Shown here: positions 1 through 64,000 of the stretch, one piece after another | How positions within the stretch are numbered: position 1 is the stretch's first letter | How the letters are laid out: each line of letters opens with the position of its first letter | DNA from: Atriophallophorus winterbourni | Lineage: Eukaryota > Platyhelminthes > Trematoda > Plagiorchiida > Microphallidae | DNA: 64,000 nucleotides | Assembly: GCA_013407085.1 (NCBI GenBank) | Contig: JACCGJ010010799.1 | Coordinates: 1-64,000 of the forward strand | Direction: 5' to 3' | Notes under the pieces: generated by a model | Seen by the model: only the letters and a program-made list of their open reading frames with translations | Told to the model about the DNA's origin: nothing | Database searches by the model: none | Program-made: the position numbers and the translations under genes

Positions 1-1175
1 TTTGCAAACTTCAGAATTCATCAGATACCATTTCAAACATATCACCGAATTCATCTTATCAAGCGAATTCAGCACTGCCTTTTAGTTCATCTAAACGATC
101 GTCAGATAATGTACATTTCAAAACCGCTAAAGGAAAAGCCTTACTGGCACCTTCGACTACTGCCATTAGAAAACGAGACAATTGTTGGCAACTGTGGATG
201 ATGTTTCGGATTCGCTAGAACCTCCGTGGAGATCGGAACGTTTGTTGAACAAGCCGTACTGGGATTATACAAACCCAGTATCATTCGCAAACTGAGGTGG
301 TTGTGGTGATTGTTCGATTAACGATCAATAATAATCAATCATTCATCACCATTCATTCAACAATAATCAATAATACTGTTATTCAAGTTCTGATTGTCAT
401 TCATTCATTCTGGTTGTTATTCAATACATACTGTGATTCGAGTGAGCGCGTTTGTTCTCAACTTACATTCGTGTGCTGATTATCAATTCAATACATACAA
501 TTTCATTCATTTATTCATTCGAAAATAATGCTTAAAACTTTTGTCCTACCGTAGGCAATTTTATTGTACTCATTCAACTATAATATATGTGAAAATGAAT
601 CTTGAGTTTTTCAACTAAATACTTATTCATATAATATTAGTATCTACATAATTGTCGCTACAGAATGACATCCACTAATTCACTTGTTTCAATATTGTGG
701 TGACAAATTTCCACGTTCACACACCTTATCGCTGTACAATCGAATATTAGCCTAAAATTATTTTGCCACGCTCGCTATATTTATCCTGAATTCCCCACCT
801 CAACATGTGCTGGACTCAACTTGCCTAGCAATATTTTAAATGACATTGGACTTGAATATGAAAACGAGCATTATTTGGGATTCAACTATTTGATGAACTA
901 TGATCCTTTCATAATATTACAGTTTTATATTTTCATTCTGTGTTGTTGGAGAGGGATAATTTTTACTATTGTTCATCTTTCATTGTATGTCCTAATGTCG
1001 TGGTGTTTTGAAGTGTGAAGTACTTTAACCATAAATCCATGTATTAAGAGGGGTGGAGTCGCGATCACACTGAATTATCTTTAACGACTCTGTTTGGATT
1101 TGAGATAATCATTAGATCACTTTGCACCCTGAACAAAATCGATTTCTCAACATTTTTTCATACAAAAAGTTTTTA
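1..1175. other. Presumed intron of copy A; ATTC-rich low complexity
   Basis: No gene is recognised. Bases 300-530 are rich in ATTC/AATC words, a degraded simple repeat. From about 1020 the sequence begins to resemble the flank of the 39-nt micro-exons. Confidence 0.4.
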
Positions 1176-1181
1176 ACTTAC

Positions 1182-1220
1182 ACATTTGTGCTTATGCGAA
1201 CATAGGTTGCGGCTGTTGCA
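1182..1220 (-). pseudogene. Copy A micro-exon, 39 nt (type MFA) with internal stop
   Basis: The acceptor is CAATTTCAG and the donor is T|GTAAGT, phase 1-1. It reads QQPQPMFA and then TAA where copy B has CAA. If included, the protein would end before GH2. Confidence 0.62.
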
Positions 1221-1224
1221 CTGA

Positions 1225-1680
1225 AATTGAAGTGAGAAAATGCAGTTAGAATAACGCACACTAACGTAAAACACATATATTTGAATGCATTTCCATCACA
1301 CACACTCCTCTCGACCGGGTCGTGCTGTTTGCATTCATTAGCTATGGACGGTAGGATCCTGAATCGCATGCGCTTGAAACAGTGGGAAAATGGTAGTGCT
1401 GTGCTGGTAATGCACGGTTGGATAAGTTCGGTACGACAAAACTGTTTCAGTCGCCTCAAGGTCCTGATCCTACTGTCCCTACCTGATGAATGCAAACAGC
1501 ACGAAAAAGGGCCGTGTATTAAGTGGTATGTAAATGCTTGCAAATGAGCGTTTTAGTTTATGGTCATGGGTTCGAACGCTGTCTAAATGAAATGGGCTCA
1601 TGTGATTGAACATCTTGGTCGTACAAAAATCACCAAAGAGTGGCATACAGGCACAACTGGTAGACAAACTTTATTAATAA
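1225..1680 (+). repeat. Hammerhead-bearing dispersed repeat, inverted-arm copy
   Basis: It has the same architecture as copies at 30800, 34110, 37050, 39985 and 25475: a CATTTCCATCACACACAC left part, a GCATGCGCTTGAAACAGT arm, and a later arm facing the other way ending in a CTGATGA...GAAA motif. Here the plus hammerhead core (CTGATGA at 1483, GAAA at 1503) is kept, but the CCGGTC after it is changed, so it is probably inactive. The repeat lies directly beside the micro-exon at 1182. Confidence 0.55.
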
Positions 1681-3530
1681 TCTCATTCCACATATAAAAT
1701 ACGATTATTAGAATATCAGCGGAAAAATACTAAATTTGTGATCATCATTTTGACAGTAATAATCCACCAAATGAACACGCAGACGAAAAGCAAACTCATT
1801 TAAATTCTGAAAGATTACGTTCGAACAGTCTTTTGAAATTGAAATTAAGTTCCAAATTATCTACGACCAAATCCGTTAAAAACTGATTAATTTTTAACTA
1901 AAATAAAAAAAATTATAAAATTATAAAAAAATGTTTGTTTACTGCAATGGCTGCAATATATGATCAAAATTTACAATAACTGATCCCTTATGAATATATA
2001 TTTGCATTATTTAAAATATCAAATCGACATGACAAATCACTCGTTTGGAAGATAAACCAGTTTCGACCATGCAAATTTTAGAAATAATATTCGTCTAGGC
2101 ATCAATTTTCATCGCACAACAGACGACAGGTTTTGTCATCATCAGGCAGGGAATGTACAATCAACTTTGCATGACTTAACGCTGGATAAATGATAAAGAA
2201 TGTGTCAACTTGAAAGCCATTGATGGATGATGCTAACGCTAACTACTTGTTCGATCAAGTCGTGTGCATCCAGATTGTACTTTATCTAACTTAAATGTAC
2301 AGAAAGCATCAATCCGTTCGTGGGGTACAGTTGTGATCAAGATGCATGCAAATATGGATCTCTTATCCGATCCCTTGGGTGAAACCTTATTTGTATTTAT
2401 GTGCGCACATATAATTAAACTGATTGTTATGGAACGGGGACACAGATGTTCAAAAATTGATCCCAACATTTTGATTTATGAAAACGTTTAATTAGCATAA
2501 CTTACTCATCATAGGCTGCATCATAGGTTGTGGTTGAACTGTTTGGATGAATAAAGAATCAACAGGTCATTCACCAAGCACTGTATCTGAATTAAAGCTG
2601 ATTATTCAAAATTAGTGCCTCGATGCAAAATGTTTGAATAACTCAATCATTTTAAATGCAAAATATAAAGTTTACTTTCAAATTTCATACAAAATAAATG
2701 GATATTATAATATGGATCCAAGACAATGTAAACATTATAAGTGCGCCGAAATCGGTCTCAATACAGATCTGAATATATTTAAATATATAATATTTCTCCA
2801 GCAGTTCAGGCTATGCATGTAGTTTGCAGATTTTGATGGATAATCACAATGATTTATCTCATCTTATTATTTTATAGGAAAACAGTGTTTAAATGCTGGG
2901 GTTATCGAAAAACATGTCTGAATGACATAGTTAAAATACTTTTCAACGTTTTAGGGGTGGTTCATTTAGATCGTTGAGTCAGACTGGCAGATTATTTCAG
3001 AACAACCAGGCGTTGTTAGTGTTTAGCGAAACGTTCTATATCACCCAAACCGATCAAAGTTGATTCGTAAAACGTACGTTTGCTCTCTTACTCCAAATAA
3101 TGTCTTATTGCAACTAATATCCATCTGCGAATACATCATCATCTAACTAAAGTCGGAATACCAAAACCGCGAGTTAATTCTCTTCAACATTTATGCTCAA
3201 TACATGTTTGAATTATCCCACGTTTGCATTGTCGAGTGTACCAAGTGAACTCTTTATGTCACACATTCTGAAACTCTTCATACATGGAGGTTTAGAGTCA
3301 ATATATTTTTTCACATAATATTTCTAACATCTGATTTTCTGTAGTATCATGTATACATTCAACTGCACTAGATATCATTTTGTTAAGTTTGAACCTTAAG
3401 CGAATACAAGTTCTCAATTCGAAGCAGTGAAATAATTCGTTATTATTCAATTTCAATTTTGTGTGTGTGAAAACTCAAATCATATTGTAATAAAATACTG
3501 TATAATTATCTCGGAGAGTGTCCTCCGCAC
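1681..3530. other. Intronic sequence of copy A, homologous to the copy B blocks
   Basis: Bases 1690-2700 align with 31180-32170 and its tandem copies, including a strongly conserved stretch around the 2506 exon. Small open frames here are conserved only because the DNA is duplicated. From 2700 to 3530 I see nothing identifiable. Confidence 0.5.
2506..2538 (-). CDS. Copy A micro-exon, 33 nt (QPQPMMQPMM)
   Basis: The acceptor is CCAAACAG and the donor is A|GTAAGT, phase 1-1. It is homologous to the 18-nt exons of copy B but carries an extra 15 nt, a repeat of the MQPM module inside the exon. Confidence 0.6.
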
Positions 3531-3534
3531 ATTG

Positions 3535-5035
3535 CTAATCTTAAAACGTGAAAATCTCCCGGAGCTGACAAAATTACCCCGTTTATTCTTAAAAACTGTG
3601 CTTATACTTTGTGTACGCCTCTCTCCTAGTTCTTTAACCTCTCTGTAACCCAAAGTTTTGTTCCCTGTGATTTGAAGAAGGGCATCATTTCCCCCATCCT
3701 CAAAGGAGGAAACCGTTCCGAAGTATCCAACTATCGACCAGTAACACTACTACCGGTTATCTCTAAAGTGATGGATAGCCTCGTAGCAAACAGTGTAACA
3801 AAACATCTGGAAGACAATTGCTTGCTCGCAGTCAAATAACACGACTTTAGTAAAAGACACTCTTGCCTTTCAATCCTTCTGCTTGCCTTCGATGACTGGA
3901 CACAAGCTGTAGACAGAGGTCTCATCGTACACGCTTGTTATCTTGATATGTCAAAAGCATTCGATTGTGTCAACCACAGTCTGTTACTGCAAAATGGAGC
4001 TATATGGAATCAAGCTTTCATTACTAGCCTGGTTTGAGGATTATCTCCGCGAATGTGTCATTCGAGTGAGGGGTGATGGTGCTTTGTCACGACCTTTTGC
4101 AGTAACGAGTGGGGTGCCGCAGCGATGAGTGCTTGGACCAATTCTTTTCCTGATGTATGTCAACGACTTACCGAAACTTGTTCACTGCTAAATCTTGTTA
4201 TCAGGATCCTGACATCAAGCTGTGGACACAAATACGCATGACTGAAGATTGCAGACAGCTTCAGCTCGACCTCAATGTTTTACAAAACTGATCATTCAGA
4301 ATTAAACTACCTTGCAATGTCAGAAAATGTAAGGTATTCACTGTTGGAAGACATTTCGAGTTCTCTTACACCATTGGTTTCCATATTCTTGAAAACACTG
4401 ACAAGGAGAAGGACTTAGGTGTGTGGGTAAGCATCACTTTGTAACCGTCACATAAAGCCACAGCTGTCTATGAAAATACGCTACGCCTACCGCTTCTGCT
4501 AAAACGCGTGTTCGGGAGTTTTACGAAGCAAACCGTTCATCGAATAATTAATACGTAATTGAGGCCAACCATGGAGTATGCGGTTCAGGCTTGGTCACCT
4601 TGGCTACAGAAGGACATCAGCCTATTGCATATAGCATCGGACAACCAAGATCGTACGCGGTTTGAAGCACAAACAATATCGTATTGCAAGTCTCAATCTC
4701 TTTGACTCTCGTTACCGCCGTCTGAGAGGTGATTTGATCCTTATGTTCAACATACTGTATACCCCCAACAATCCCATAAATAAACTATCACGCGACTACC
4801 TCCCAGAACCAGCCGGAGTCATGACTATAAAGTACTTATTCCTGACTCCAGACTAAATTGTCGAAGATATTTTTATTCTGTACGTGTATGATTTACCCGG
4901 AACTCTCTACCCTGTAATGTTGCACATTCACACAACTTGGATATATTCAAATCGAATTTGGACAATTTCATGTCGACCAATCCAAACATTGAACCCATAT
5001 ATTTTACACCATAAAAGCTTCAAACTTTGAAAACA
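3535..5035 (+). mobile_element. CR1/Jockey-like LINE fragment, RT domain, degenerate
   Basis: The RT reads in pieces across frames: PGADKITPFILKNC, KGGNRSEVSNYRPVTLLPVI, HACYLDMSKAFDCVNHSLLL (palm motif), VTSGVPQ followed by a stop, GPILFLMYVNDLP, and a C-terminal EYAVQAWSPWLQKDISLL region to about 4980. The order matches CR1/Jockey LINE RTs. Several stops and frameshifts make it inactive. The 5' endonuclease part is missing. Confidence 0.75.
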
Positions 5036-5046
5036 TTTTCTGTGGG

Positions 5047-6030
5047 ATGGATCTTTACTTGATTCCTGAACTGCTCAGTAAGCAAACAAATCTTGTTATT
5101 CGTAATTCCCATATTATTCTGTGGTTTTTTGACAAGCTATATGCTGTTGGAAACTGTCAGCTCGAACCAGTACATCATTTCACATATCTTGGTTCAACCA
5201 TTGCGGATAACCTCCCGCTAGATACGAAGATTGATAAGCGGATTGGCAGAGCAGCTGTCATTTTTTCCCGATTGAACTCTCGTGTTTGGGGTAACCGCAA
5301 GCTGACTGTAAAGACAAAGATGATAGTATACAGCGCGTGCGTACTAAATGCTTTACTATACGGCAGTGAAACCTGGTCCACCCACGCAAGACCCGAACGG
5401 AAGCTGAATGCTTTCCATCTACGAAGCATCCGTCGTATCTTGAACATATCGTGGATGGACAGAATGACTAACGCTGAAGTGCTTTCAAAAGCTGGCCTAC
5501 AGAGCATGTTCACACTATTACGTCAGCGCCGCCTGCGGTGGCTTGGTAATGTCTATAGAATGGAAAATGGTCGTATTCCGACAGATCTACTCTACGGTGA
5601 GTTGCGATTAGGAAGTCGACCATTGGACAGACCGCACTTGCGGTACAAAGATGTTTGCAAAAGTGATATGAAAGCTCTTGACATTGATCCCGCAAGCTGA
5701 GAAGAACTTGCTCTTGACCGCTCACTTTGGAGGCATTGTGTAAAGCGTCGACTGCAAGCCGGGGAGGAGGAACTACAGCTCCTGGCTGCTGAACGCAGAT
5801 CACTCCGCCGGCGTGCAACTGATGCAATACAACAGAGTTGTGACTATCGTTGCACCGCTGCAGGAGAGAATGTTCCTCCCAAATCGGACTCTTTAGTCAT
5901 TCAAAAAGTTGCAAAACATGAAATTCATGCGATGTGATGTACATCCATGGTCGACATCGACTGACGGACGCCAACAGCAATATGCTTTATGGACCATTAA
6001 AATTGAATTGAATTGAATTGAACAATATAC
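5047..6030 (+). mobile_element. RTE-like LINE 3' fragment with (AATTG) tail
   Basis: An open stretch of 217 codons reads LEPVHHFTYLGSTIADN, IDKRIGRAA, LLYGSETW and RLRWLGNVYRMENGRIPTDL, which is the C-terminal region of RTE-type reverse transcriptases. After a stop at 5698 the frame continues as EELALDRSLWRHCVKRRLQ. The 3' end at about 6000-6025 is a short tandem AATTG tail, usual for RTE elements. It directly abuts the previous LINE. Confidence 0.75.
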
Positions 6031-7440
6031 GTAAAATTGAGTAGCAAAATTTAAAGGAATATAGTCGCACACTCCCGTGTGCGTAGTGTTGTGATAATAT
6101 GCCAGCGAAAAATCTATTTTTGACCGGGTGTCTATAAGTATCACTCATAAGGTTGCATTTTTAATTATGAAAAACACACAACACACAACTAATCGAAAAT
6201 CGTTTCTCTATGTTACACAATTTTCAGATGGCAGCTTATTCCAGATTAAACACACTATATGAACGTCCACACGAATTTCGTTAGGGAATGAGCTAATTTG
6301 ATGTTAGGATTATAGATTATACATGTCTGATCAATTCAACAATTTCAGTTACGAATTAGCTTGTGCGGTAGTGTAAGAGTTTTTCAGCATGTTTGAACAA
6401 TATAACTACGAAAGCGTTTGCACAGTCTTGGTATTAGCTACATTTTCGCTGTGTTCTCCAAATCAGAATCAATTTTGTTTGTGTAATAAAAAGACGCTTG
6501 TGTTGTTCCTGTTATGAATAACCTTGTGTTGCAAAGTAGATGATGAAAATATGATTACATATAATAGCATAAATAATTTAACTCAGAGAAGACTTCTGAA
6601 AATATGCATATAAGAGCTTGGTACACAGGATGAATTTATTAATAGTCCGTGTTATGTAGACTATTGATGAATTCCAATTGAGAGCTATACTATCATTTTA
6701 AATGGTAAAAATGTAATATTTCTACACACAACTAATCAACAGCAGCTGGTTCAAACCGAAAATTAACGGAGCTTATTTATCAGTGCTAGACAAATGAGCT
6801 ATCTTCAAAGGAAATTACATTTATAAAACCTTTTACATCATGGAACAAGAAAACTAGTTCCTTTCGAATACAGTATCCTACATGTTCTTGCTTTGTTCAC
6901 AATTTCTCCACTGCCTATGGGCATCCGAATTCCGATTTCACTGTTTGCGAACAGCACAACCCCGGCTGTGATATTTGTGTTTGATGGAAATGCGTTCGAG
7001 TATGGATATTTTGTTCAGGTTCATAAATTTAGCCACAGCTGCATGTGATTGAATGGGTTCGTCTTGATTACCTTATCCAACGGTTGCTTAGAAGTTTAGG
7101 ACATGTCATTGTCTCTTGAGAAATATTCCTCGAGTTCAATAACGATTTCACATAAAAATGGTTTCATAGCACTGTTGCAGCCTTGAAAATGTGTGTCACA
7201 ATTAGCAGTAATCAAACCGATTCGAACGACCTCTGATTTTGTAGATTGATATATTACATAGCGTATACAATTCAGCTGTTATACTTATTATATGTTAAAC
7301 GCGTACCAAAGAAAATTCTGACATAGCTTGAGCTGTGAGAAGATTGTCAATGTTCAGCACTTACTTTGGATTGTTTCGTTGTGTTCTTTCGATATATTCA
7401 TATAATAAACGATACTCATTCCAATTCTTAAGAAAATGAG
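6031..7440. other. Intron of copy A, nothing identified
   Basis: AT-rich sequence without a recognisable element or convincing exon. Confidence 0.4.
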
Positions 7441-7446
7441 ACTTAC

Positions 7447-7488
7447 TCATTTGGGGCTGCATGAAAGCTTGCGGTTGTGGGGCAGGCA
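7447..7488 (-). CDS. Copy A micro-exon, 42 nt (PAPQPQAFMQPQM)
   Basis: The acceptor is CATTTTTAG and the donor is A|GTAAGT, phase 1-1. Flanks resemble those of the exon at 7852 about 405 nt away, so the two arose by a local duplication. Confidence 0.62.
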   Translation of the reverse strand, partial: CLPHNRKLSCSPK

Positions 7489-7851
7489 CTAAAAATGTTT
7501 CGTTATAAATGATAAATCATTTCCGTTATAATACAAGAGCGACATATGTACACAACATAAATACATTCAGGTACTTTTAAGCAATTTATAATTAGAAAAT
7601 TGTTTCGTAAAGGATGATATAATAGGTTTTTCTTTTTTTTTCTTGATATGTAAATCTGAATTATTTTTGGGGTAATCGCAAAGGTTGGTAATATAGATCA
7701 GAGGAAACAGACAAATACGCTATAATGCGCATGCCATCATTATTTTCATAAATTCCTCAGACATAAACCAAAAATGCGAATACGATCGCCTTAAATTTAT
7801 ATCTATGTATCACCTGTGACAATTTATTTCATTCCGAGATGAAAGACTTAC

Positions 7852-7893
7852 TCATTTGGGGCTGCATGATTTCTTGAGGTTGTTGTAATGGCA
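7852..7893 (-). CDS. Copy A micro-exon, 42 nt (PLQQPQEIMQPQM)
   Basis: The acceptor is CATTTTTAG and the donor is A|GTAAGT, phase 1-1. The splice sites are intact. Together with 7447 and 8255 it shows that the PxPQ exon class multiplied in copy A whereas copy B amplified the MFA/QPQPM classes. Confidence 0.62.
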   Translation of the reverse strand, partial: CHYNNLKKSCSPK

Positions 7894-8254
7894 CTAAAAA
7901 TGATTCGTTATAAATGATATATCATTTCCGATAAAATACACGTGCGACATATGAAAACAACATAAATACATTCACCTAATTTCAAGCAATTTATTATTAG
8001 ACACACTTTTTGTAAATGATAATTTAATAGGTTTTATTATGCTGTAATGTATTCATGATATGTAATTCAAAAGCTTTTGGATGAATCGCAAAGTTTGTCA
8101 ATATCGATCAGAGGAAGCAGACTATTATGACATGATGCGCATGTCATTATTATTTTCATTGATTCCGCAGATATCAACCGACAATTCCAAAACTATCGTC
8201 TTAAATATGTATCTATGTATCTCCTGTGACAATTTATTTCTTTTCGAGACTTAT

Positions 8255-8287
8255 TCATTTGAGGCTGCAAGGGTTGCGGGGTAGGCA
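8255..8287 (-). pseudogene. Copy A micro-exon, 33 nt, dead donor
   Basis: The acceptor CATTTTCAG is intact; the body encodes PTPQPLQPQM in phase 1-1. The donor reads A|ATAAGT, so the invariant GT is lost. It is homologous to the copy B exon at 40619 with an internal 9-nt shortening. Confidence 0.62.
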
Positions 8288-9887
8288 CTGAAAATGTTTC
8301 GTGAGAATAATACGAATTCTGAATTGACTTTGAAATAGTTAGAATGTCATTTCTTTAGCTTCCCACTACTAAAGATTATGGGTTGGAAAGACCAACCTGT
8401 TCAATTACATTTGATCAAACTTATTCAGATGGGGACAAACACGGGGTTTAAATTATCGTTATTTCTATCAATTTCAATCAAACACGCACCTCAACTGATT
8501 TCCCGATGTTTGCAGTCATCAGTAACTCACGATATGCAATTAATGAAACAGTGTATCAACGATAAGCACACATACATCCAAATACGATTTAACCTATGTG
8601 CTTGTACTAATTCAATAATTCCATCGAACACACACATATTAGAGTAATGAGTCACCTGGAATAAGTCTCGAAGTCATCATACTAATGGCTTGCGTATCTT
8701 AGTATTTATATCTTATAAGTGTTGAGAGAACGAACGCTGTGGGGGGTTGTTTGTGTGTGTGTGATAAAGACGAATGTAAACTAGCATATTTAACATAGCA
8801 TAAATAATTGAATTTAGAACATGACGCATTAGCGAGGACCTGCTTTTACGAATAGCCCTGATGCGCGTCAAAGAACTGTATACTAGCAACGCGAAACACC
8901 TACGAAATTCGATGGCAAACCACGATGTTTAAATGAAGAATCACAGAGTAATTATTGATCAAGTGCTAGAGACGTTCAACATAACCAATGTCTTGTAGCG
9001 ATCACATTCCCAGCACTCTAAATCCGCAGAGGTTATCTGGCTGTTTGCCTTCGTCGGTATAAGATCATAATTTTAATTTCATTGAACTCAAACAAATAGT
9101 GAGTCATTGTAAAGAAACATCATAGTTCGTCGTCTGAACTCTAGTTGCATGTAAATCCATGACAGATGTATAAATTTGGCTGTTGCTCCGTACGAGATTT
9201 GATATTAGTTTATAGGAGGGTGAAATCACTATAATCAAATCTGTTTTGTGTGTATGTGAGTCTTTAAGGCTCAGACAGATGTGAAAAGGTTGATGACGAA
9301 TCAAATTTAGTGTGTTCGCACGTAAAAAGTGATCATCATTTTGCTAGGTGTTGGTGCGATCGAACTGCGAGTACGTCATCTAATAATTAGACTACACTTC
9401 TTAAACCCGAGCATCATGGTCCAGAAACATATTTTGCGCCCAGCTTCTTTATATCATCAACATATTAAGCGCTCTGATGGATTTTAATTAATGCCATGCG
9501 TTGCGCTCTTCAGGCGAATGGACCTGAAGACCCCTTCACAAAAAAAGAACGCGAGGTGAATATATGCTTTTGTATAAAATTTTTAAAACTGTTAGATTTA
9601 TGTTCGATGGTCTGACTACTTTTCTGTGTCAGAGGCAAAACGCCGCCTAAAATCCGCTCTTACAGACATTCAAGTTTAATTTTCACGACAATGTCTAATC
9701 GATAGGACACAGAACACTATTCATTACATAAATGCAAAAATGTTTTTTAGATTGCGTTATGCTCTGTAATCATTCTTGCAAACAATGAACTTACGTAGCC
9801 ATGTCAACTACAAGTCAAAGGACGATGAGCCCATTTATGTAAAAAAACAAAATAAAAAGTTAACAATGTTAATATATTCGCACTTAC

Positions 9888-10245
9888 CAGAAGTTGTCAT
9901 GTATGGAGAGCGTAGAGTTAGCAATGTGTTTTCTCCAACAGCTATGTTACAAAGTTTTCCTAGCACATCCTCTTTGGTAGATCCTTCAAAAGACTTCCCG
10001 TTGATGGATACAATCTGATCGCCAATTGCAACGAGACCACGAGAAACGCATGAAGCCTTTTCAAAAGTTCCATTAGGTTTCATTCGTTTGATAAACAATA
10101 TTCCACATCCAAGATCTTCCAAGCTGATCCCGAATGAATCTCCCTCTCGTTGTATCTCAATTTGCTTCCGGACACTAGCGCTCAAATCACTACTCAAAAG
10201 GCGATCCATGTCAACTTCATTGGTGTTACGTGTGCAATACATGAT
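9888..10245 (-). CDS. Copy A PDZ exon, open but with a 9-residue deletion
   Basis: This 358-nt exon has acceptor TTTAATTTCAG and donor TCTG|GTAAGT, phase 0 to 1, as in copy B. It reads IMYCTRNTNEVDMDRLLSSD, loop FGISLEDLG, GLVAIGDQIVSINGKSF and LLTLRSPY. Compared with copy B it lacks 27 nt covering most of SIFAHIRG just before the PDZ fold, a segment conserved in GIPC. The PDZ core itself has no stop and many replacement differences from copy B, so it may have stayed under selection for a while. Confidence 0.72.
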
Positions 10246-10389
10246 CTGAAATTAAACGATTATAACATCGTTTGAAAAATCAATATTTCGCACTACAATT
10301 TAACGGTTCACTGATAACTTATAAGCCTGAACTCGAAAGCTACTTTTGCGTAGGTTTGACAGTACTAACCTGTTCAAACGCATGGTCTT

Positions 10390-10970
10390 GGAAAATCATC
10401 CTCTTTGCATGCATTTCGTTCACATAGACACACCTCACGAAAGTTAACCGAAACTTTGCACTCATCAGATGGTGACAGTAAATTAAGGATTCGCCTAACT
10501 TGAAACAAGGAAAAATGGTAAAGATTGTGTTAAATTGTGTGTCGCTTTTGGGCGAGTTTGACACGACCAGCCTGTTCAACCACACACCATGTAGATACGG
10601 CAAACCAAGAGTTCAACGAAAATGTTCATTTGCATGTATTCCCCTTAAACTTATGGCATTCACATTCTGAGCAAACTGTTACAAACGGAACAAAAGCGGT
10701 TGTGGAGTTTGTGTGATGGAAATGTAATCAAATAAATATTGCCGTTGATGACCATGAGCTGAAACAATTCTCCGTGTGATTTGGCACACATGTGATTGAA
10801 CAGGTTGTTTGTGCCAACTTTATCCAACAGTCGCATACGAGCGCAACTTGTTTCCCATTCTTCCACTGATTCAAGCGCATGCAGATCCTAATCCTAAAGT
10901 CACCACCTGCTGATTGCAAACAAGGAGTATCCCCGTCGTGTGATGAAATTGCATACAAATGATAATCTTA
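10390..10970. repeat. Degraded hammerhead-type dispersed repeat in copy A intron
   Basis: It contains GCATGCATTTC, a minus-strand CTGATGAGTGC (near 10460) and the GCGCTTG/TTCAAGCGCATGC arms of the dispersed repeat family. The hammerhead cores are incomplete. The counterpart is at 45290-45800. Confidence 0.45.
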
Positions 10971-11999
10971 AATAAATTAAATTTTATAAATTTACATGAC
11001 ATACATCAAAAATTAAAACATAAAATTGTGCCAACATTCACAATCCTACGGCTTCAAGTAGATCGTTTGTGTAACGTTTCAAAACTCAATTACCTATTAC
11101 ATTTTGTAAGATTTTCGATTTGGTGCATTGACTTCTCTCTCTTTCAGGTGTAAACAATTTACCTGAAAGGATTGTAGAGAAATAAATTTGTCATGTTATT
11201 TATGCTGTGGAAAACATAGTTCGACACATACAAGGATTTCGACAATGCTGTTCAAGTAATATGATTTAGGTCTAGAATAAAAGAAGGTATAACCAACATA
11301 ATTTCATTTAAACAGCATCTACAGTTTCAGCGAATTAAAAACGATTGCGGTTCACGTGAAAGATTTTGTTCAGAAAAGCTTTTAGACTATTCTATTTGGT
11401 TGATAAAGCTGTTCTTATTGTGTATTCTATATAAAAGCACATATAATCCTAACGCTTTTCAACCGACCATTCTACTATCCGCAACAAGATCTGATAAAAG
11501 TTTTCATCAATTTCAATACACAATATTGATTAGAAAAGTAAAAGAAATAAAAAATATAATGTAGTTTTAACGTTGTCAACTATGAAATATTGTTAGCTAA
11601 GAACAAACTAGAAATATGTGGAATCGAGAATCAAGGTTTTATGGTGTTCAAATCAATCGCTCTACATGTACCAGTGTATGACAGCTATAAAAAATACATA
11701 GAATTCAATCAAACTTCTATTGAGGTGTTTAGTATCTGTGAGTTCATATTCGGTGAATATGCAAGCTCGATAGTGGAGTGCTCTTTAATATAAACATCCA
11801 GTTTCCATTTGAAATCAATGATCGTAGGAGTGTTCGCAATATCCTGTCATAGTGAATTGCACAGAATGCAAATACGCACCGAAGAGAAATAAAGTCTACA
11901 ATCGAGTCTTGATTGCGTTATGACGAGATAAATCGAAAAACCTCGTGTATTGTTAGAGTAACTTAATTTTATCAGATCGCGCAGTCGGTGAGTATTTTA

Positions 12000-13330
12000 T
12001 ATCTTAGGATAAGGTCAATTTTTTCTCTCCTTTTTTTAAAATCAATCATTCGCAGAATTTAATATTTGGATGGATATCAGTATTTATAAAGTGGGGGAGC
12101 GCATTAGGAGAGAACCACCTAAATATTCTCCTCACCCTTCCCAAGATAACGCTCTACCTGCTGAAGACTTTCTGACAGTAACTATTCGATTACAAGTTAT
12201 TATTAATCCAGATACCGTGATCGATTCTTAGCGCTGGTTAAAATCAATTTTGCATGAACAAGATTATATGTACGCTTGTATTGTCGGCATACTTGTAACA
12301 TTTCACATTTACTCATGTTGAAATGCATCGTATTTATTTGAGACCATTGATAAAGTGCATTCAATTCCAATTGCAAAATCGAACAATGGATCGGTGTAGC
12401 TTCCAAGTTTTAATGTCAACATTATCAAAATATACTACCTTCTATCATACTACTTCTGTAATATAATTTACGTATAACAAGAAATGGATAGGCCAGAGCA
12501 CTGAACCTTGAGGTACTACGCTGTTGATATTGATGGCTTTTGATAGAACGCTGTCAATGCGGAATCGCAATTGCCGATAGTTCATATAATCCATTATTCG
12601 CTAGCTATTTCAGAAGCAGCCTGTGGTTTACCTTATCGAATGCTTTAGATACATCATTATAGCAGGCATGAACTGAGTATCCAGATCAAGAGACGTTGTT
12701 CAATCGTACCGAGTTATGATTATATTTGACAGGGAAGATCTGTTTCGGCGAAACCCATGTTTCGCTGCTGATAAAATTCCTTTAGGTTTTAGGCTCATTT
12801 AAGATCCGCTTCATAATTTTCGAAATGAAGGGGAGAAGTTTAGCAAGCCTGTAATATGCTACAACGAAACGGCAGCCACCCTTGCAAATTGGTGTTATCA
12901 CACCTGCTTTACATGCTGATGAAACTCATCCGTCGCGAACGTTTTGGAAAAAACCTCTGCTAGACTGTTTGGAAGCTGTGTATAACATACACGAATAATA
13001 GCTGAGAAACATTTCTCTACACCATGGGATTTCATCGTATTTAATCGCCTTAGGTGTAGTTCCAAATCTACTTGGTAAAATTCTTGTTTCACTCAGAGTT
13101 TCTACACGGATTCATAAACCATAATGCAATAATTGCTATTTTCGGCAGAACACTTGAGAGTGAAGCCTCGCATGAGCACCTGTTGTCTCTTGAAATGTAA
13201 CAGTCATTCTGTTTTGTCATGAACGGAGAAACACCTGATTACACAATTTTTTTATTTATTTACAATTTTGTACAATATTTTTGGATTATATTCCATTCTT
13301 TCCACAAAGTGTTGCTGGTACTGTTGTTTG
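12000..13330 (-). mobile_element. CR1-like LINE relic in copy A intron
   Basis: Minus-strand fragments read LELNALYQWSQINTMHFNMSK (RT thumb region) and LELHLRRLNTMKSHGVEKCF, and the 12.5-12.9 kb segment encodes remains of the palm. It is heavily broken. It is the homologue of 46400-47850, inserted before the GIPC duplication. Confidence 0.6.
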
Positions 13331-13599
13331 TCTGGCAAATTTTATATGCAGTGGAATATTCCAGATAATTACTATACCAACGTGCACAAATTTCCATACA
13401 ATTGATAATGTAATAAATTTATAATGTAACAAATATGGATGTAATCATATCCGAAACTGATTTCAAAATAATTGCGGTTTTCGGTTGCATATTGCAAATG
13501 TCATCTCGTATGAATGGTGCCAGTTAATTGTGCTAATAAATTGAATTATTATGTTGTTGGATCGGATGATTGTGTAATAGTTCTAGCAGAGTACATATG

Positions 13600-14060
13600 C
13601 TGTTATTTGTGGACTCCTTCGTTCGATCTCGAATTTGAATGCACAGTGTATCAAATGCCTACATTGTCTGATTCGTTTCCGGAGTGCCAACAAGGATCTA
13701 GAATACTTCACCGATCGGTTGCATTTACAAGCTTGTGGAGTGATCGACGTTCAGCAGCATATAATAGCTAACCTGGGACATGACGCTCTACAACGGGTTT
13801 GTATAGTGATTCTTCGATAGCAAGATTTTTCCAGTGTCAAGAGCTTTCATAATTTTATTGCAAGCCTAATAGTAACACAATTCCCGTCACCACAAACATT
13901 GAATTCCCGATTTCAACTTTCCATAAATTATATCTTTCCGAATACTAATAATTACAATTCTGTACACAACAATCAGCCAGCCTATGAAGCTCAGTCGTGT
14001 TAGAGTCAGCATGTTCGGTAGACCAGCTTTCGAAAGCACGTCTGCATATGCGACATATGA
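13600..14060 (-). mobile_element. RTE-like relic in copy A intron
   Basis: The minus strand carries degraded remnants of the RTE C-terminal region (AFESW/AGLPNMLTLT near 14040, as in 48035-48286 of copy B). Its counterpart is at 47990-48310. Confidence 0.45.
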
Positions 14061-14323
14061 TTCGTTTAATACAGCTATGTTCTTTCGCTTTGCTTATAAA
14101 AGGAAGAAGTACATATATACATAATATTTTTTAGCAATTCTATAAGTCGTTAATTATGTGTTTTAAGATTATTGTTTTCAAATGTTATTTCGTGTATTAT
14201 TTCACAACAATATATTATAATATATCAAATTTTATTATTATTATTGTAAGTCAGTTGTTCTCAATCTTATAGCATCTTATAACTCATGAGGTCTAGAAAC
14301 TTGCAGAGAGAACGATTACGTAC

Positions 14324-14517
14324 AGTTTTATACCAAACCCTTCAGCAATCTGTTGGCGCAGTTCCGAAATAGTTTCGAATCCATCAATGGCAATCATGTG
14401 ACTGCCAGTGGCAAGTTGACACTGAAACATTTGTGATCCTGACTGCACGGAATATGTCTGAAAGTTACCACTAACCTGATTGAATTAGAATGGTTGCTTC
14501 GTTTGGCAGGCAGCTAA
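14324..14517 (-). pseudogene. Copy A GH1 exon, broken
   Basis: This 194-nt exon is the counterpart of the 201-nt exon of copy B. It has the same TTTTCCAG acceptor and GTACGT donor. It reads through MFQCQLATGSHMIAIDGF and ISELRQQIAEGFGIK, clear GH1. The start Met is replaced by AAG, an in-frame TAA lies at 14485-14487, and the 3' end has lost 7 nt net (KDSE replaced by CT), leaving phase 2 where the PDZ exon needs phase 0. Confidence 0.75.
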
Positions 14518-15354
14518 CTGGAAAATGTCTCACAGAATACTGTTGAAATGCAAGCGTACGGCTGAAACTTTCAATACGCTTTGTTTCAGCCAATCATTGG
14601 ATACGCTTTTCTTGATATAACCCGAATTGTGTTCGAATTTACTTGATCGATATGAGTGGACAAATAAATGCGGAGAAATCATATAAGACCATTTTTGTTG
14701 TTGTGATTTACTTTTCGAAATGGAATTTGTTTTTCAGCCATGCAACTGAGGTCGAGGTAAAATTGAAGCACATGAATAAAGAAGAAATCGCTAATGATCA
14801 AATTATTAACCACAAATTTCTAAAAAAAGACAATGGTTGTTATAACGTAGAATTGATTAGATTAGTGAACGAATAAGTGATACGTTCATCGACGAATGAA
14901 AAACGATGTACGCGTGTAAGTGTTTCGTCGATATTATCAATGATTGGAAAACTCAGTGATTCACAGATGTGAAGTAAAAATGAAAAAATCAGACATCTTT
15001 AACATCTAAGCCTTTGGCCCGCGATAACAATCAGTAACATTGGCCGCATGTAACATTCCTGAAGAACACTTTCCTCTCATAATTTCAAGTAACATCGTAA
15101 TCCTGCACGGCAATTTGAGAAAGGATTGTAGGAAATTGTAATACCAAAAAGCTTTAGTAAATACAAACGTTTCTGGCACCAACGACACTTTATTGGACGT
15201 AATTTGGTTTGGGTAACAAATAGATTAAACGGTAGATTGCAGGATGACAGCATCAGATTAGTCAGAACTCACAGCATCAGATTTGTCGAACTCAATATAT
15301 ATATATATATATATAGTGTGCAAGTTAGCCGAGACTACTTAAGTAATCCATGTG
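14518..15354. other. Upstream flank of copy A
   Basis: It aligns with the 48769-49520 flank of copy B up to about 15250. A short TA dinucleotide run lies at 15294-15316. No promoter or first exon could be identified. Confidence 0.4.
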
Positions 15355-15640
15355 CAAATTAGGTGTTATGCACGTTAACCCTTATCCGCTGCAGAACCGA
15401 CAGCCAGATTGCTAAGATATCCGCTCCATACACTTTGTTCACCGCATTCGCCCCGGCCGTTGTTATTTCAACTGACTCGGCGTAAAGCCATTTCTTATAA
15501 GATTTCACACCCCGTCTAATCACTTCCACGTTATCAAGATCTAGGGTGTTTTCAGTGTTCAGCACGTGTTCAGCTAGGGTAGACTCCCGAATCAGTGATT
15601 GATATTCACTGGGATTGCAAGGTGAATACAGTTCAGTGAA
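15355..15640 (-). mobile_element. Penelope-like element, GIY-YIG C-terminus
   Basis: The minus frame reads LIRESTLAEHVLNTENTLDL, then VEVIRRGVKSYKKWLYAESV and a Trp-containing end. The H-x-L-x-T/L-D/x-N/xEA pattern is the C-terminal half of the GIY-YIG endonuclease of Penelope-like elements. It is closely related to copies at 18758 and 51500. It is 5' truncated. Confidence 0.68.
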
Positions 15641-15829
15641 CTTGCCCAGAAAGAACTGAGCATTGTTGTAACAGCATGATAGAGATTTGATTTTTGTTGC
15701 AGATGAAGAGCTAATAGTAGTGGATTCGCCGACACAGAATTGGTCGGCTGTTCCATGTTTTTTGTCTCAGGTGCATTTGATTGTCTTGTTAGCGAAGTCA
15801 TTTCGGGAACAATAGTGTTCGTGCGTTTT

Positions 15830-17140
15830 ATTTCCTATAAAGCCCGAATACGAATTTCAGTAGGTGCAAATTTTCGGCATTGATACCACGCCTCGAGTAT
15901 TCCATCCTTCATCTCATCTGTGCGGAATAATATTTTGAGAGGAGGAGGCTGATGAGTTTCCTTTTTCGGTACAAGGCGCTTAACATGAGTCATTATTATG
16001 TCCTTTGAACCTAGAATCTATTGTAAAAATCTCCATTCACTGCAATCGTGTTGCTGGATTCTACTTCATTCGATATTGATACATCATGAACTATAACATC
16101 TCTTAGATTTATAGCTTCTTTTGCTAGTTCGGTATTACTACGACGAATTTGCCGTTCTTCCCACGGAACGTCCAGAATTATTCGCACAGCCGATTTGTTT
16201 ACCACTAAGAGTGATGAGGCGAGCAACATATTTTATACATCTTGGACGGACATGATCACTACACGCAGTAACCTGGGTGTGTTCGCACGAGGTGAGTTCG
16301 GAGGTCTAAACAATCGTGTCACCGATGTTCAATGTTTGACTTTTGAGTGGTTTTAGTGTTCAAACTCTTTGGTCTAAGCTTATGCACATCCTTCGATAAT
16401 TCAGCGCTTTCATTCACTTGACTACAGGAATTATTCGCAGATTCATCGGTCTTACCGAGCTGTTGGAAGGGACTTTGTTCGATTTAGGGAGAAATCAGCG
16501 TTTCCGTAGTAGTTAGCGCTCCGCTGTAAGACTTGCGGTTAACTTGGTTTGGGACTGCGTTTAGAACTGGTTCCAGCGATTTCTGACACTCAAATGTTTG
16601 GGAAGAATCTAACGTGTTTCGAAGCCGTTTAAGGTTCGCCTCTACAGCGAACATATGTATTTCCATAATTGAATCAGAGTTTTCCGCTCTTGATAAATCA
16701 CTAATTACTTTCAATCTGCATGGATTTCATAGATAGTAGATGTCTGGTAACTTTTCATTATTAATTAGAGTCACAGATTCGGGTGATAAATAATGTTCGC
16801 AGTTCGCATGAATAGCAATTGAACACAAGTAACATTTAACTTGACGCAATCTGGGACTTGCCAGCTTTTGACAAAGTTTGCACTTTTTTACTAGCCTGTT
16901 CGTCAGGTCCGTTTAAGGTCACGTTGCCGGTAATCTTTACAATTTCGCGAGATCGAGTAGACACACTGGGCGAAGCGGTCGATTATCGATCGGTGTCTCT
17001 CGGTAGAGTACAGAAACGAGTGGATGCGATGCAGTGCAATCCAACGGACAGTAAAATGTCGTACACTTTCACGTAAAGGCTGTTCTGTAAGATTTGATCC
17101 GACAGTGTTGAAATAACTGTCAGTAAATACCAAATAGCGA
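15830..17140 (-). mobile_element. LINE ORF1 relic with a PHD-type zinc finger
   Basis: At 16755-16890 the minus frame gives C-x2-C-x11-C-x2-C-x4-H-x2-C followed by YYL[stop]NPC. This is a PHD/treble-clef finger in which the seventh ligand codon has become TGA. A helical, charged segment follows (ENSDSIMEIHMFAVEANLKR) and later ILDVPWEERQIRRSN. Such PHD-bearing ORF1 proteins occur in CR1-group LINEs. The assignment to that group is inference from the finger and the abundance of CR1 RTs nearby. Confidence 0.5.
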
Positions 17141-18379
17141 GATCTTCCTAATGGTATCCGAGTTGTGGCGTTATTCTGGTTGGAAGCAATGTTGCACGCG
17201 GATGTAATTTTGGGTAGAAACTAGAAAAATTTCGATTATCAAGAATTCACGTTTTTCCGACTTGAAAATAGTATACCGTACACTGTATGGTATACCGTTC
17301 ACTGTAATTTATTGGAAACGAGTTGTGTCTAAATTTTTTAATCTGACATTTCAAACTAAAAATCAAATTTAATTTTTTCAATTATTGATAATGAAATATG
17401 GGTCATGCATATTGTCACTTTACATGGTTGTATCTCTCTTATTGCGTAATTACACTTACCTCAAAAAGAAGACCTAGCTGATAAGGATTTAAACAGGTAG
17501 ACAGATTTTTCAGATATTATAAAGTATTGAAGAAGATCTTATCCCGGGATACATCAAGTATACTCTCCGTATCAAAAAAAAAGTTAATGCTCGTAGTAAG
17601 AAAGTCTCGGAAACGTGTCGCACAATAAAATTAAGGCAGCAAAATAAGTCACCGATTTATTGAAAGTTTGAATTGGACGTATAGAAATACAGCTTGCTCT
17701 GACACTGATCAACAAAAAACCGATGAAAAAAGGTTGCAAACTACCTAACGTTGAGCAAGAATCGTAGGATAGTTATCTTTGGGGAAAGGTTTGCGCGCGT
17801 GAGGAAACTGAGATATTTACGTGGGAGCAGTAAATTCGTTGTGGATAGGTTAGATAGATGATAACGATTAAATTTTAAACGTTGTGATCAAAAATTACAC
17901 AGAATACATAGAAATAAATAAATGCGAGCAGATTCGGCGATGATTTGACCAAGAGTGTCAGAGAAAAGAAATGCAAGCACAACAGAATCAATCTATATAG
18001 TTTTCAATCTCACTTTAAATTTTTATGTATACATGAATGTGTGTATGTAAGTATGATTGACTAAATGTACGTACTTATATAAGAATGTATGATTGTATGT
18101 GTAAATTTTTTGATGTGTGTATATATGTATGTATCTATGAATATATTTATATATACATGTATGCATGTATGCATGCATTTATGTTTGTTTGTATGTGTAT
18201 ATTTATGCAGGCATGTATGTTTGTGTGTACGCACCTATCTATGTGTGTATATATGTATGTATGTATCTATGTGTTCAAGGTAATTTAAGGTTTCAATGGT
18301 CTAAAATCATCATGCTTAGCAACAAACATAGGATTGTAAAAATTAAAATTTATGTGTATAAACAATATAGGGAAATAGG
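17141..18379. repeat. AT-rich spacer with a (TGTA)n microsatellite at 18020-18285
   Basis: Bases 18020-18285 are an imperfect TATG/TGTA repeat whose open frames are meaningless Tyr/Met/Cys/Val repeats. Nothing else is recognised in this stretch. Confidence 0.7.
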
Positions 18380-18965
18380 TTATAGTAAGTTTTTGGTAAC
18401 GGTTCGCTTCTGAACACAAAAGCTTCGTCAGACCAAGGTTGTCGGTACGAACAGTGTTCAGGTTTAAATGGCATTCTCTTGACCAATCCTGTGTTCTCTA
18501 AGCTAGACTGGGGAGATCAAGATAATTGATTACACCCCCTAATTGTTCTGTTCATTCCTAATTGTTTATAAATTGCAAAGGTCAGCGTCTGCTAACAAAC
18601 TGCTTACGTAATCAAGGTTTTACTTGTATGCCAACTGTTATATAGGGTTCGTACAAAGAAACACGATGTTCAGACACAGAATCACAAAGTGATTCTTGGT
18701 GTGTAAGGGATGGGGATGTGAGCAACACATTACTTTGCTTTCGTAATCAGTTGCGTATTAGGTGTGATGTTCGTTAATCCTTATCCGCTGCAGAACCGAA
18801 CGCCAGATTGTTGAGATATCCGCCCCATCCTCCTTGTTCACCACATTCGCCCCAGGCTTTGTTATTTGAACAGCCTCGGCGTGAAGTCTTTTCCTATAAG
18901 ATTTCACACACCGTCTTATCAATTTAACGTTATCGAGATCTACGCTCTGTCCAGTATCTAGCACA
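18380..18965 (-). mobile_element. Penelope-like element 3' end: GIY-YIG part plus 3' UTR
   Basis: 18758-18964 encodes MLDTGQSVDLDNVKLIRRCV and further RKRLHAEAVQI and IWRSVLQRI, the end of a Penelope GIY-YIG domain, stopping at 18758. The 3' UTR runs down to about 18380, ending in the hammerhead-containing terminal segment that is shared with 51305-51480 and 52766-52860. Confidence 0.68.
18389..18437 (-). ncRNA. Hammerhead ribozyme motif of Penelope-like element
   Basis: The minus strand reads helix I CTTGGT, core CTGACGA, helix II GCTTT...AGAAGC, then GAAC (GAAA expected), CGTT and helix I return ACCAAA, which pairs with the opening TTGGT. One core base departs from consensus, so activity is doubtful. 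Hammerheads at these positions are known from Penelope-like elements. Confidence 0.6.
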
Positions 18966-19029
18966 GTGTCTACCGCGTGTCAAAAGCGCCTCCGAAGGAA
19001 TAAGTCGAATCTTAAATAGCATATTGTGT

Positions 19030-19420
19030 TGCTCACTTTCCCCGGAATTGTGATGTAAGCAACATATTACTTTGGTCATCCATAATCGCCTTGAGTGCTT
19101 GACTACGAATCACAATGTGATTCTGCGTTTGAACTTGGTGGCAACATGCAACAGTGGCATTCAAGTATAACCTTGTATACATTAGAATAATGTCTAGGAC
19201 TGTTAGTAGAAGAATTAGTAAAATCAAATTTTTCCTTCTATTTTAAAATGGTGGCTAAATTAAGTTTTTGTTTATCTCTAATACACTCTGTCTGTGTGGT
19301 CAAGACTGAACCTGATCTTACTGTCTCCACCTGACGACGGCGAATAGTTAGAAACCGGTAGTGGTGTGTAAGGGATGGGGATGTGAGTAATACATTAATT
19401 TACTTTATACTCATCTTATC
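19030..19420 (+). repeat. Repeat unit ending in a hammerhead-like motif
   Basis: It starts with GTGAT-TAAGCAACATATTACTTTGGTCATCC and ends with a CTGACGA...GAAACCGG motif followed by GTGTAAGGGATGGGGATGTGAG. The same unit occurs twice in tandem at 21150-21440, and its tail also occurs at 18700-18735 next to the Penelope end. Confidence 0.5.
19325..19366 (+). ncRNA. Hammerhead-like motif, weak helix II
   Basis: CTCCAC, CTGACGA, CGGC-GAATA-GTTA, GAAA, CCGGTA, GTGGTG. Helix I (CCAC with GTGG) and both core strands are present. Helix II has only about three weak pairs. Helix III would be the self-complementary ACCGGT, requiring a dimer. Confidence 0.45.
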
Positions 19421-20310
19421 GCAATATCAACAGATCTACAGACAACGATCTTTCATTTCATCAGAAGACTGACAGGCGATAGTCAAGAGTGTATTGTGCA
19501 CAAATTCGCCCCTGCATCCAAAATAAGTCGGATACTGTTAATTTTCAAGGTATGTTTGATCAAGTTGAAACAATGTCCGACCAAATGTAGTTAGAAAACT
19601 TTCTTTTACCCACCATAAGCTGATCCTTAGTGTCTATCAAACCTAGCAAAGAAGGTAGATCATTTTACCTCTCTCTAGCCTAATGCAAAACGGTTTGTCA
19701 ATAAGGATAAGTTTCTCACGACATGCTTTCCTCCGTTTTCAGAACCAGCGAAACAATTTGCTTATAAAAAGAAGCACTTAATGGATAAATGAGGCTCTCA
19801 ATACCAAATACCTAAATGATTAAATTTGATGTAGCTGTCTTGTAAGAGACATTGGCTTGCTAAAAGGAAGATGTTACAAGTTTTCGAGATGCACGAGGCT
19901 TATAAATATCCGTTAATTTCTGTATGGCTCTTTGAATAAACCTGCAAATTCTTGAATGTAACTCCGTGTAATTTTATACCTGCTATACTCATTTAAAGCA
20001 AAATCATATATTCAGTTTAACATTGGTCATCTCACAGTATTTTGCAGTAATACGATTCGTCACTCCATTGTAACGATCAATCATTCAAGCATTTTGCCTC
20101 CGATTCATTAATGTAAATTAAATGGTAGAATAATTTTTAGAAAACTGAAACCCATGTTGATCAGCAGTAAGAAGAAAAAATGAAGCATACGAATGATTCA
20201 TTGCTTGCATTATAGCATTAAATTTTGTAAGGATATTCAGCGCAAAAATCTGTTTAAAATGTTCAAATATGTTCTTTGTCGCGCCTTTTAAATAAGACAG
20301 TTCGATTGGT
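19421..20310. other. 3' flank of copy B
   Basis: No element or gene is recognised between the hammerhead repeat and the copy B stop codon. Confidence 0.4.
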
Positions 20311-20441
20311 CTATTTATTTACCGTCTCGAATATTTTCATTGCCGCTAACGCTTTAATGTCCACCCCCAATTTAGGTTTGAGATAGAGGATAAAATTGGT
20401 AGTTGATGAAACCTGTTTTGCAAGCTCCATGACTTTGGCAG
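20311..20441 (-). CDS. Copy B terminal exon: second half of GH2, stop
   Basis: The acceptor is TTGATTTCAG, phase 1 in. The split codon C+CT gives Pro, then AKVMELAKQVSSTTNF, a hydrophobic segment, and LGVDIKALAAMKIFETVNK followed by TAG at 20311-20313. This parallels the GH2 pattern ELA..MVELGK...N...LAEALDERLGDF..PDEFVFDVW. The C-terminus is several residues shorter than usual. A GTAAAT directly before the stop could be an alternative donor, so a further small exon cannot be excluded. Confidence 0.68.
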
Positions 20442-23400
20442 CTGAAATCAAAAAGGAATCATACGATGACTAATTGATAAGCACTTGATAAATTTCATAA
20501 ACAACGGTCGATAAAACTCAAATTTCCATGGATAGATTAGTGTTAAATTATTCTCAAAAGCTTTTACTTGCCCGCCATTTGCAACTCGTTCATTGTCAAT
20601 ATTGATTGGATGTTGACGAGCGTTACTCTTCCGGTGTATTATTCAATAGACATTTGTGAATACCTATTCCCGTTTTAATATAAAAATACGTTTGCGAAAG
20701 TTCTTTTCTAATATGTTTCATCATTTTTGCATTCAGTATATTTTCATTCAGCGTTTCAGCACTTAAACAACGTGATTTCTGAATGTTTGCACTGCTGATT
20801 CCTGGGGATAATCTAGAAGATTATAATTAAGACATTTCCCGTATACTGTTGATAGAATAAATGAGGTCTCTCTATGGCATGCACATATTCTTACATTGAA
20901 ACTTCGAATTCTTACAGAAATAGTTTAACGAAGTTACATCTATTCCGCTCATTGCAAACCGAACACTAGAAAGAGAAGTAAGGAGTGAAGAAAAAGTAAG
21001 GGATTTGTCAGAAACACAGACATTGATCCTCGTTGAATGTTTGAAACCCTTGTAGTGTCAGCAAACCGCAATACAATATAATTACGTGTCGGTATCTGAA
21101 GCGATCAAGGTTCTCCAAATTTAGATTTGCATGTCACCTTCAAATAAGGTATCAACAGGATCTCCACCTCATGATGGAATACAGCTAGAAACCGGTAGTG
21201 GTGTGTAAGTGCGGGGGAAGTGAGCAAAGCTTCACTTTGGTCATCCATCAGCGCTTTGAGTGCTGGACCAGGATTCACTATGTGATTCTGTGTTTGAACA
21301 CCGTGGCATTTAAGTATATCTTTGTTTGCCAATTATCCACTTTCTCCAGGTTCTCTGAACGTGATCTTACCATCTCCACCTGATGTCTGCAAACAGCCAT
21401 GAACCGGTATTGGTGTGTAAGGGATGGGGATGTGAGCAGCCCAATACATCAACCAAGTGTCAATTTTCAATTGTTTTTCATTGCTTATTATTCTTTAATA
21501 GCAGAAATGAAAGTCCTAAATTACGTAGTAATATATTAATTGCTTCAATCCAATCTTGAGAAAACGAAAAGTGTTTTTCAGTAATGTTCAGTTGAGTTTG
21601 AGGGTTATGTATTACATTTTTTCAACGGATAACACATGATAAATTCTTAAATATTCGCATTGGAAATATTGAATTTATTGTCAATGATAAGCTCGAAATT
21701 ATTTGATTCTTAATCAATCACTCGAAAATTGACAACAGAATTCCAAAGACATAATTTGAATCTTGCAAAATGTCTTCAATAATCCATCGTACTTATATAT
21801 AGACTGTTGATTAATATAGACAAGCAATGAAAAAATTCAGTTTTACAATACATTTATCTCAAAGTGCTTGTTTGTATATCTTAAGAAAGCTGCCAATTTT
21901 GGTATGAATTTCATTAAAATTATATAATGTTTCTTACACAAGATTCAATTCTTTTGAACGCATGTGGTTGATTTAGTTATCTTCGGAAGTGCGAGACAGA
22001 TAAAGTTAGGAAACAACATGCTGTTTGCGTCTCATTTAGATTGACACTTGTAGGAGTTGATACTTGTGGAATCTTTCTGTGTACAAGATAATGTTGTGAT
22101 ACGTACACCATGGTTTCACACCATCAGTGCAATTTTCTCGGTTAAATACTCTTCAGTACGAATGATCACGTGTTTTATAAAACCTATCTTTAGAGCCTGT
22201 GACGAGTTGGTCATGTGCACAGAATGGAAATAGGTTTTACACCGAAAGATCTACTCTGTGGTGAATTGAAATACCAAAATCGAGCATTGACTACAATTGG
22301 GCATTTGTAGCAAAGACGTTTGCCAAAGAGATATGAAAGCTCTTGACATTCAGCCTACGATTTAGCAAGAACTTGCTGTTGACCACTCATCTTATAGTCA
22401 ATTTTCAAATTGTCGTCAGCAAGCTGAAGAATTGGACATAATGTTATTGGCCGCGAATGGTAAATCACGCTGTCCACGTTCAACTAAAATCGTACTTCCC
22501 AGTACTGATAATCGTTGTGCATTTCAGTGGAAGAGATTGTTTTGTTTATCCATACTAAAAGCTGTCGAGCAATTAACCATGATGCGATATTGAAGCACAT
22601 ACTAGATGGACATTGACCGACGGATGCAAACAACACTTCACGGAAAGCACTGCCATTCTAATAAATATACAACTTCGAAAGTTCTTCAAATCGCTCATCA
22701 ACATAAAATACACTCCTCAAGATCATTTACCATAAGGCCGCGAACATATATATATATATATATTATGTGATTTCGAAACATCCGGAAAAACAGTGGTCGA
22801 CATAATACTCAAGACATTCGAGACTCACGTAATTTGTCATCATAGTTATTGATTTCCTTCTTCAAAATTTCAGCAACAGCTTTCTCCTTCGGATCTTCTT
22901 TCTGTAAAATATATTTATCTAGATAATTTGTTCAACTTTATGCTTTATAATCATATAAAGCGACGGATTTCGGGATTCAAGTTTTAGGATATGAAAATAT
23001 TTTAGTCGCATCGGGTAAAACTTTTGATATATCGAAGAACACCGCTAGACAAAGAAGTAGAACAAGTCTTAACTAAAGATATTTAGAATTTAAGCTCACG
23101 TATATCGTTGAAAAGAAAACAAGAATCTCCACTAATTATTCATAAAAATATTCGAAAAAATATTTATCATATCAGCGTATATATGTTGACCATAACTGTA
23201 CAATATGAAGTTTATTTGTGTGAAGAATTCTTGAGCTTTTACGCAAAGTGATTATGATACGACGTTCGAGCAACGCGAAAAACTGTAAAAAGTCCGGAAA
23301 ATATGGCAGGTGAACTGTTCAATATATGTATTATAATACATGAGAGACACGAAGATCACCAAGCTCTTTAAGATTAATGGTGATAGCGGCATCTACAATA

Positions 23401-26400
23401 ATTACAAAGCAAAAACTCCGTTCTGAATGTTCTAGGCAAAATGTTTCCTAGAGTCATACACTTCCGGCTACAATTTGCAGCTGTTAGAGTTTTCTCCGAA
23501 ACTCAAGGTGTCTTCCGCAATGAAAGATCAACTGTTAACATGATCTTCTCGCTGATAACGGTGACAGGATCAGCGTATAAATTTATACACGGATTTAGTG
23601 ACTTGACGATGGCATTCAACTAAGTCAGTAGGTAAGGTTATTTCAAAATGTTTAATCTTATATGCTGCCCCACAAGAGAGTTAAAACTAGTTATCTCGGT
23701 CCATTCTGACATGAAGGCTCAGTTCAATTTCGAAATTCGCCGAGGCGTCAAAAAAGGGTGTGCTCTTGCTCCCACGCTTTCCGGTATTTTCTTTGCTCTG
23801 GTTCGAAGCTCTCTATTGGGACGAGAACAGAATGTGTTTACATACGCACGCGAAGTAATGGCAGGTTTTTCAACCTGATCCGGTTGAGAGCACAAACCAT
23901 GCTACAAGTTGTGCTAATCCGTGATCTGCTGTTTGACTACGATGCAACCATTATTGCTCACTCCCAAGAATACATCCAGTCTATTGTTCACCGCAGGCAA
24001 TGAATTTAGGCAATCATTCAGCATTAGCAACATCAAAGTCATTGGTCAATGGATTGTATCCCCACCAATCATCATTGTTGGAAACTGTCATCTTGAACCA
24101 GTACAATATTCGACATATCAGGGTTTACCCATTGCGGATAACCACTTGCAAGACACGGAAATTGATAAGCGGATTGACAGAGCAGCTCGCATATTGTCCC
24201 AATTGAACTCTCGTGTTTATGTTAACGCAAGTTGACCGACAAGACAAAAATGATGAAAAACAACGCATGCAAAATAAATGTTTTACTGTGAGGCAGTAAA
24301 ACAGTTGTAGTTTTCATGTGCGGGGAATGTGAGCACCACAAAATATGAGCAAATCCTGCTGTAGGATATGTGCATGCTTTGCGAAAATGTGAAAAATGGT
24401 GAGTGTCCATGAAGACTGTGCGTTTCATGAAATAAAATTAGGGACAGGAAAAGGGATATTTCCTGAATGACCTGATGTAATTAACTATACCACCCACATT
24501 ACCGTCTTTGTAATATACTAGATGGTTAGAAGCGGCAAAATTATTATTCTCAAGTTGGCTTTGCTGCGCACGTAAAGCGAAATTGCCATGGCAACGTGAA
24601 AAAGAATTTTTTTATCATCCTTATTAAAGAAAAGTATATGGCATTTAGAAAATAACAATAAAATGTAAGATTTAACTGACTTTCAAAGCCAAAGTTAATC
24701 TGTGCCTGCCTGATAGTAGGTCCATCAATGAGAAGTGAATTGTGGCTTCTATGTATGTATGAAAACTGTGCATGAATTCATGATTTCTCTGTTTAAAATT
24801 AATTTGAAAATGCTTGTGTGTGCTTGTATATTTCGAATTTGCGAGCACTGAAAAACACACTGTCCGGACAAGCGTTATATTTGCTAGCAGATTAAAATTA
24901 GATATTTTGGAAAGCCAAAATTACTGTCCGCATTTGATTACGGTCACATCCGTGGTACTGGATGTGGTATACAAGTGGTCAAAATATGCGCAAAACATCA
25001 CGTTGTTTTCCTAAATTAGGTTTGTTTTTGATTGATAATTGGAAACTTTGTTCTTTCGAAGATGCTCAAATAATCTCCACAAACCTACACCCTGAGTGTT
25101 TGTAACGTATTGTGTCTGTTGGCATCCTGCGGTCGATGTCGACCATGGATGTACATCAAAATCGCAAGAATTTTCTCGTTTTTAATTATAAAGTTTGATA
25201 TGTTCGGTTACAATATGCCTCAAATAAGTCATTTCAACGAAAACTTATTACTGCTCGCAATACTATCTTATTTCTTATGGGCTAACATTAAAAATTGTTT
25301 GATTAATATTAAAGTAAATTCATCATTATCTCGTTACGCAAATGATACCAGATAACACATGAAAGTATTTCTGGTTTACGAGTTTTTTGCTGTGACTTAT
25401 AGATTTGATATTTCTGTAACAATGGTGTTTATACAAAAGCGGCATTCCACTAAATGTTTGAACAAAATAGCTCATTTGCTTGCATTTCCATCACACACAA
25501 AACCCACGATCGGTTTCGTGATGTTTTCACTCATCAGGTAGGGACAGTAAGATGAGGATCTGCATGCGCTTGAAACAGTGCAAGAATGTTAAACAAGTAA
25601 CGCTCGTATGCTACTTTTGGATAAGGTTAGTACGACGAACCTGTTCAACAACATGAGCTAACACTCATGCAGACAAAGTTTAAAAAATTGACCACGTAAA
25701 TATAGGTACATTTGCATAGATTTCCCATACACGACGATCGGTATTCAACGCTTGCATACAAGCGCGATTCGTTCAGCATTTCCCACTGTTTAAGGTTATT
25801 TCGAAATTTGTTATTGCTGTCCCGATATAATGAGTGTAACCAGTAAGAATCCGATCGTAGTGTATGTGTGTGTGATAGAAATGCCTGCGAAATAGCTTTG
25901 TTGTTTATTGGCTTGGGATAAAACTCAGTCTATAAGAGTGTGGACTCATGCGATTGAATGGCTGGCCGTTCCAAACTTAACTAACGGTGGCATACAATGC
26001 AATATGTTTACCAGTATAACTCTGTTTCCCACTTCACCAGTGTTTAAATGCCCGCTAAACCTGAACTTATTGCAACTACCTGATGACCGCGAACACCCAG
26101 GAACCGGTTGTAGTTTTCATGTGCGGGGAATGTGAGCACCACAAAATATGAGCAAATCCGGCTGTAGGATATGTGCATGCTTTGCGAAAATGTGAAAAAT
26201 GGTGAATGTCCATGAAGACCGTGCGTTTCATGAAATAAATTTAGGGACAGGAAAAGGGATATATCCTGAATGACCTGATGCAATTAATTATACCACCCAC
26301 ATTACCGTCTTTGTAATATACTAGATGGTTAGAAGCGGCAAAATTATTATTCTCAAGTTGGCTCTGCTGTGCGCGTAAAGCGAAATTGCAATGGCTTCGT

Positions 26401-29400
26401 GAAAAATTACCTTTTTATCATCCTTATTAAAGAAAAGTATATGGCATTTAGAAAATAACAATAAAATGTAACATTGAACTGATTTTTATAGACATTGGTA
26501 ATCTGTGTCTGCCTGTTGGTAAGCTCGTAAATGAGGATTGAATTGTGGCTTTTATGTATGCATGAAAACTGTGCATGAATTCATGATGTCTCTGTTTTAA
26601 ATTAATATGACAATGCTTGTGTGTACTTTGTACTTTTCGGGTTTGTGGTCTCTAAAAAACACGACGTCCGGACAAGTCTTATATTTGCAATCGAATTAAC
26701 ATATGATGGTGGGTAGAGTGGATACCTGCTTCCATTTCTATTTTGAATATTGTAATTATTGGAATGCTTAATATGCTATTACATTCACTCGTTCTTTTTA
26801 ACCCGAATATGGGGTAATACCCATAACCACGAACCAAAACGATTTTTTGGATATTTTTTCTGTAGACTCACCGACGACGGGATTTTGTGCTGTTTGCACT
26901 ATTGAGTTGGGGACAGTAATATCAGGAACAGGATGCCATGATTGCAAGTGAAAGCTTGTTGCATTCACAAAAAGAATGAGGTTCATACATCAACCCGACA
27001 GCGACTCACGTCTTGCCAGTTAATGTCTCTCGGTGTAATCTATTTGTCGAAGCTTCATGTTTTTACAACCCAATGAATGGTCAGTGTCTGAATCATCGCT
27101 CTAGTATTATCTTGTGGAGATTACGTTTTTCGTATTAACGCTTAAAACGAGGGATTACTTCATGTAAATGAAACGACCTATGTTGTTTCGAAACTATTTG
27201 AGTGTTTTGTTTATTAAAGATATGGTGAAGATGACAAGAAGACTGAACTACATGATCAACTCTAAAAGGTGATGTCTATTTACATTCGATAGTCAGGTTG
27301 TTTGAGACGCGTAATCTGCATTAATTCTTTCAATTCAATCACAGAATACCACCACACAATATTTTAGCGATTTGATGATAAAAGGTCCTTTTCAGCTAAC
27401 CTTAAATAGCACAAAGGTCACATTTTTGCGCATCAAAGTAATTGTTCAAATCCATTCGAATTCTGTGATTCATTTTTCTGCTCCTTTTATCATGTATTTT
27501 GCATGACCAGCCTTACTACAGTCTAGGTTAAACAAGGTCCAATTCGTTCCACAATATTTTGCAATTACAGTTTCGCGAAACACGTCGCGTAAATGCGTAT
27601 CTCTCAGGGTTGCTACGTTAATTTTCGGCAATTTGAGTCCCCTAAAAATAACAGTTGATTGTCTTCTGACCCTGATATTCGATATGTCGATAATAAATTC
27701 CGAAGCACTGAAAAGACATAGCACATTCTCAATTTTAATTTGATTAACTCAAGTCAGCTATTTGTACCGCTGATACGGAAAAATGTGGTGCGCTTTCGAG
27801 TTGGTTCTTAATCCCCATTCACCTAATGCGTATTGCAGACTGTGACAAAGCAACATCTTATTAACTGAAAGTTGCCCAGTTTGCGGTGAGCGGTTGCTGA
27901 ACAATGAAACCTCACTATCATTTCCGACGCAGAAACACGCACAAAGAGCTGAGCCAATAAATAGCATTTAACCGGTAGCTGCTGGTTAGAATACTATTAT
28001 TCATATTCTTGCAATGACATGGCCTCTACTTTGTGCTGAGTTGTTTACCATTGAAGTAAAAAGTTGAGAAATAGCTGTTGCTCACTCAGAAATTACTTTC
28101 TCTTTACGACATAGTCGAAAGCAAAGGATGAGACATATTGAAAAAGAAGTAGTCACAGTTGTTTCGGGAAAAAGTTGACTAAAAATTCGAAATGCCTAAA
28201 GTGTATCTGGTTTCAGTCTTTTCCTCGAGAAGGTATCCGGAAACACATTTCACGATTGTATATTGTCACATGTCGTTAAGAGTTTGCAATAATTGTTTCC
28301 TTCACCTGGGCGGTCAACCTCTGTTCATGGACATACGCGCTACATCCAAATAGGCAAACGTATTTCGGGCCGACTTTCACCTGCCTTTGTCCTATACGCT
28401 GTTAATTGAAGCAGTTCTACCAGGTCATACAAGACCAGATTTCTAAGTCTTTCGTTGGAATTGTTTGTCAGAAGTTTTGGAAGTCATGCGCCGCTGTAGC
28501 GATGTTAAGAATTGCAGCTTATCCCAAAATTACACTGTCTATGACATGCTTTAAACCAGAATATTCACGAACTGTTTTGATTAGAAAATTACTCACTTCC
28601 AGCTATAATTTTCTCATTTGCTGTCGAACGCCTGAATATCATGCCATTTATTTAGCATGGAAGTTTTATTTTTTCAAATGATTTATTTTGCTTACCGTTC
28701 CGCAATAATAAAAATGTGGCCAGCACAATAAGTTTGGTTATTTTATGAGAATTAATCGCTTGATACGAATTCATTATCTGACTCTGTATTAACAATGCAT
28801 ACTTCGTTTTAAAAGACATTTAACTGTGGCTACAATTACAAACATCATTCAAGATTTTGTTCAATTATTTGTTTATCTGTTTCCAATTATCAATTGCAAC
28901 CTATAATGTAGTAAATATTAATCACATTGCTCGCGCAAGATTTTGAAATGAAATTTCTTTTCTCCCAATTATATTTCAATGAATATGAAATCATTAAATT
29001 ACAATAAATGCACGAAAAACTACATTTTTCGGCAAAACCAAATCACGAAAACACATGAGATAAAAGTCATGGTAATTATTTGTGAGTCTGGCAGTGTAGT
29101 TTTTTTCAATTGCAATGAAATATGTTGACAAATTTAATTGTGTTGTCCTAGGCACAATACTTTCTATAATGCTGCCTTTTATTTAAAATACACTGCATCC
29201 ATTTGAATACTCGAATTAAGTTTATTCATTATAGACATATGATTTAATTTTCGCGAACTTAAAAAGCTACTTATTTCATTGCACTCGGTAGTGAACTTAG
29301 CGCGCATAACGACAACAATGGGTCATAAACTACGGTCTACCGAATTTAAAGAATCTGCATTGACGTACACATTCACACATCATAAAACGGTATTTGACTT

Positions 29401-32400
29401 GGTAGCGAAATCGCTGTTCAAATGGGCCGTGTTCACAACATCAATCATATACGCACCCAATCGTAACATACTACATGCGTTTGACAAGTTGAGGTCACGT
29501 TTAATCTGATGATTGTTTCTATAATCGTGTACTGATGAGGTGTTTATTTTAGTGATAGCTGGCTGTCTAAGCAGCTAACCAACGATTATATACCATTGCA
29601 AAGTGTGCAACAGGTGTGTTAGATTGAAGCTGGATGGGACACCCAACGAACTTGCGGCCCCTTTTCGCAACATTCGGTCCAACATTCGTTCCAACCACTT
29701 TACCGCCCGCGTTGCACGCACCAACATTAATTGTCTCTCGATTCATCCCCGAGGTCAACCTGTCCAAAGCTAATCCCGTTCACCCACGTTCATAGACGTT
29801 TATTACTCGCAAGTCAAATAACAAAACGCACGATTATCTTACATAGACAAACAAACAATCAGTGAATGTCCATCAGTGAATGTGACAACACCAGTTTAAA
29901 AAATCAGTCACATATTTTCGAACTTCATATCAAATTTATTGATAATTTCGTATTAATCGTCATTAATACTTCATCGTATTTGACATGGAGCTACTTTATC
30001 ATGTTTCGAGATCTTGTATATCCCAAACGTATTGTTTTCAAATATTTCCATTAATTTCCATTATTAATATAATTTATCTAAAAATCGAAAAAAATTCGAT
30101 CAAAATTCGACATTTTCACAGATGTTCTGCATAGCCGATTTGGAAAAGCAGAAACTTAGTGGATCATGAGTGATTATTATTTGTTTGGCTAACCTTGGGT
30201 GCCACCAGGCTTAACATTGGTACGAAGTTTCCTCCGAAATATCCCATTTGTGCCGCTGGAAATTGAACAAATAAATAACATCATGAGATTAAGCTTGTTG
30301 AACCATTGAATGTGCATGTAAATTTTTAGGACGATATATGGAGCGAGAATAATTTTGATGCTCCATTGAACACGAGCTCATATGATCATGTTGATAAAAT
30401 AATCAAAAAATACGAAACAAGACCGTGTGTTTTCCAGCCTATTAGGCGTTTTTAATCGATAGGTGCAAATTTCTATTACACAAACATTTTCATCGGGTAG
30501 ACAAAGTTTGCGGTCAATAATGCAGAATTCATTGTATTGAATTGTAAAGACAATATCCAATAATCTAGCGGTGCAGAAACACAAAGGTAAGACATTCTTC
30601 ACTTATTTATTGTTTACAAGAATACAGTAAAACGGCGCGAAAAAAAACGTCTGACAATGCGTTTTACTTATCATCCATCCTTGAATCCTTAAATATTTCT
30701 AACGAGAAAATTAGGAAAAATTTGTTAACTTACACGGTTGGGCTTGTGCGAACATCGGTTGCGGCTGTTGCACTGTAATAGAAGTGAGAAGTAAAAACAC
30801 ATATATTTGCATGCATTTCCATCACACACACAACTCGTTACCGGATTCGGTTGTTTGCACTCATCAGGTATGGGACAGTAGAATCAGGATCCGCATGCGC
30901 TTGAAACAGATGAAGAATGGTAAACATGTTGCGCTTGTATGCCACTGTTGCATAAGTTTGGTACAACACCGTTTCAAGCACATGTGGATATTGACCTTAC
31001 CTGATGAGTACAAACAGCACGAAACCGGTCGTGGGGTATGTTTGTGATAGAAATGATAGCAATTGAAATTTTTTTTATTGTCATGGACTTAAAATATGTC
31101 TACATGTGTGTGGTCTCGTGTGATTGAACAGGTTGGTCGTACCAAACCTTACGAAACAGTGGCATACATGCGCAACTGGTGAACAAATTATTAATAATCG
31201 CAGGCCGCACATGAACTGCGATTATTAGAATATCAGAGGAAAAATACTCAATTCGATCACATCATTTTGAGAGTAAGAATCCACCAAATGGTCACGCAGA
31301 TCCAGAGCAAACAAATTTAAAGTCTGAAAGATTACTTCTGAACAGTTTTTGAAATTGGAATTCAGTATCAAAATATCTACGACCAAATTCGGTTAAAATT
31401 GGTTATATTTTGACTAAATTGAAAAATAAATAGAAAATGAAAAATAAAAAAAATTATTTTTACTACAAAGGACGCAATATATATGATAAATATGTTTCAG
31501 ATTTTAAATTAACTGATCCACATGAATATATTTTCATTATTTAAAATATCAAATCGACATGACAAATCACTCGTTTGGAAGATAAACCAGTTTCATCAGT
31601 TTCATCCATTTTCATCACACAACAGACGACAGGTTTTGTCATCATCAGGCAGGGAATGTACAATCAACTTCTGCATGACTTAACACTGGATAAATGATAA
31701 AGAATGTGTCAACTAGAAAGCCACTGATGGATGATGCTAACGCTAACTACTTGTTCAATCAAGTCGTGTGCATCCAGATTGTACTTTATCTAACTTAAAT
31801 GTACAGAAAGCATCAATCCGTTCGTGGGGTGCAGTTGTGATCAAGAGGCATGCAAATATGGATCTCTTATCCGATCCCTTGGGTGAAACCCAATTTGTAT
31901 TTATGTGCGCACATATAATTAAACTGATTGTTATGGAACGGGGACACAGATGTTCAAAAATTGATCCCAACATTTTGATTTATGAAAACGTTTAATTAGC
32001 ATAACTTACTGATGGGTTGTGGTTGAACTGTTTGGATGAATAAAGAATCAACAGGTCATTCACCAATCACGGTATCTGAATTAAAGCTGATTATTCAAAA
32101 TTAGTGCTTCGATGCAAAGTATTTAAAAAATGCACTCGTTTTAAGAGCAAAATATAAAATTTACTTTCAAATGTCATATTAAAAAATGCATATTATTTTC
32201 TGGATGCAAGTCCAAATGTGAACTTTATAGTTGCTTTATTGTACTCTGTCCGGCAATGATATCCAAGCTTAAGATTAAACGAAACCCAGATAAGGAAATC
32301 TTTTTCTCCGGTAGTCCAAAGCAGATCATGCGTGCCAAGCTGATACCTTTGGTTCACAGATTTTTCAAGCCGCAGCAATTTTCATCAAATTGTAAATCAT

Positions 32401-35400
32401 TTGACTGGAACCAACGAAACAAGGTGCACAGACCCCGTTGTAATGCCGCACAGTCATTAACACATTTGACTCGTTTCAATATTTTTAAATAATCGGCAAA
32501 GAGTATTAAGTTGCATCCAATATCCTCTACTATATTGCTTATATACACCAAGAATGTCATATTAAAAAATGCATATTATTTTTTCTGGATGCAAGTCCAA
32601 ATGTAAACTTTATAGTTGCTTTATTGTACTCTGTCCGGCAATGATATACAAGCTTAAGATTAAACGAAACCCAGATAAGGAAATCTTTTTCTCCGGTAGT
32701 CCAAAGCAGATCACGTGTGCCAAGCCGATACCTTTGGTTCATAGATTTTTCAAGCCGCAGCAATTTTCATCAAATTGCAAATCATTTGACTGGAACCAAC
32801 GAAACAAGGTGCACAGACCCCGTTGTAATGCCGCACAGTCATTAACACACCCAACGCGTTTCAATATTTTTATATAATCGGCAAAGAGTATTAAGTTGCA
32901 TCCAATTTCCTCTACTATATCGTCTATATACACCAAGAATTGTAGAGGTTCAAGCACCGATCCTTAAGGAACTCTACTTGTGACGTCTTTTCTTCTAGCG
33001 AACTTGCTGCCAACATGAAGTTGGACGTGTCTATCGGTGAGGAAGTCCCTTATGCAATTCAGCAATATTCCCGTTATTACACAAGTTCCGAGCTTTTTTA
33101 TTAAAATGTCATGGTTGACTCTAGCGAAAGCTTTGGAAATGTCGATGTAGCAAGCAAGTACAGCCTCACCTTCGTCTAATGCCTCAGTCCAATCTTCGAA
33201 CCTTGTAAGAAGGTTAGATAAACAGCAACGATTTCTTCGAAAACCGTGTTGTGCTGCGGTCAAAACGTTCTCTTATGCGCACAGTCAAAATGCGTTATAT
33301 CAATTTGAAGATTACCGAAAGTAGCGTTACAGGTCTATAGATTTCTGTGTCTGAACGGCTACCACCCTTATAAGTAAGAGTTATCAATTCTGACTTTCAA
33401 TGCGATCTTATGTTGTCTTCATGTAGGCTGAGATTGAATAAGTGCGTGAACGGAGCATTCAAAGAAATTCGACACCTGCGAATTATGGCGGGGGTAATTT
33501 TGTCTGCGCCAGGAGACTTCTTTTCGTTGAGTTGACAAAGTTCCCTCCAACAATATATTAATTGAGAGTCATTTTACTGCAAATAGTTTATTACACAAAA
33601 ACAAAGTGACGTGAGTGTGTTGGCCAACGTTATGTATGATCCACATCGAAAGAAGCTAATTCACATAGCCTACATTTGCTGTCTCACTGCAAATAATATC
33701 CATCTATGAACGGCGCGAAAATAACGTCTGACAATGCGTTTTACTTACAACGAACTCCGCTTATAACGAACATTTTACTCTCTCCCCAGCGATTCGTTGT
33801 ACCCGTGTTCCACTGTATTACAGTTTTACATTTTCATTCTGTGGTGTTGTAAAGTGATATTTTTCACTATTATTCAACCTTTCGTTTAAGTCTCAATGTC
33901 GTGGTGTTTTACAGTGTGAACTATTCCAATCATCCATCCTTGAATCCCTAAATATTTCTAACGAGAAAATGAGGGAGGGTGGACTCCCGATCAATATTTT
34001 TTCATAGAACAATTTGTGAACTTACAAGGTTGAGCTTGTGCGAACATCTGTTGCGGCTGTTGCACTGTAATAGAAGTGAGAAAATGGAGTTATAATAAGG
34101 CACATAAACGTAAAAACACATATATTCGCATGCATTTCCATCACACACACAAATCACATCAGGTATGGGACAGTAGAATCAGGATCCGCATGCGCTTGAA
34201 ACAGTTGAAGAATGGTAAACATGTTGCGCTTGTATGCCACTGTTGGATAAGTTTGGTACAACACTGTTTCAAGCGCATGCGGATATTGACCTTACCTGAT
34301 GAGTGCAAACAGCACGAAACCGGTCGTGGGGTATGTTTGTGATAGAAATGATAGCAATTGAAATTTTTTCGTTTATGGTCATGGATTTAAAATATGTCTA
34401 CATGTGTGTGGTCTCATGTGATTGAACAGGTTGGTCGTACCAAACCTTACGAAACAGTGGCATACATGCGCAACTGGTAAACAAATTATTAATAATCGCA
34501 GGCCGCACATGAACTGCGATTATTAGAATATCAGAGGAAAAATACTCAATTCGATCACATCATTTTGAGAGTAAAAATCCACCAAATGGTCACGCAGACA
34601 CAGAGCAAACAAATTTAAAGTCTGAAAGATTACTTCTGAACAGTTTTTGAAATTGGAATTCAGTATTAAAATATCTACGACCAAATCCGGTTAAAATTGG
34701 TTATTTTTTGACTAAATTAAAAATAAAAAAATAAAAAAATTTATTTCTACTACAAAGGCCGCAATATATATGATAAATATGTTTCAAATTTTAAATTAAC
34801 TGATCCACATGAATATATTTTCATTATTTAAAATATCAAATCGACATGACAAATCACTCGTTAGGAAGATAAACCAGTTTCGACCATGCAAATTTTAGAA
34901 ATAATATTCGTGTAGGCATCAAATTTCATCACACAACTGACGACAGGTTTTGTCATCATCACGCAGGGAATGTACAATCAACTTCTGCATGACTTAACAC
35001 TGGATAAATGATAAAGAATGTGTCAACTTGAAAGCCACTGATGGATGATGCTAACGCTAACTACTTGTTCAATCAAGTCGTGTGCATCCAGATTGTACTT
35101 TATCTAACTTAAATGTACAGAAAGCATCAATCCGTTCGTGGGGTGCAGTTGTGATCAAGATGCATGCAAATATGGATCTCTTATCCGATCCCTTGTGTGA
35201 AACCCTATTTGTATTTATGTGCGCACATATAATTAAACTGATTGTTATGGAACGGGGACACAGATGTTCAAAAATTGATCCCAACATTATGATTTATCAA
35301 AACGTTTAATTAGCATAACTTACTCATAGGTTGTGGTTGAACTGTTTGGATGAATAAAGAATCAACAGGTCATTCACCAATCACGGTATCTGAATTAAAG

Positions 35401-38400
35401 CTGATTATTCAAAATTAGTGCCTCGATGCAAAATGTTTGAAAAATGCACTCGTTTTAAGAGCAAAATATAAAATTTACTTTCAAATGTCATATTAAAAAA
35501 TGCATATTATTTTCTGGATGCAAGTCCAAATGTGAACTTTATAGTTGCTTTATTGTACTCTGTCCGGCAATGATATCCAAGCTTAAGATTAAACGACACC
35601 CAGATAAGGAAATCTTTTTCTCCGGTAGTCCAAAGCAGATCACGGTGCCAAGCTGATACCTTTGGTTCACAGATTTTTCAAGCCGCAGCAATTTTCATCA
35701 AATTGTAAATCATTTGACTGGAACCAACGAAACAAGGTGCACAGACCCCGTTGTAATGCCGCACAGTCATTAACACACCCAACGCGTTTCAATATTTTTA
35801 TATAATCGGCAAAGAGTATTAAGTTGCATCCAATTTCCTCTACTATATCGTCTATATACACCAAGAATTGTAGAGGTTCAAGCACCGATCCTTAAGGAAC
35901 TCTACTTGTGACGTCTTTTCTTCTAGCGAACTTGCTGCCAACATGAAGTTGGACGTGTCTATCGGTGAGGAAAGTCCCTTATGCAATTCAGCAATATTCC
36001 CGTTATTACACAAGTTCCGAGCTTTTTTATTAAAATGTCATGGTTGACTCTAGCGAAAGCTTTGGAAATGTCGATGTAGCAAGCAAGTACAGCCTCACCT
36101 TCGTCTAATGCCTCAGTCCAATCTTCGAACCTTGTAAGAAGGTTAGATAAACAGCAACGATTTCTTCGAAAACCGTGTTGTGCTGCGGTCAAAACGTTCT
36201 CTTATGCGCACAGTCAAAATGCGTTATATCAATTTGAAGATTACCGAAAGTAGCGTTACAGGTCTATAGATTTCTGTGTCTGAACGGCTACCACCCTTAT
36301 AAGTAAGAGTTATCAATTCTGACTTTCAATGCGATCTTATGTTGTCTTCATGTAGGCTGAGATTGAATAAGTGCGTGAACGGAGCATTCAAAGAAATTCG
36401 ACACCTGCGAATTATGGCGGGGGTAATTTTGTCTGCGCCAGGAGACTTCTTTTCGTTAAGTTGACAAAGTTCCCTCCCAACAATATATTAATTGACAGTC
36501 ATTTCACTGCAAATAGTTTATTACACAAAAACAAAGTGACGTGAGTGTGTTGGCCAACGTTATGTATGATCCACACCGAAAGAAGCTAATTCACAGAGCC
36601 TACATTTGCTGTCTCACTGCAAATAATATCCATCTATGAACGGCGCGAAAATCACGTCTGACAATGCGTTTTACTTACAACGAACTCCGCTTATAACGAA
36701 CATTTTACTCTCTCCCCAGCGATTCGTTGTACCCGTGTTCCACTGTATTACAGTTTTACATTTTCATTCTGTGGTGTTGTAAAGTGATATTTTTCACTAT
36801 TATTCAACCTTTCTTTTAAGTCTTAATGTCGTGGTGTTTTACAGTGTGAACTATTCCAATCATCCATCCTTGAATCCCTAAATATTTCTAACGAGAAAAT
36901 GAGGGAGGGTGGACTCCCGATCAATATTTTTTCATAGAACAATTTGTGAACTTACACGGTTGAGCTTGTGCGAACATCTGTTGCGGCTGTTGCACTGTAA
37001 TAGAAGTGAGAAAATGGAGTTATAATAAGGCACATAAACGTAAAAACACATATATTTGCATGCATTTCCATCACACACACAAATCACATCAGGTATGGGA
37101 CAGTAGAATCAGGATCCGCATGCGCTTGAAACAGTTGAAGAATGGTAAACATGTTGCGCTTGTATGCCACTGTTGGATAAGTTTGGTACAACACTGTTTC
37201 AAGCGCATGCGGATATTGACCTTACCTGATGAGTGCAAACAGCACGAAACCGGTCGTGGGGTATGTTTGTGATAGAAATGATAGCAATTGAAATTTTTTT
37301 GTTTATGGTCATGGATTTAAAATATGTCTACATGTGTGTGGTCTCATGTGATTGAACAGGTTGGTCGTACCAAACCTTACGAAACAGTGGCATACATGCG
37401 CAACTGGTAAACAAATTATTAATAATCGCAGGCCGCACATGAACTGCGATTATTAGAATATCAGAGGAAAAATACTCAATTCGATCACATCATTTTGAGA
37501 GTAAAAATCCACCAAATGGTCACGCAGACACAGAGCAAACAAATTTAAAGTCTGAAAGATTACTTCTGAACAGTTTTTGAAATTGGAATTCAGTATTAAA
37601 ATATCTACGACCAAATCCGGTTAAAATTGGTTATTTTTTGACTAAATTAAAAAATAAATAAAATAAAAAAATTTATTTCTACTACAAAGGCCGCAATATA
37701 TATGATAAATATGTTTCAAATTTAAATTAACTGATCCACATGAATATATTTTCATTATTTAAAATATCAAATCGACATGACAAATCACTCGTTAGGAAGA
37801 TAAACCAGTTTCGACCATGCAAATTTTAGAAATAATATTCGTGTAGGCATCAAATTTCATCACACAACTGACGACAGGTTTTGTCATCATCACGCAGGGA
37901 ATGTACAATCAACTTCTGCATGACTTAACACTGGATAAATGATAAAGAATGTGTCAACTTGAAAGCCACTGATGGATGATGCTAACGCTAACTACTTGTT
38001 CAATCAAGTCGTGTGCATCCAGATTGTACTTTATCTAACTTAAATGTACAGAAAGCATCAATCCGTTCGTGGGGTGCAGTTGTGATCAAGATGCATGCAA
38101 ATATGGATCTCTTATCCGATCCCTTGTGTGAAACCCTATTTGTATTTATGTGCGCACATATAATTAAACTGATTGTTATGGAACGGGGACACAGATGTTC
38201 AAAAATTGATCCCAACATTATGATTTATCAAAACGTTTAATTAGCATAACTTACTCATAGGTTGTGGTTGAACTGTTTGGATGAATAAAGAATCAACAGG
38301 TCATTCACCAATCACGGTATCTGAATTAAAGCTGATTATTCAAAATTAGTGCCTCGATGCAAAATGTTTGAAAAATGCACTCGTTTTAAGAGCAAAATAT

Positions 38401-41400
38401 AAAATTTACTTTCAAATGTCATATTAAAAAATGCATATTATTTTCTGGATGCAAGTCCAAATGTGAACTTTATAGTTGCTTTATTGTACTCTGTCCGGCA
38501 ATGATATCCAAGCTTAAGATTAAACGAAACCCAGATAAGGAAATCTTTTTCTCCGGTAGTCCAAAGCAGATCATGCGTGCCAAGCTGATACCTTTGGTTC
38601 ACAGATTTTTCAAGCCGCAGCAATTTTCATCAAATTGTAAATCATTTGACTGGAACCAACGAAACAAGGTGCACAGACCCCGTTGTAATGCCGCACAGTC
38701 ATTAACACACCCAACACGTTTCAATATTTTTATATAATCGGCAAAGAGTATTAAGTTGCATCCAATTTCCTCTACTATATCGTCTATATACACCAAGAAT
38801 AGTAGAGGTTCAAGCACCGATCCTTAAGGAACTCTACTTGTGACGTCTTTTCTTCTAGCGAACTTGCTGCCAACATGAAGTTGGACGTGTCTATCGGTGA
38901 GAAAGTCCCTTATGCAATTCAGCAATATTCCCGTTATTACACAAGTTCCGAGCTTTTTTATTAAAATGTCATGGTTGACTCTAGCGAAAGCTTTGGAAAT
39001 GTCGATGTAGCAAGCAAGTACAGCCTCACCTTCGTCTAATGCCTCAGTCCAATCTTCGAACCTTGTAAGAAGGTTAGATAAACAGCAACGATTTCTTCGA
39101 AAACCGTGTTGTGCTGCGGTCAAAACGTTCTCTTATGCGCACAGTCAAAATGCGTTATATCAATTTGAAGATTACCGAAAGTAGCGTTACAGGTCTATAG
39201 ATTTCTGTGTCTGAACGGCTACCACCCTTATAAGTAAGAGTTATCAATTCTGACTTTCAATGCGATCTTATGTTGTCTTCATGTAGGCTGAGATTGAATA
39301 AGTGCGTGAACGGAGCATTCAAAGAAATTCGACACCTGCGAATTATGGCGGGGGTAATTTTGTCTGCGCCAGGAGACTTCTTTTCGTTAAGTTGACAAAG
39401 TTCCCTCCCAACAGTATATTAATTGACAGTCATTTCACTGCAAATAGTTTATTACACAAAAACAAAGTGACGTGAGTGTGTTGGCCAACGTTATGTATGA
39501 TCCACACCGATCGAAGCTAATTCACAGAGCATACATTTGCTGTCTCACTGCAAATAATATCCATCTATGAACGGCGCGAAAATCACGTCTGACAATGCGT
39601 TTTACTTACAACGAACTCCGCTTATAACGAACATTTTACTCTCTCCTCAGCGATTCGTTGTACCCGTGTTCCACTGTATTACAGTTTTACATTTTCATTC
39701 TGTGGTGTTGTAAAGTGATATTTTTCACTATTATTCAACCTTTCTTTAAGTCTTAATGTCGTGGTGTTTTACAGTGTGAACTATTCCAATCATCCATCCT
39801 TGAATCCTTAAATGTTTCTACAGAGAAAAAGGAGAAAATGAGGTGGACTCCCGATCAATATTTTTTCATAGAACAATTTGTGAACTTACACGGTTGAGCT
39901 TGTGCGAACATCTGTTGCGGCTGTTGCACTGTAATAGAAGTGAGAAAATGGAGTTATAATAAGGCACATAAACGTAGAAACACATATATTTGCATGCATT
40001 TCCATCACACACACAAATCACATCAGGTATGGGACAGTAGAATCAGGATCCGCATGCGCTTGAAACAGTTGAAGAATGGTAAACATGTTGCGCTTGTATG
40101 CCACTGTTGGATAAGTTTGGTACAACACTGTTTCAAGCGCATGCGGATATTGACCTTACCTGATGAGTGCAAACAGCACGAAACCGGTCGTGGGGTATGT
40201 TTGTGATAGAAATGATAGCAATTGAAATTTTTTTGTTTATGGTCATGGATTTAAAATATGTCTACATGTGTGCGGTCTCATGTGATTGAACAGGTTGGTC
40301 GTACCAAACCTTACGAAACAGTGGCATACATGCGCAACTGGTAAACAAAAATTATTATTAATCGCAGGCCGCACATGAACTGCGATTATTAGAATATCAG
40401 AGGAAAAATACTCAATTCGATCACATCATTTTGAGAGTAAGAATCCACCAAATGGTCACGCAGACACAGAGCAAACAAATTTATAGTCTGAAAGATTACT
40501 TCTGAACAGTTTTTGAAATTGGAATTCAGTATCAAAATATCTGCGACCAAATCCGGTTAAAATTGGTTATTTGGTATCACCTGCGTCAATTTATTTCCTT
40601 TCGAAATATACGACTTACTCGCTTGGGGCTGCGTGAATCCTTGCAGCTGCGGGGGAGGCACTGAAAATGTTTCGTGTGAATAATACGATTTCTGAATTGA
40701 CGTTATAACTACTAAAGATTATTCCTAGTAAATACCGACCTATTCAATCACACATATCCAGATGGGGACAAATACATAGGGTTTAAAATAATCGTCATTT
40801 CTATCCATTTCAATCAAACACACAATTGAACTGATTACCCGATCTTTCCTGTCATCAGTTTTATACAGTAACTCATGATATGCAATTATTGAAACAGTGT
40901 ATAAACGGTGAACAAGAAATGATAGAGTAAGCTACTTTGGATGATAATGGTACGAGAAACCAGTTCAATCACTTGTTCACACACATACATCCAAATGTGA
41001 ATTAACCTATGTGCGTGAACTAATTCCATAATTGCATGCATTTCCATCGCATACAGACAAACACACCATATTAGAGTAGCAAGTAACCGGAAATGAGCTT
41101 AGATTTCAACGTCTTAATGGCTTGCGTATCTTGATCTTAGTATGTATAACTTATACGTTTTGACAGAACTGAAGCGGTCGCTGTGTGTGTGATTGCTACG
41201 AATGTAAATGAGGATATTTTCCTCTGTTCACATTGAACATCACGTATATTCATCATTATATTAATGTCTTTCACTAATCTGCAATACACAAAAGCTCAAT
41301 ATCGAATTGACGAGCTTGAATTTCTAACGAGAAAATTAGGAAGGGTGGACTCGCGATCAATATTTTTTCATAGAAAAATTTGTTAACTTACACGGTTGGG

Positions 41401-44400
41401 CTTGTGCGAACATCGATTGCGGCTGTTGCACTGTAATAGAAGTGAGAAAATGGTGTCATAATAAGGCACATTAACGTAAAACACATATATTTGCATGCAT
41501 TTGCATGCACACTAACGACGCCTAATGCACTTTTCAATTAATGATACACCAATATTACTTATTTAAATTTTTTTAAACTCAGCAATCATATGCATTTGAG
41601 TTTATTTATCACATTGTTACAACGTAAAAAATTAATGTTTAATTCATCTTTAAATATCATTTTACCGAACTCAAATAACCAAATTAATTTATAACAATTT
41701 CAGTATTATAATGAGTTATTATCAGATTTCGATTACGGTACTTATGTACGGCGCTCTGCAGTGCATCGTCTGTGAGTCGGGTTGTATCGGATACTAGTAT
41801 CAGCTGCCTGCAATTGATGTCGTTCTTCTGAGTGCAGCCCAGTGTTTTGAGCTCTGTGAAAGAGAGTAATCCTCCGTGTATACAGCATAATCGTTTCACT
41901 CAAACGAAGTTTCGGAAGTTTTTCCATATTAATCATTGCAAAACGTACTTCGTGTATACATACACAGTCTTTGACACAGTGATTAAAGGAAGACTTCACG
42001 CTATCCAAAACGATTAATGATAAGGTTACTAAAATGATCAATGGATTGCTTATTCTACCACTTCAGCAGCGACTGATTATACTCAGATTGTGCAATAACG
42101 AGGAGCACATGATATGACCTAATTCTGATATACCGAATAATCCATACGGTGTCGCACTCCCGCTGCCAATTATTGAAAAATGGTTCAGAAGGTCCCCCCA
42201 CACAGCCATTATCTCACCTTTCACCTTTTCGACTTGAATGTATCCGAAACTTCCATTCAATCCGTTTATGTTTTCTCTATAACACTTTACCGTCAGGTCG
42301 ACATTAGTTGAAATGATATTCAAATTAATGATACCAAATCTCATGTTCAATGATAGAGTATTTGCTTCAAATTACTGAAAACCATCAGCGCAAATTGTTT
42401 ACCATTGTTCGACTGTGGCAACGACAAGCAAATCATGATTTCATGTCCTAACCAGATGAGTGCTTGTAACACGAAGCCTGTCGTCGTGTATGAGTTATGG
42501 AAATACATGAAAATGGGCTAGTTTGTTCATAGTCATGGGTTCAAACCCTGTTCACATGAGTGTGGGCTCATGTGATTAAACAGCTTGGTCCTACCTAACC
42601 TGACCCAACAATGGCATACAAGCGCAACTAGATTACCATTCTTCGACTTTCTCAAGCGTATGCGGATATGATCCTACTGCGGCGGCCTTCAAATCGGCCG
42701 TGCATATAATTAATTTCTCCGCAGGTTTTTTCAACATTTTTCGTTAATTGTCAACGCTAGCTGTGGGCAAAATGCATCAATTTTCGTATCAACTGAGGCC
42801 AATTTTCGACGCGCAATTTTGAACGAATTACGAGATACCGGGAATAGTCGTGACACTTTTGTCTCAAAACGTTTGGTTACACCATTTGTCAATAAACTGG
42901 AACACATGTGGAAATAATCAACAAAGACGGAAAAGAAACATCGTAGTAGTGAGGACCCGCTTTTAATAATAGCCCTGCTGCGCGGCAAGGTACTGTATAC
43001 CAGCAACGCGAAACACTGACGAAATTCGTTGACAAACCACGATGTTTAAATAAAGAATCAAAGAGTGATTATTTGTCAAGCGCTAGAGACGTTCAACATA
43101 ACGAATGTCTTGTGGTGATCACACTCCCAGCACTCAAAATCCGCAGAGGGTGTCCTGCTGTTTGTCTTCATCAGGTTAAGATTGTAATCTTAGTTTCATT
43201 TAACTGTAACAAATAGTGAGTCATTTGTAAACAAACATCATAATTCGTCGTACGAACCCTAGTTGCATGCATATCCATGACAGATGTATAAATTTGGCTA
43301 ATGCTCCGTACGAGAATTGACATTGATTTATAGGAGGGTGAAATCACAATAATAAAATCTGTTTTGTGTGTATGTGTGACAGATATGAAAATGATAATGA
43401 CGAATCAAATTTAGAGTGTTAACACGTAGAAAGTGATCATCATTTTGCAAGGTGTTGGTGCGATCGAACTGTAAGTATGTCACCTAATAATTAGACTGCG
43501 CTTCCTAAACCCGGACATCATGGTCCAGAAACATATTTTACGTCTAGCTCTTTTAAATCAACAACATATTAGGCTTTATGATGGATTTTACACTATGCCA
43601 TGTGTTGAGCTCTTCGGACGAATGGACCTGAAGACTCCTTAACTCAAAGAAAGATGAATTTATGCTCTTATATAAAAATTTAGAATTGTCTCACACTCAT
43701 GAATTAATTGTACCAAATACAAAATACTCGCACCATCCGAGGTCACTGTTACATGCTGGAAATATCACACCCCATGCGGAAATGCCAGAGGTATAATTAA
43801 TCGCTGTGTGCTTTGTTTTGAATATCTTATTTACCAGTTTGGTTATCTCCAATTGTTTAGATTTATTCAACTTGAAAAATGAAGGCTAGATGTGAGATAA
43901 CCCTGGCATTTCCCACCAGCCTGTAACAAGTTAGCTCACTCATATGGAACAAATCGTTTTGTTAACGTGTATCTATACTTAAAACCTGGCGTTATTGTAT
44001 AATTGAATGCTTTCTCAACCAAAAATCTGGAATCTTCAAATGTCAAGTATGAATCACCATTGAAAAATGATTTCAGAAAAAAACAAGTTGATAAAATTCA
44101 CCACTTCACACAAATAAAACTATTATTTTCTTCCAAACTGCTGTTTGCGATAAGGGAATCAATTTTTTGGATTTAAAAATAATAAAAAAATATTTGAATA
44201 AAGTATTCATATTGCATAGACTTTTAGTATAGACTTTTTTCAAATCAAAATGAAATTTAGTGTCGGAAAAGTCACCTAAATTAGTGAATTAGAATGGGAT
44301 TGAGAATGATTCAATTAAACTAGTGTCCATATTCGTTAGAGCCAATAGATTTTGATCTGCGAAATAATGCTATTTGATCCCGTGTATATTTCGTACCTTG

Positions 44401-47400
44401 AAGTACGAGGTAAGACTAATTCGAGGTGGTGTGATTTAGGGCAATTTAATTATGCTCCATGTTCTAACTATTTTTCTGTGCCAGAGGCGAAACGCAGCCC
44501 AAAATCCGCTCTAACAGTTGATATTCAAATTTCATTTTCATGGCAATGTCTAATTGATCGGACACAGAAAACTATTCATTACATAATCGTGAAAATATGT
44601 TTTAGATTGCGTTATACTCTGTAATCATTCTTGCAAACAATGACCTTACGTAGCCATGTCAACTACAAGTTAAAGGACGATGACCCCATTTATGTAAAAT
44701 ATAGAATACAAAGTTAACAATGTCAATATATTCACACTTACCAATAATTGACTTGTATGGAGAGCGTAGAGTTAGCAGTGCGAATTGTCCAACAGGTATG
44801 CTATGAAGAAATCCTAGCACATCATTTTTGTTAGAACCTTGGAAAGACTTCCCGTTGATGAATTCAATCTGATCGCCAATTGCAACTAGACCATGAGAAA
44901 CGTTTGAAGCGTTTTGGAATGTTCCAAGAACTTCCATTTGTTTGATAAACACAATTCCACATCCCAAATCCTCCAAACCGACCCCGTAAGAATCTCCCTC
45001 TCGTTCTATGTTAATTTGCTTTTGGACACCACGAATGTGAGCGAAGATGCTATCACTACCGCTCAAATCACTACTCAAAAGGTGATTCATGTCAACTTCA
45101 TTCGTGTTACGTGTGCAATACATAATCTGAAATTAAACGATTATAACATCGTTTGAAAACCATTTATTTTGCACTATAATTAGAGGTACCAATTAATTTT
45201 GAAGAAAACGTGAACTTGTAAGCCACTTTTGCGTTAGGTTGAGTGTACTAACCTGTTCAAACATACGTATATCAGATTAAGCTCATGGTCTTTGAAAATC
45301 ATCATCTTTGCATGCATTTCGATCACATAAACACACATTACGGGAGGTAACCAACACTTTGCACTCATCAGATGGTGACAGTACCGTAAGGATCCACATA
45401 TCTTAAAGCAGCGAAGAACTGTAAAGAAAGCGTGAATTTGTCTGTCGCTTTTGGGTGACTTTGACGAGACCAGCCTTGTGAAGCACACAGCACGTAGATG
45501 CGTTAACCCAAGAAGTTGAACGAAAATGTTCATTTGAATGCATTCCCCTCACACTCATGTCATTCGCATTCTGAGCAAACTGTAACCAACGGAACGAAAG
45601 CGGTCGTGAATTTTGTTTGAGGGAACTTTAAGCAAATGAATATTTCCGTTGATGACCAAGAGCTCAAACAATTCTGCCTGTGATGTGGCACACAAGCGCA
45701 TCTTGTTTACCGTTCTCCCATTGTTTCAATATCAAGCTGATTCTTATCCTACTGTCCAAAACTGATGACTCCAAGCAGCACGAACCCAGTCGTGGGGCTT
45801 TTAGACTATTCTATTTGGTTGATAAACATGTTCATATTGAATACTTTATATGAAAGCACATATAATCCTAACGCTTTTAACTACGCTTTCTACTATTCGG
45901 AACAAAATCTGATAAAAGTTTACATTAATTTTAATACCCAGTAGTATTAAATAAATAACAATTTTAATTAAATAATGAAGTTTTACCGTTGTCAACTAAA
46001 AAATAAATTGTTAGCTAAGAACAAACTAAAAATATACGGAATCAAGAATCAACATTTTATGGTGATCAAATCAATCTCTCTACATGTATCATTGGATGAC
46101 AACTATAAAGAATACGTATGATGCAATCAAAATTCTATTGAGGTGTTTGGTTTGTGTGAGTTCATATTCGGTGAATATACAGGCCCGATAGTGGAGTGCT
46201 CTTTGATATAAGCATCCAGTTTCGATTTGAAATTAATGATCGTAGGAGCGTTCACAATATCCTGTGATAGTGAATTCCACAGAAAGCAAATACGTACTGA
46301 GTAGAAATGACGTTACAATCGAGTCTTGATTGCCGTATAACGAGACAACTTGAATACGAGCATTTTATTTTGGATGGATATCAGTATTTTTAAAGCGGGG
46401 TGCGCCTAGGGAGAAAACAACTCAAATATTTTCCTCAACCTTCCCAATATACAGCTCTATCTGCTGAAGACTTTCTAACAATCACTATTCGGTTTCAGGT
46501 TATTGGTAATCCAGATACCGTGATCCATTCTCAGCGCTGCTCCAAGTTAATTTTTCATGACCAACATTATATGTATGCTTGCACTGCCGGCAAAGATGTA
46601 ACATTTTACATTTACTTATATTCAAACGAATCGGATTTAATTGAGACCATTGATAAATAGCATTCAAATCCACTTGCAGCATCAAACAATCTTTAATGTA
46701 TCGGATTTGCTTCCATGTTTTCATTTCAGCATTATCAAAAAAGAACCACATTCCATCGTACTATCTTCGTAAAATAATTTACGTATAACAAGAAAATGAT
46801 ACGCCCGAGCACTAAACATTGAGGTATGCCGCTATGGACATTGATGGCTTTTGATTGAACGCCGTCAAGTGTCTCGCAATTTCCGATCGGTCATATAATC
46901 CATTAACCACGATAAGAAGTTTCCTGTTATAGGATATTACACTAGCTTTGGCAGAATGAGTCTGTGGTTGACCTTATCGAATGCTTAAGATACATCAATA
47001 TATCGGGCATGAACTGGGTATCCCAGGTCAAGAGACGTTGCTCAATCATCCCGAGTGATGAGTAAATTTGACGGACAAGATCTGTTTCGGCGAAACCAAT
47101 GTTGCGCTGCTGTTAAAAGTCCTTTAGTTTTTAGGCAATTCACTGTAGGCTCAGTTAGGATCTGCTCCATAATTTTCGACATGAAGGGCAGGAGTCTAGC
47201 AAGCCTGTAATGTGCTACACCGGAACTACAGCTACCTTGTAAATTGGTGTTATCACAACAGATTCGCATATTGACGGAACGCATCCTTCGCTAAGTTTCC
47301 CAACAAAAAATCCGCTTGACTGTTTGGAAGCTGTGTACAACATGCGCGAATAATAGCTGGGGTAAAGTTCTCCACACCCGGGGATTTTATCCTATTTAGT

Positions 47401-48768
47401 CGCCGAAGGTGTCGTTCAAATCTAATTTGTAAAACTAATGTTTCAGTCAGAGGTTTTATTGAGCTTGATGAACCATGATGCAATAATTGCTGTTTTGGGC
47501 AGAACGCTTTAGAACATTCACTGTCACTTGAAATGTAGCAGTCATTCTTTGTTTTTTTTAATGAATTGAAACCACATGGTTTCAAAAGCTTTGGATTATG
47601 ATCCATTTTTTCTACAATGCGTTGCTGGTACTGTTGTTTGTCCTGCCGAACGAAGGCGGTCACTGTGTTCCGTATTCGGCAAAAATGAAACCAATTTGCA
47701 GGAGTAGCAAGATCACAATATATGTAACCAAAGCGACAAGAATGTGTAGCATATTTTCGAAATTGTTCTTTCAACGGGCAACTATTATATCCAGTGGAAA
47801 GTTCCAGCTAATTAATAAACAAACGTGCATAAAGTTTCATACAATTGGTAATGCAATAAATTTTTAATGTAACAAATATTGATGTAATTATATCCGAAAC
47901 TGATTTCAAAATTATTGCTGTTTTCGGTTGCATATTGCAAATGGCTTCTCATATATATGCTGCAGGTTAAATGTGCTAATAAATTGATTCATTATGTTGT
48001 TGGATCGGATGATTGTGTAATGGTTCTAGCAGCTTTACAACGGGCTTGCAGAGTGATTCGTCAATAGCAAGATTTTTCCAGTGCCAAGACCTTTCAAAAT
48101 TTTATTGCAAGCGTAATAGAACCACAATTCCCGTCGCCACAAACATTGAATTCCCCATTTTAACTTTCCATAAATTATATCTTTCCGAATACTAATAATT
48201 ACAATTCTGTACACAACAATCAGCCAGCCTATGCTGCTCAGTCGTGTTACAGTCAGCATGTTCGGTAGACCAGCTTTCGAAAGCACGTCTGCATATGCGA
48301 CATATGATTCGTTGAATACAGCGATGTTCTTTTGCTTTGCTTATAAAAGGAAGAAGTACATATATACATAATAATATGTAGCAATGTATAAGTTGTTAAT
48401 TATGTTTTACGATTAATGTTTTCAAGTGTTATTTCGTGTATTATTTCACAAAAATATATAATAAAATATCTAAGTTTATTATTATTATTGTAAGGCAGTA
48501 GTTCCCAATCTTATAGCATCTTATATCTCATGCGGTTCAGAAACTTGCAGAGAGAACGATTACGTACCTCAGAATCTTTTATACCAAAACCTTCAGCAAT
48601 CTTTTTGTGCAGTTCCGCAATACTTTTAAACCCGTGAATCATAATCGTGTGACTGCCGTGGGCAAGTTGACACTGAAAGATTTGTGGTCCTTGCTGCACG
48701 AAATATGTCTGAAAGTTACCTCCAACCGGAGTGAGATAGCATGGTTGCATCGTTTGGCAAGCTGTTAA
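20311..48768 (-). CDS. GIPC-like: GIPC-family PDZ adaptor, copy B (whole spliced gene)
   Basis: GIPC proteins are cytoplasmic adaptors: the PDZ domain binds C-termini of membrane receptors, GH2 binds myosin VI, and GH1 mediates dimerisation and autoinhibition. I see the three domains in order on the minus strand: GH1 exon, PDZ exon, nine Q/P micro-exons, a Gly/Phe/Met-rich exon and two GH2 exons. Phases join cleanly (0-0, 0-1, nine 1-1, 1-0, 0-1, 1-end). The total from the first Met in the GH1 exon is 1125 nt, or 374 codons plus stop, against roughly 310-330 residues in typical GIPC. The excess is the Q/P linker of about 97 codons between PDZ and GH2. Introns range from under 1 kb to over 7 kb and are full of retroelements. 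The 5' end is uncertain: the GH1 exon begins after an acceptor-like TTTTCCAG, so an upstream exon or a trans-spliced leader may precede it. The domain match is from recognition, not a database search. Confidence 0.82.
20314..20319 (-). terminator. AATAAA overlapping the copy B stop codon region
   Basis: The minus strand reads GTAAATAAATAG at the end of the reading frame, so an AATAAA hexamer sits immediately before and against the TAG stop. If used, the 3' UTR would be only some tens of bases long. Assignment as the working poly(A) signal is inference. Confidence 0.35.
20442..21149. other. Intron of copy B, nothing identified
   Basis: AT-rich sequence between the two GH2 exons with no recognisable element. 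Confidence 0.4.
21150..21440 (+). repeat. Tandem hammerhead-like repeat, about 218-nt period
   Basis: Two motif copies, ACCTCATGATGG...GAAACCGGTAGTGG (near 21167) and ACCTGATGTCTGC...GAACCGGTATTGG (near 21385), bracket a monomer with CACTTTGGTCATCCATCA and a GATTCACTATGTGATTCTG inverted repeat. Both cores carry substitutions (CTCATGA; GAAC), so they look inactive. Confidence 0.5.
21441..22179. other. Intron of copy B, nothing identified
   Basis: Low-complexity AT-rich sequence without assignable features. Confidence 0.4.
22180..22680 (+). mobile_element. RTE-like 3' fragment
   Basis: Degraded plus-strand copy of the RTE C-terminus, with remnants of VHRMEIGFTPKDLLCGELKY and KRDMKALDIQP, then the ATGGACATTGACCGACGGATGCAAACA region homologous to 5950-5980. 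Stops are frequent. Confidence 0.6.
22829..22901 (-). CDS. Copy B exon: first half of GH2
   Basis: This 73-nt exon has acceptor TATTTTACAG and donor TTAC|GTGAGT, phase 0 in and phase 1 out. It encodes KEDPKEKAVAEILKKEINNY and DDKL. The EKAV..I...I..Y pattern fits the start of the GIPC GH2 helical domain (EKAIEKVDDLLESYMGI in vertebrates), the myosin VI binding module. It is 7.3 kb downstream of the previous exon. Confidence 0.68.
23400..24302 (+). mobile_element. RTE-like RT fragment, interrupted at 24302
   Basis: Plus-strand pieces include VFRNERSTVNMIFSL, FEIRRGVKKGCALAPTLSGI (RT motif: RSGVKQGCVLAPTLF), IADNHLQDTEIDKRIDRAA and LNSRV, followed by a frameshifted KLT.KTK segment. The element stops abruptly within the GSET motif region at about 24302, where another repeat begins. 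Confidence 0.65.
24304..24895 (+). repeat. Dispersed repeat, copy 1 (paired with 26107-26700)
   Basis: Nearly identical to 26107-26700 over its first 370 bases, more divergent afterwards. It begins GTTGTAGTTTTCATGTGCGG and interrupts the RTE fragment. In the 26.1 kb copy the same sequence directly follows a hammerhead motif, and the shared part starts three bases before the expected ribozyme cut. Confidence 0.7.
25110..25175 (-). mobile_element. RTE 3' scrap
   Basis: The minus strand reads GATGTACATCCATGGTCGAC and continues like 5937-5985 of the RTE 3' UTR. It is too short to say more. Confidence 0.5.
25475..26106 (+). repeat. Hammerhead-bearing dispersed repeat
   Basis: Contains GCATTTCCATCACACAC, the minus-strand hammerhead at 25503-25543, a GCATGCGCTTGAAACAGTG arm, and the reversed arms ending in the degenerate plus hammerhead at 26074-26115. 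Inverted hammerheads at the two ends match the family layout. Confidence 0.6.
25503..25543 (-). ncRNA. Hammerhead ribozyme motif
   Basis: Minus strand: CCCTAC, CTGATGA, GTGA-AAACA-TCAC, GAAA, CCGATC, GTGGG. The core is complete. Helix II is GTGA/TCAC where other copies have GTGC/GCAC, a compensatory change. Helix I pairs CCCTAC with GTGGG. Helix III is ACCGAT, one change from the palindrome ACCGGT. Confidence 0.65.
26074..26115 (+). ncRNA. Degenerate hammerhead motif
   Basis: AACTAC, CTGATGA, then CCGC-GAACA-CCCA (no longer paired), GGAA instead of GAAA, CCGGTT, GTAGTT. Helix I pairs perfectly (AACTAC/GTAGTT) and differs from other copies on both strands. Core and helix II are now broken. 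Confidence 0.5.
26107..26700 (+). repeat. Dispersed repeat, copy 2 (paired with 24304-24895)
   Basis: The body sequence lies downstream of the hammerhead at 26074. See the 24304 entry. It contains ACCACAAAATATGAGCAAAT and a GTCCGGACAAG motif near its end, shared by both copies. Confidence 0.7.
26701..27469. other. Intron of copy B with a short hammerhead-repeat scrap
   Basis: Bases 26870-26945 resemble the ...TGCTGTTTGCACT...GGGACAGTA... arm of the dispersed repeat. Otherwise nothing is identified. Confidence 0.4.
27470..27724 (-). mobile_element. Possible RTE endonuclease scrap
   Basis: The minus frame reads IRVRRQSTVIFRGLKLPKIN and VATLRDTHLRDV, resembling the N-terminal endonuclease motif of RTE elements (...I.I.ALSETHL.D). 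It is short, isolated and uncertain. Confidence 0.3.
27725..30193. other. Intron of copy B, nothing identified
   Basis: AT-rich. Small open frames have no recognisable content. 29.57-29.77 kb on the minus strand (NVGACNAGGKVVGTNVG) may be a retroelement scrap, but I cannot assign it. Confidence 0.35.
30194..30255 (-). CDS. Copy B exon: Gly/Phe/Met linker before GH2
   Basis: This 62-nt exon has acceptor CAATTTCCAG and donor AAG|GTTAGC, phase 1 in and phase 0 out. It encodes AQMGYFGGNFVPM followed by LSLVAPK. It converts the phase-1 micro-exon chain to the phase-0 start of GH2, which is why I place it here. No GIPC counterpart is known to me. The donor is weaker than GTAAGT. Confidence 0.66.
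30734..30772 (-). CDS. Copy B micro-exon 9, 39 nt (type MFA)
   Basis: The acceptor is CTATTACAG and the donor is T|GTAAGT, phase 1-1, encoding QQPQPMFAQAQP. It is the last linker exon. Its final T joins CG of the next exon to give Ser. Confidence 0.72.
30995..31036 (+). ncRNA. Hammerhead ribozyme motif, block 1
   Basis: CCTTAC, CTGATGA, GTAC-AAACA-GCAC, GAAA, CCGGTC, GTGGGG. The core is intact. Helix II has one A/C mismatch compared with the GTGC copies. Confidence 0.62.
32010..32027 (-). CDS. Copy B micro-exon 8, 18 nt (type QPQPI)
   Basis: The acceptor is CCAAACAG and the donor is A|GTAAGT, phase 1-1, encoding QPQPI. It has the same length as the other two 18-nt exons but with ATC instead of ATG before the donor. 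Confidence 0.6.
32190..33560 (-). mobile_element. CR1-like RT fragment in block 1, partly duplicated
   Basis: The minus frame reads QHGFRRNRCCLSNLL, ACYIDISKAFARVNHDILIK, DVTSRVP, then a stop where Gln of the PQG motif belongs, GSVLEPLQFLVYIDDIVEEI and LFADYIKILK. The catalytic FADD is FADY. The RT part at 32187-32556 repeats 32569-32940. Confidence 0.75.
34026..34064 (-). CDS. Copy B micro-exon 7, 39 nt (type MFA)
   Basis: The acceptor is CTATTACAG and the donor is T|GTAAGT, phase 1-1, encoding QQPQQMFAQAQP. It lies 2930 nt from the copy at 36956. One synonymous difference (CCT for CCG) sits near its 3' end. Confidence 0.72.
34290..34331 (+). ncRNA. Hammerhead ribozyme motif, block 2
   Basis: CCTTAC, CTGATGA, GTGC-AAACA-GCAC, GAAA, CCGGTC, GTGGGG. 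All core nucleotides are consensus. Helix II has four Watson-Crick pairs. Helix I pairs CCTTAC with GTGGGG using two G-U pairs. Helix III ACCGGT is a palindrome without a loop, so cleavage would need two molecules or tandem motifs. Predicted cut after GTC at 34325. Confidence 0.72.
35324..35341 (-). CDS. Copy B micro-exon 6, 18 nt (type QPQPM)
   Basis: It is identical in sequence and splice sites to the exon at 38255 and lies 2931 nt from it. Phase 1-1, encoding QPQPM. It belongs to the block starting near 33941. Confidence 0.62.
   Translation of the reverse strand, partial: FNHNL
35490..36480 (-). mobile_element. CR1-like RT fragment in block 2
   Basis: Same fragment as in block 1 with the same VP[stop]GSVLEP and FADY changes, plus one extra base near 35972 that shifts the frame after LNCIRDF. 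Confidence 0.75.
36956..36994 (-). CDS. Copy B micro-exon 5, 39 nt (type MFA)
   Basis: It lies in the tandem block starting near 36871. The acceptor is CTATTACAG and the donor is T|GTAAGT, phase 1-1, encoding QQPQQMFAQAQP. It has the same sequence as the exon at 39890 and lies 2934 nt from it. Confidence 0.72.
37220..37261 (+). ncRNA. Hammerhead ribozyme motif, block 3
   Basis: Same sequence as the block 2 motif. Predicted cut after 37255. Confidence 0.72.
38255..38272 (-). CDS. Copy B micro-exon 4, 18 nt (type QPQPM)
   Basis: This 18-nt exon has acceptor CCAAACAG and donor A|GTAAGT, phase 1-1, encoding QPQPM between split codons. Its copy-A relative at 2506 is 33 nt because it contains an extra MQPMM-type unit. 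The acceptor has a poor pyrimidine tract, so splicing may be weak or regulated. Confidence 0.62.
   Translation of the reverse strand, partial: FNHNL
38430..39420 (-). mobile_element. CR1-like RT fragment in block 3
   Basis: Same fragment with the same inactivating changes. The palm segment QHGFRRNRCC to TSRVP is open over 99 codons (38824-39123). Confidence 0.75.
39890..39928 (-). CDS. Copy B micro-exon 3, 39 nt (type MFA)
   Basis: The acceptor is CTATTACAG and the donor is T|GTAAGT, phase 1-1, encoding QQPQQMFAQAQP. It lies in the partial fourth tandem block (39801-40571). The protein segment is identical to the exons at 36956 and 34026. Confidence 0.72.
40154..40195 (+). ncRNA. Hammerhead ribozyme motif, block 4
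   Basis: Same sequence as the block 2 motif. Predicted cut after 40189. Confidence 0.72.
40619..40660 (-). CDS. Copy B micro-exon 2, 42 nt, Q/P-rich (type PPPQ)
   Basis: The acceptor is CATTTTCAG and the donor is A|GTAAGT, phase 1-1, encoding PPPQLQGFTQPQA. It is the single copy-B counterpart of the three PxPQ exons of copy A at 7447, 7852 and 8255. The flanking intron (40572-41170) aligns with 8200-8700, so this exon belongs to the ancestral gene rather than to the recent block array. Confidence 0.72.
41392..41430 (-). CDS. Copy B micro-exon 1, 39 nt, Q/P-rich (type MFA)
   Basis: The acceptor is CTATTACAG and the donor is T|GTAAGT. The exon runs phase 1 to phase 1 and encodes QQPQSMFAQAQP plus split codons at both ends. 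It follows the PDZ exon, whose last base G plus TG makes Val. It is nearly identical to the exons at 39890, 36956, 34026 and 30734, differing at the fifth residue (Ser here). Its surroundings (41311-41500) resemble the ends of the downstream tandem blocks, so it is probably the oldest or the founding unit. Confidence 0.72.
41431..44741. other. Intron of copy B after PDZ
   Basis: A hammerhead-repeat remnant lies at 42390-42690 (CAGATGAGTGC near 42455, GCAACAATGGCATAC arm; core broken). From 42940 the sequence aligns with 8830-9880 of copy A. 41.68-42.04 kb has open minus frames I cannot assign. Confidence 0.4.
44742..45126 (-). CDS. Copy B exon: GIPC PDZ domain
   Basis: This 385-nt exon has acceptor TTTAATTTCAG and donor ATTG|GTAAGT, phase 0 in and phase 1 out. 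It begins IMYCTRNTNEVDM and contains SIFAHIRG, both characteristic of the GIPC segment leading into PDZ. The PDZ fold follows: carboxylate-binding loop YGVGLEDLG, then GLVAIGDQIEFINGKSF (beta/alpha core with the conserved GD.I..INGKS) and a final LLTLRSPY strand. The loop GVGL fits a GLGF-type ligand pocket. It is open and carries no decay marks. It differs from copy A by 27 extra nucleotides encoding the SIFAHIRG region, which A has lost. Confidence 0.86.
45240..45810. repeat. Degraded hammerhead-type dispersed repeat
   Basis: Counterpart of 10390-10970. It contains GCATGCATTTCGATCACAT, a minus CTGATGAGTGC near 45365 and a plus CTGATGACTCC near 45761 without a proper GAAA. Confidence 0.45.
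46400..47850 (-). mobile_element. CR1-like LINE relic in copy B intron
   Basis: The minus frames read TAFVRQDKQQYQQRIVEKMD, LRRLNRIKSPGVENFTPAII (RT entry), AAQHWFRRNRSCPSNLLITR and VDLNAIYQWSQLNPIRLNIS. Stops and shifts are numerous. It is the homologue of 12000-13330. Confidence 0.68.
47990..48310 (-). mobile_element. RTE-like relic in copy B intron
   Basis: The minus frame reads MLSKAGLPNMLTVTRLSSIG and DIIYGKLKWG, the RTE C-terminal VLSKAGL...YGEL pattern. It is the homologue of 13600-14060. Confidence 0.55.
48568..48768 (-). CDS. Copy B exon: GIPC GH1 domain
   Basis: This 201-nt exon is open throughout, with acceptor TTTTCCAG at its high-coordinate side and donor GAG|GTACGT at 48567. 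The first Met is codon 7 (48748-48750). The core reads QLAHGSHT...GF..IAELHKKIAEGFGI, which matches the GH1 signature of GIPC proteins (LAHGS, GF, KELYGKIAEAF). It ends in phase 0 and joins the PDZ exon to give KDSE-IMYCTRNT, equivalent to the conserved stretch between GH1 and PDZ. The residues before GH1 (QPCYLTPVGGNFQTYFVQQG) are a variable N-terminus. Whether translation starts at this Met is inference. Confidence 0.8.
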
Positions 48769-50086
48769 CTGGAAAATATCTCACAGAATACTGTTGAAAT
48801 GCAAGCGTACGGTTAAAACTTTCAAAACGCTTTGTTTCAGCCAATCATTTGATGTGGTTTTCTTGATTTGACCTAAATTGCGTTGGAATTTGCTTGATCG
48901 ATATGAATCCAAAAATAAATGCGGAGATATCATATATGACCATTTTGTTGTTGTGATTTACTTTGTGAAATGGAATTTGTTTTTCAGACGTGCAACTGAG
49001 GTCAAGGTAAAATTGATGCACATGAATAAATAAGTAATCGTTGATGATCAAAGTATTAGCTGCAAATTTCGATAAAAAGACAATGGTCGTTATTACGTAG
49101 AATTGATAAGATTAGTAAATGAATACATAATCCGTTCATCGACGAAAGGATAACGATATATGCGCGTAAGTGTTTCGTTGATATTATCAAAGATTTGAGG
49201 AACCATTGATTAACGGAAAAAAATTTCTATACGATTTTCAACACTACGAAGGAAAAATGAACAAATTTTTAACTTCCCGACCATTATCTCGCGATAACCA
49301 TAAGCAACGTCGGTCGCGTGTAACTTTCCTGAAAAAATTCCGCCCCACATTATCAAATAACAACATTATTCTGCACGATAAATTGAGGAGAGAGAAATTT
49401 CATTACCAAAAAGCTTTAGTCCATACAAACGTTTCTGGAACCAACAAAGCTTTATTGGACGTAATTTGATTTGTGTTACAAATGGATTAAAGTGTGGATT
49501 GTCTCAGGGCAGCATCCGATTGGTCAAACTCAATGGTTACTTACAAAGAAAATTTAAAATTAATAAATAACGAGGGTCCAAAATCCATGACCCGACTTCC
49601 CATATTGCATGAACTAACTTTAGCGGTCACAAATTCGTTGATTTCACATGGTCACCATTTCAAGTTGCTGTCAGATTCAACACAACAATCAATCCCAGTT
49701 CTCTAAAGTTTCAACTTATAGGGCATTGAATTCGGTAAGATTTCCATAAAAAATGTTCCATCACATTTTTCCACACACTAACAGAAGATGTAAAAACCAC
49801 GTTAATAAAAAAACTCTTATATGCATGTATATCTTCAGCCTGGTGTTTCTGACATTTTTTTATACGAAATGAAGCTCTTTTTCCAATGAGTGGTTACAAG
49901 AGACTTGTCCTTCTCTGAGCATTATAATCTGAAACGGAATCACGTGATAACAATTCAATCAAGAAACTTTATTAATTCGCTTTGCAAGATGCACTACGTC
50001 TGTTCGTAAGAAGCTGAATCGGTCACATGTATAGAGAATGGCACCATATCCTCCCATTAACCGTACAGAAATATATACAAAGGCCT
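48769..50086. other. Upstream flank of copy B
   Basis: It aligns with copy A's flank to about 49520. An 87-codon frame at 49206-49469 is open here but not in copy A, so I do not call it a gene. No promoter is identified. Confidence 0.35.
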
Positions 50087-50476
50087 TTCATCGGTACAAT
50101 TCATTCAGTCATTCAGTCCTCTCCGTGCCGGGTGGCACATGAGGCGAAGACAACTTCACGCCAGTGGTTCCTGTCTGTCGCTGCTTCCGTTGCCGTCTGC
50201 ACCGTGAATCCTTGTGCATGTAGTTCGCGTTCCAAAGTTCCGCGCCAAGTTTCCTTGGGCCGTCCCCTTTTTCGTTTACCTTGCGGATGCCAGTGCATGG
50301 CTACCTTCGTATGCGAACTGGGATCCATCCTGCAGACATGACCGAACCACGGATCTGTTGTCATCGTTTCCGTAGCAATGTAGGTTTACGGGATATGGTT
50401 GCTAGCCCTAAGCCCAAACCCTCCTCCTTTCTCAGACGGGCTTAAAACCGTCCTTGGCGGAGTTCATCGGTACAAT
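50087..50476 (-). mobile_element. 5'-truncated RTE-like insertion with 14-bp target-site duplication
   Basis: TTCATCGGTACAAT occurs at 50087-50100 and again at 50463-50476. Between them is 362 bp whose minus frame reads WFGHVCRMDPSSHTKVAMHW, GKRKRGRPKETWRGTLEREL and HWREVVFASCATRHGED, the last part of RTE-type LINE proteins. The 3' end abuts the left repeat as CTGAATGACTGAATGA. A perfect duplication implies a fairly recent insertion. Confidence 0.85.
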
Positions 50477-50559
50477 AGCTCATTTAAATCTATCATGTGT
50501 AACCTAATATATTATGTTATATATAGCATTATATATACCTTTCCAGCCAGGCCATAGGA

Positions 50560-50629
<70 letters not shown>
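50560..50629. repeat. (AT)n microsatellite
   Basis: An almost perfect TA dinucleotide run of about 70 bases. Open frames across it are artefacts. Confidence 0.95.
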
Positions 50630-50630
<1 letters not shown>

Positions 50631-51304
50631 CGCAGCAATTTCTACAGATCACATCATTCGAGTGAAATATCAGTTGACATTGAGACAAGCACTTCCTATT
50701 GACGACAAATTTCAATGAACAAGTCATCACAGAGTTAGCCAAGTTATTGTTGAAAACAATTTTGAGAATGTGAGAACAATCTCGTATTTTCGGTCGCCGA
50801 AGCTGCGAAATTATAAACGCGACATTTGCAGCTGCTCTACCGATTAATTTTTCAATGTCATTGTCTAGCGAGTGCTTATCCGAAACGATTGAACTAACAT
50901 ATGGGAAATGAGGTAATATTACGAGCTGGCACGTTGCAACAGTAATTATGGGAAGCGATGAAGTTTGATGCACAAAAACGTTGGTTTTTTATACTGATCG
51001 TCCCTCTGCAATGTATAGGTTAGAGGAAACGGAAATTCTTATGTTGTGCCAATCAGGGTAAGCTGACGAACATCGGCCTACTATCAAACATCCGCGTCAT
51101 CGATCCAACAATAAACACGTTAATTGATATTATATGTTCGTTGAGTTGACATTGCATCAGCAGGATGTTTTTTAATCCATCTGGATGAAATCAAGAGCTA
51201 GAACTCTTGCTGAAATGATAGCAATCCTCGTGTCTTCTGGTGTTTGAAAATAATCGAGACCGATCGGGAGTCCATAATTATGAAAATAAAGTTTTGTAAT
51301 GAAT

Positions 51305-52765
51305 CGGTTATAGCAAGTTTCGTAGCGTTTCGCTTCTAAACACAGAACCAAGGGTGTTGGTACGAACAGTATTCAGGTTTAAATGGCATATTCTTAACCA
51401 AACCCTGGGTTCTTTGAGCTAGACAGGGAGATCAAGACAATTGGTCAACACCTAAATGCTGTGTTAATCTCTAAATTGTTTATTTAGTGTGCACGTGCGC
51501 CGACCCATGTGCAAATTAGGTGTTATGCACGATAATCCTTATCCGCTGCAGATCTGACAGCCAGATTGCTGAGATATCTGCCCTATCCACCTTGTTCACC
51601 GCATTCGCCCCAGCTTTTGTTAATTCAAATGCATCGGCGGAAAGTCTTTCCTTGTAAGATTTCACACACGTATTAACACTTCCAAGTTATCAAGATCTAC
51701 GCTGTAACCAGTGTCTAGCACATGTTCAGCTAGGACAGAACACCAAATCAGTGATTGATATTCACTGGGATTGCGGGGTTGCTTTCCCACTCGTTTATCC
51801 TTGTGCAAAGTTCTCTAGAGGTGTACCAAATCTAAACACACGTGCAACCCTTGCATTTGATTCTGTAGATGCATTTTGTCGCACAACCTAAAGGAGTCTC
51901 ATCTTTGAGATGCATTAGTATGGAGCGCACATTTCTACCTCCCTTATTTGTTATTATAATACCTGCGTTATTCAAGATTCGACTTATTCTTTCGAAAGGG
52001 CTATTGACATACGGTAGCGATACAGTAGCTCGCCAATTTTTTTCTGTTTCGTTTGTGGATGTTTAACTTGGTACTATTGGCGCTAAATTGAGGTCTCGGG
52101 GTAACAATGATATGTAAGTCGGCGACTGACTTATTCATGACTCATCGCTGATGAGTCCGTCAATTTTGTTGAATAGCGATTTTGCTACGGACCTAAAGAC
52201 CCTTTTAGACGTGAATCACGAAATAGCATCATTGTCGATAGGCTTACAAAATACAGTTGTTGTTATCTTGTCGTTGTCATTTTGCGCGAGACAGTCCAAG
52301 AACGGAATTGTCCCTTCCATGGCCTCCGTTTCTTTTGTGACCTGGATTTTCGTATTCAAATTATTGAGATAAGTATGAAATGCATCTATTCGGTTTGGCT
52401 TTATGATGACAAAAGTAACGTCGACCAAGCGCCACCATATCTTTTGTTTTAACGCTTTGTTTCTCAAAGCTTTCTCTTCGAAGTGCTCCATGATCATATT
52501 CGCCAGCACTGGGGAAATAGGTGAGCCCAGCGCTAAACCATCGTTTTGCTACTATATCTGTCCCTTAAATAAGAAGTGGTTCATATTTAGACAAATTGAT
52601 ACAATGTTGATGATTTGTTGTACACTCACGTTGTGCGATCCATCAAGGTCATATCACAGTTGAGTGACTTCCTCGCAAATTTTAAAGCGCTTGTAATATC
52701 AACATTCGTGAAAAAGGAGCTTACGTTAAAACTAACAATCATCTCACAAAAAAATTTAAGTGCAT
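51305..52765 (-). mobile_element. Penelope-like element: RT core and GIY-YIG
   Basis: The minus strand reads MIVSFNVSSFFTNVDITSAL, GSP-like then VLANMIMEHFEEKAL, KIWWRLVDVTFVIIK and GTIPFLDCLAQ (Penelope RT), then IPALFK/IRLIL-complement sequence and a GIY-YIG end at 51500-51780. The 3' UTR reaches 51305 with a truncated hammerhead (the CTGACGA half is missing). The 5' end is truncated. The palm motif VDDVF is VDVTF, and frameshifts are present. Confidence 0.75.
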
Positions 52766-52860
52766 TAGGTAAGAGTAGTTTTTGGGTAACGTTTCACTTC
52801 TGACACAGAAGCTTCGCCAGACCAAGGGTGATAGTCAGGACAGGAGACATGATTAAGTAG
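52766..52860 (-). mobile_element. Penelope-like 3' terminal segment abutting the RT of the next copy
   Basis: Same segment as 18380-18470 and 51305-51370, lying immediately upstream (minus sense) of a 5'-truncated Penelope RT. This tandem arrangement, with a terminal segment in front of a truncated copy, is typical of Penelope-like elements. Confidence 0.6.
52781..52826 (-). ncRNA. Hammerhead ribozyme motif of Penelope-like element
   Basis: Minus strand: CTTGGT, CTGGCGA, helix II GCTTCTG..CAGAAGT, GAAA, CGTT, ACCCAAA. Both core strands are present (CTGNCGA variant). Helix II is strong. Helix I has a one-base bulge in the return strand. Confidence 0.6.
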
Positions 52861-52954
52861 TGGTCAACCCACCACCAATTATTTAACCTTACCGATAAAC
52901 AGCCTATAGTACGCCTACCGTGTGTCACGTTTCGTGTGAATAACCAAATTCAAA

Positions 52955-55917
52955 TTCAAATTCAAAGATTTATGGTTAAAAAGTTAATACTTTACAACAC
53001 AACAGGATGACGGTATTAATAAAACATGAAAAAATACAATAGTATAAAAGCAATACAGAATATCAAATGTACGGCTCAGGAATGTTATTCTTTTGCATAT
53101 GTAAGTCCAATTTCACTTTAAACGCCGCCAGGCAAGGAGAGTCCACCACATGTTGGGGTAGGGAATTCCAAAGAAATATAGCACGTATGGCGAAAAAATG
53201 GCGCCGACAGTCAATACGGGAACTTGGGACGTAAAGGGATAAGGTATGTCCGCGTGTCACTTTCCCATCACACACATCAAGCAAGTGTTTTAGTGGATGT
53301 CCTTCGGTAGACACAATTCTATAAGTCAGAATAATATCGCGTCGTATCCTCCTTTGGGTAAAGTCGCATAGACCCAGACGTCGCAATCTTTCGGTGTACG
53401 GAACATTGCGAAGACCCATCACTAACTTTGTTGCTCTGTGATAGATTTTATCGAAAAGAGCAATATCCTTTCGCAGCCAAGGAGCCCATACCTCTACCGC
53501 ATACTCCATCGTAGGGCGAAGGTAGGCATTCATTATCCTTGGTAACGTTACCAGAGAGAATCTTCCAAATATTCTTTGAAAGATACCTAACAATCTGTTT
53601 GCTCGTCGATATATTTTCTGACAGAGCGCTGTGCTCTTCAGGTTCCCACTAATCCACACTCCAAGATCTTTTTCTTACGAGCTGCATGCTAGGTTTTCAG
53701 TTCCCAATCGATATGTCCAAGGAACATTCTTGCCAAGATGGAGCATCTTACATTTCTGTATGTTGAATGGCATGTCATTCATGGCCGCCCAATTTGACAC
53801 GCTGTCCAAATCCGTTTGCAGTTTCTCACAATCCTCTGCAGAACTTATTGGCGTCCAAATTTTCATATCATCCGCGAACAGGACCATGTTGGACAATATG
53901 AGGGGGGTAAATCATTTATGTACAACAGAAAGAGGAGCGGGCCTAGCACAGACCCTTGTGGGACTCCACTGGTGGTTTTGAACGTTTGGGATAGCGCTCC
54001 GTTAACTTTAACTCGGGCGTCGCGATCTTACAGATAGTCGCACAAACATGAGAGGAGTGGATCACATATTCCCAACCGCATCAGTTTTTTAAGAAGCAAA
54101 TGATGATTGACTCTGTCAAAAGCTTTCGAAATGTCTAGGTAACAGACGTGGATGCAAGAACTTTTATCCATCTCCTTTGTCCAGTCGTCTAACGTGAGGA
54201 GAAGATTTGTGAGACAAGATCGGTGTGATCGAAATCCATGCTGCGCTGGCGAAAAGAAATTAAGCGATTCGAAGTGTGCAACTATTCTTTCCGAGACTAT
54301 ACCTTCCATGAGCTTAGCAATAACAGGTAAAAGTGTGACGGGACGATAATTTGCAGCGTCAGATCGGCAACCGCCTTTGAAGATAGGTGTTATCACGCCG
54401 GACTTCCAATCTTTCGGTACTACTCCCTTAAGCAACGAATAGTTAAACAGGCTGGAGAGCGGTTCACAAAGCTGAGGGTGACAGAACCTGAGCACATTCG
54501 GTGTGATGCCATCTGCTCCTGGGGATTTTCTTACCTTTAGTTTGAGCAAATGACTTGCAACAATCATTGGATTTATCGAAATATCGCACAACGTTTCGAT
54601 TCCTGTTTCAATTGAATACTCAGAACGTTCCACTAAAACCCTTGGCACGAACACCTTAGAATAGTAAATTGCCAGAGCATTTGCGGTTTCTAACGCTGTT
54701 TCATTGAGTTTTTCGCCATTCTGGATGGGAAAAATACCTGGTTTGAATTTTGCTTTCGCGTTCATGATTTTGTATAATAATTTAGGGTTGCGTTCCATTT
54801 TCGACAGGAGCATCAATTGGTGCGCTTCCTTATCCTCTCGAATAAGCGCAGTCACTTTGTTGCGTAACATACGGAAATGTTGCCAAGAGGTAGAAGTAGT
54901 GTTGGCTTTATGCTGCACCCACGCTGCTCGCTTCAGTGCTATCCACTTTTTTGTTCTGCTGCGGACAACAAAACGAAGTTCATCGACGCACCTTTTCTGA
55001 ACGATCTGCGAGTTCTCGTCTATCTTCATTTTCAGAAAACCTACAAGCTCGTTCCATTGCGAGTCAGGGGTTATATTGTCCGTCTGAAAATGCGAAATCT
55101 GCATGAGCGATTTACTCAGGGCCAATTTATCTACCCGTCGAACCACCCCATTCGGAGTAACCGATTGCTGAGTACTGCAAACATAGTCGAACACAAGCAC
55201 TGAAAGGTCGCTAAGACCCAGTGGAGCCTGGAATTCGATCGCTTCGATAGATTGTTCCTCCGATGTTAACACCAAATCCAAGACAGAGGGGCGGTCAGAA
55301 TCTCTCCTCCGGGTGCATTCGTGAACATGGTTGTATAACGGGATTGAATCTAGTACCTCTCTAAATCGGTATTCTGGTGTTTGTGGGGAGTGAACGTCCC
55401 TGAGATAAAGAGTGGACAGATTAAAATCACCCATAATAAGTGTCGTTGCTTGCTGTGTGCGAGTCAAGCGCTGAAGCACTTGGATCAACCTTTCGTTGTA
55501 CGATTCCGTGGATGAAGGGGACAGGTAGACCACACCAATAATGCAGACTTCACTAGACATCAGTGTTAAAGTTCACCAAATTGTATCCTCGAGCGTGAAT
55601 TCTGTCTTGTCTATTGGATGGCACTGGAGACTATTATGGTAATAAAGAGCAACACCACCATGGCTTCTCTCTCGATCGTTCCTTATCAAATTCATATTTG
55701 GAATTGATATCTCCGATTCAATCAATTGGGAAGAATACCATGTTTCTGTAATGGCGATAATGTCAGGTGAGTAGCGCGAACATATCTCGGTTAGCTCAGC
55801 TAATTTGTTCGGAAGGCTTTGTGTATTTGTATATAAACATCTTATAAAGTTCGTGGTGTTCAAATCATGAAAAGTTATTAGAGGTCCGACTCGGTTAGGT
55901 CTGGTTTTTAATGACAT
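52955..55917 (-). mobile_element. Near full-length CR1/Jockey-like LINE (endonuclease + RT)
   Basis: From 55917 down: endonuclease start (CLYTNTQSLPNKLAEL, IIAITETWYSS), then after a frame break a 510-codon frame (54028-55560) with MGDFN and LGLSDLSVL (the catalytic SDH is SDL), RT entry PGADGITPNVL, KGGCRSDAANYRPVTLLPVI, QHGFRSHRSC and CYLDISKAFDRVNHHLLLKK. A second break precedes SGVPQGSVLGPLLFLLYIND. LFADDMKIW (intact FADD) lies at 53870, and the C-terminal domain (53063-53659) has EYAVEVWAPWL. The 3' tail is an AATTTG tandem at 52955-52975. At least three frame breaks make it defective. Confidence 0.85.
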
Positions 55918-55924
55918 CTATGAT

Positions 55925-56210
55925 ACAGTTTCTTATCGAGTCTGCCTGTTGATTACGAAGTGCATTTAATGACCCCTAAATACATGGGAAAATATCCTCA
56001 GACTTCATAAAGCTCTTACTTATGCAGAAATGCAAGCCCTTCTCAAACAATCTTTTCTCAGTTTGCGAAAGTTGCCGATTAGATAAATTCAAAAAACTAG
56101 AATACTGGTTTCTAGATGATATCTTATTAGATTGAATAAATGAACGTTTCTTATATAACTCTAATAACTTGTTGAACTTAAGGTTTTGTCTTTCTCCTAT
56201 TCGCTCAGTT
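55925..56210 (-). mobile_element. Possible Penelope-like N-terminal fragment
   Basis: The minus frame reads FLNLSNRQLSQTEKRLFEKG followed by LHFCIS, resembling the conserved N-terminal motif of Penelope RTs (NLS...L...E...L..GL.F). It sits between two LINE fragments. Confidence 0.4.
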
Positions 56211-56224
56211 CTGGCGACCCAGTG

Positions 56225-57480
56225 AATACCTCATGCTAAATGTCGATTTGTCAACCATTTTCTAGTCCGACTGCGAATTCTGAAGTGTGGCTCTTTTCTA
56301 TTATGTTTCGAGACATATTTAAGATTGAAATGTATCATGCTGATGATGTAATCTGTCAGGGTTGCACAATACAAGTCCGGATCACTTAAATTTATATCAT
56401 GTGTATCGAAAGCTACCATTGTTTCCATCAAACCAATGCAATCCACTTTTCTATTTCGTTTTGCTTGCTAGGCAATTCTACCTGCGTTGCACACGTATTG
56501 AAAGAGCAGAACCATGTGGTCGCTTCGACCCAGCGAAGGGTGATACTGATCATCATCAACGGCCGTGGGATAAGAGGTTAAGACTAGGTCCAGATACCGA
56601 TGTCTTTTGCAAATTTCGTTGTCGTGTATAATCGAAAACATGATTATAAAATGGGGATGTATTCGAACAGTTCGCAAATTTTGTAGTCTAGTGATCGGGG
56701 TGGATGACCTACTCGGTTATATAGTTCAGGCAGATTGAAGTCTCCCATAATCAGCAATTGCGAGTTGCGTTGTTTTCCGGCGTACTGCATTGCTTTCAAG
56801 CGTTTTTCCCGTTATGCACATCCGATGATGATGGTGAACGGTAAACTACACCAACATAGCAACTGATGCCTGATTCGAGTTCAGTGTCTGTAACTACCGT
56901 ACTGTATAAGCGTTCGTGGTGGTAAACAGCTACTCCACCACCTGTTCTTAAGAGGTCTCTCCGAAATAGAGAGCTCACGATCGCTCAAGTAAGTTTGGAA
57001 CCATCTTTCGGCTATTGCTATGACGTAGAGTGAGTTCTGATTACATAGATAATTCAGTTCAGCTAGTTTGTTTACCAGGCATTGTGCGTTTGTATATAGA
57101 CAATTTATTGTGGTTTTAGTATACAGTGATGAAACTGAAAGCTCGTCTATTTGTCTGACTCTTCGAAAGTCGGACAACGGTCGTTTTTAGAATTGCCACA
57201 GTGTTTCTAATCGCAGTCTCGTCAAATTGTAGAAGCCGTGGTTTATTAGGCGGTTTCAACGTAGAAAGTCTGTTGTCACTCATTCTGATCTCCTTCAGGA
57301 GATTCCTATGATTTGCTTTCCTGTTGGTCCTAATTAATTCCATCATACCTTTCGTTAAAAATGTTATTTTCAGAGGTTTTGGCCTGTCACCTTTAGAGTT
57401 TGGTGACCGAGGTATTCTAAAATTGTCCACCAAGTCTGGCTCGGGTGCACCGATGCTGTTGGATAACAATCGTATTATGC
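56225..57480 (-). mobile_element. CR1-like LINE 5' fragment (ORF1 end + endonuclease)
   Basis: From 57469 down: an ORF1-like basic segment (RPKPLKITFLTKGMMELIRT), then endonuclease CLYTNAQCLVNKLAELNYLC, GGGVAVYHHERLYSTVV, YVGVVYRSPSSS, YLDLVLTSYP and LGRSDHMVLLFQY with the catalytic SDH retained, then FRIRSRTRKWL. Stops and shifts are frequent. It is cut at about 56225. Confidence 0.7.
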
Positions 57481-58031
57481 TTTAAAAGCGAACTTTCTTT
57501 CTGCAAATAGTATCAGTATCAAAAGATTTCTCGTTTTTATACCAAAATCCAAATTATAGCGCAAGTTCAAGCCAATTTTAATCTGACTATAAATCTAGTG
57601 TCAACTCATTGCGTAATTTGATTTATCATATAATTTATTTGTACTGCTTTCTAGGCAATTAGTTTGTTCGCATTCACTTTTGCCGTATCACATAAGCAAA
57701 TTGTGAGCTAATCACATTTCTAATTTCAAATGCCGTATTCGGCACGGAGTCAATTTCATCTACATTCTACTTCGCAAATGATAGCCACGGCTTAAATCTA
57801 TCGCAGCGATGGGGTGATCCAGTTTTGTCACGTTTAATGCCGAAAACAATTTTTATAAGCGTTGAATCAGACTTTTGGAGAATGAAGCCAAACCACTGCC
57901 ATCTTTACCGTTGGATGTGAAACGCTAGCGAAGGAATTTCGGTTCACCTCATCTAAACGGCAGCGTTAGATACCCGGTCGATAATTCTTCAGCCAAGTTT
58001 CACACATATGTTAAGTAGTATATAACAGAGC
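57481..58031. other. Unassigned spacer
   Basis: No element or gene is seen. Confidence 0.35.
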
Positions 58032-58112
58032 AATATTATTAATACCGTCATCCTGTGGTGTTGTAAAATATTAACTTTTTAACCATAAGACTTTGAATTT
58101 GAATTTGAATGT
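58032..58112 (+). mobile_element. CR1-like LINE 3' tail scrap
   Basis: Reads ATTAATACCGTCATCCTG to TTTGAATTTGAATTTGAATG, the same 3' end as the 53 kb LINE but on the opposite strand. About 80 bp remain, so this is a severely 5'-truncated insertion. Confidence 0.75.
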
Positions 58113-59939
58113 TTGTTAACACGTACGCAAGAAGTGTGCTTAGTATCGGTTGTATTCTTTGCTGGCATCGCGATATGACCTAATGGCTAGCTTTCTGGCA
58201 TCAATCGAATAAATGTAGTTAAGTGTTCTATGGGTAACAAATTCTATATAGCGATTACCAATATCACAACGCTAACTTAGGCCAACTTCATCTAAATTTG
58301 ATTTATTGCAGCATTTACTGATCCAGCACGTGCAGGCTGCTAATAGTATGACATTTCCTATCATTCTATTATTAACGGATTCAAGATGGTTAGGAAAATC
58401 GTCTTTTGCATCTCGGCCGACAGCTAATTTTGAAGCAAACACAGAAACAATCTTAAATGAAGCCCAGAAACACAGATCAATACAATTTTCGGCGATACTG
58501 CAGTCAATTATATGTGTGTTCGACTTGTGTCGTTATTGAAAGCACTGGCAAGATCCACATTCAAACGAATGATTTCCTATTTCTATTGCTAATTTTCTGT
58601 TCAAAGATTTAGTGTTCAAAATCTCAATTTAAACAAATACTCAACATGTGTGAAATCATAAAATCAAGTCCACGTTGTTTTAAATTTTCATTTTTTAAAA
58701 CTAAAACCGTTATAAATCAAACGCTCATTATTAATAGGCTTTAAAAACATCTGAACGATGCACAAAACGAAAATTTAACGTTTTATTTTCAAATTTACCG
58801 GTTATTGGTTGCTTTAATTCAGATTTCTATTCTCAAGTGGTTCATCATTCTTGACGTCACCATTTTTCGATTATATTATATTATTATATTCACTCAGTTT
58901 GGACATCTACATTTTAGTAGACGCTAACAAAATAAAACACCATTTGGAAAAATATTTTTCACTCTAATGTTTTGGATATATTATAATCGCTATATCGTCT
59001 TTTACTTCTTAGCTTCATTGAATCTTGAGGGAGTAAATATTTATGTCAGATGTTTCGAAAAAAGCAGTTATCTAAATGCTTAGCTCGAAGCGATTGCAAA
59101 TAAAGCGTCGAACAACGCATTTTATTAATTGTTTCTGTATTCTACCTTGTGTAGTTAACGAATAATAGTGGATTATTTGCTAAATGACGAAATCACGATT
59201 TCCAAAGCAGCCACATCGAACGGTCGACCAAACGCCCACCACTCAGCCGAACAAACCACTTCAAACTAATCGCATGTTTGACCGCAACACGAGATCCAAC
59301 ATACGGATAAATATATCGATCGATCAATCTGTGACATCGACATGGAACCAACTTGACCTCAGTGCGAACGCTACAATGTTTACGGCTGGTCTAGCTGATA
59401 GGAGGAATCTCGACACGTAGAATTGTCCCGAGGTCACGCGCAAAGCATGTGAACAACCGCTGGGTCACATTGCAAGTAAAATCATAACGTGTTTTCTGTG
59501 TATGAGTAGAATCCAAGGTAAATGTGACCGTACTTTAGCCCCGCATTCGATAACAATAATAAATAATGAAAAGTTTCCAGGCGCCTGCTGTGTCTGCGTT
59601 CGTTGTAGAGCTAAATCCTTGCAAATTGGCGATACCTTTAGAGGTAATTTAGAAAATAGAATTGAAGTAATCATTACCTCAAAAAACGTCGTAGGTTCTG
59701 CTCAAATCGAGTCGGACTGAGCAATTCACACCGAAACCTAACTGTCGATTCAAGCAGTCGGCGACCAATTAGCTGCTCGCATGTTTTATCATCTCACGCA
59801 CTGACTATTCAGAGAGATTCTGCACTATACGGTTTAACGCCTAATCACATACCAGATGATTCATCGCTACTTGTTAGGTACGACTCAAGAGAAGTCTGAC
59901 CATTAACTTCAGTTTACACCCCGTCATTACTCACGAAAA
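58113..59939. other. Spacer with weak LINE 5' traces
   Basis: 59.18-59.42 kb (plus) encodes NKPLQTNRMFDRN and DQSVTSTWNQLDLS, perhaps an old LINE ORF1. 59.58 kb has a CCVCVRC Cys cluster. Neither is assignable. Confidence 0.3.
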
Positions 59940-61370
59940 ATAAAAATCATTTCATCTATAACAACGCAAAAAGCCTTTCCAACAGATTAATCTAATTGTC
60001 CGAGATTTATAATGAAACGGCGCCAGACATAGTTGCAATAACAGAAACATCATTCCTTGCCTCAATGTCTGATAATGCACTCACTTTGACCAGCATGTCT
60101 CTATTCCGGTATGATCGTTTAGGTGATGGCGGAGGAGCAGCACTCTACTTCAAGCAATCTTTTATCTGTAGAGCTTTGAACGACCAGACTGACCAACTGA
60201 CAAACTTTGTTGCACTCTGACTCTTACTTCAGGAGACCATTGCATTATTGGAGTGATCTAGCGTTCGCCATCAGCAACTCTGGACCTAAGCAAAAACTGA
60301 TTGATGCTTTGCGGTATTTAACAACACGGTTTAATACTCAAATATAGATAATGGGGATTTCAACTCCCACAAATATATAGTCGGAATGATCATCCATCAC
60401 AGACACTTGAATATGAACATCGAGCGATCTTGGATTACGCACACCATTTAAACAAAAATTTTGTATGGGGCACTATCTAGCACAGTAGAAGTTACAAGTG
60501 GCGTACCTCAAGGCTCAGTCTTGGGGCCAATACTCTTCCTCGTGTACGCGAATGATATACCCGAAATCGTAGGCAGCAAAATCATTTTATTTGCGGATGA
60601 TATCAAAGTCTGGACTAGCATACGCACCATAGAAGATTGCCAAATTCTCCAAAATGATCTCGAATCACTTCATAATTGGTCCTTGCGGAACTGCCTTCCA
60701 TTCAACATCCAAAAATGTAAAATGTTGAACGTCCGTAAATCATTCGAATTCACATACTCTCTGGGATCTCAGTAACTTTCATGGGTTACTGAAGAGAAAG
60801 ACCTGGGCGTGTGGATTAGCAGTAACCTGAAGCTTCACGGCACTGTTCTGTTGTATACAAAAAGTCCTGCCAAATCTTAGCATTGCTCAGAAGGATCTTT
60901 AGTCGTTTCTCAAAGCAGATACTCCCACGTATAATTAACACATATATCAGACCAACAATGGAGTATGCTGTTCAAGCATGGTCCCCATGGTTACAAAAGG
61001 ACATGACCTTGCTGCAACGGGTATACCACCGCGCTACGAAACTGGTGACCGGTCTATACAACAGGCCATACGAGGAGCGGATTGCAACGCTAAACCTCTT
61101 TGACTTTTCGTACCGTCGTCTCAGGTGTGACTTGATCCTGCTTTTCAACATTCTGCATATAGTGGATCTCCCACTTGAACACCTGTTTCATCGGCAAGAA
61201 GCACGTGGTAGCAGATCGCATGGCTACACTCCAGATCAAATTGTCGAAGGTTTTTCTTCGCTGTCTCAGTCTGTTTTCTATGGAACTCCCAGCCCCCACA
61301 TATCATTTACGCAACAATCCTGAACATGTTCAAGGCTGAACTTGACAAGTATATGTTGACGAAACCCAAC
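59940..61370 (+). mobile_element. CR1-like LINE with internal deletion
   Basis: Endonuclease piece (59996-60220: DIVAITETSFLASMSDN, GDGGGAALYFKQSF), then a jump to RT: VTSGVPQGSVLGPILFLVYA, LFADDIKVWTSI and FNIQKCKML (60461-60775), then EYAVQAWSPWLQKDMTLLQR (60883-61323). The middle (end of endonuclease and RT palm entry) is deleted around 60350-60460. The FADD motif is intact. Confidence 0.8.
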
Positions 61371-62420
61371 CTTGCACCCGAATACATTTGATCCTGTTAC
61401 CCGTAGCCTACTAATGCAGAAGCTTGAAAGGCATGGTTTCACCGGAAAGGTTTTCAATTGGCTATATGACAAACTAACAAATTGCACTACCCAGGTATGT
61501 GCATTAACAAAACCAATCGCAGGAACTATCAGAGTTTCCCAAGGTTCAGTCCTAGGTCCGATCCACATTTTGGTTTATGTCATTGAAGTAACGTTAGTTT
61601 GTTCGGTAGTTGAAGAATGAAATGCCATTCAACTTCAACAAATTAAGACTCGTGAATGTCGGAAATCACGTAGGTTCATATATACTTGAAAATTGCAGTG
61701 AAGAAAATGATTTGGGTGTCGGGATATGCTCAAGTTTAAAAAGCTCACTTCAGAATAACAAAGCCTTTAAAATGCAACACTTGTCCTGAATCTACACAAA
61801 AGGGGATGTGGAAAATGTCCGCTCAATATATACCCAGAAATCAGTAATACATACTTGAGACCAGTCATGGAATATGGCGTACAGTCATGGTCTGCGTGGC
61901 TCGAGAAGGATTTTGAACTTATGCAGCAAATCTATACCGGTTCAACAAAACTTGTTCCAAGCATACGAAACAAGCAATATAAAGAACGTATACCTCAAGT
62001 GAATATGTTCTATTTCCCTTATCGACGAGTCACAAGAGACCTTATTCTACATTACAAAATATTCCAAACCTCAAATCATCCCCAACATGATTTATTCACG
62101 CTCATGGATATGAGAAATTATCGAACCTCTGAATATGTGCTGGTGGTACACTATTTCGGCATGAACTTTAAAAGGTGTTTTTATTCTGTCCAAGTCGGTT
62201 TAACTTGGAACAGTCTACCTTCTACCGTTGCTCACTCCACTAGCGTGCATGACTTAAAAACGAAATTAGACGATTTTTATTGAATTTTTCGTTTCACAAA
62301 AACTTATATACTGCTTTATCTAATTCGTAATCTTGTTTTATACACTTACATTTTTTACCATACCATGGTTATTTCTAAGCTTGTTGCTTTTCAGGCCATT
62401 AAAAACCTTGAATTACCTTG
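61371..62420 (+). mobile_element. Second CR1-like LINE fragment
   Basis: Begins within the palm (DPVTRSLLMQKLERHGFTGK), has TIRVSQGSVLGPIHILVYVI, loses the FADD region, and resumes with EYGVQSWSAWLEKDFELMQQ to the end TKLDDFY at 62283. It directly follows the previous element and is diverged from it. Confidence 0.72.
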
Positions 62421-64000
62421 GAGCGCAGCACAAATTGGAAACTCCAAAATAACATTACAGTATCGAGAAAAATAACAGTTTATATTTTAAGCGCCAGAGT
62501 TCAATCGCAATACATATTGTATGTAAGATGGATTAATCCAGGTCTATCGAAGGCGACCAGCGATTGAACGTTTAAGGCGTTGTTCGCACTTGCTTAGAGG
62601 ACTCCCTGTGTTACAATGATCACATCAAACCCTCCAGCGCAATCATCTGTCGATTGCATTTGAGTCGTCGATCCAAAGCTGATTATGTTCACTCACGAAT
62701 CACTCAACACAAGAATAGTCCAACAGGTTAAACGCATTTATTAATCGTATTTATTATTCCAAGCAATATGGATAAATAACTGTTGTCAATGCTGCAAGTG
62801 CTTACTATCCACGGTAGCATTGAAACCGAAGGAACAACTGCCGTGAAACATATTGACGAGGATTAAGTGGCATGTGTTGCTATGACAAAGATGATTACAA
62901 CTTCGGACTGCCTAACAGCAATTCGAGACATTTGTTCATTTTTGGAATGTGAAGCCTATTCATAAAACCGCTCCGGTCCTAAAATCCTCTTAAAATACTA
63001 ATCATATATAAATTGTGGTTTCATTCGATAAACACAATGTCTCATCAACTTTTACGAGGTGGGTGGGTCTGATGGAAGTGCATGCAAAATAGGATAATTG
63101 CGTTTCAAAGAATTCTGGTTTAATTGCAATCACTGGAATCACAACCGACGTATCGAACGATGGTTAAATTTACATACTTTCAATTTTATATCGAATTGTG
63201 CCATCAGAATTATACGAATTTGGTCAGCATCGCATAACCTGCACATTATAAAACGAATATCATTATTTTAATCTTATTTACACAAGGAAAATATTTAGCA
63301 AATGTTTGCTAAAAGAACTAATTAACTCGTATCTATTTCTCACACATGCAGATTTTTTTATTAAAAGATTGTTTCCTCAACAAATTTCCATCCCGAGTTC
63401 ATTTAGTTTGTAAAATCGATGAAAGTTCACTAGAGGGACCAAAATATCGCCCGTTTTACAGGTTTCAATCAACGTTTCGGCTAAATTCTAAATTTAAGGG
63501 TTTGCAAAACTAATCATGTGTTCGTATCAAAATAAGTCAATTATGGACACGCATTATCGCAATGAATTACGAGATTTCGTATTATCGAAGAAGTAGTTCT
63601 CATTTATATACAACTCATCAGTACCACATAGCTTCAGATTTCAAATGGATGTGCTTCCTAATATGGATATCCTTTTGAAACAAGACGCAGCAAAGTACTG
63701 ATAAGTAGTATATAAATAACAAATACAATCTGCGTGGATTTAGTTCAGTTCAGTTCAGTTTGCACAGGACAGTATGTGGCTAACAAGCCAATCGAGCGTC
63801 CAGAATTTCTTTCGGTGGAAAGCTGCAGAGAAGCACCCACCACTGCCAAAACGTATATTCTTTTTGTCTGTTTGAAATCTTCGCCGATCGCGAAGCCAAG
63901 AGATTATCCGGGTTGAAATTAGGAAGCACCGCGTTATAGCCGATGCTGGAAAAAGAAGAAGCAGTTTCTCTTCACCAGCACGGTGAGAGGTTAGCTGAAG
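62421..64000. other. Right end, nothing assigned
   Basis: AT-rich spacer. A short TTCAG tandem lies at 63742-63759, followed by a 60-codon frame I cannot place. Confidence 0.35.

Follow-up and report, generated by a model that had tools for sequence, protein, structure and literature searches.

A GIPC-related gene family in Atriophallophorus winterbourni with a predicted Q/P-rich linker encoded by micro-exons after the PDZ domain

The locus described here raises the question of what kind of protein is encoded where exons resembling those of a GIPC adaptor are followed by a long series of very short exons, and what such a series may do. The window, i.e. the whole stretch of DNA analysed, comprises 64,000 nucleotides, which are bases 1-64000 of contig C6955 in an assembly of 537 Mb and 15840 contigs. 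The spliced-frame reconstruction revealed a gene, designated A, on the minus strand (48768-20311), with AG/GT borders at all junctions, a TAG stop and, as the first-pass annotation had stated, phases that join to a frame of 374 codons. It seems on balance probable that gene A represents a GIPC-derived family in which an array of micro-exons would encode a variable, flexible spacer linker after the PDZ domain. The exons of gene A are the following:

48568..48768, minus strand: exon 1, first part of GH1; ATG at 48750, donor GTACGT, AG before 48768 (the AG ending at 48769, read by eye)
44742..45126, minus strand: exon 2, end of GH1 and PDZ; leaves in phase 1
41392..41430, minus strand: micro-exon 1, 39 nt, phase 1-1; VQQPQSMFAQAQP including the junction codon
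40619..40660, minus strand: micro-exon 2, 42 nt; LPPPQLQGFTQPQA including the junction codon
39890..39928, minus strand: micro-exon 3, 39 nt (joined frame and scan)
38255..38272, minus strand: micro-exon 4, 18 nt (joined frame and scan)
36956..36994, minus strand: micro-exon 5, 39 nt (joined frame and scan)
35324..35341, minus strand: micro-exon 6, 18 nt (joined frame and scan)
34026..34064, minus strand: micro-exon 7, 39 nt (joined frame and scan)
32010..32027, minus strand: micro-exon 8, 18 nt (joined frame and scan)
30734..30772, minus strand: micro-exon 9, 39 nt (joined frame and scan)
30194..30255, minus strand: 62-nt exon; SAQMGYFGGNFVPMLSLVAPK including the junction codon; a 68-nt form is modelled in paralogues C and E
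22829..22901, minus strand: GH2-like exon a; KEDPKEKAVAEILKKEINNYDDKL; protein identity 100% with C and 71% with E
20311..20441, minus strand: GH2-like exon b and the stop TAG; protein 100% identical in C

All nine micro-exons are entered and left in phase 1 and have AG acceptors and GTAAGT donors. Together they would contribute 97 residues, and each of the 512 combinations in which they can be skipped stays open (512/512). The micro-exon linker is thus firmly present as a genomic feature. The N-terminus of the predicted protein, MQPCYLTPVGGNF, was found by eye to be devoid of a hydrophobic core such as a signal peptide would have.

The GH1 domain was recognised in the spliced protein by the family model PF25083 with 88.6 bits (cut-off 28.4) over the full model, at residues 24-90. 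The GH1 part contained in the PDZ exon alone scores 28.9 bits, and this rise on splicing indicates that GH1 is correctly joined across 48568/45126. The structure of GIPC1 (5v6b) matches residues 24-194 with an E-value of 6.8e-31, and a profile comparison of gene A with 15 vertebrate GIPCs gave an E-value of 2.1e-29. The GIPC ancestry of the GH1-PDZ part can therefore be regarded as firm on the grounds of sequence and profile similarity, in agreement with the earlier assignment of these two domains to the GIPC type. The HMM search of the joined protein proposed as a check bore out the assignment in part: GH1 was recovered, the general Pfam PDZ model did not reach the PDZ exon of gene A (it does reach that of a second copy, B, in the window), and the GH2 model PF25082 gave no match. 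NCBIfam likewise contained no match for the PDZ exon or the GH2-like part of gene A. At the position of the class I PDZ histidine of GIPC1 (H191), an alignment by eye shows lysine in A, B and E and threonine in C and D; among the aligned PDZ exons of this genome, the histidine is kept only in F1 and F2. An AlphaFold2 model of the gene A PDZ exon alone reached a pLDDT of 35.6 and was set aside. Protein database searches with gene A yielded no match at 1e-5 among 7030 candidates and none at 0.01 among 88 candidates, and a control search with GIPC1, which recovered 2032 proteins, contained no flatworm name among the best 120, some of which are nameless.

The C-terminal part requires more caution. 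The first-pass annotation had identified it as the myosin VI-binding GH2, and this identification found no support. PF25082 did not match the gene A protein at E-values up to 10, while the control, the GH2 of GIPC1, scores 93.5 bits. The segment FAFPDEFVFDVW, which contains F319 of GIPC1, a residue of myosin VI interface II according to PMC5461112, has no counterpart in gene A or in paralogue C, which has the same protein here; this comparison covers A and C, since the last exon of paralogue E lies beyond the contig end. A weak likeness in register with GIPC1 was detected. When the C-terminus was compared by hhalign with full-length GIPCs, residues 270-309 of GIPC1 were picked (E 0.078); the profile score of the GH2-like part was reached by 4 of 967 shuffles, and shuffle tests, run with three matrices in two modes against two references, gave values of 0.0005-0.07. 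A PDB search with the C-terminal part of gene A found no GIPC. The C-terminus can be called marginally GH2-like as judged from these comparisons, and a function as a myosin VI adaptor appears doubtful.

On the scale of the whole genome, the six-frame, unspliced searches found no canonical GH2 (PF25082) at E 1 and no myosin VI cargo-binding domain (PF16521) at E 0.1, two candidates having been scored for the latter. The GH1 domain, though split by an intron, was recovered by the same six-frame route. The genome searches with PF25082, PF16521 and GH1 gave no match in any of 14 control genomes; because the searches were unspliced and the control genomes silent, they do not demonstrate that GH2 and Myosin-VI_CBD are absent from the genome. 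The two partners of this interface may have been lost, or may have diverged, together. These results bear on an alternative in which the three 3′ exons of gene A would encode an unrelated helical C-terminal segment that replaced GH2, the family having left the myosin VI pathway. The missing PF25082 matches in protein and genome, the lack of a counterpart to the segment with F319 and the genome search without a Myosin-VI_CBD match speak for such a replacement. It is opposed by the weak in-register likeness to GIPC1, by the unspliced mode of the genome searches with their silent controls, and by the report of Mu et al. that conservation in their GIPC alignment is lower for GH2 than for GH1 and PDZ. 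The replacement is a real possibility, though less likely than not. GH1, PDZ and the GH2-like part may be joined in one transcript; their order and phases are the same in A, in C and, as far as exon a, in E.

The micro-exons were also sought by a scan of both strands of the window for AG-(12-75 nt)-GTAAGT segments in any phase, open and with at least 40% Q+P. On the minus strand the scan found 15 acceptor-donor pairs sharing 12 donors, nine in gene A and three in copy B, and on the plus strand of the window it found no pair. In 200 dinucleotide shuffles the mean was 0.155 pairs and the maximum 2, so a chance origin of the array is ruled out by the shuffles and the opposite strand. The micro-exons are duplicates of three families (39, 42 and 18/33 nt), so that the 12 donors are not independent events; the count overstates independence, and the paralogues are a better test.

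A genome search with the PDZ exon gave at least nine matches at E ≤ 0.001, A itself included, and a search with the GH1 family gave at least 12, all of them within the genes found with PDZ, with 49.6 bits at exon 1 of A; both counts are lower bounds, since the searches score the best candidates only. Gene A is thus a member of a small GIPC-related gene family and not a lone oddity. Besides A and B, the following members are considered here:

Contig C5978: paralogue D, PDZ exon 94% identical to A
Contig C6955, 197915-229209, plus strand: paralogue C, PDZ exon match at 201787, 91% identical to A
Contig C11130: paralogue G, PDZ exon 77% identical to A; the contig end cuts the gene
Contig C1403: paralogue E, PDZ exon 63% identical to A
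Contig C7676, 58852-56498 and 87795-85212: F1 and F2, PDZ exons 39% identical to A

Paralogue C is inverted relative to A, lies about 150 kb off and is about 97.5% identical to A in noncoding sequence. It is open over 395 residues and has 11 micro-exons (39, 42, 39, 18, 39, 18, 39, 18, 39, 18 and 39 nt); the acceptor of the exon that follows them is modelled six bases further up than that of A, and its GH2-like exons encode protein identical to that of A. Paralogue E is open across 10 exons and has six micro-exons (33, 42, 27, 42, 33 and 39 nt) with five GTAAGT donors and one GTGAGT, followed by a 68-nt exon and GH2-like exon a, after which the contig ends before the last exon. The GH1 exons of D and G are open, as are their PDZ exons within the sequence covered; the comparison of linkers covers A, C and E. 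In F1, the PDZ exon is followed by a single phase-1 exon of 39 nt, while the same scans list no such exon in F2, and neither gave a GH2-like match at E < 1.5. The main stretches of F1 and F2, about 28.7 kb apart, are 96.4% identical in DNA. Upstream of the PDZ exon of gene E there is a further PDZ fragment, interrupted by an in-frame stop (C1403:17244-17074).

Copy B lies in the window itself, downstream of gene A, at 14496-1182 on the minus strand, and runs off the window. Neither B nor the paralogues elsewhere in the genome figure in the first-pass annotation. It is composed of the following parts:

14326..14496, minus strand: GH1 exon; no ATG at the start site of A, an in-frame TAA and a 7-nt difference before the donor (by eye)
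9888..10245, minus strand: PDZ exon, 67% identical to A (73% in the genome search with the PDZ exon) and nine residues shorter
8255..8287, minus strand: remnant of the 42-nt type without a GT donor
7852..7893, minus strand: 42-nt micro-exon (scan)
7447..7488, minus strand: 42-nt micro-exon (scan)
2506..2538, minus strand: 33-nt micro-exon, the long form of the 18-nt family (scan)
1182..1220, minus strand: micro-exon of the 39-nt type with an in-frame TAA

There are thus five micro-exon places in B, and the 39 codons of the three open ones include one charged residue. Copy B is most likely a pseudogene; it was rejected as a functional duplicate, being broken at several points.

The exons of the copies do not consistently diverge less than noncoding sequence. 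Exonic divergence exceeds noncoding divergence between A and C (4.0% vs. 2.45%, p 0.0019), A and B (16.3% vs. 12.6%, p 0.016) and A and E (19.3% vs. 15.8%, p 0.0036, the noncoding value taking in some inversely oriented repeat alignments), whereas the direction is opposite between A and D (2.4% vs. 4.2%, p 0.029) and between A and G (15.1% vs. 18.1%, p 0.09). With 120-base flanks as the reference the A-E comparison keeps its direction, the exons being 81.4% and the flanks 85.3% identical. In GH1 and PDZ of A and E, nonsynonymous divergence is above the noncoding level (21.9 vs. 15.8%, p 0.0008) and synonymous divergence equals it (p 0.90). Among A, B, C, D, E and G, the 15 pairwise dN/dS values of GH1 and PDZ range from 0.43 to 1.64, so that the folded domains seem to be under little constraint. 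A and B differ at 30 PDZ positions for which GIPC1 offers a residue to compare; the GIPC1 residue is present in B at 5 of these, in A at 4 and in neither at 21. The pattern is compatible with rapid evolution in some of the lineages, which is perhaps diversifying. A firm case for positive selection was rejected, since faster exons are seen in A-C and A-E but not in A-D and A-G.

Composition and frame of the linkers have been retained. No charged residue (D, E, K or R) occurs in the predicted linkers of A (97 residues), C (116) and E (72), and Q, P, M, A and F make up 85-93% of them, with Q at 35-39%, P at 21-24%, plus F and M. In C and E, the long, exon-modular, Q/P-rich linker that had been noted for gene A reappears. 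For the frame to stay intact under neutral drift, the estimated chance is 2.7e-4 in A (over 972 nt, without the recent duplicates) and 1.6e-6 in E including splice dinucleotides, or 0.011 for the six micro-exons of E alone. Under simulated neutral drift over the full A-E distance, a path that takes one sequence as its start, the micro-exons of E gain 6.4 charged residues on average, and zero charge together with zero stops occurs with a frequency of 0.0002 for E and 0.0054 for the four unique micro-exons of A. Over half that distance the values are 0.0104 for E and 0.0676 for the four of A, the last not being significant; all these values come from one run each of rough models whose rates were those of noncoding sequence. 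An uncharged linker of E is therefore unlikely under neutral drift in such models. It is the frame, splice sites and composition that appear to be kept, not sequence identity. The two micro-exons of the older unit in A differ from those of a recent unit at 4 of 57 sites and the introns at 55 of 1795 (p 0.105); among the recent tandem micro-exons there are too few differences for constraint to be read from them by themselves.

As to the role of the linker, we favour the spacer. An array of symmetric phase-1 micro-exons would encode a flexible linker after PDZ, and tandem duplication of intron-exon units would alter the number of its modules (six in E, nine in A, 11 in C). Because the frame runs on across any omitted micro-exon, splicing would be free to produce shorter linkers. 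The Q/P/M/A/F segment, which lacks charge, is most likely a disordered spacer that would part the cargo-binding GH1-PDZ module from a putative C-terminal module, loosening their contact, so that linker length would set reach and the strength of self-inhibition. According to PMC5461112, the PDZ-GH2 linker of GIPC1 has 39 residues (219-257), disordered at 219-235 and structured at 236-257, which agrees with the earlier remark that the linker of known GIPC proteins is short; GH2 of GIPC1 partly blocks the PDZ groove, and cargo binding frees it. As inferred from position, the micro-exon array occupies the place of the disordered part of the GIPC1 linker, before the next exon. A worm-like-chain estimate for an extension from 17 to 114 disordered residues gives an effective local concentration about 19-fold lower, with an rms span of 5.9-7.2 nm for 114 residues vs. 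2.2-2.7 nm for 17. The flexibility of a motor-cargo linkage tunes speed (PMC8908270).

The behaviour of the GIPC1 linker and the chain estimate favour the spacer, with a self-associating linker as the main rival. In that case the linker would be a low-complexity segment whose regularly spaced F and M residues, in a Q/P background without charge, would cluster the adaptor on cargo membranes, the copy number of modules acting as valence. The composition kept in all three linkers is in line with such a role. P-rich segments, on the other hand, can remain soluble. That the linker helps mammalian GIPC1 to oligomerise with myosin VI (PMC5461112) speaks for this role, the different sequence of that linker against it; we regard self-association as rather unlikely. 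For the spacer itself a bolder version may be put forward tentatively, in which the linker serves as a tunable ruler: the 2.93-kb repeat unit would add 19 charge-free residues per copy, as an exon-level VNTR between paralogues and perhaps individuals, micro-exon skipping would add further variation, and the partnership of a canonical GH2 with myosin VI would have been abandoned. If true, this would be an intracellular adaptor with the architecture of a micro-exon gene (MEG).

Skipping touches on a further explanation, that the micro-exons are mostly skipped or cryptic and the main product is an ordinary short-linker GIPC-like protein in which the PDZ exon is joined to the 62-nt exon. The frame does survive the omission of all nine micro-exons. 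This explanation is improbable in view of the composition and frame kept in the six micro-exons of E, of the number of modules varying among open genes, and of AG/GT being kept at all modelled junctions of A, C and E. Protein variants arising through the skipping of gene A micro-exons are possible, as the open joined frames suggest.

The growth of the array can be followed in a tandem repeat and an older copy of its unit (no strand assigned):

32553..40572: tandem array of the 2.93-kb unit, about 2.7 copies (self-BLAST)
30670..32555: an earlier copy of the unit, now diverged (90.6-90.8% BLAST identity with gaps included)

The main pair of units shows 98.8% BLAST identity over 5095 columns and the outer pair 97.6% over 2161 columns. 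With every step of one unit, a 39-nt and an 18-nt micro-exon are gained and 19 residues are thereby added. The recent array may vary in copy number between individuals, or the assembly may be imperfect here. Schistosome MEG-26 is a known case of duplicated exon-length patterns (PMC5825161), and the duplication of a micro-exon of MEG-3 was linked to a transposon (PMC8293314). It could also be supposed that gene A is itself becoming a pseudogene or that the array is partly an assembly artefact, given exons that diverge faster than noncoding sequence in A-B, A-C and A-E, a broken copy B, tandem units up to 98.8% identical and a genome in 15840 contigs; this is improbable, because the frames of A, C and E are uninterrupted and their modelled junctions have AG/GT, the estimated neutral chances are 2.7e-4 (A) and 1.6e-6 (E), the C array differs in length, and the GH2-like exons of A and C are protein-identical.

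Compared with GIPC1, GIPC2 and GIPC3, gene A has the same domain order, GH1 followed by a GIPC-type PDZ and a C-terminus with a weak likeness to GH2. It differs from them by the charge-free micro-exon Q/P linker, the replaced PDZ histidine and the missing canonical GH2 signature, and from GIPC1 by the distance from PDZ to the GH2-like part, about 118 residues vs. 39. A fluke GIPC has been described in Schistosoma japonicum (SjGIPC3, AAW24514.1, PMC3504512); it has 328 residues, and conservation is higher in its GH1 and PDZ than in GH2. The SFGL loop of SjGIPC3 is similar to SFGV of C, D and E and SFGI of B and G, the loop of A being SYGV. The words 'exon' and 'linker' do not occur in the main text of that paper. 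In the passages of the literature found on GIPC in trematodes or flukes, on GIPC3 in Schistosoma and on micro-exons with PDZ, no such linker is described, and no paper was found that deals with GIPC and micro-exons together. The nearest published lead is the GIPC3-like gene of Echinococcus granulosus and E. multilocularis, for which exon skipping is listed in both species (PMC5440512, Table 3) and which its authors placed in a group with homologues retrieved only in Echinococcus; the relevant section does not specify the skipped exons. The skipping speaks for a linker adjustable by splicing, the restriction to Echinococcus against it.

Flatworm micro-exon genes, a numerous and poorly understood class (PMC7653826), share with A and C many short symmetric exons, tandem copies and duplicated exon-length patterns. 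The definition used for Hymenolepis in PMC7653826 asks for at least seven exons, at least half of them shorter than 70 nt and divisible by three, in a run of at least four. Coding exons, micro-exons and longest run number 14, 9 and 9 in A, 16, 11 and 11 in C, and 10, 6 and 6 in the partial E. In schistosome MEGs, about 80% of the coding sequence lies in symmetric exons of 6-36 bp, and the products are secreted or membrane proteins (PMC5825161). In gene A, exons shorter than 70 nt make up 26% of the coding sequence, and only three exons have 36 nt or less. A and C are thus micro-exon genes in the Hymenolepis sense and not in the narrow schistosome sense, with 26-29% of their coding sequence in micro-exons that are attached to a conserved adaptor layout.

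It is this placement of a micro-exon array within a known adaptor layout that makes the job of the product assayable. The number of modules (6, 9 or 11, and 0 by skipping) provides a clean natural variable for the prediction that linker length alters self-inhibition, reach or clustering, which can be tested with recombinant proteins. The locus also shows how tandem duplication of an intron-exon unit extends a linker by whole modules.

No Rfam family matched the window at gathering scores. A repeat that we call SINE-like by eye is located at 30805-31180, with copies at, e.g., 1279-1661, 25474-25655 and 37054-37408, and sits just upstream of several 39-nt micro-exons; it may have helped the duplication of the unit. 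An origin of the micro-exons as part of a dispersed repeat was rejected, as no other copies of the exon families turned up in the window, whereas further copies of the SINE-like element did. At 53063-55917 on the minus strand, large frames resembling the reverse transcriptase and endonuclease of a non-LTR retrotransposon were recognised by eye.
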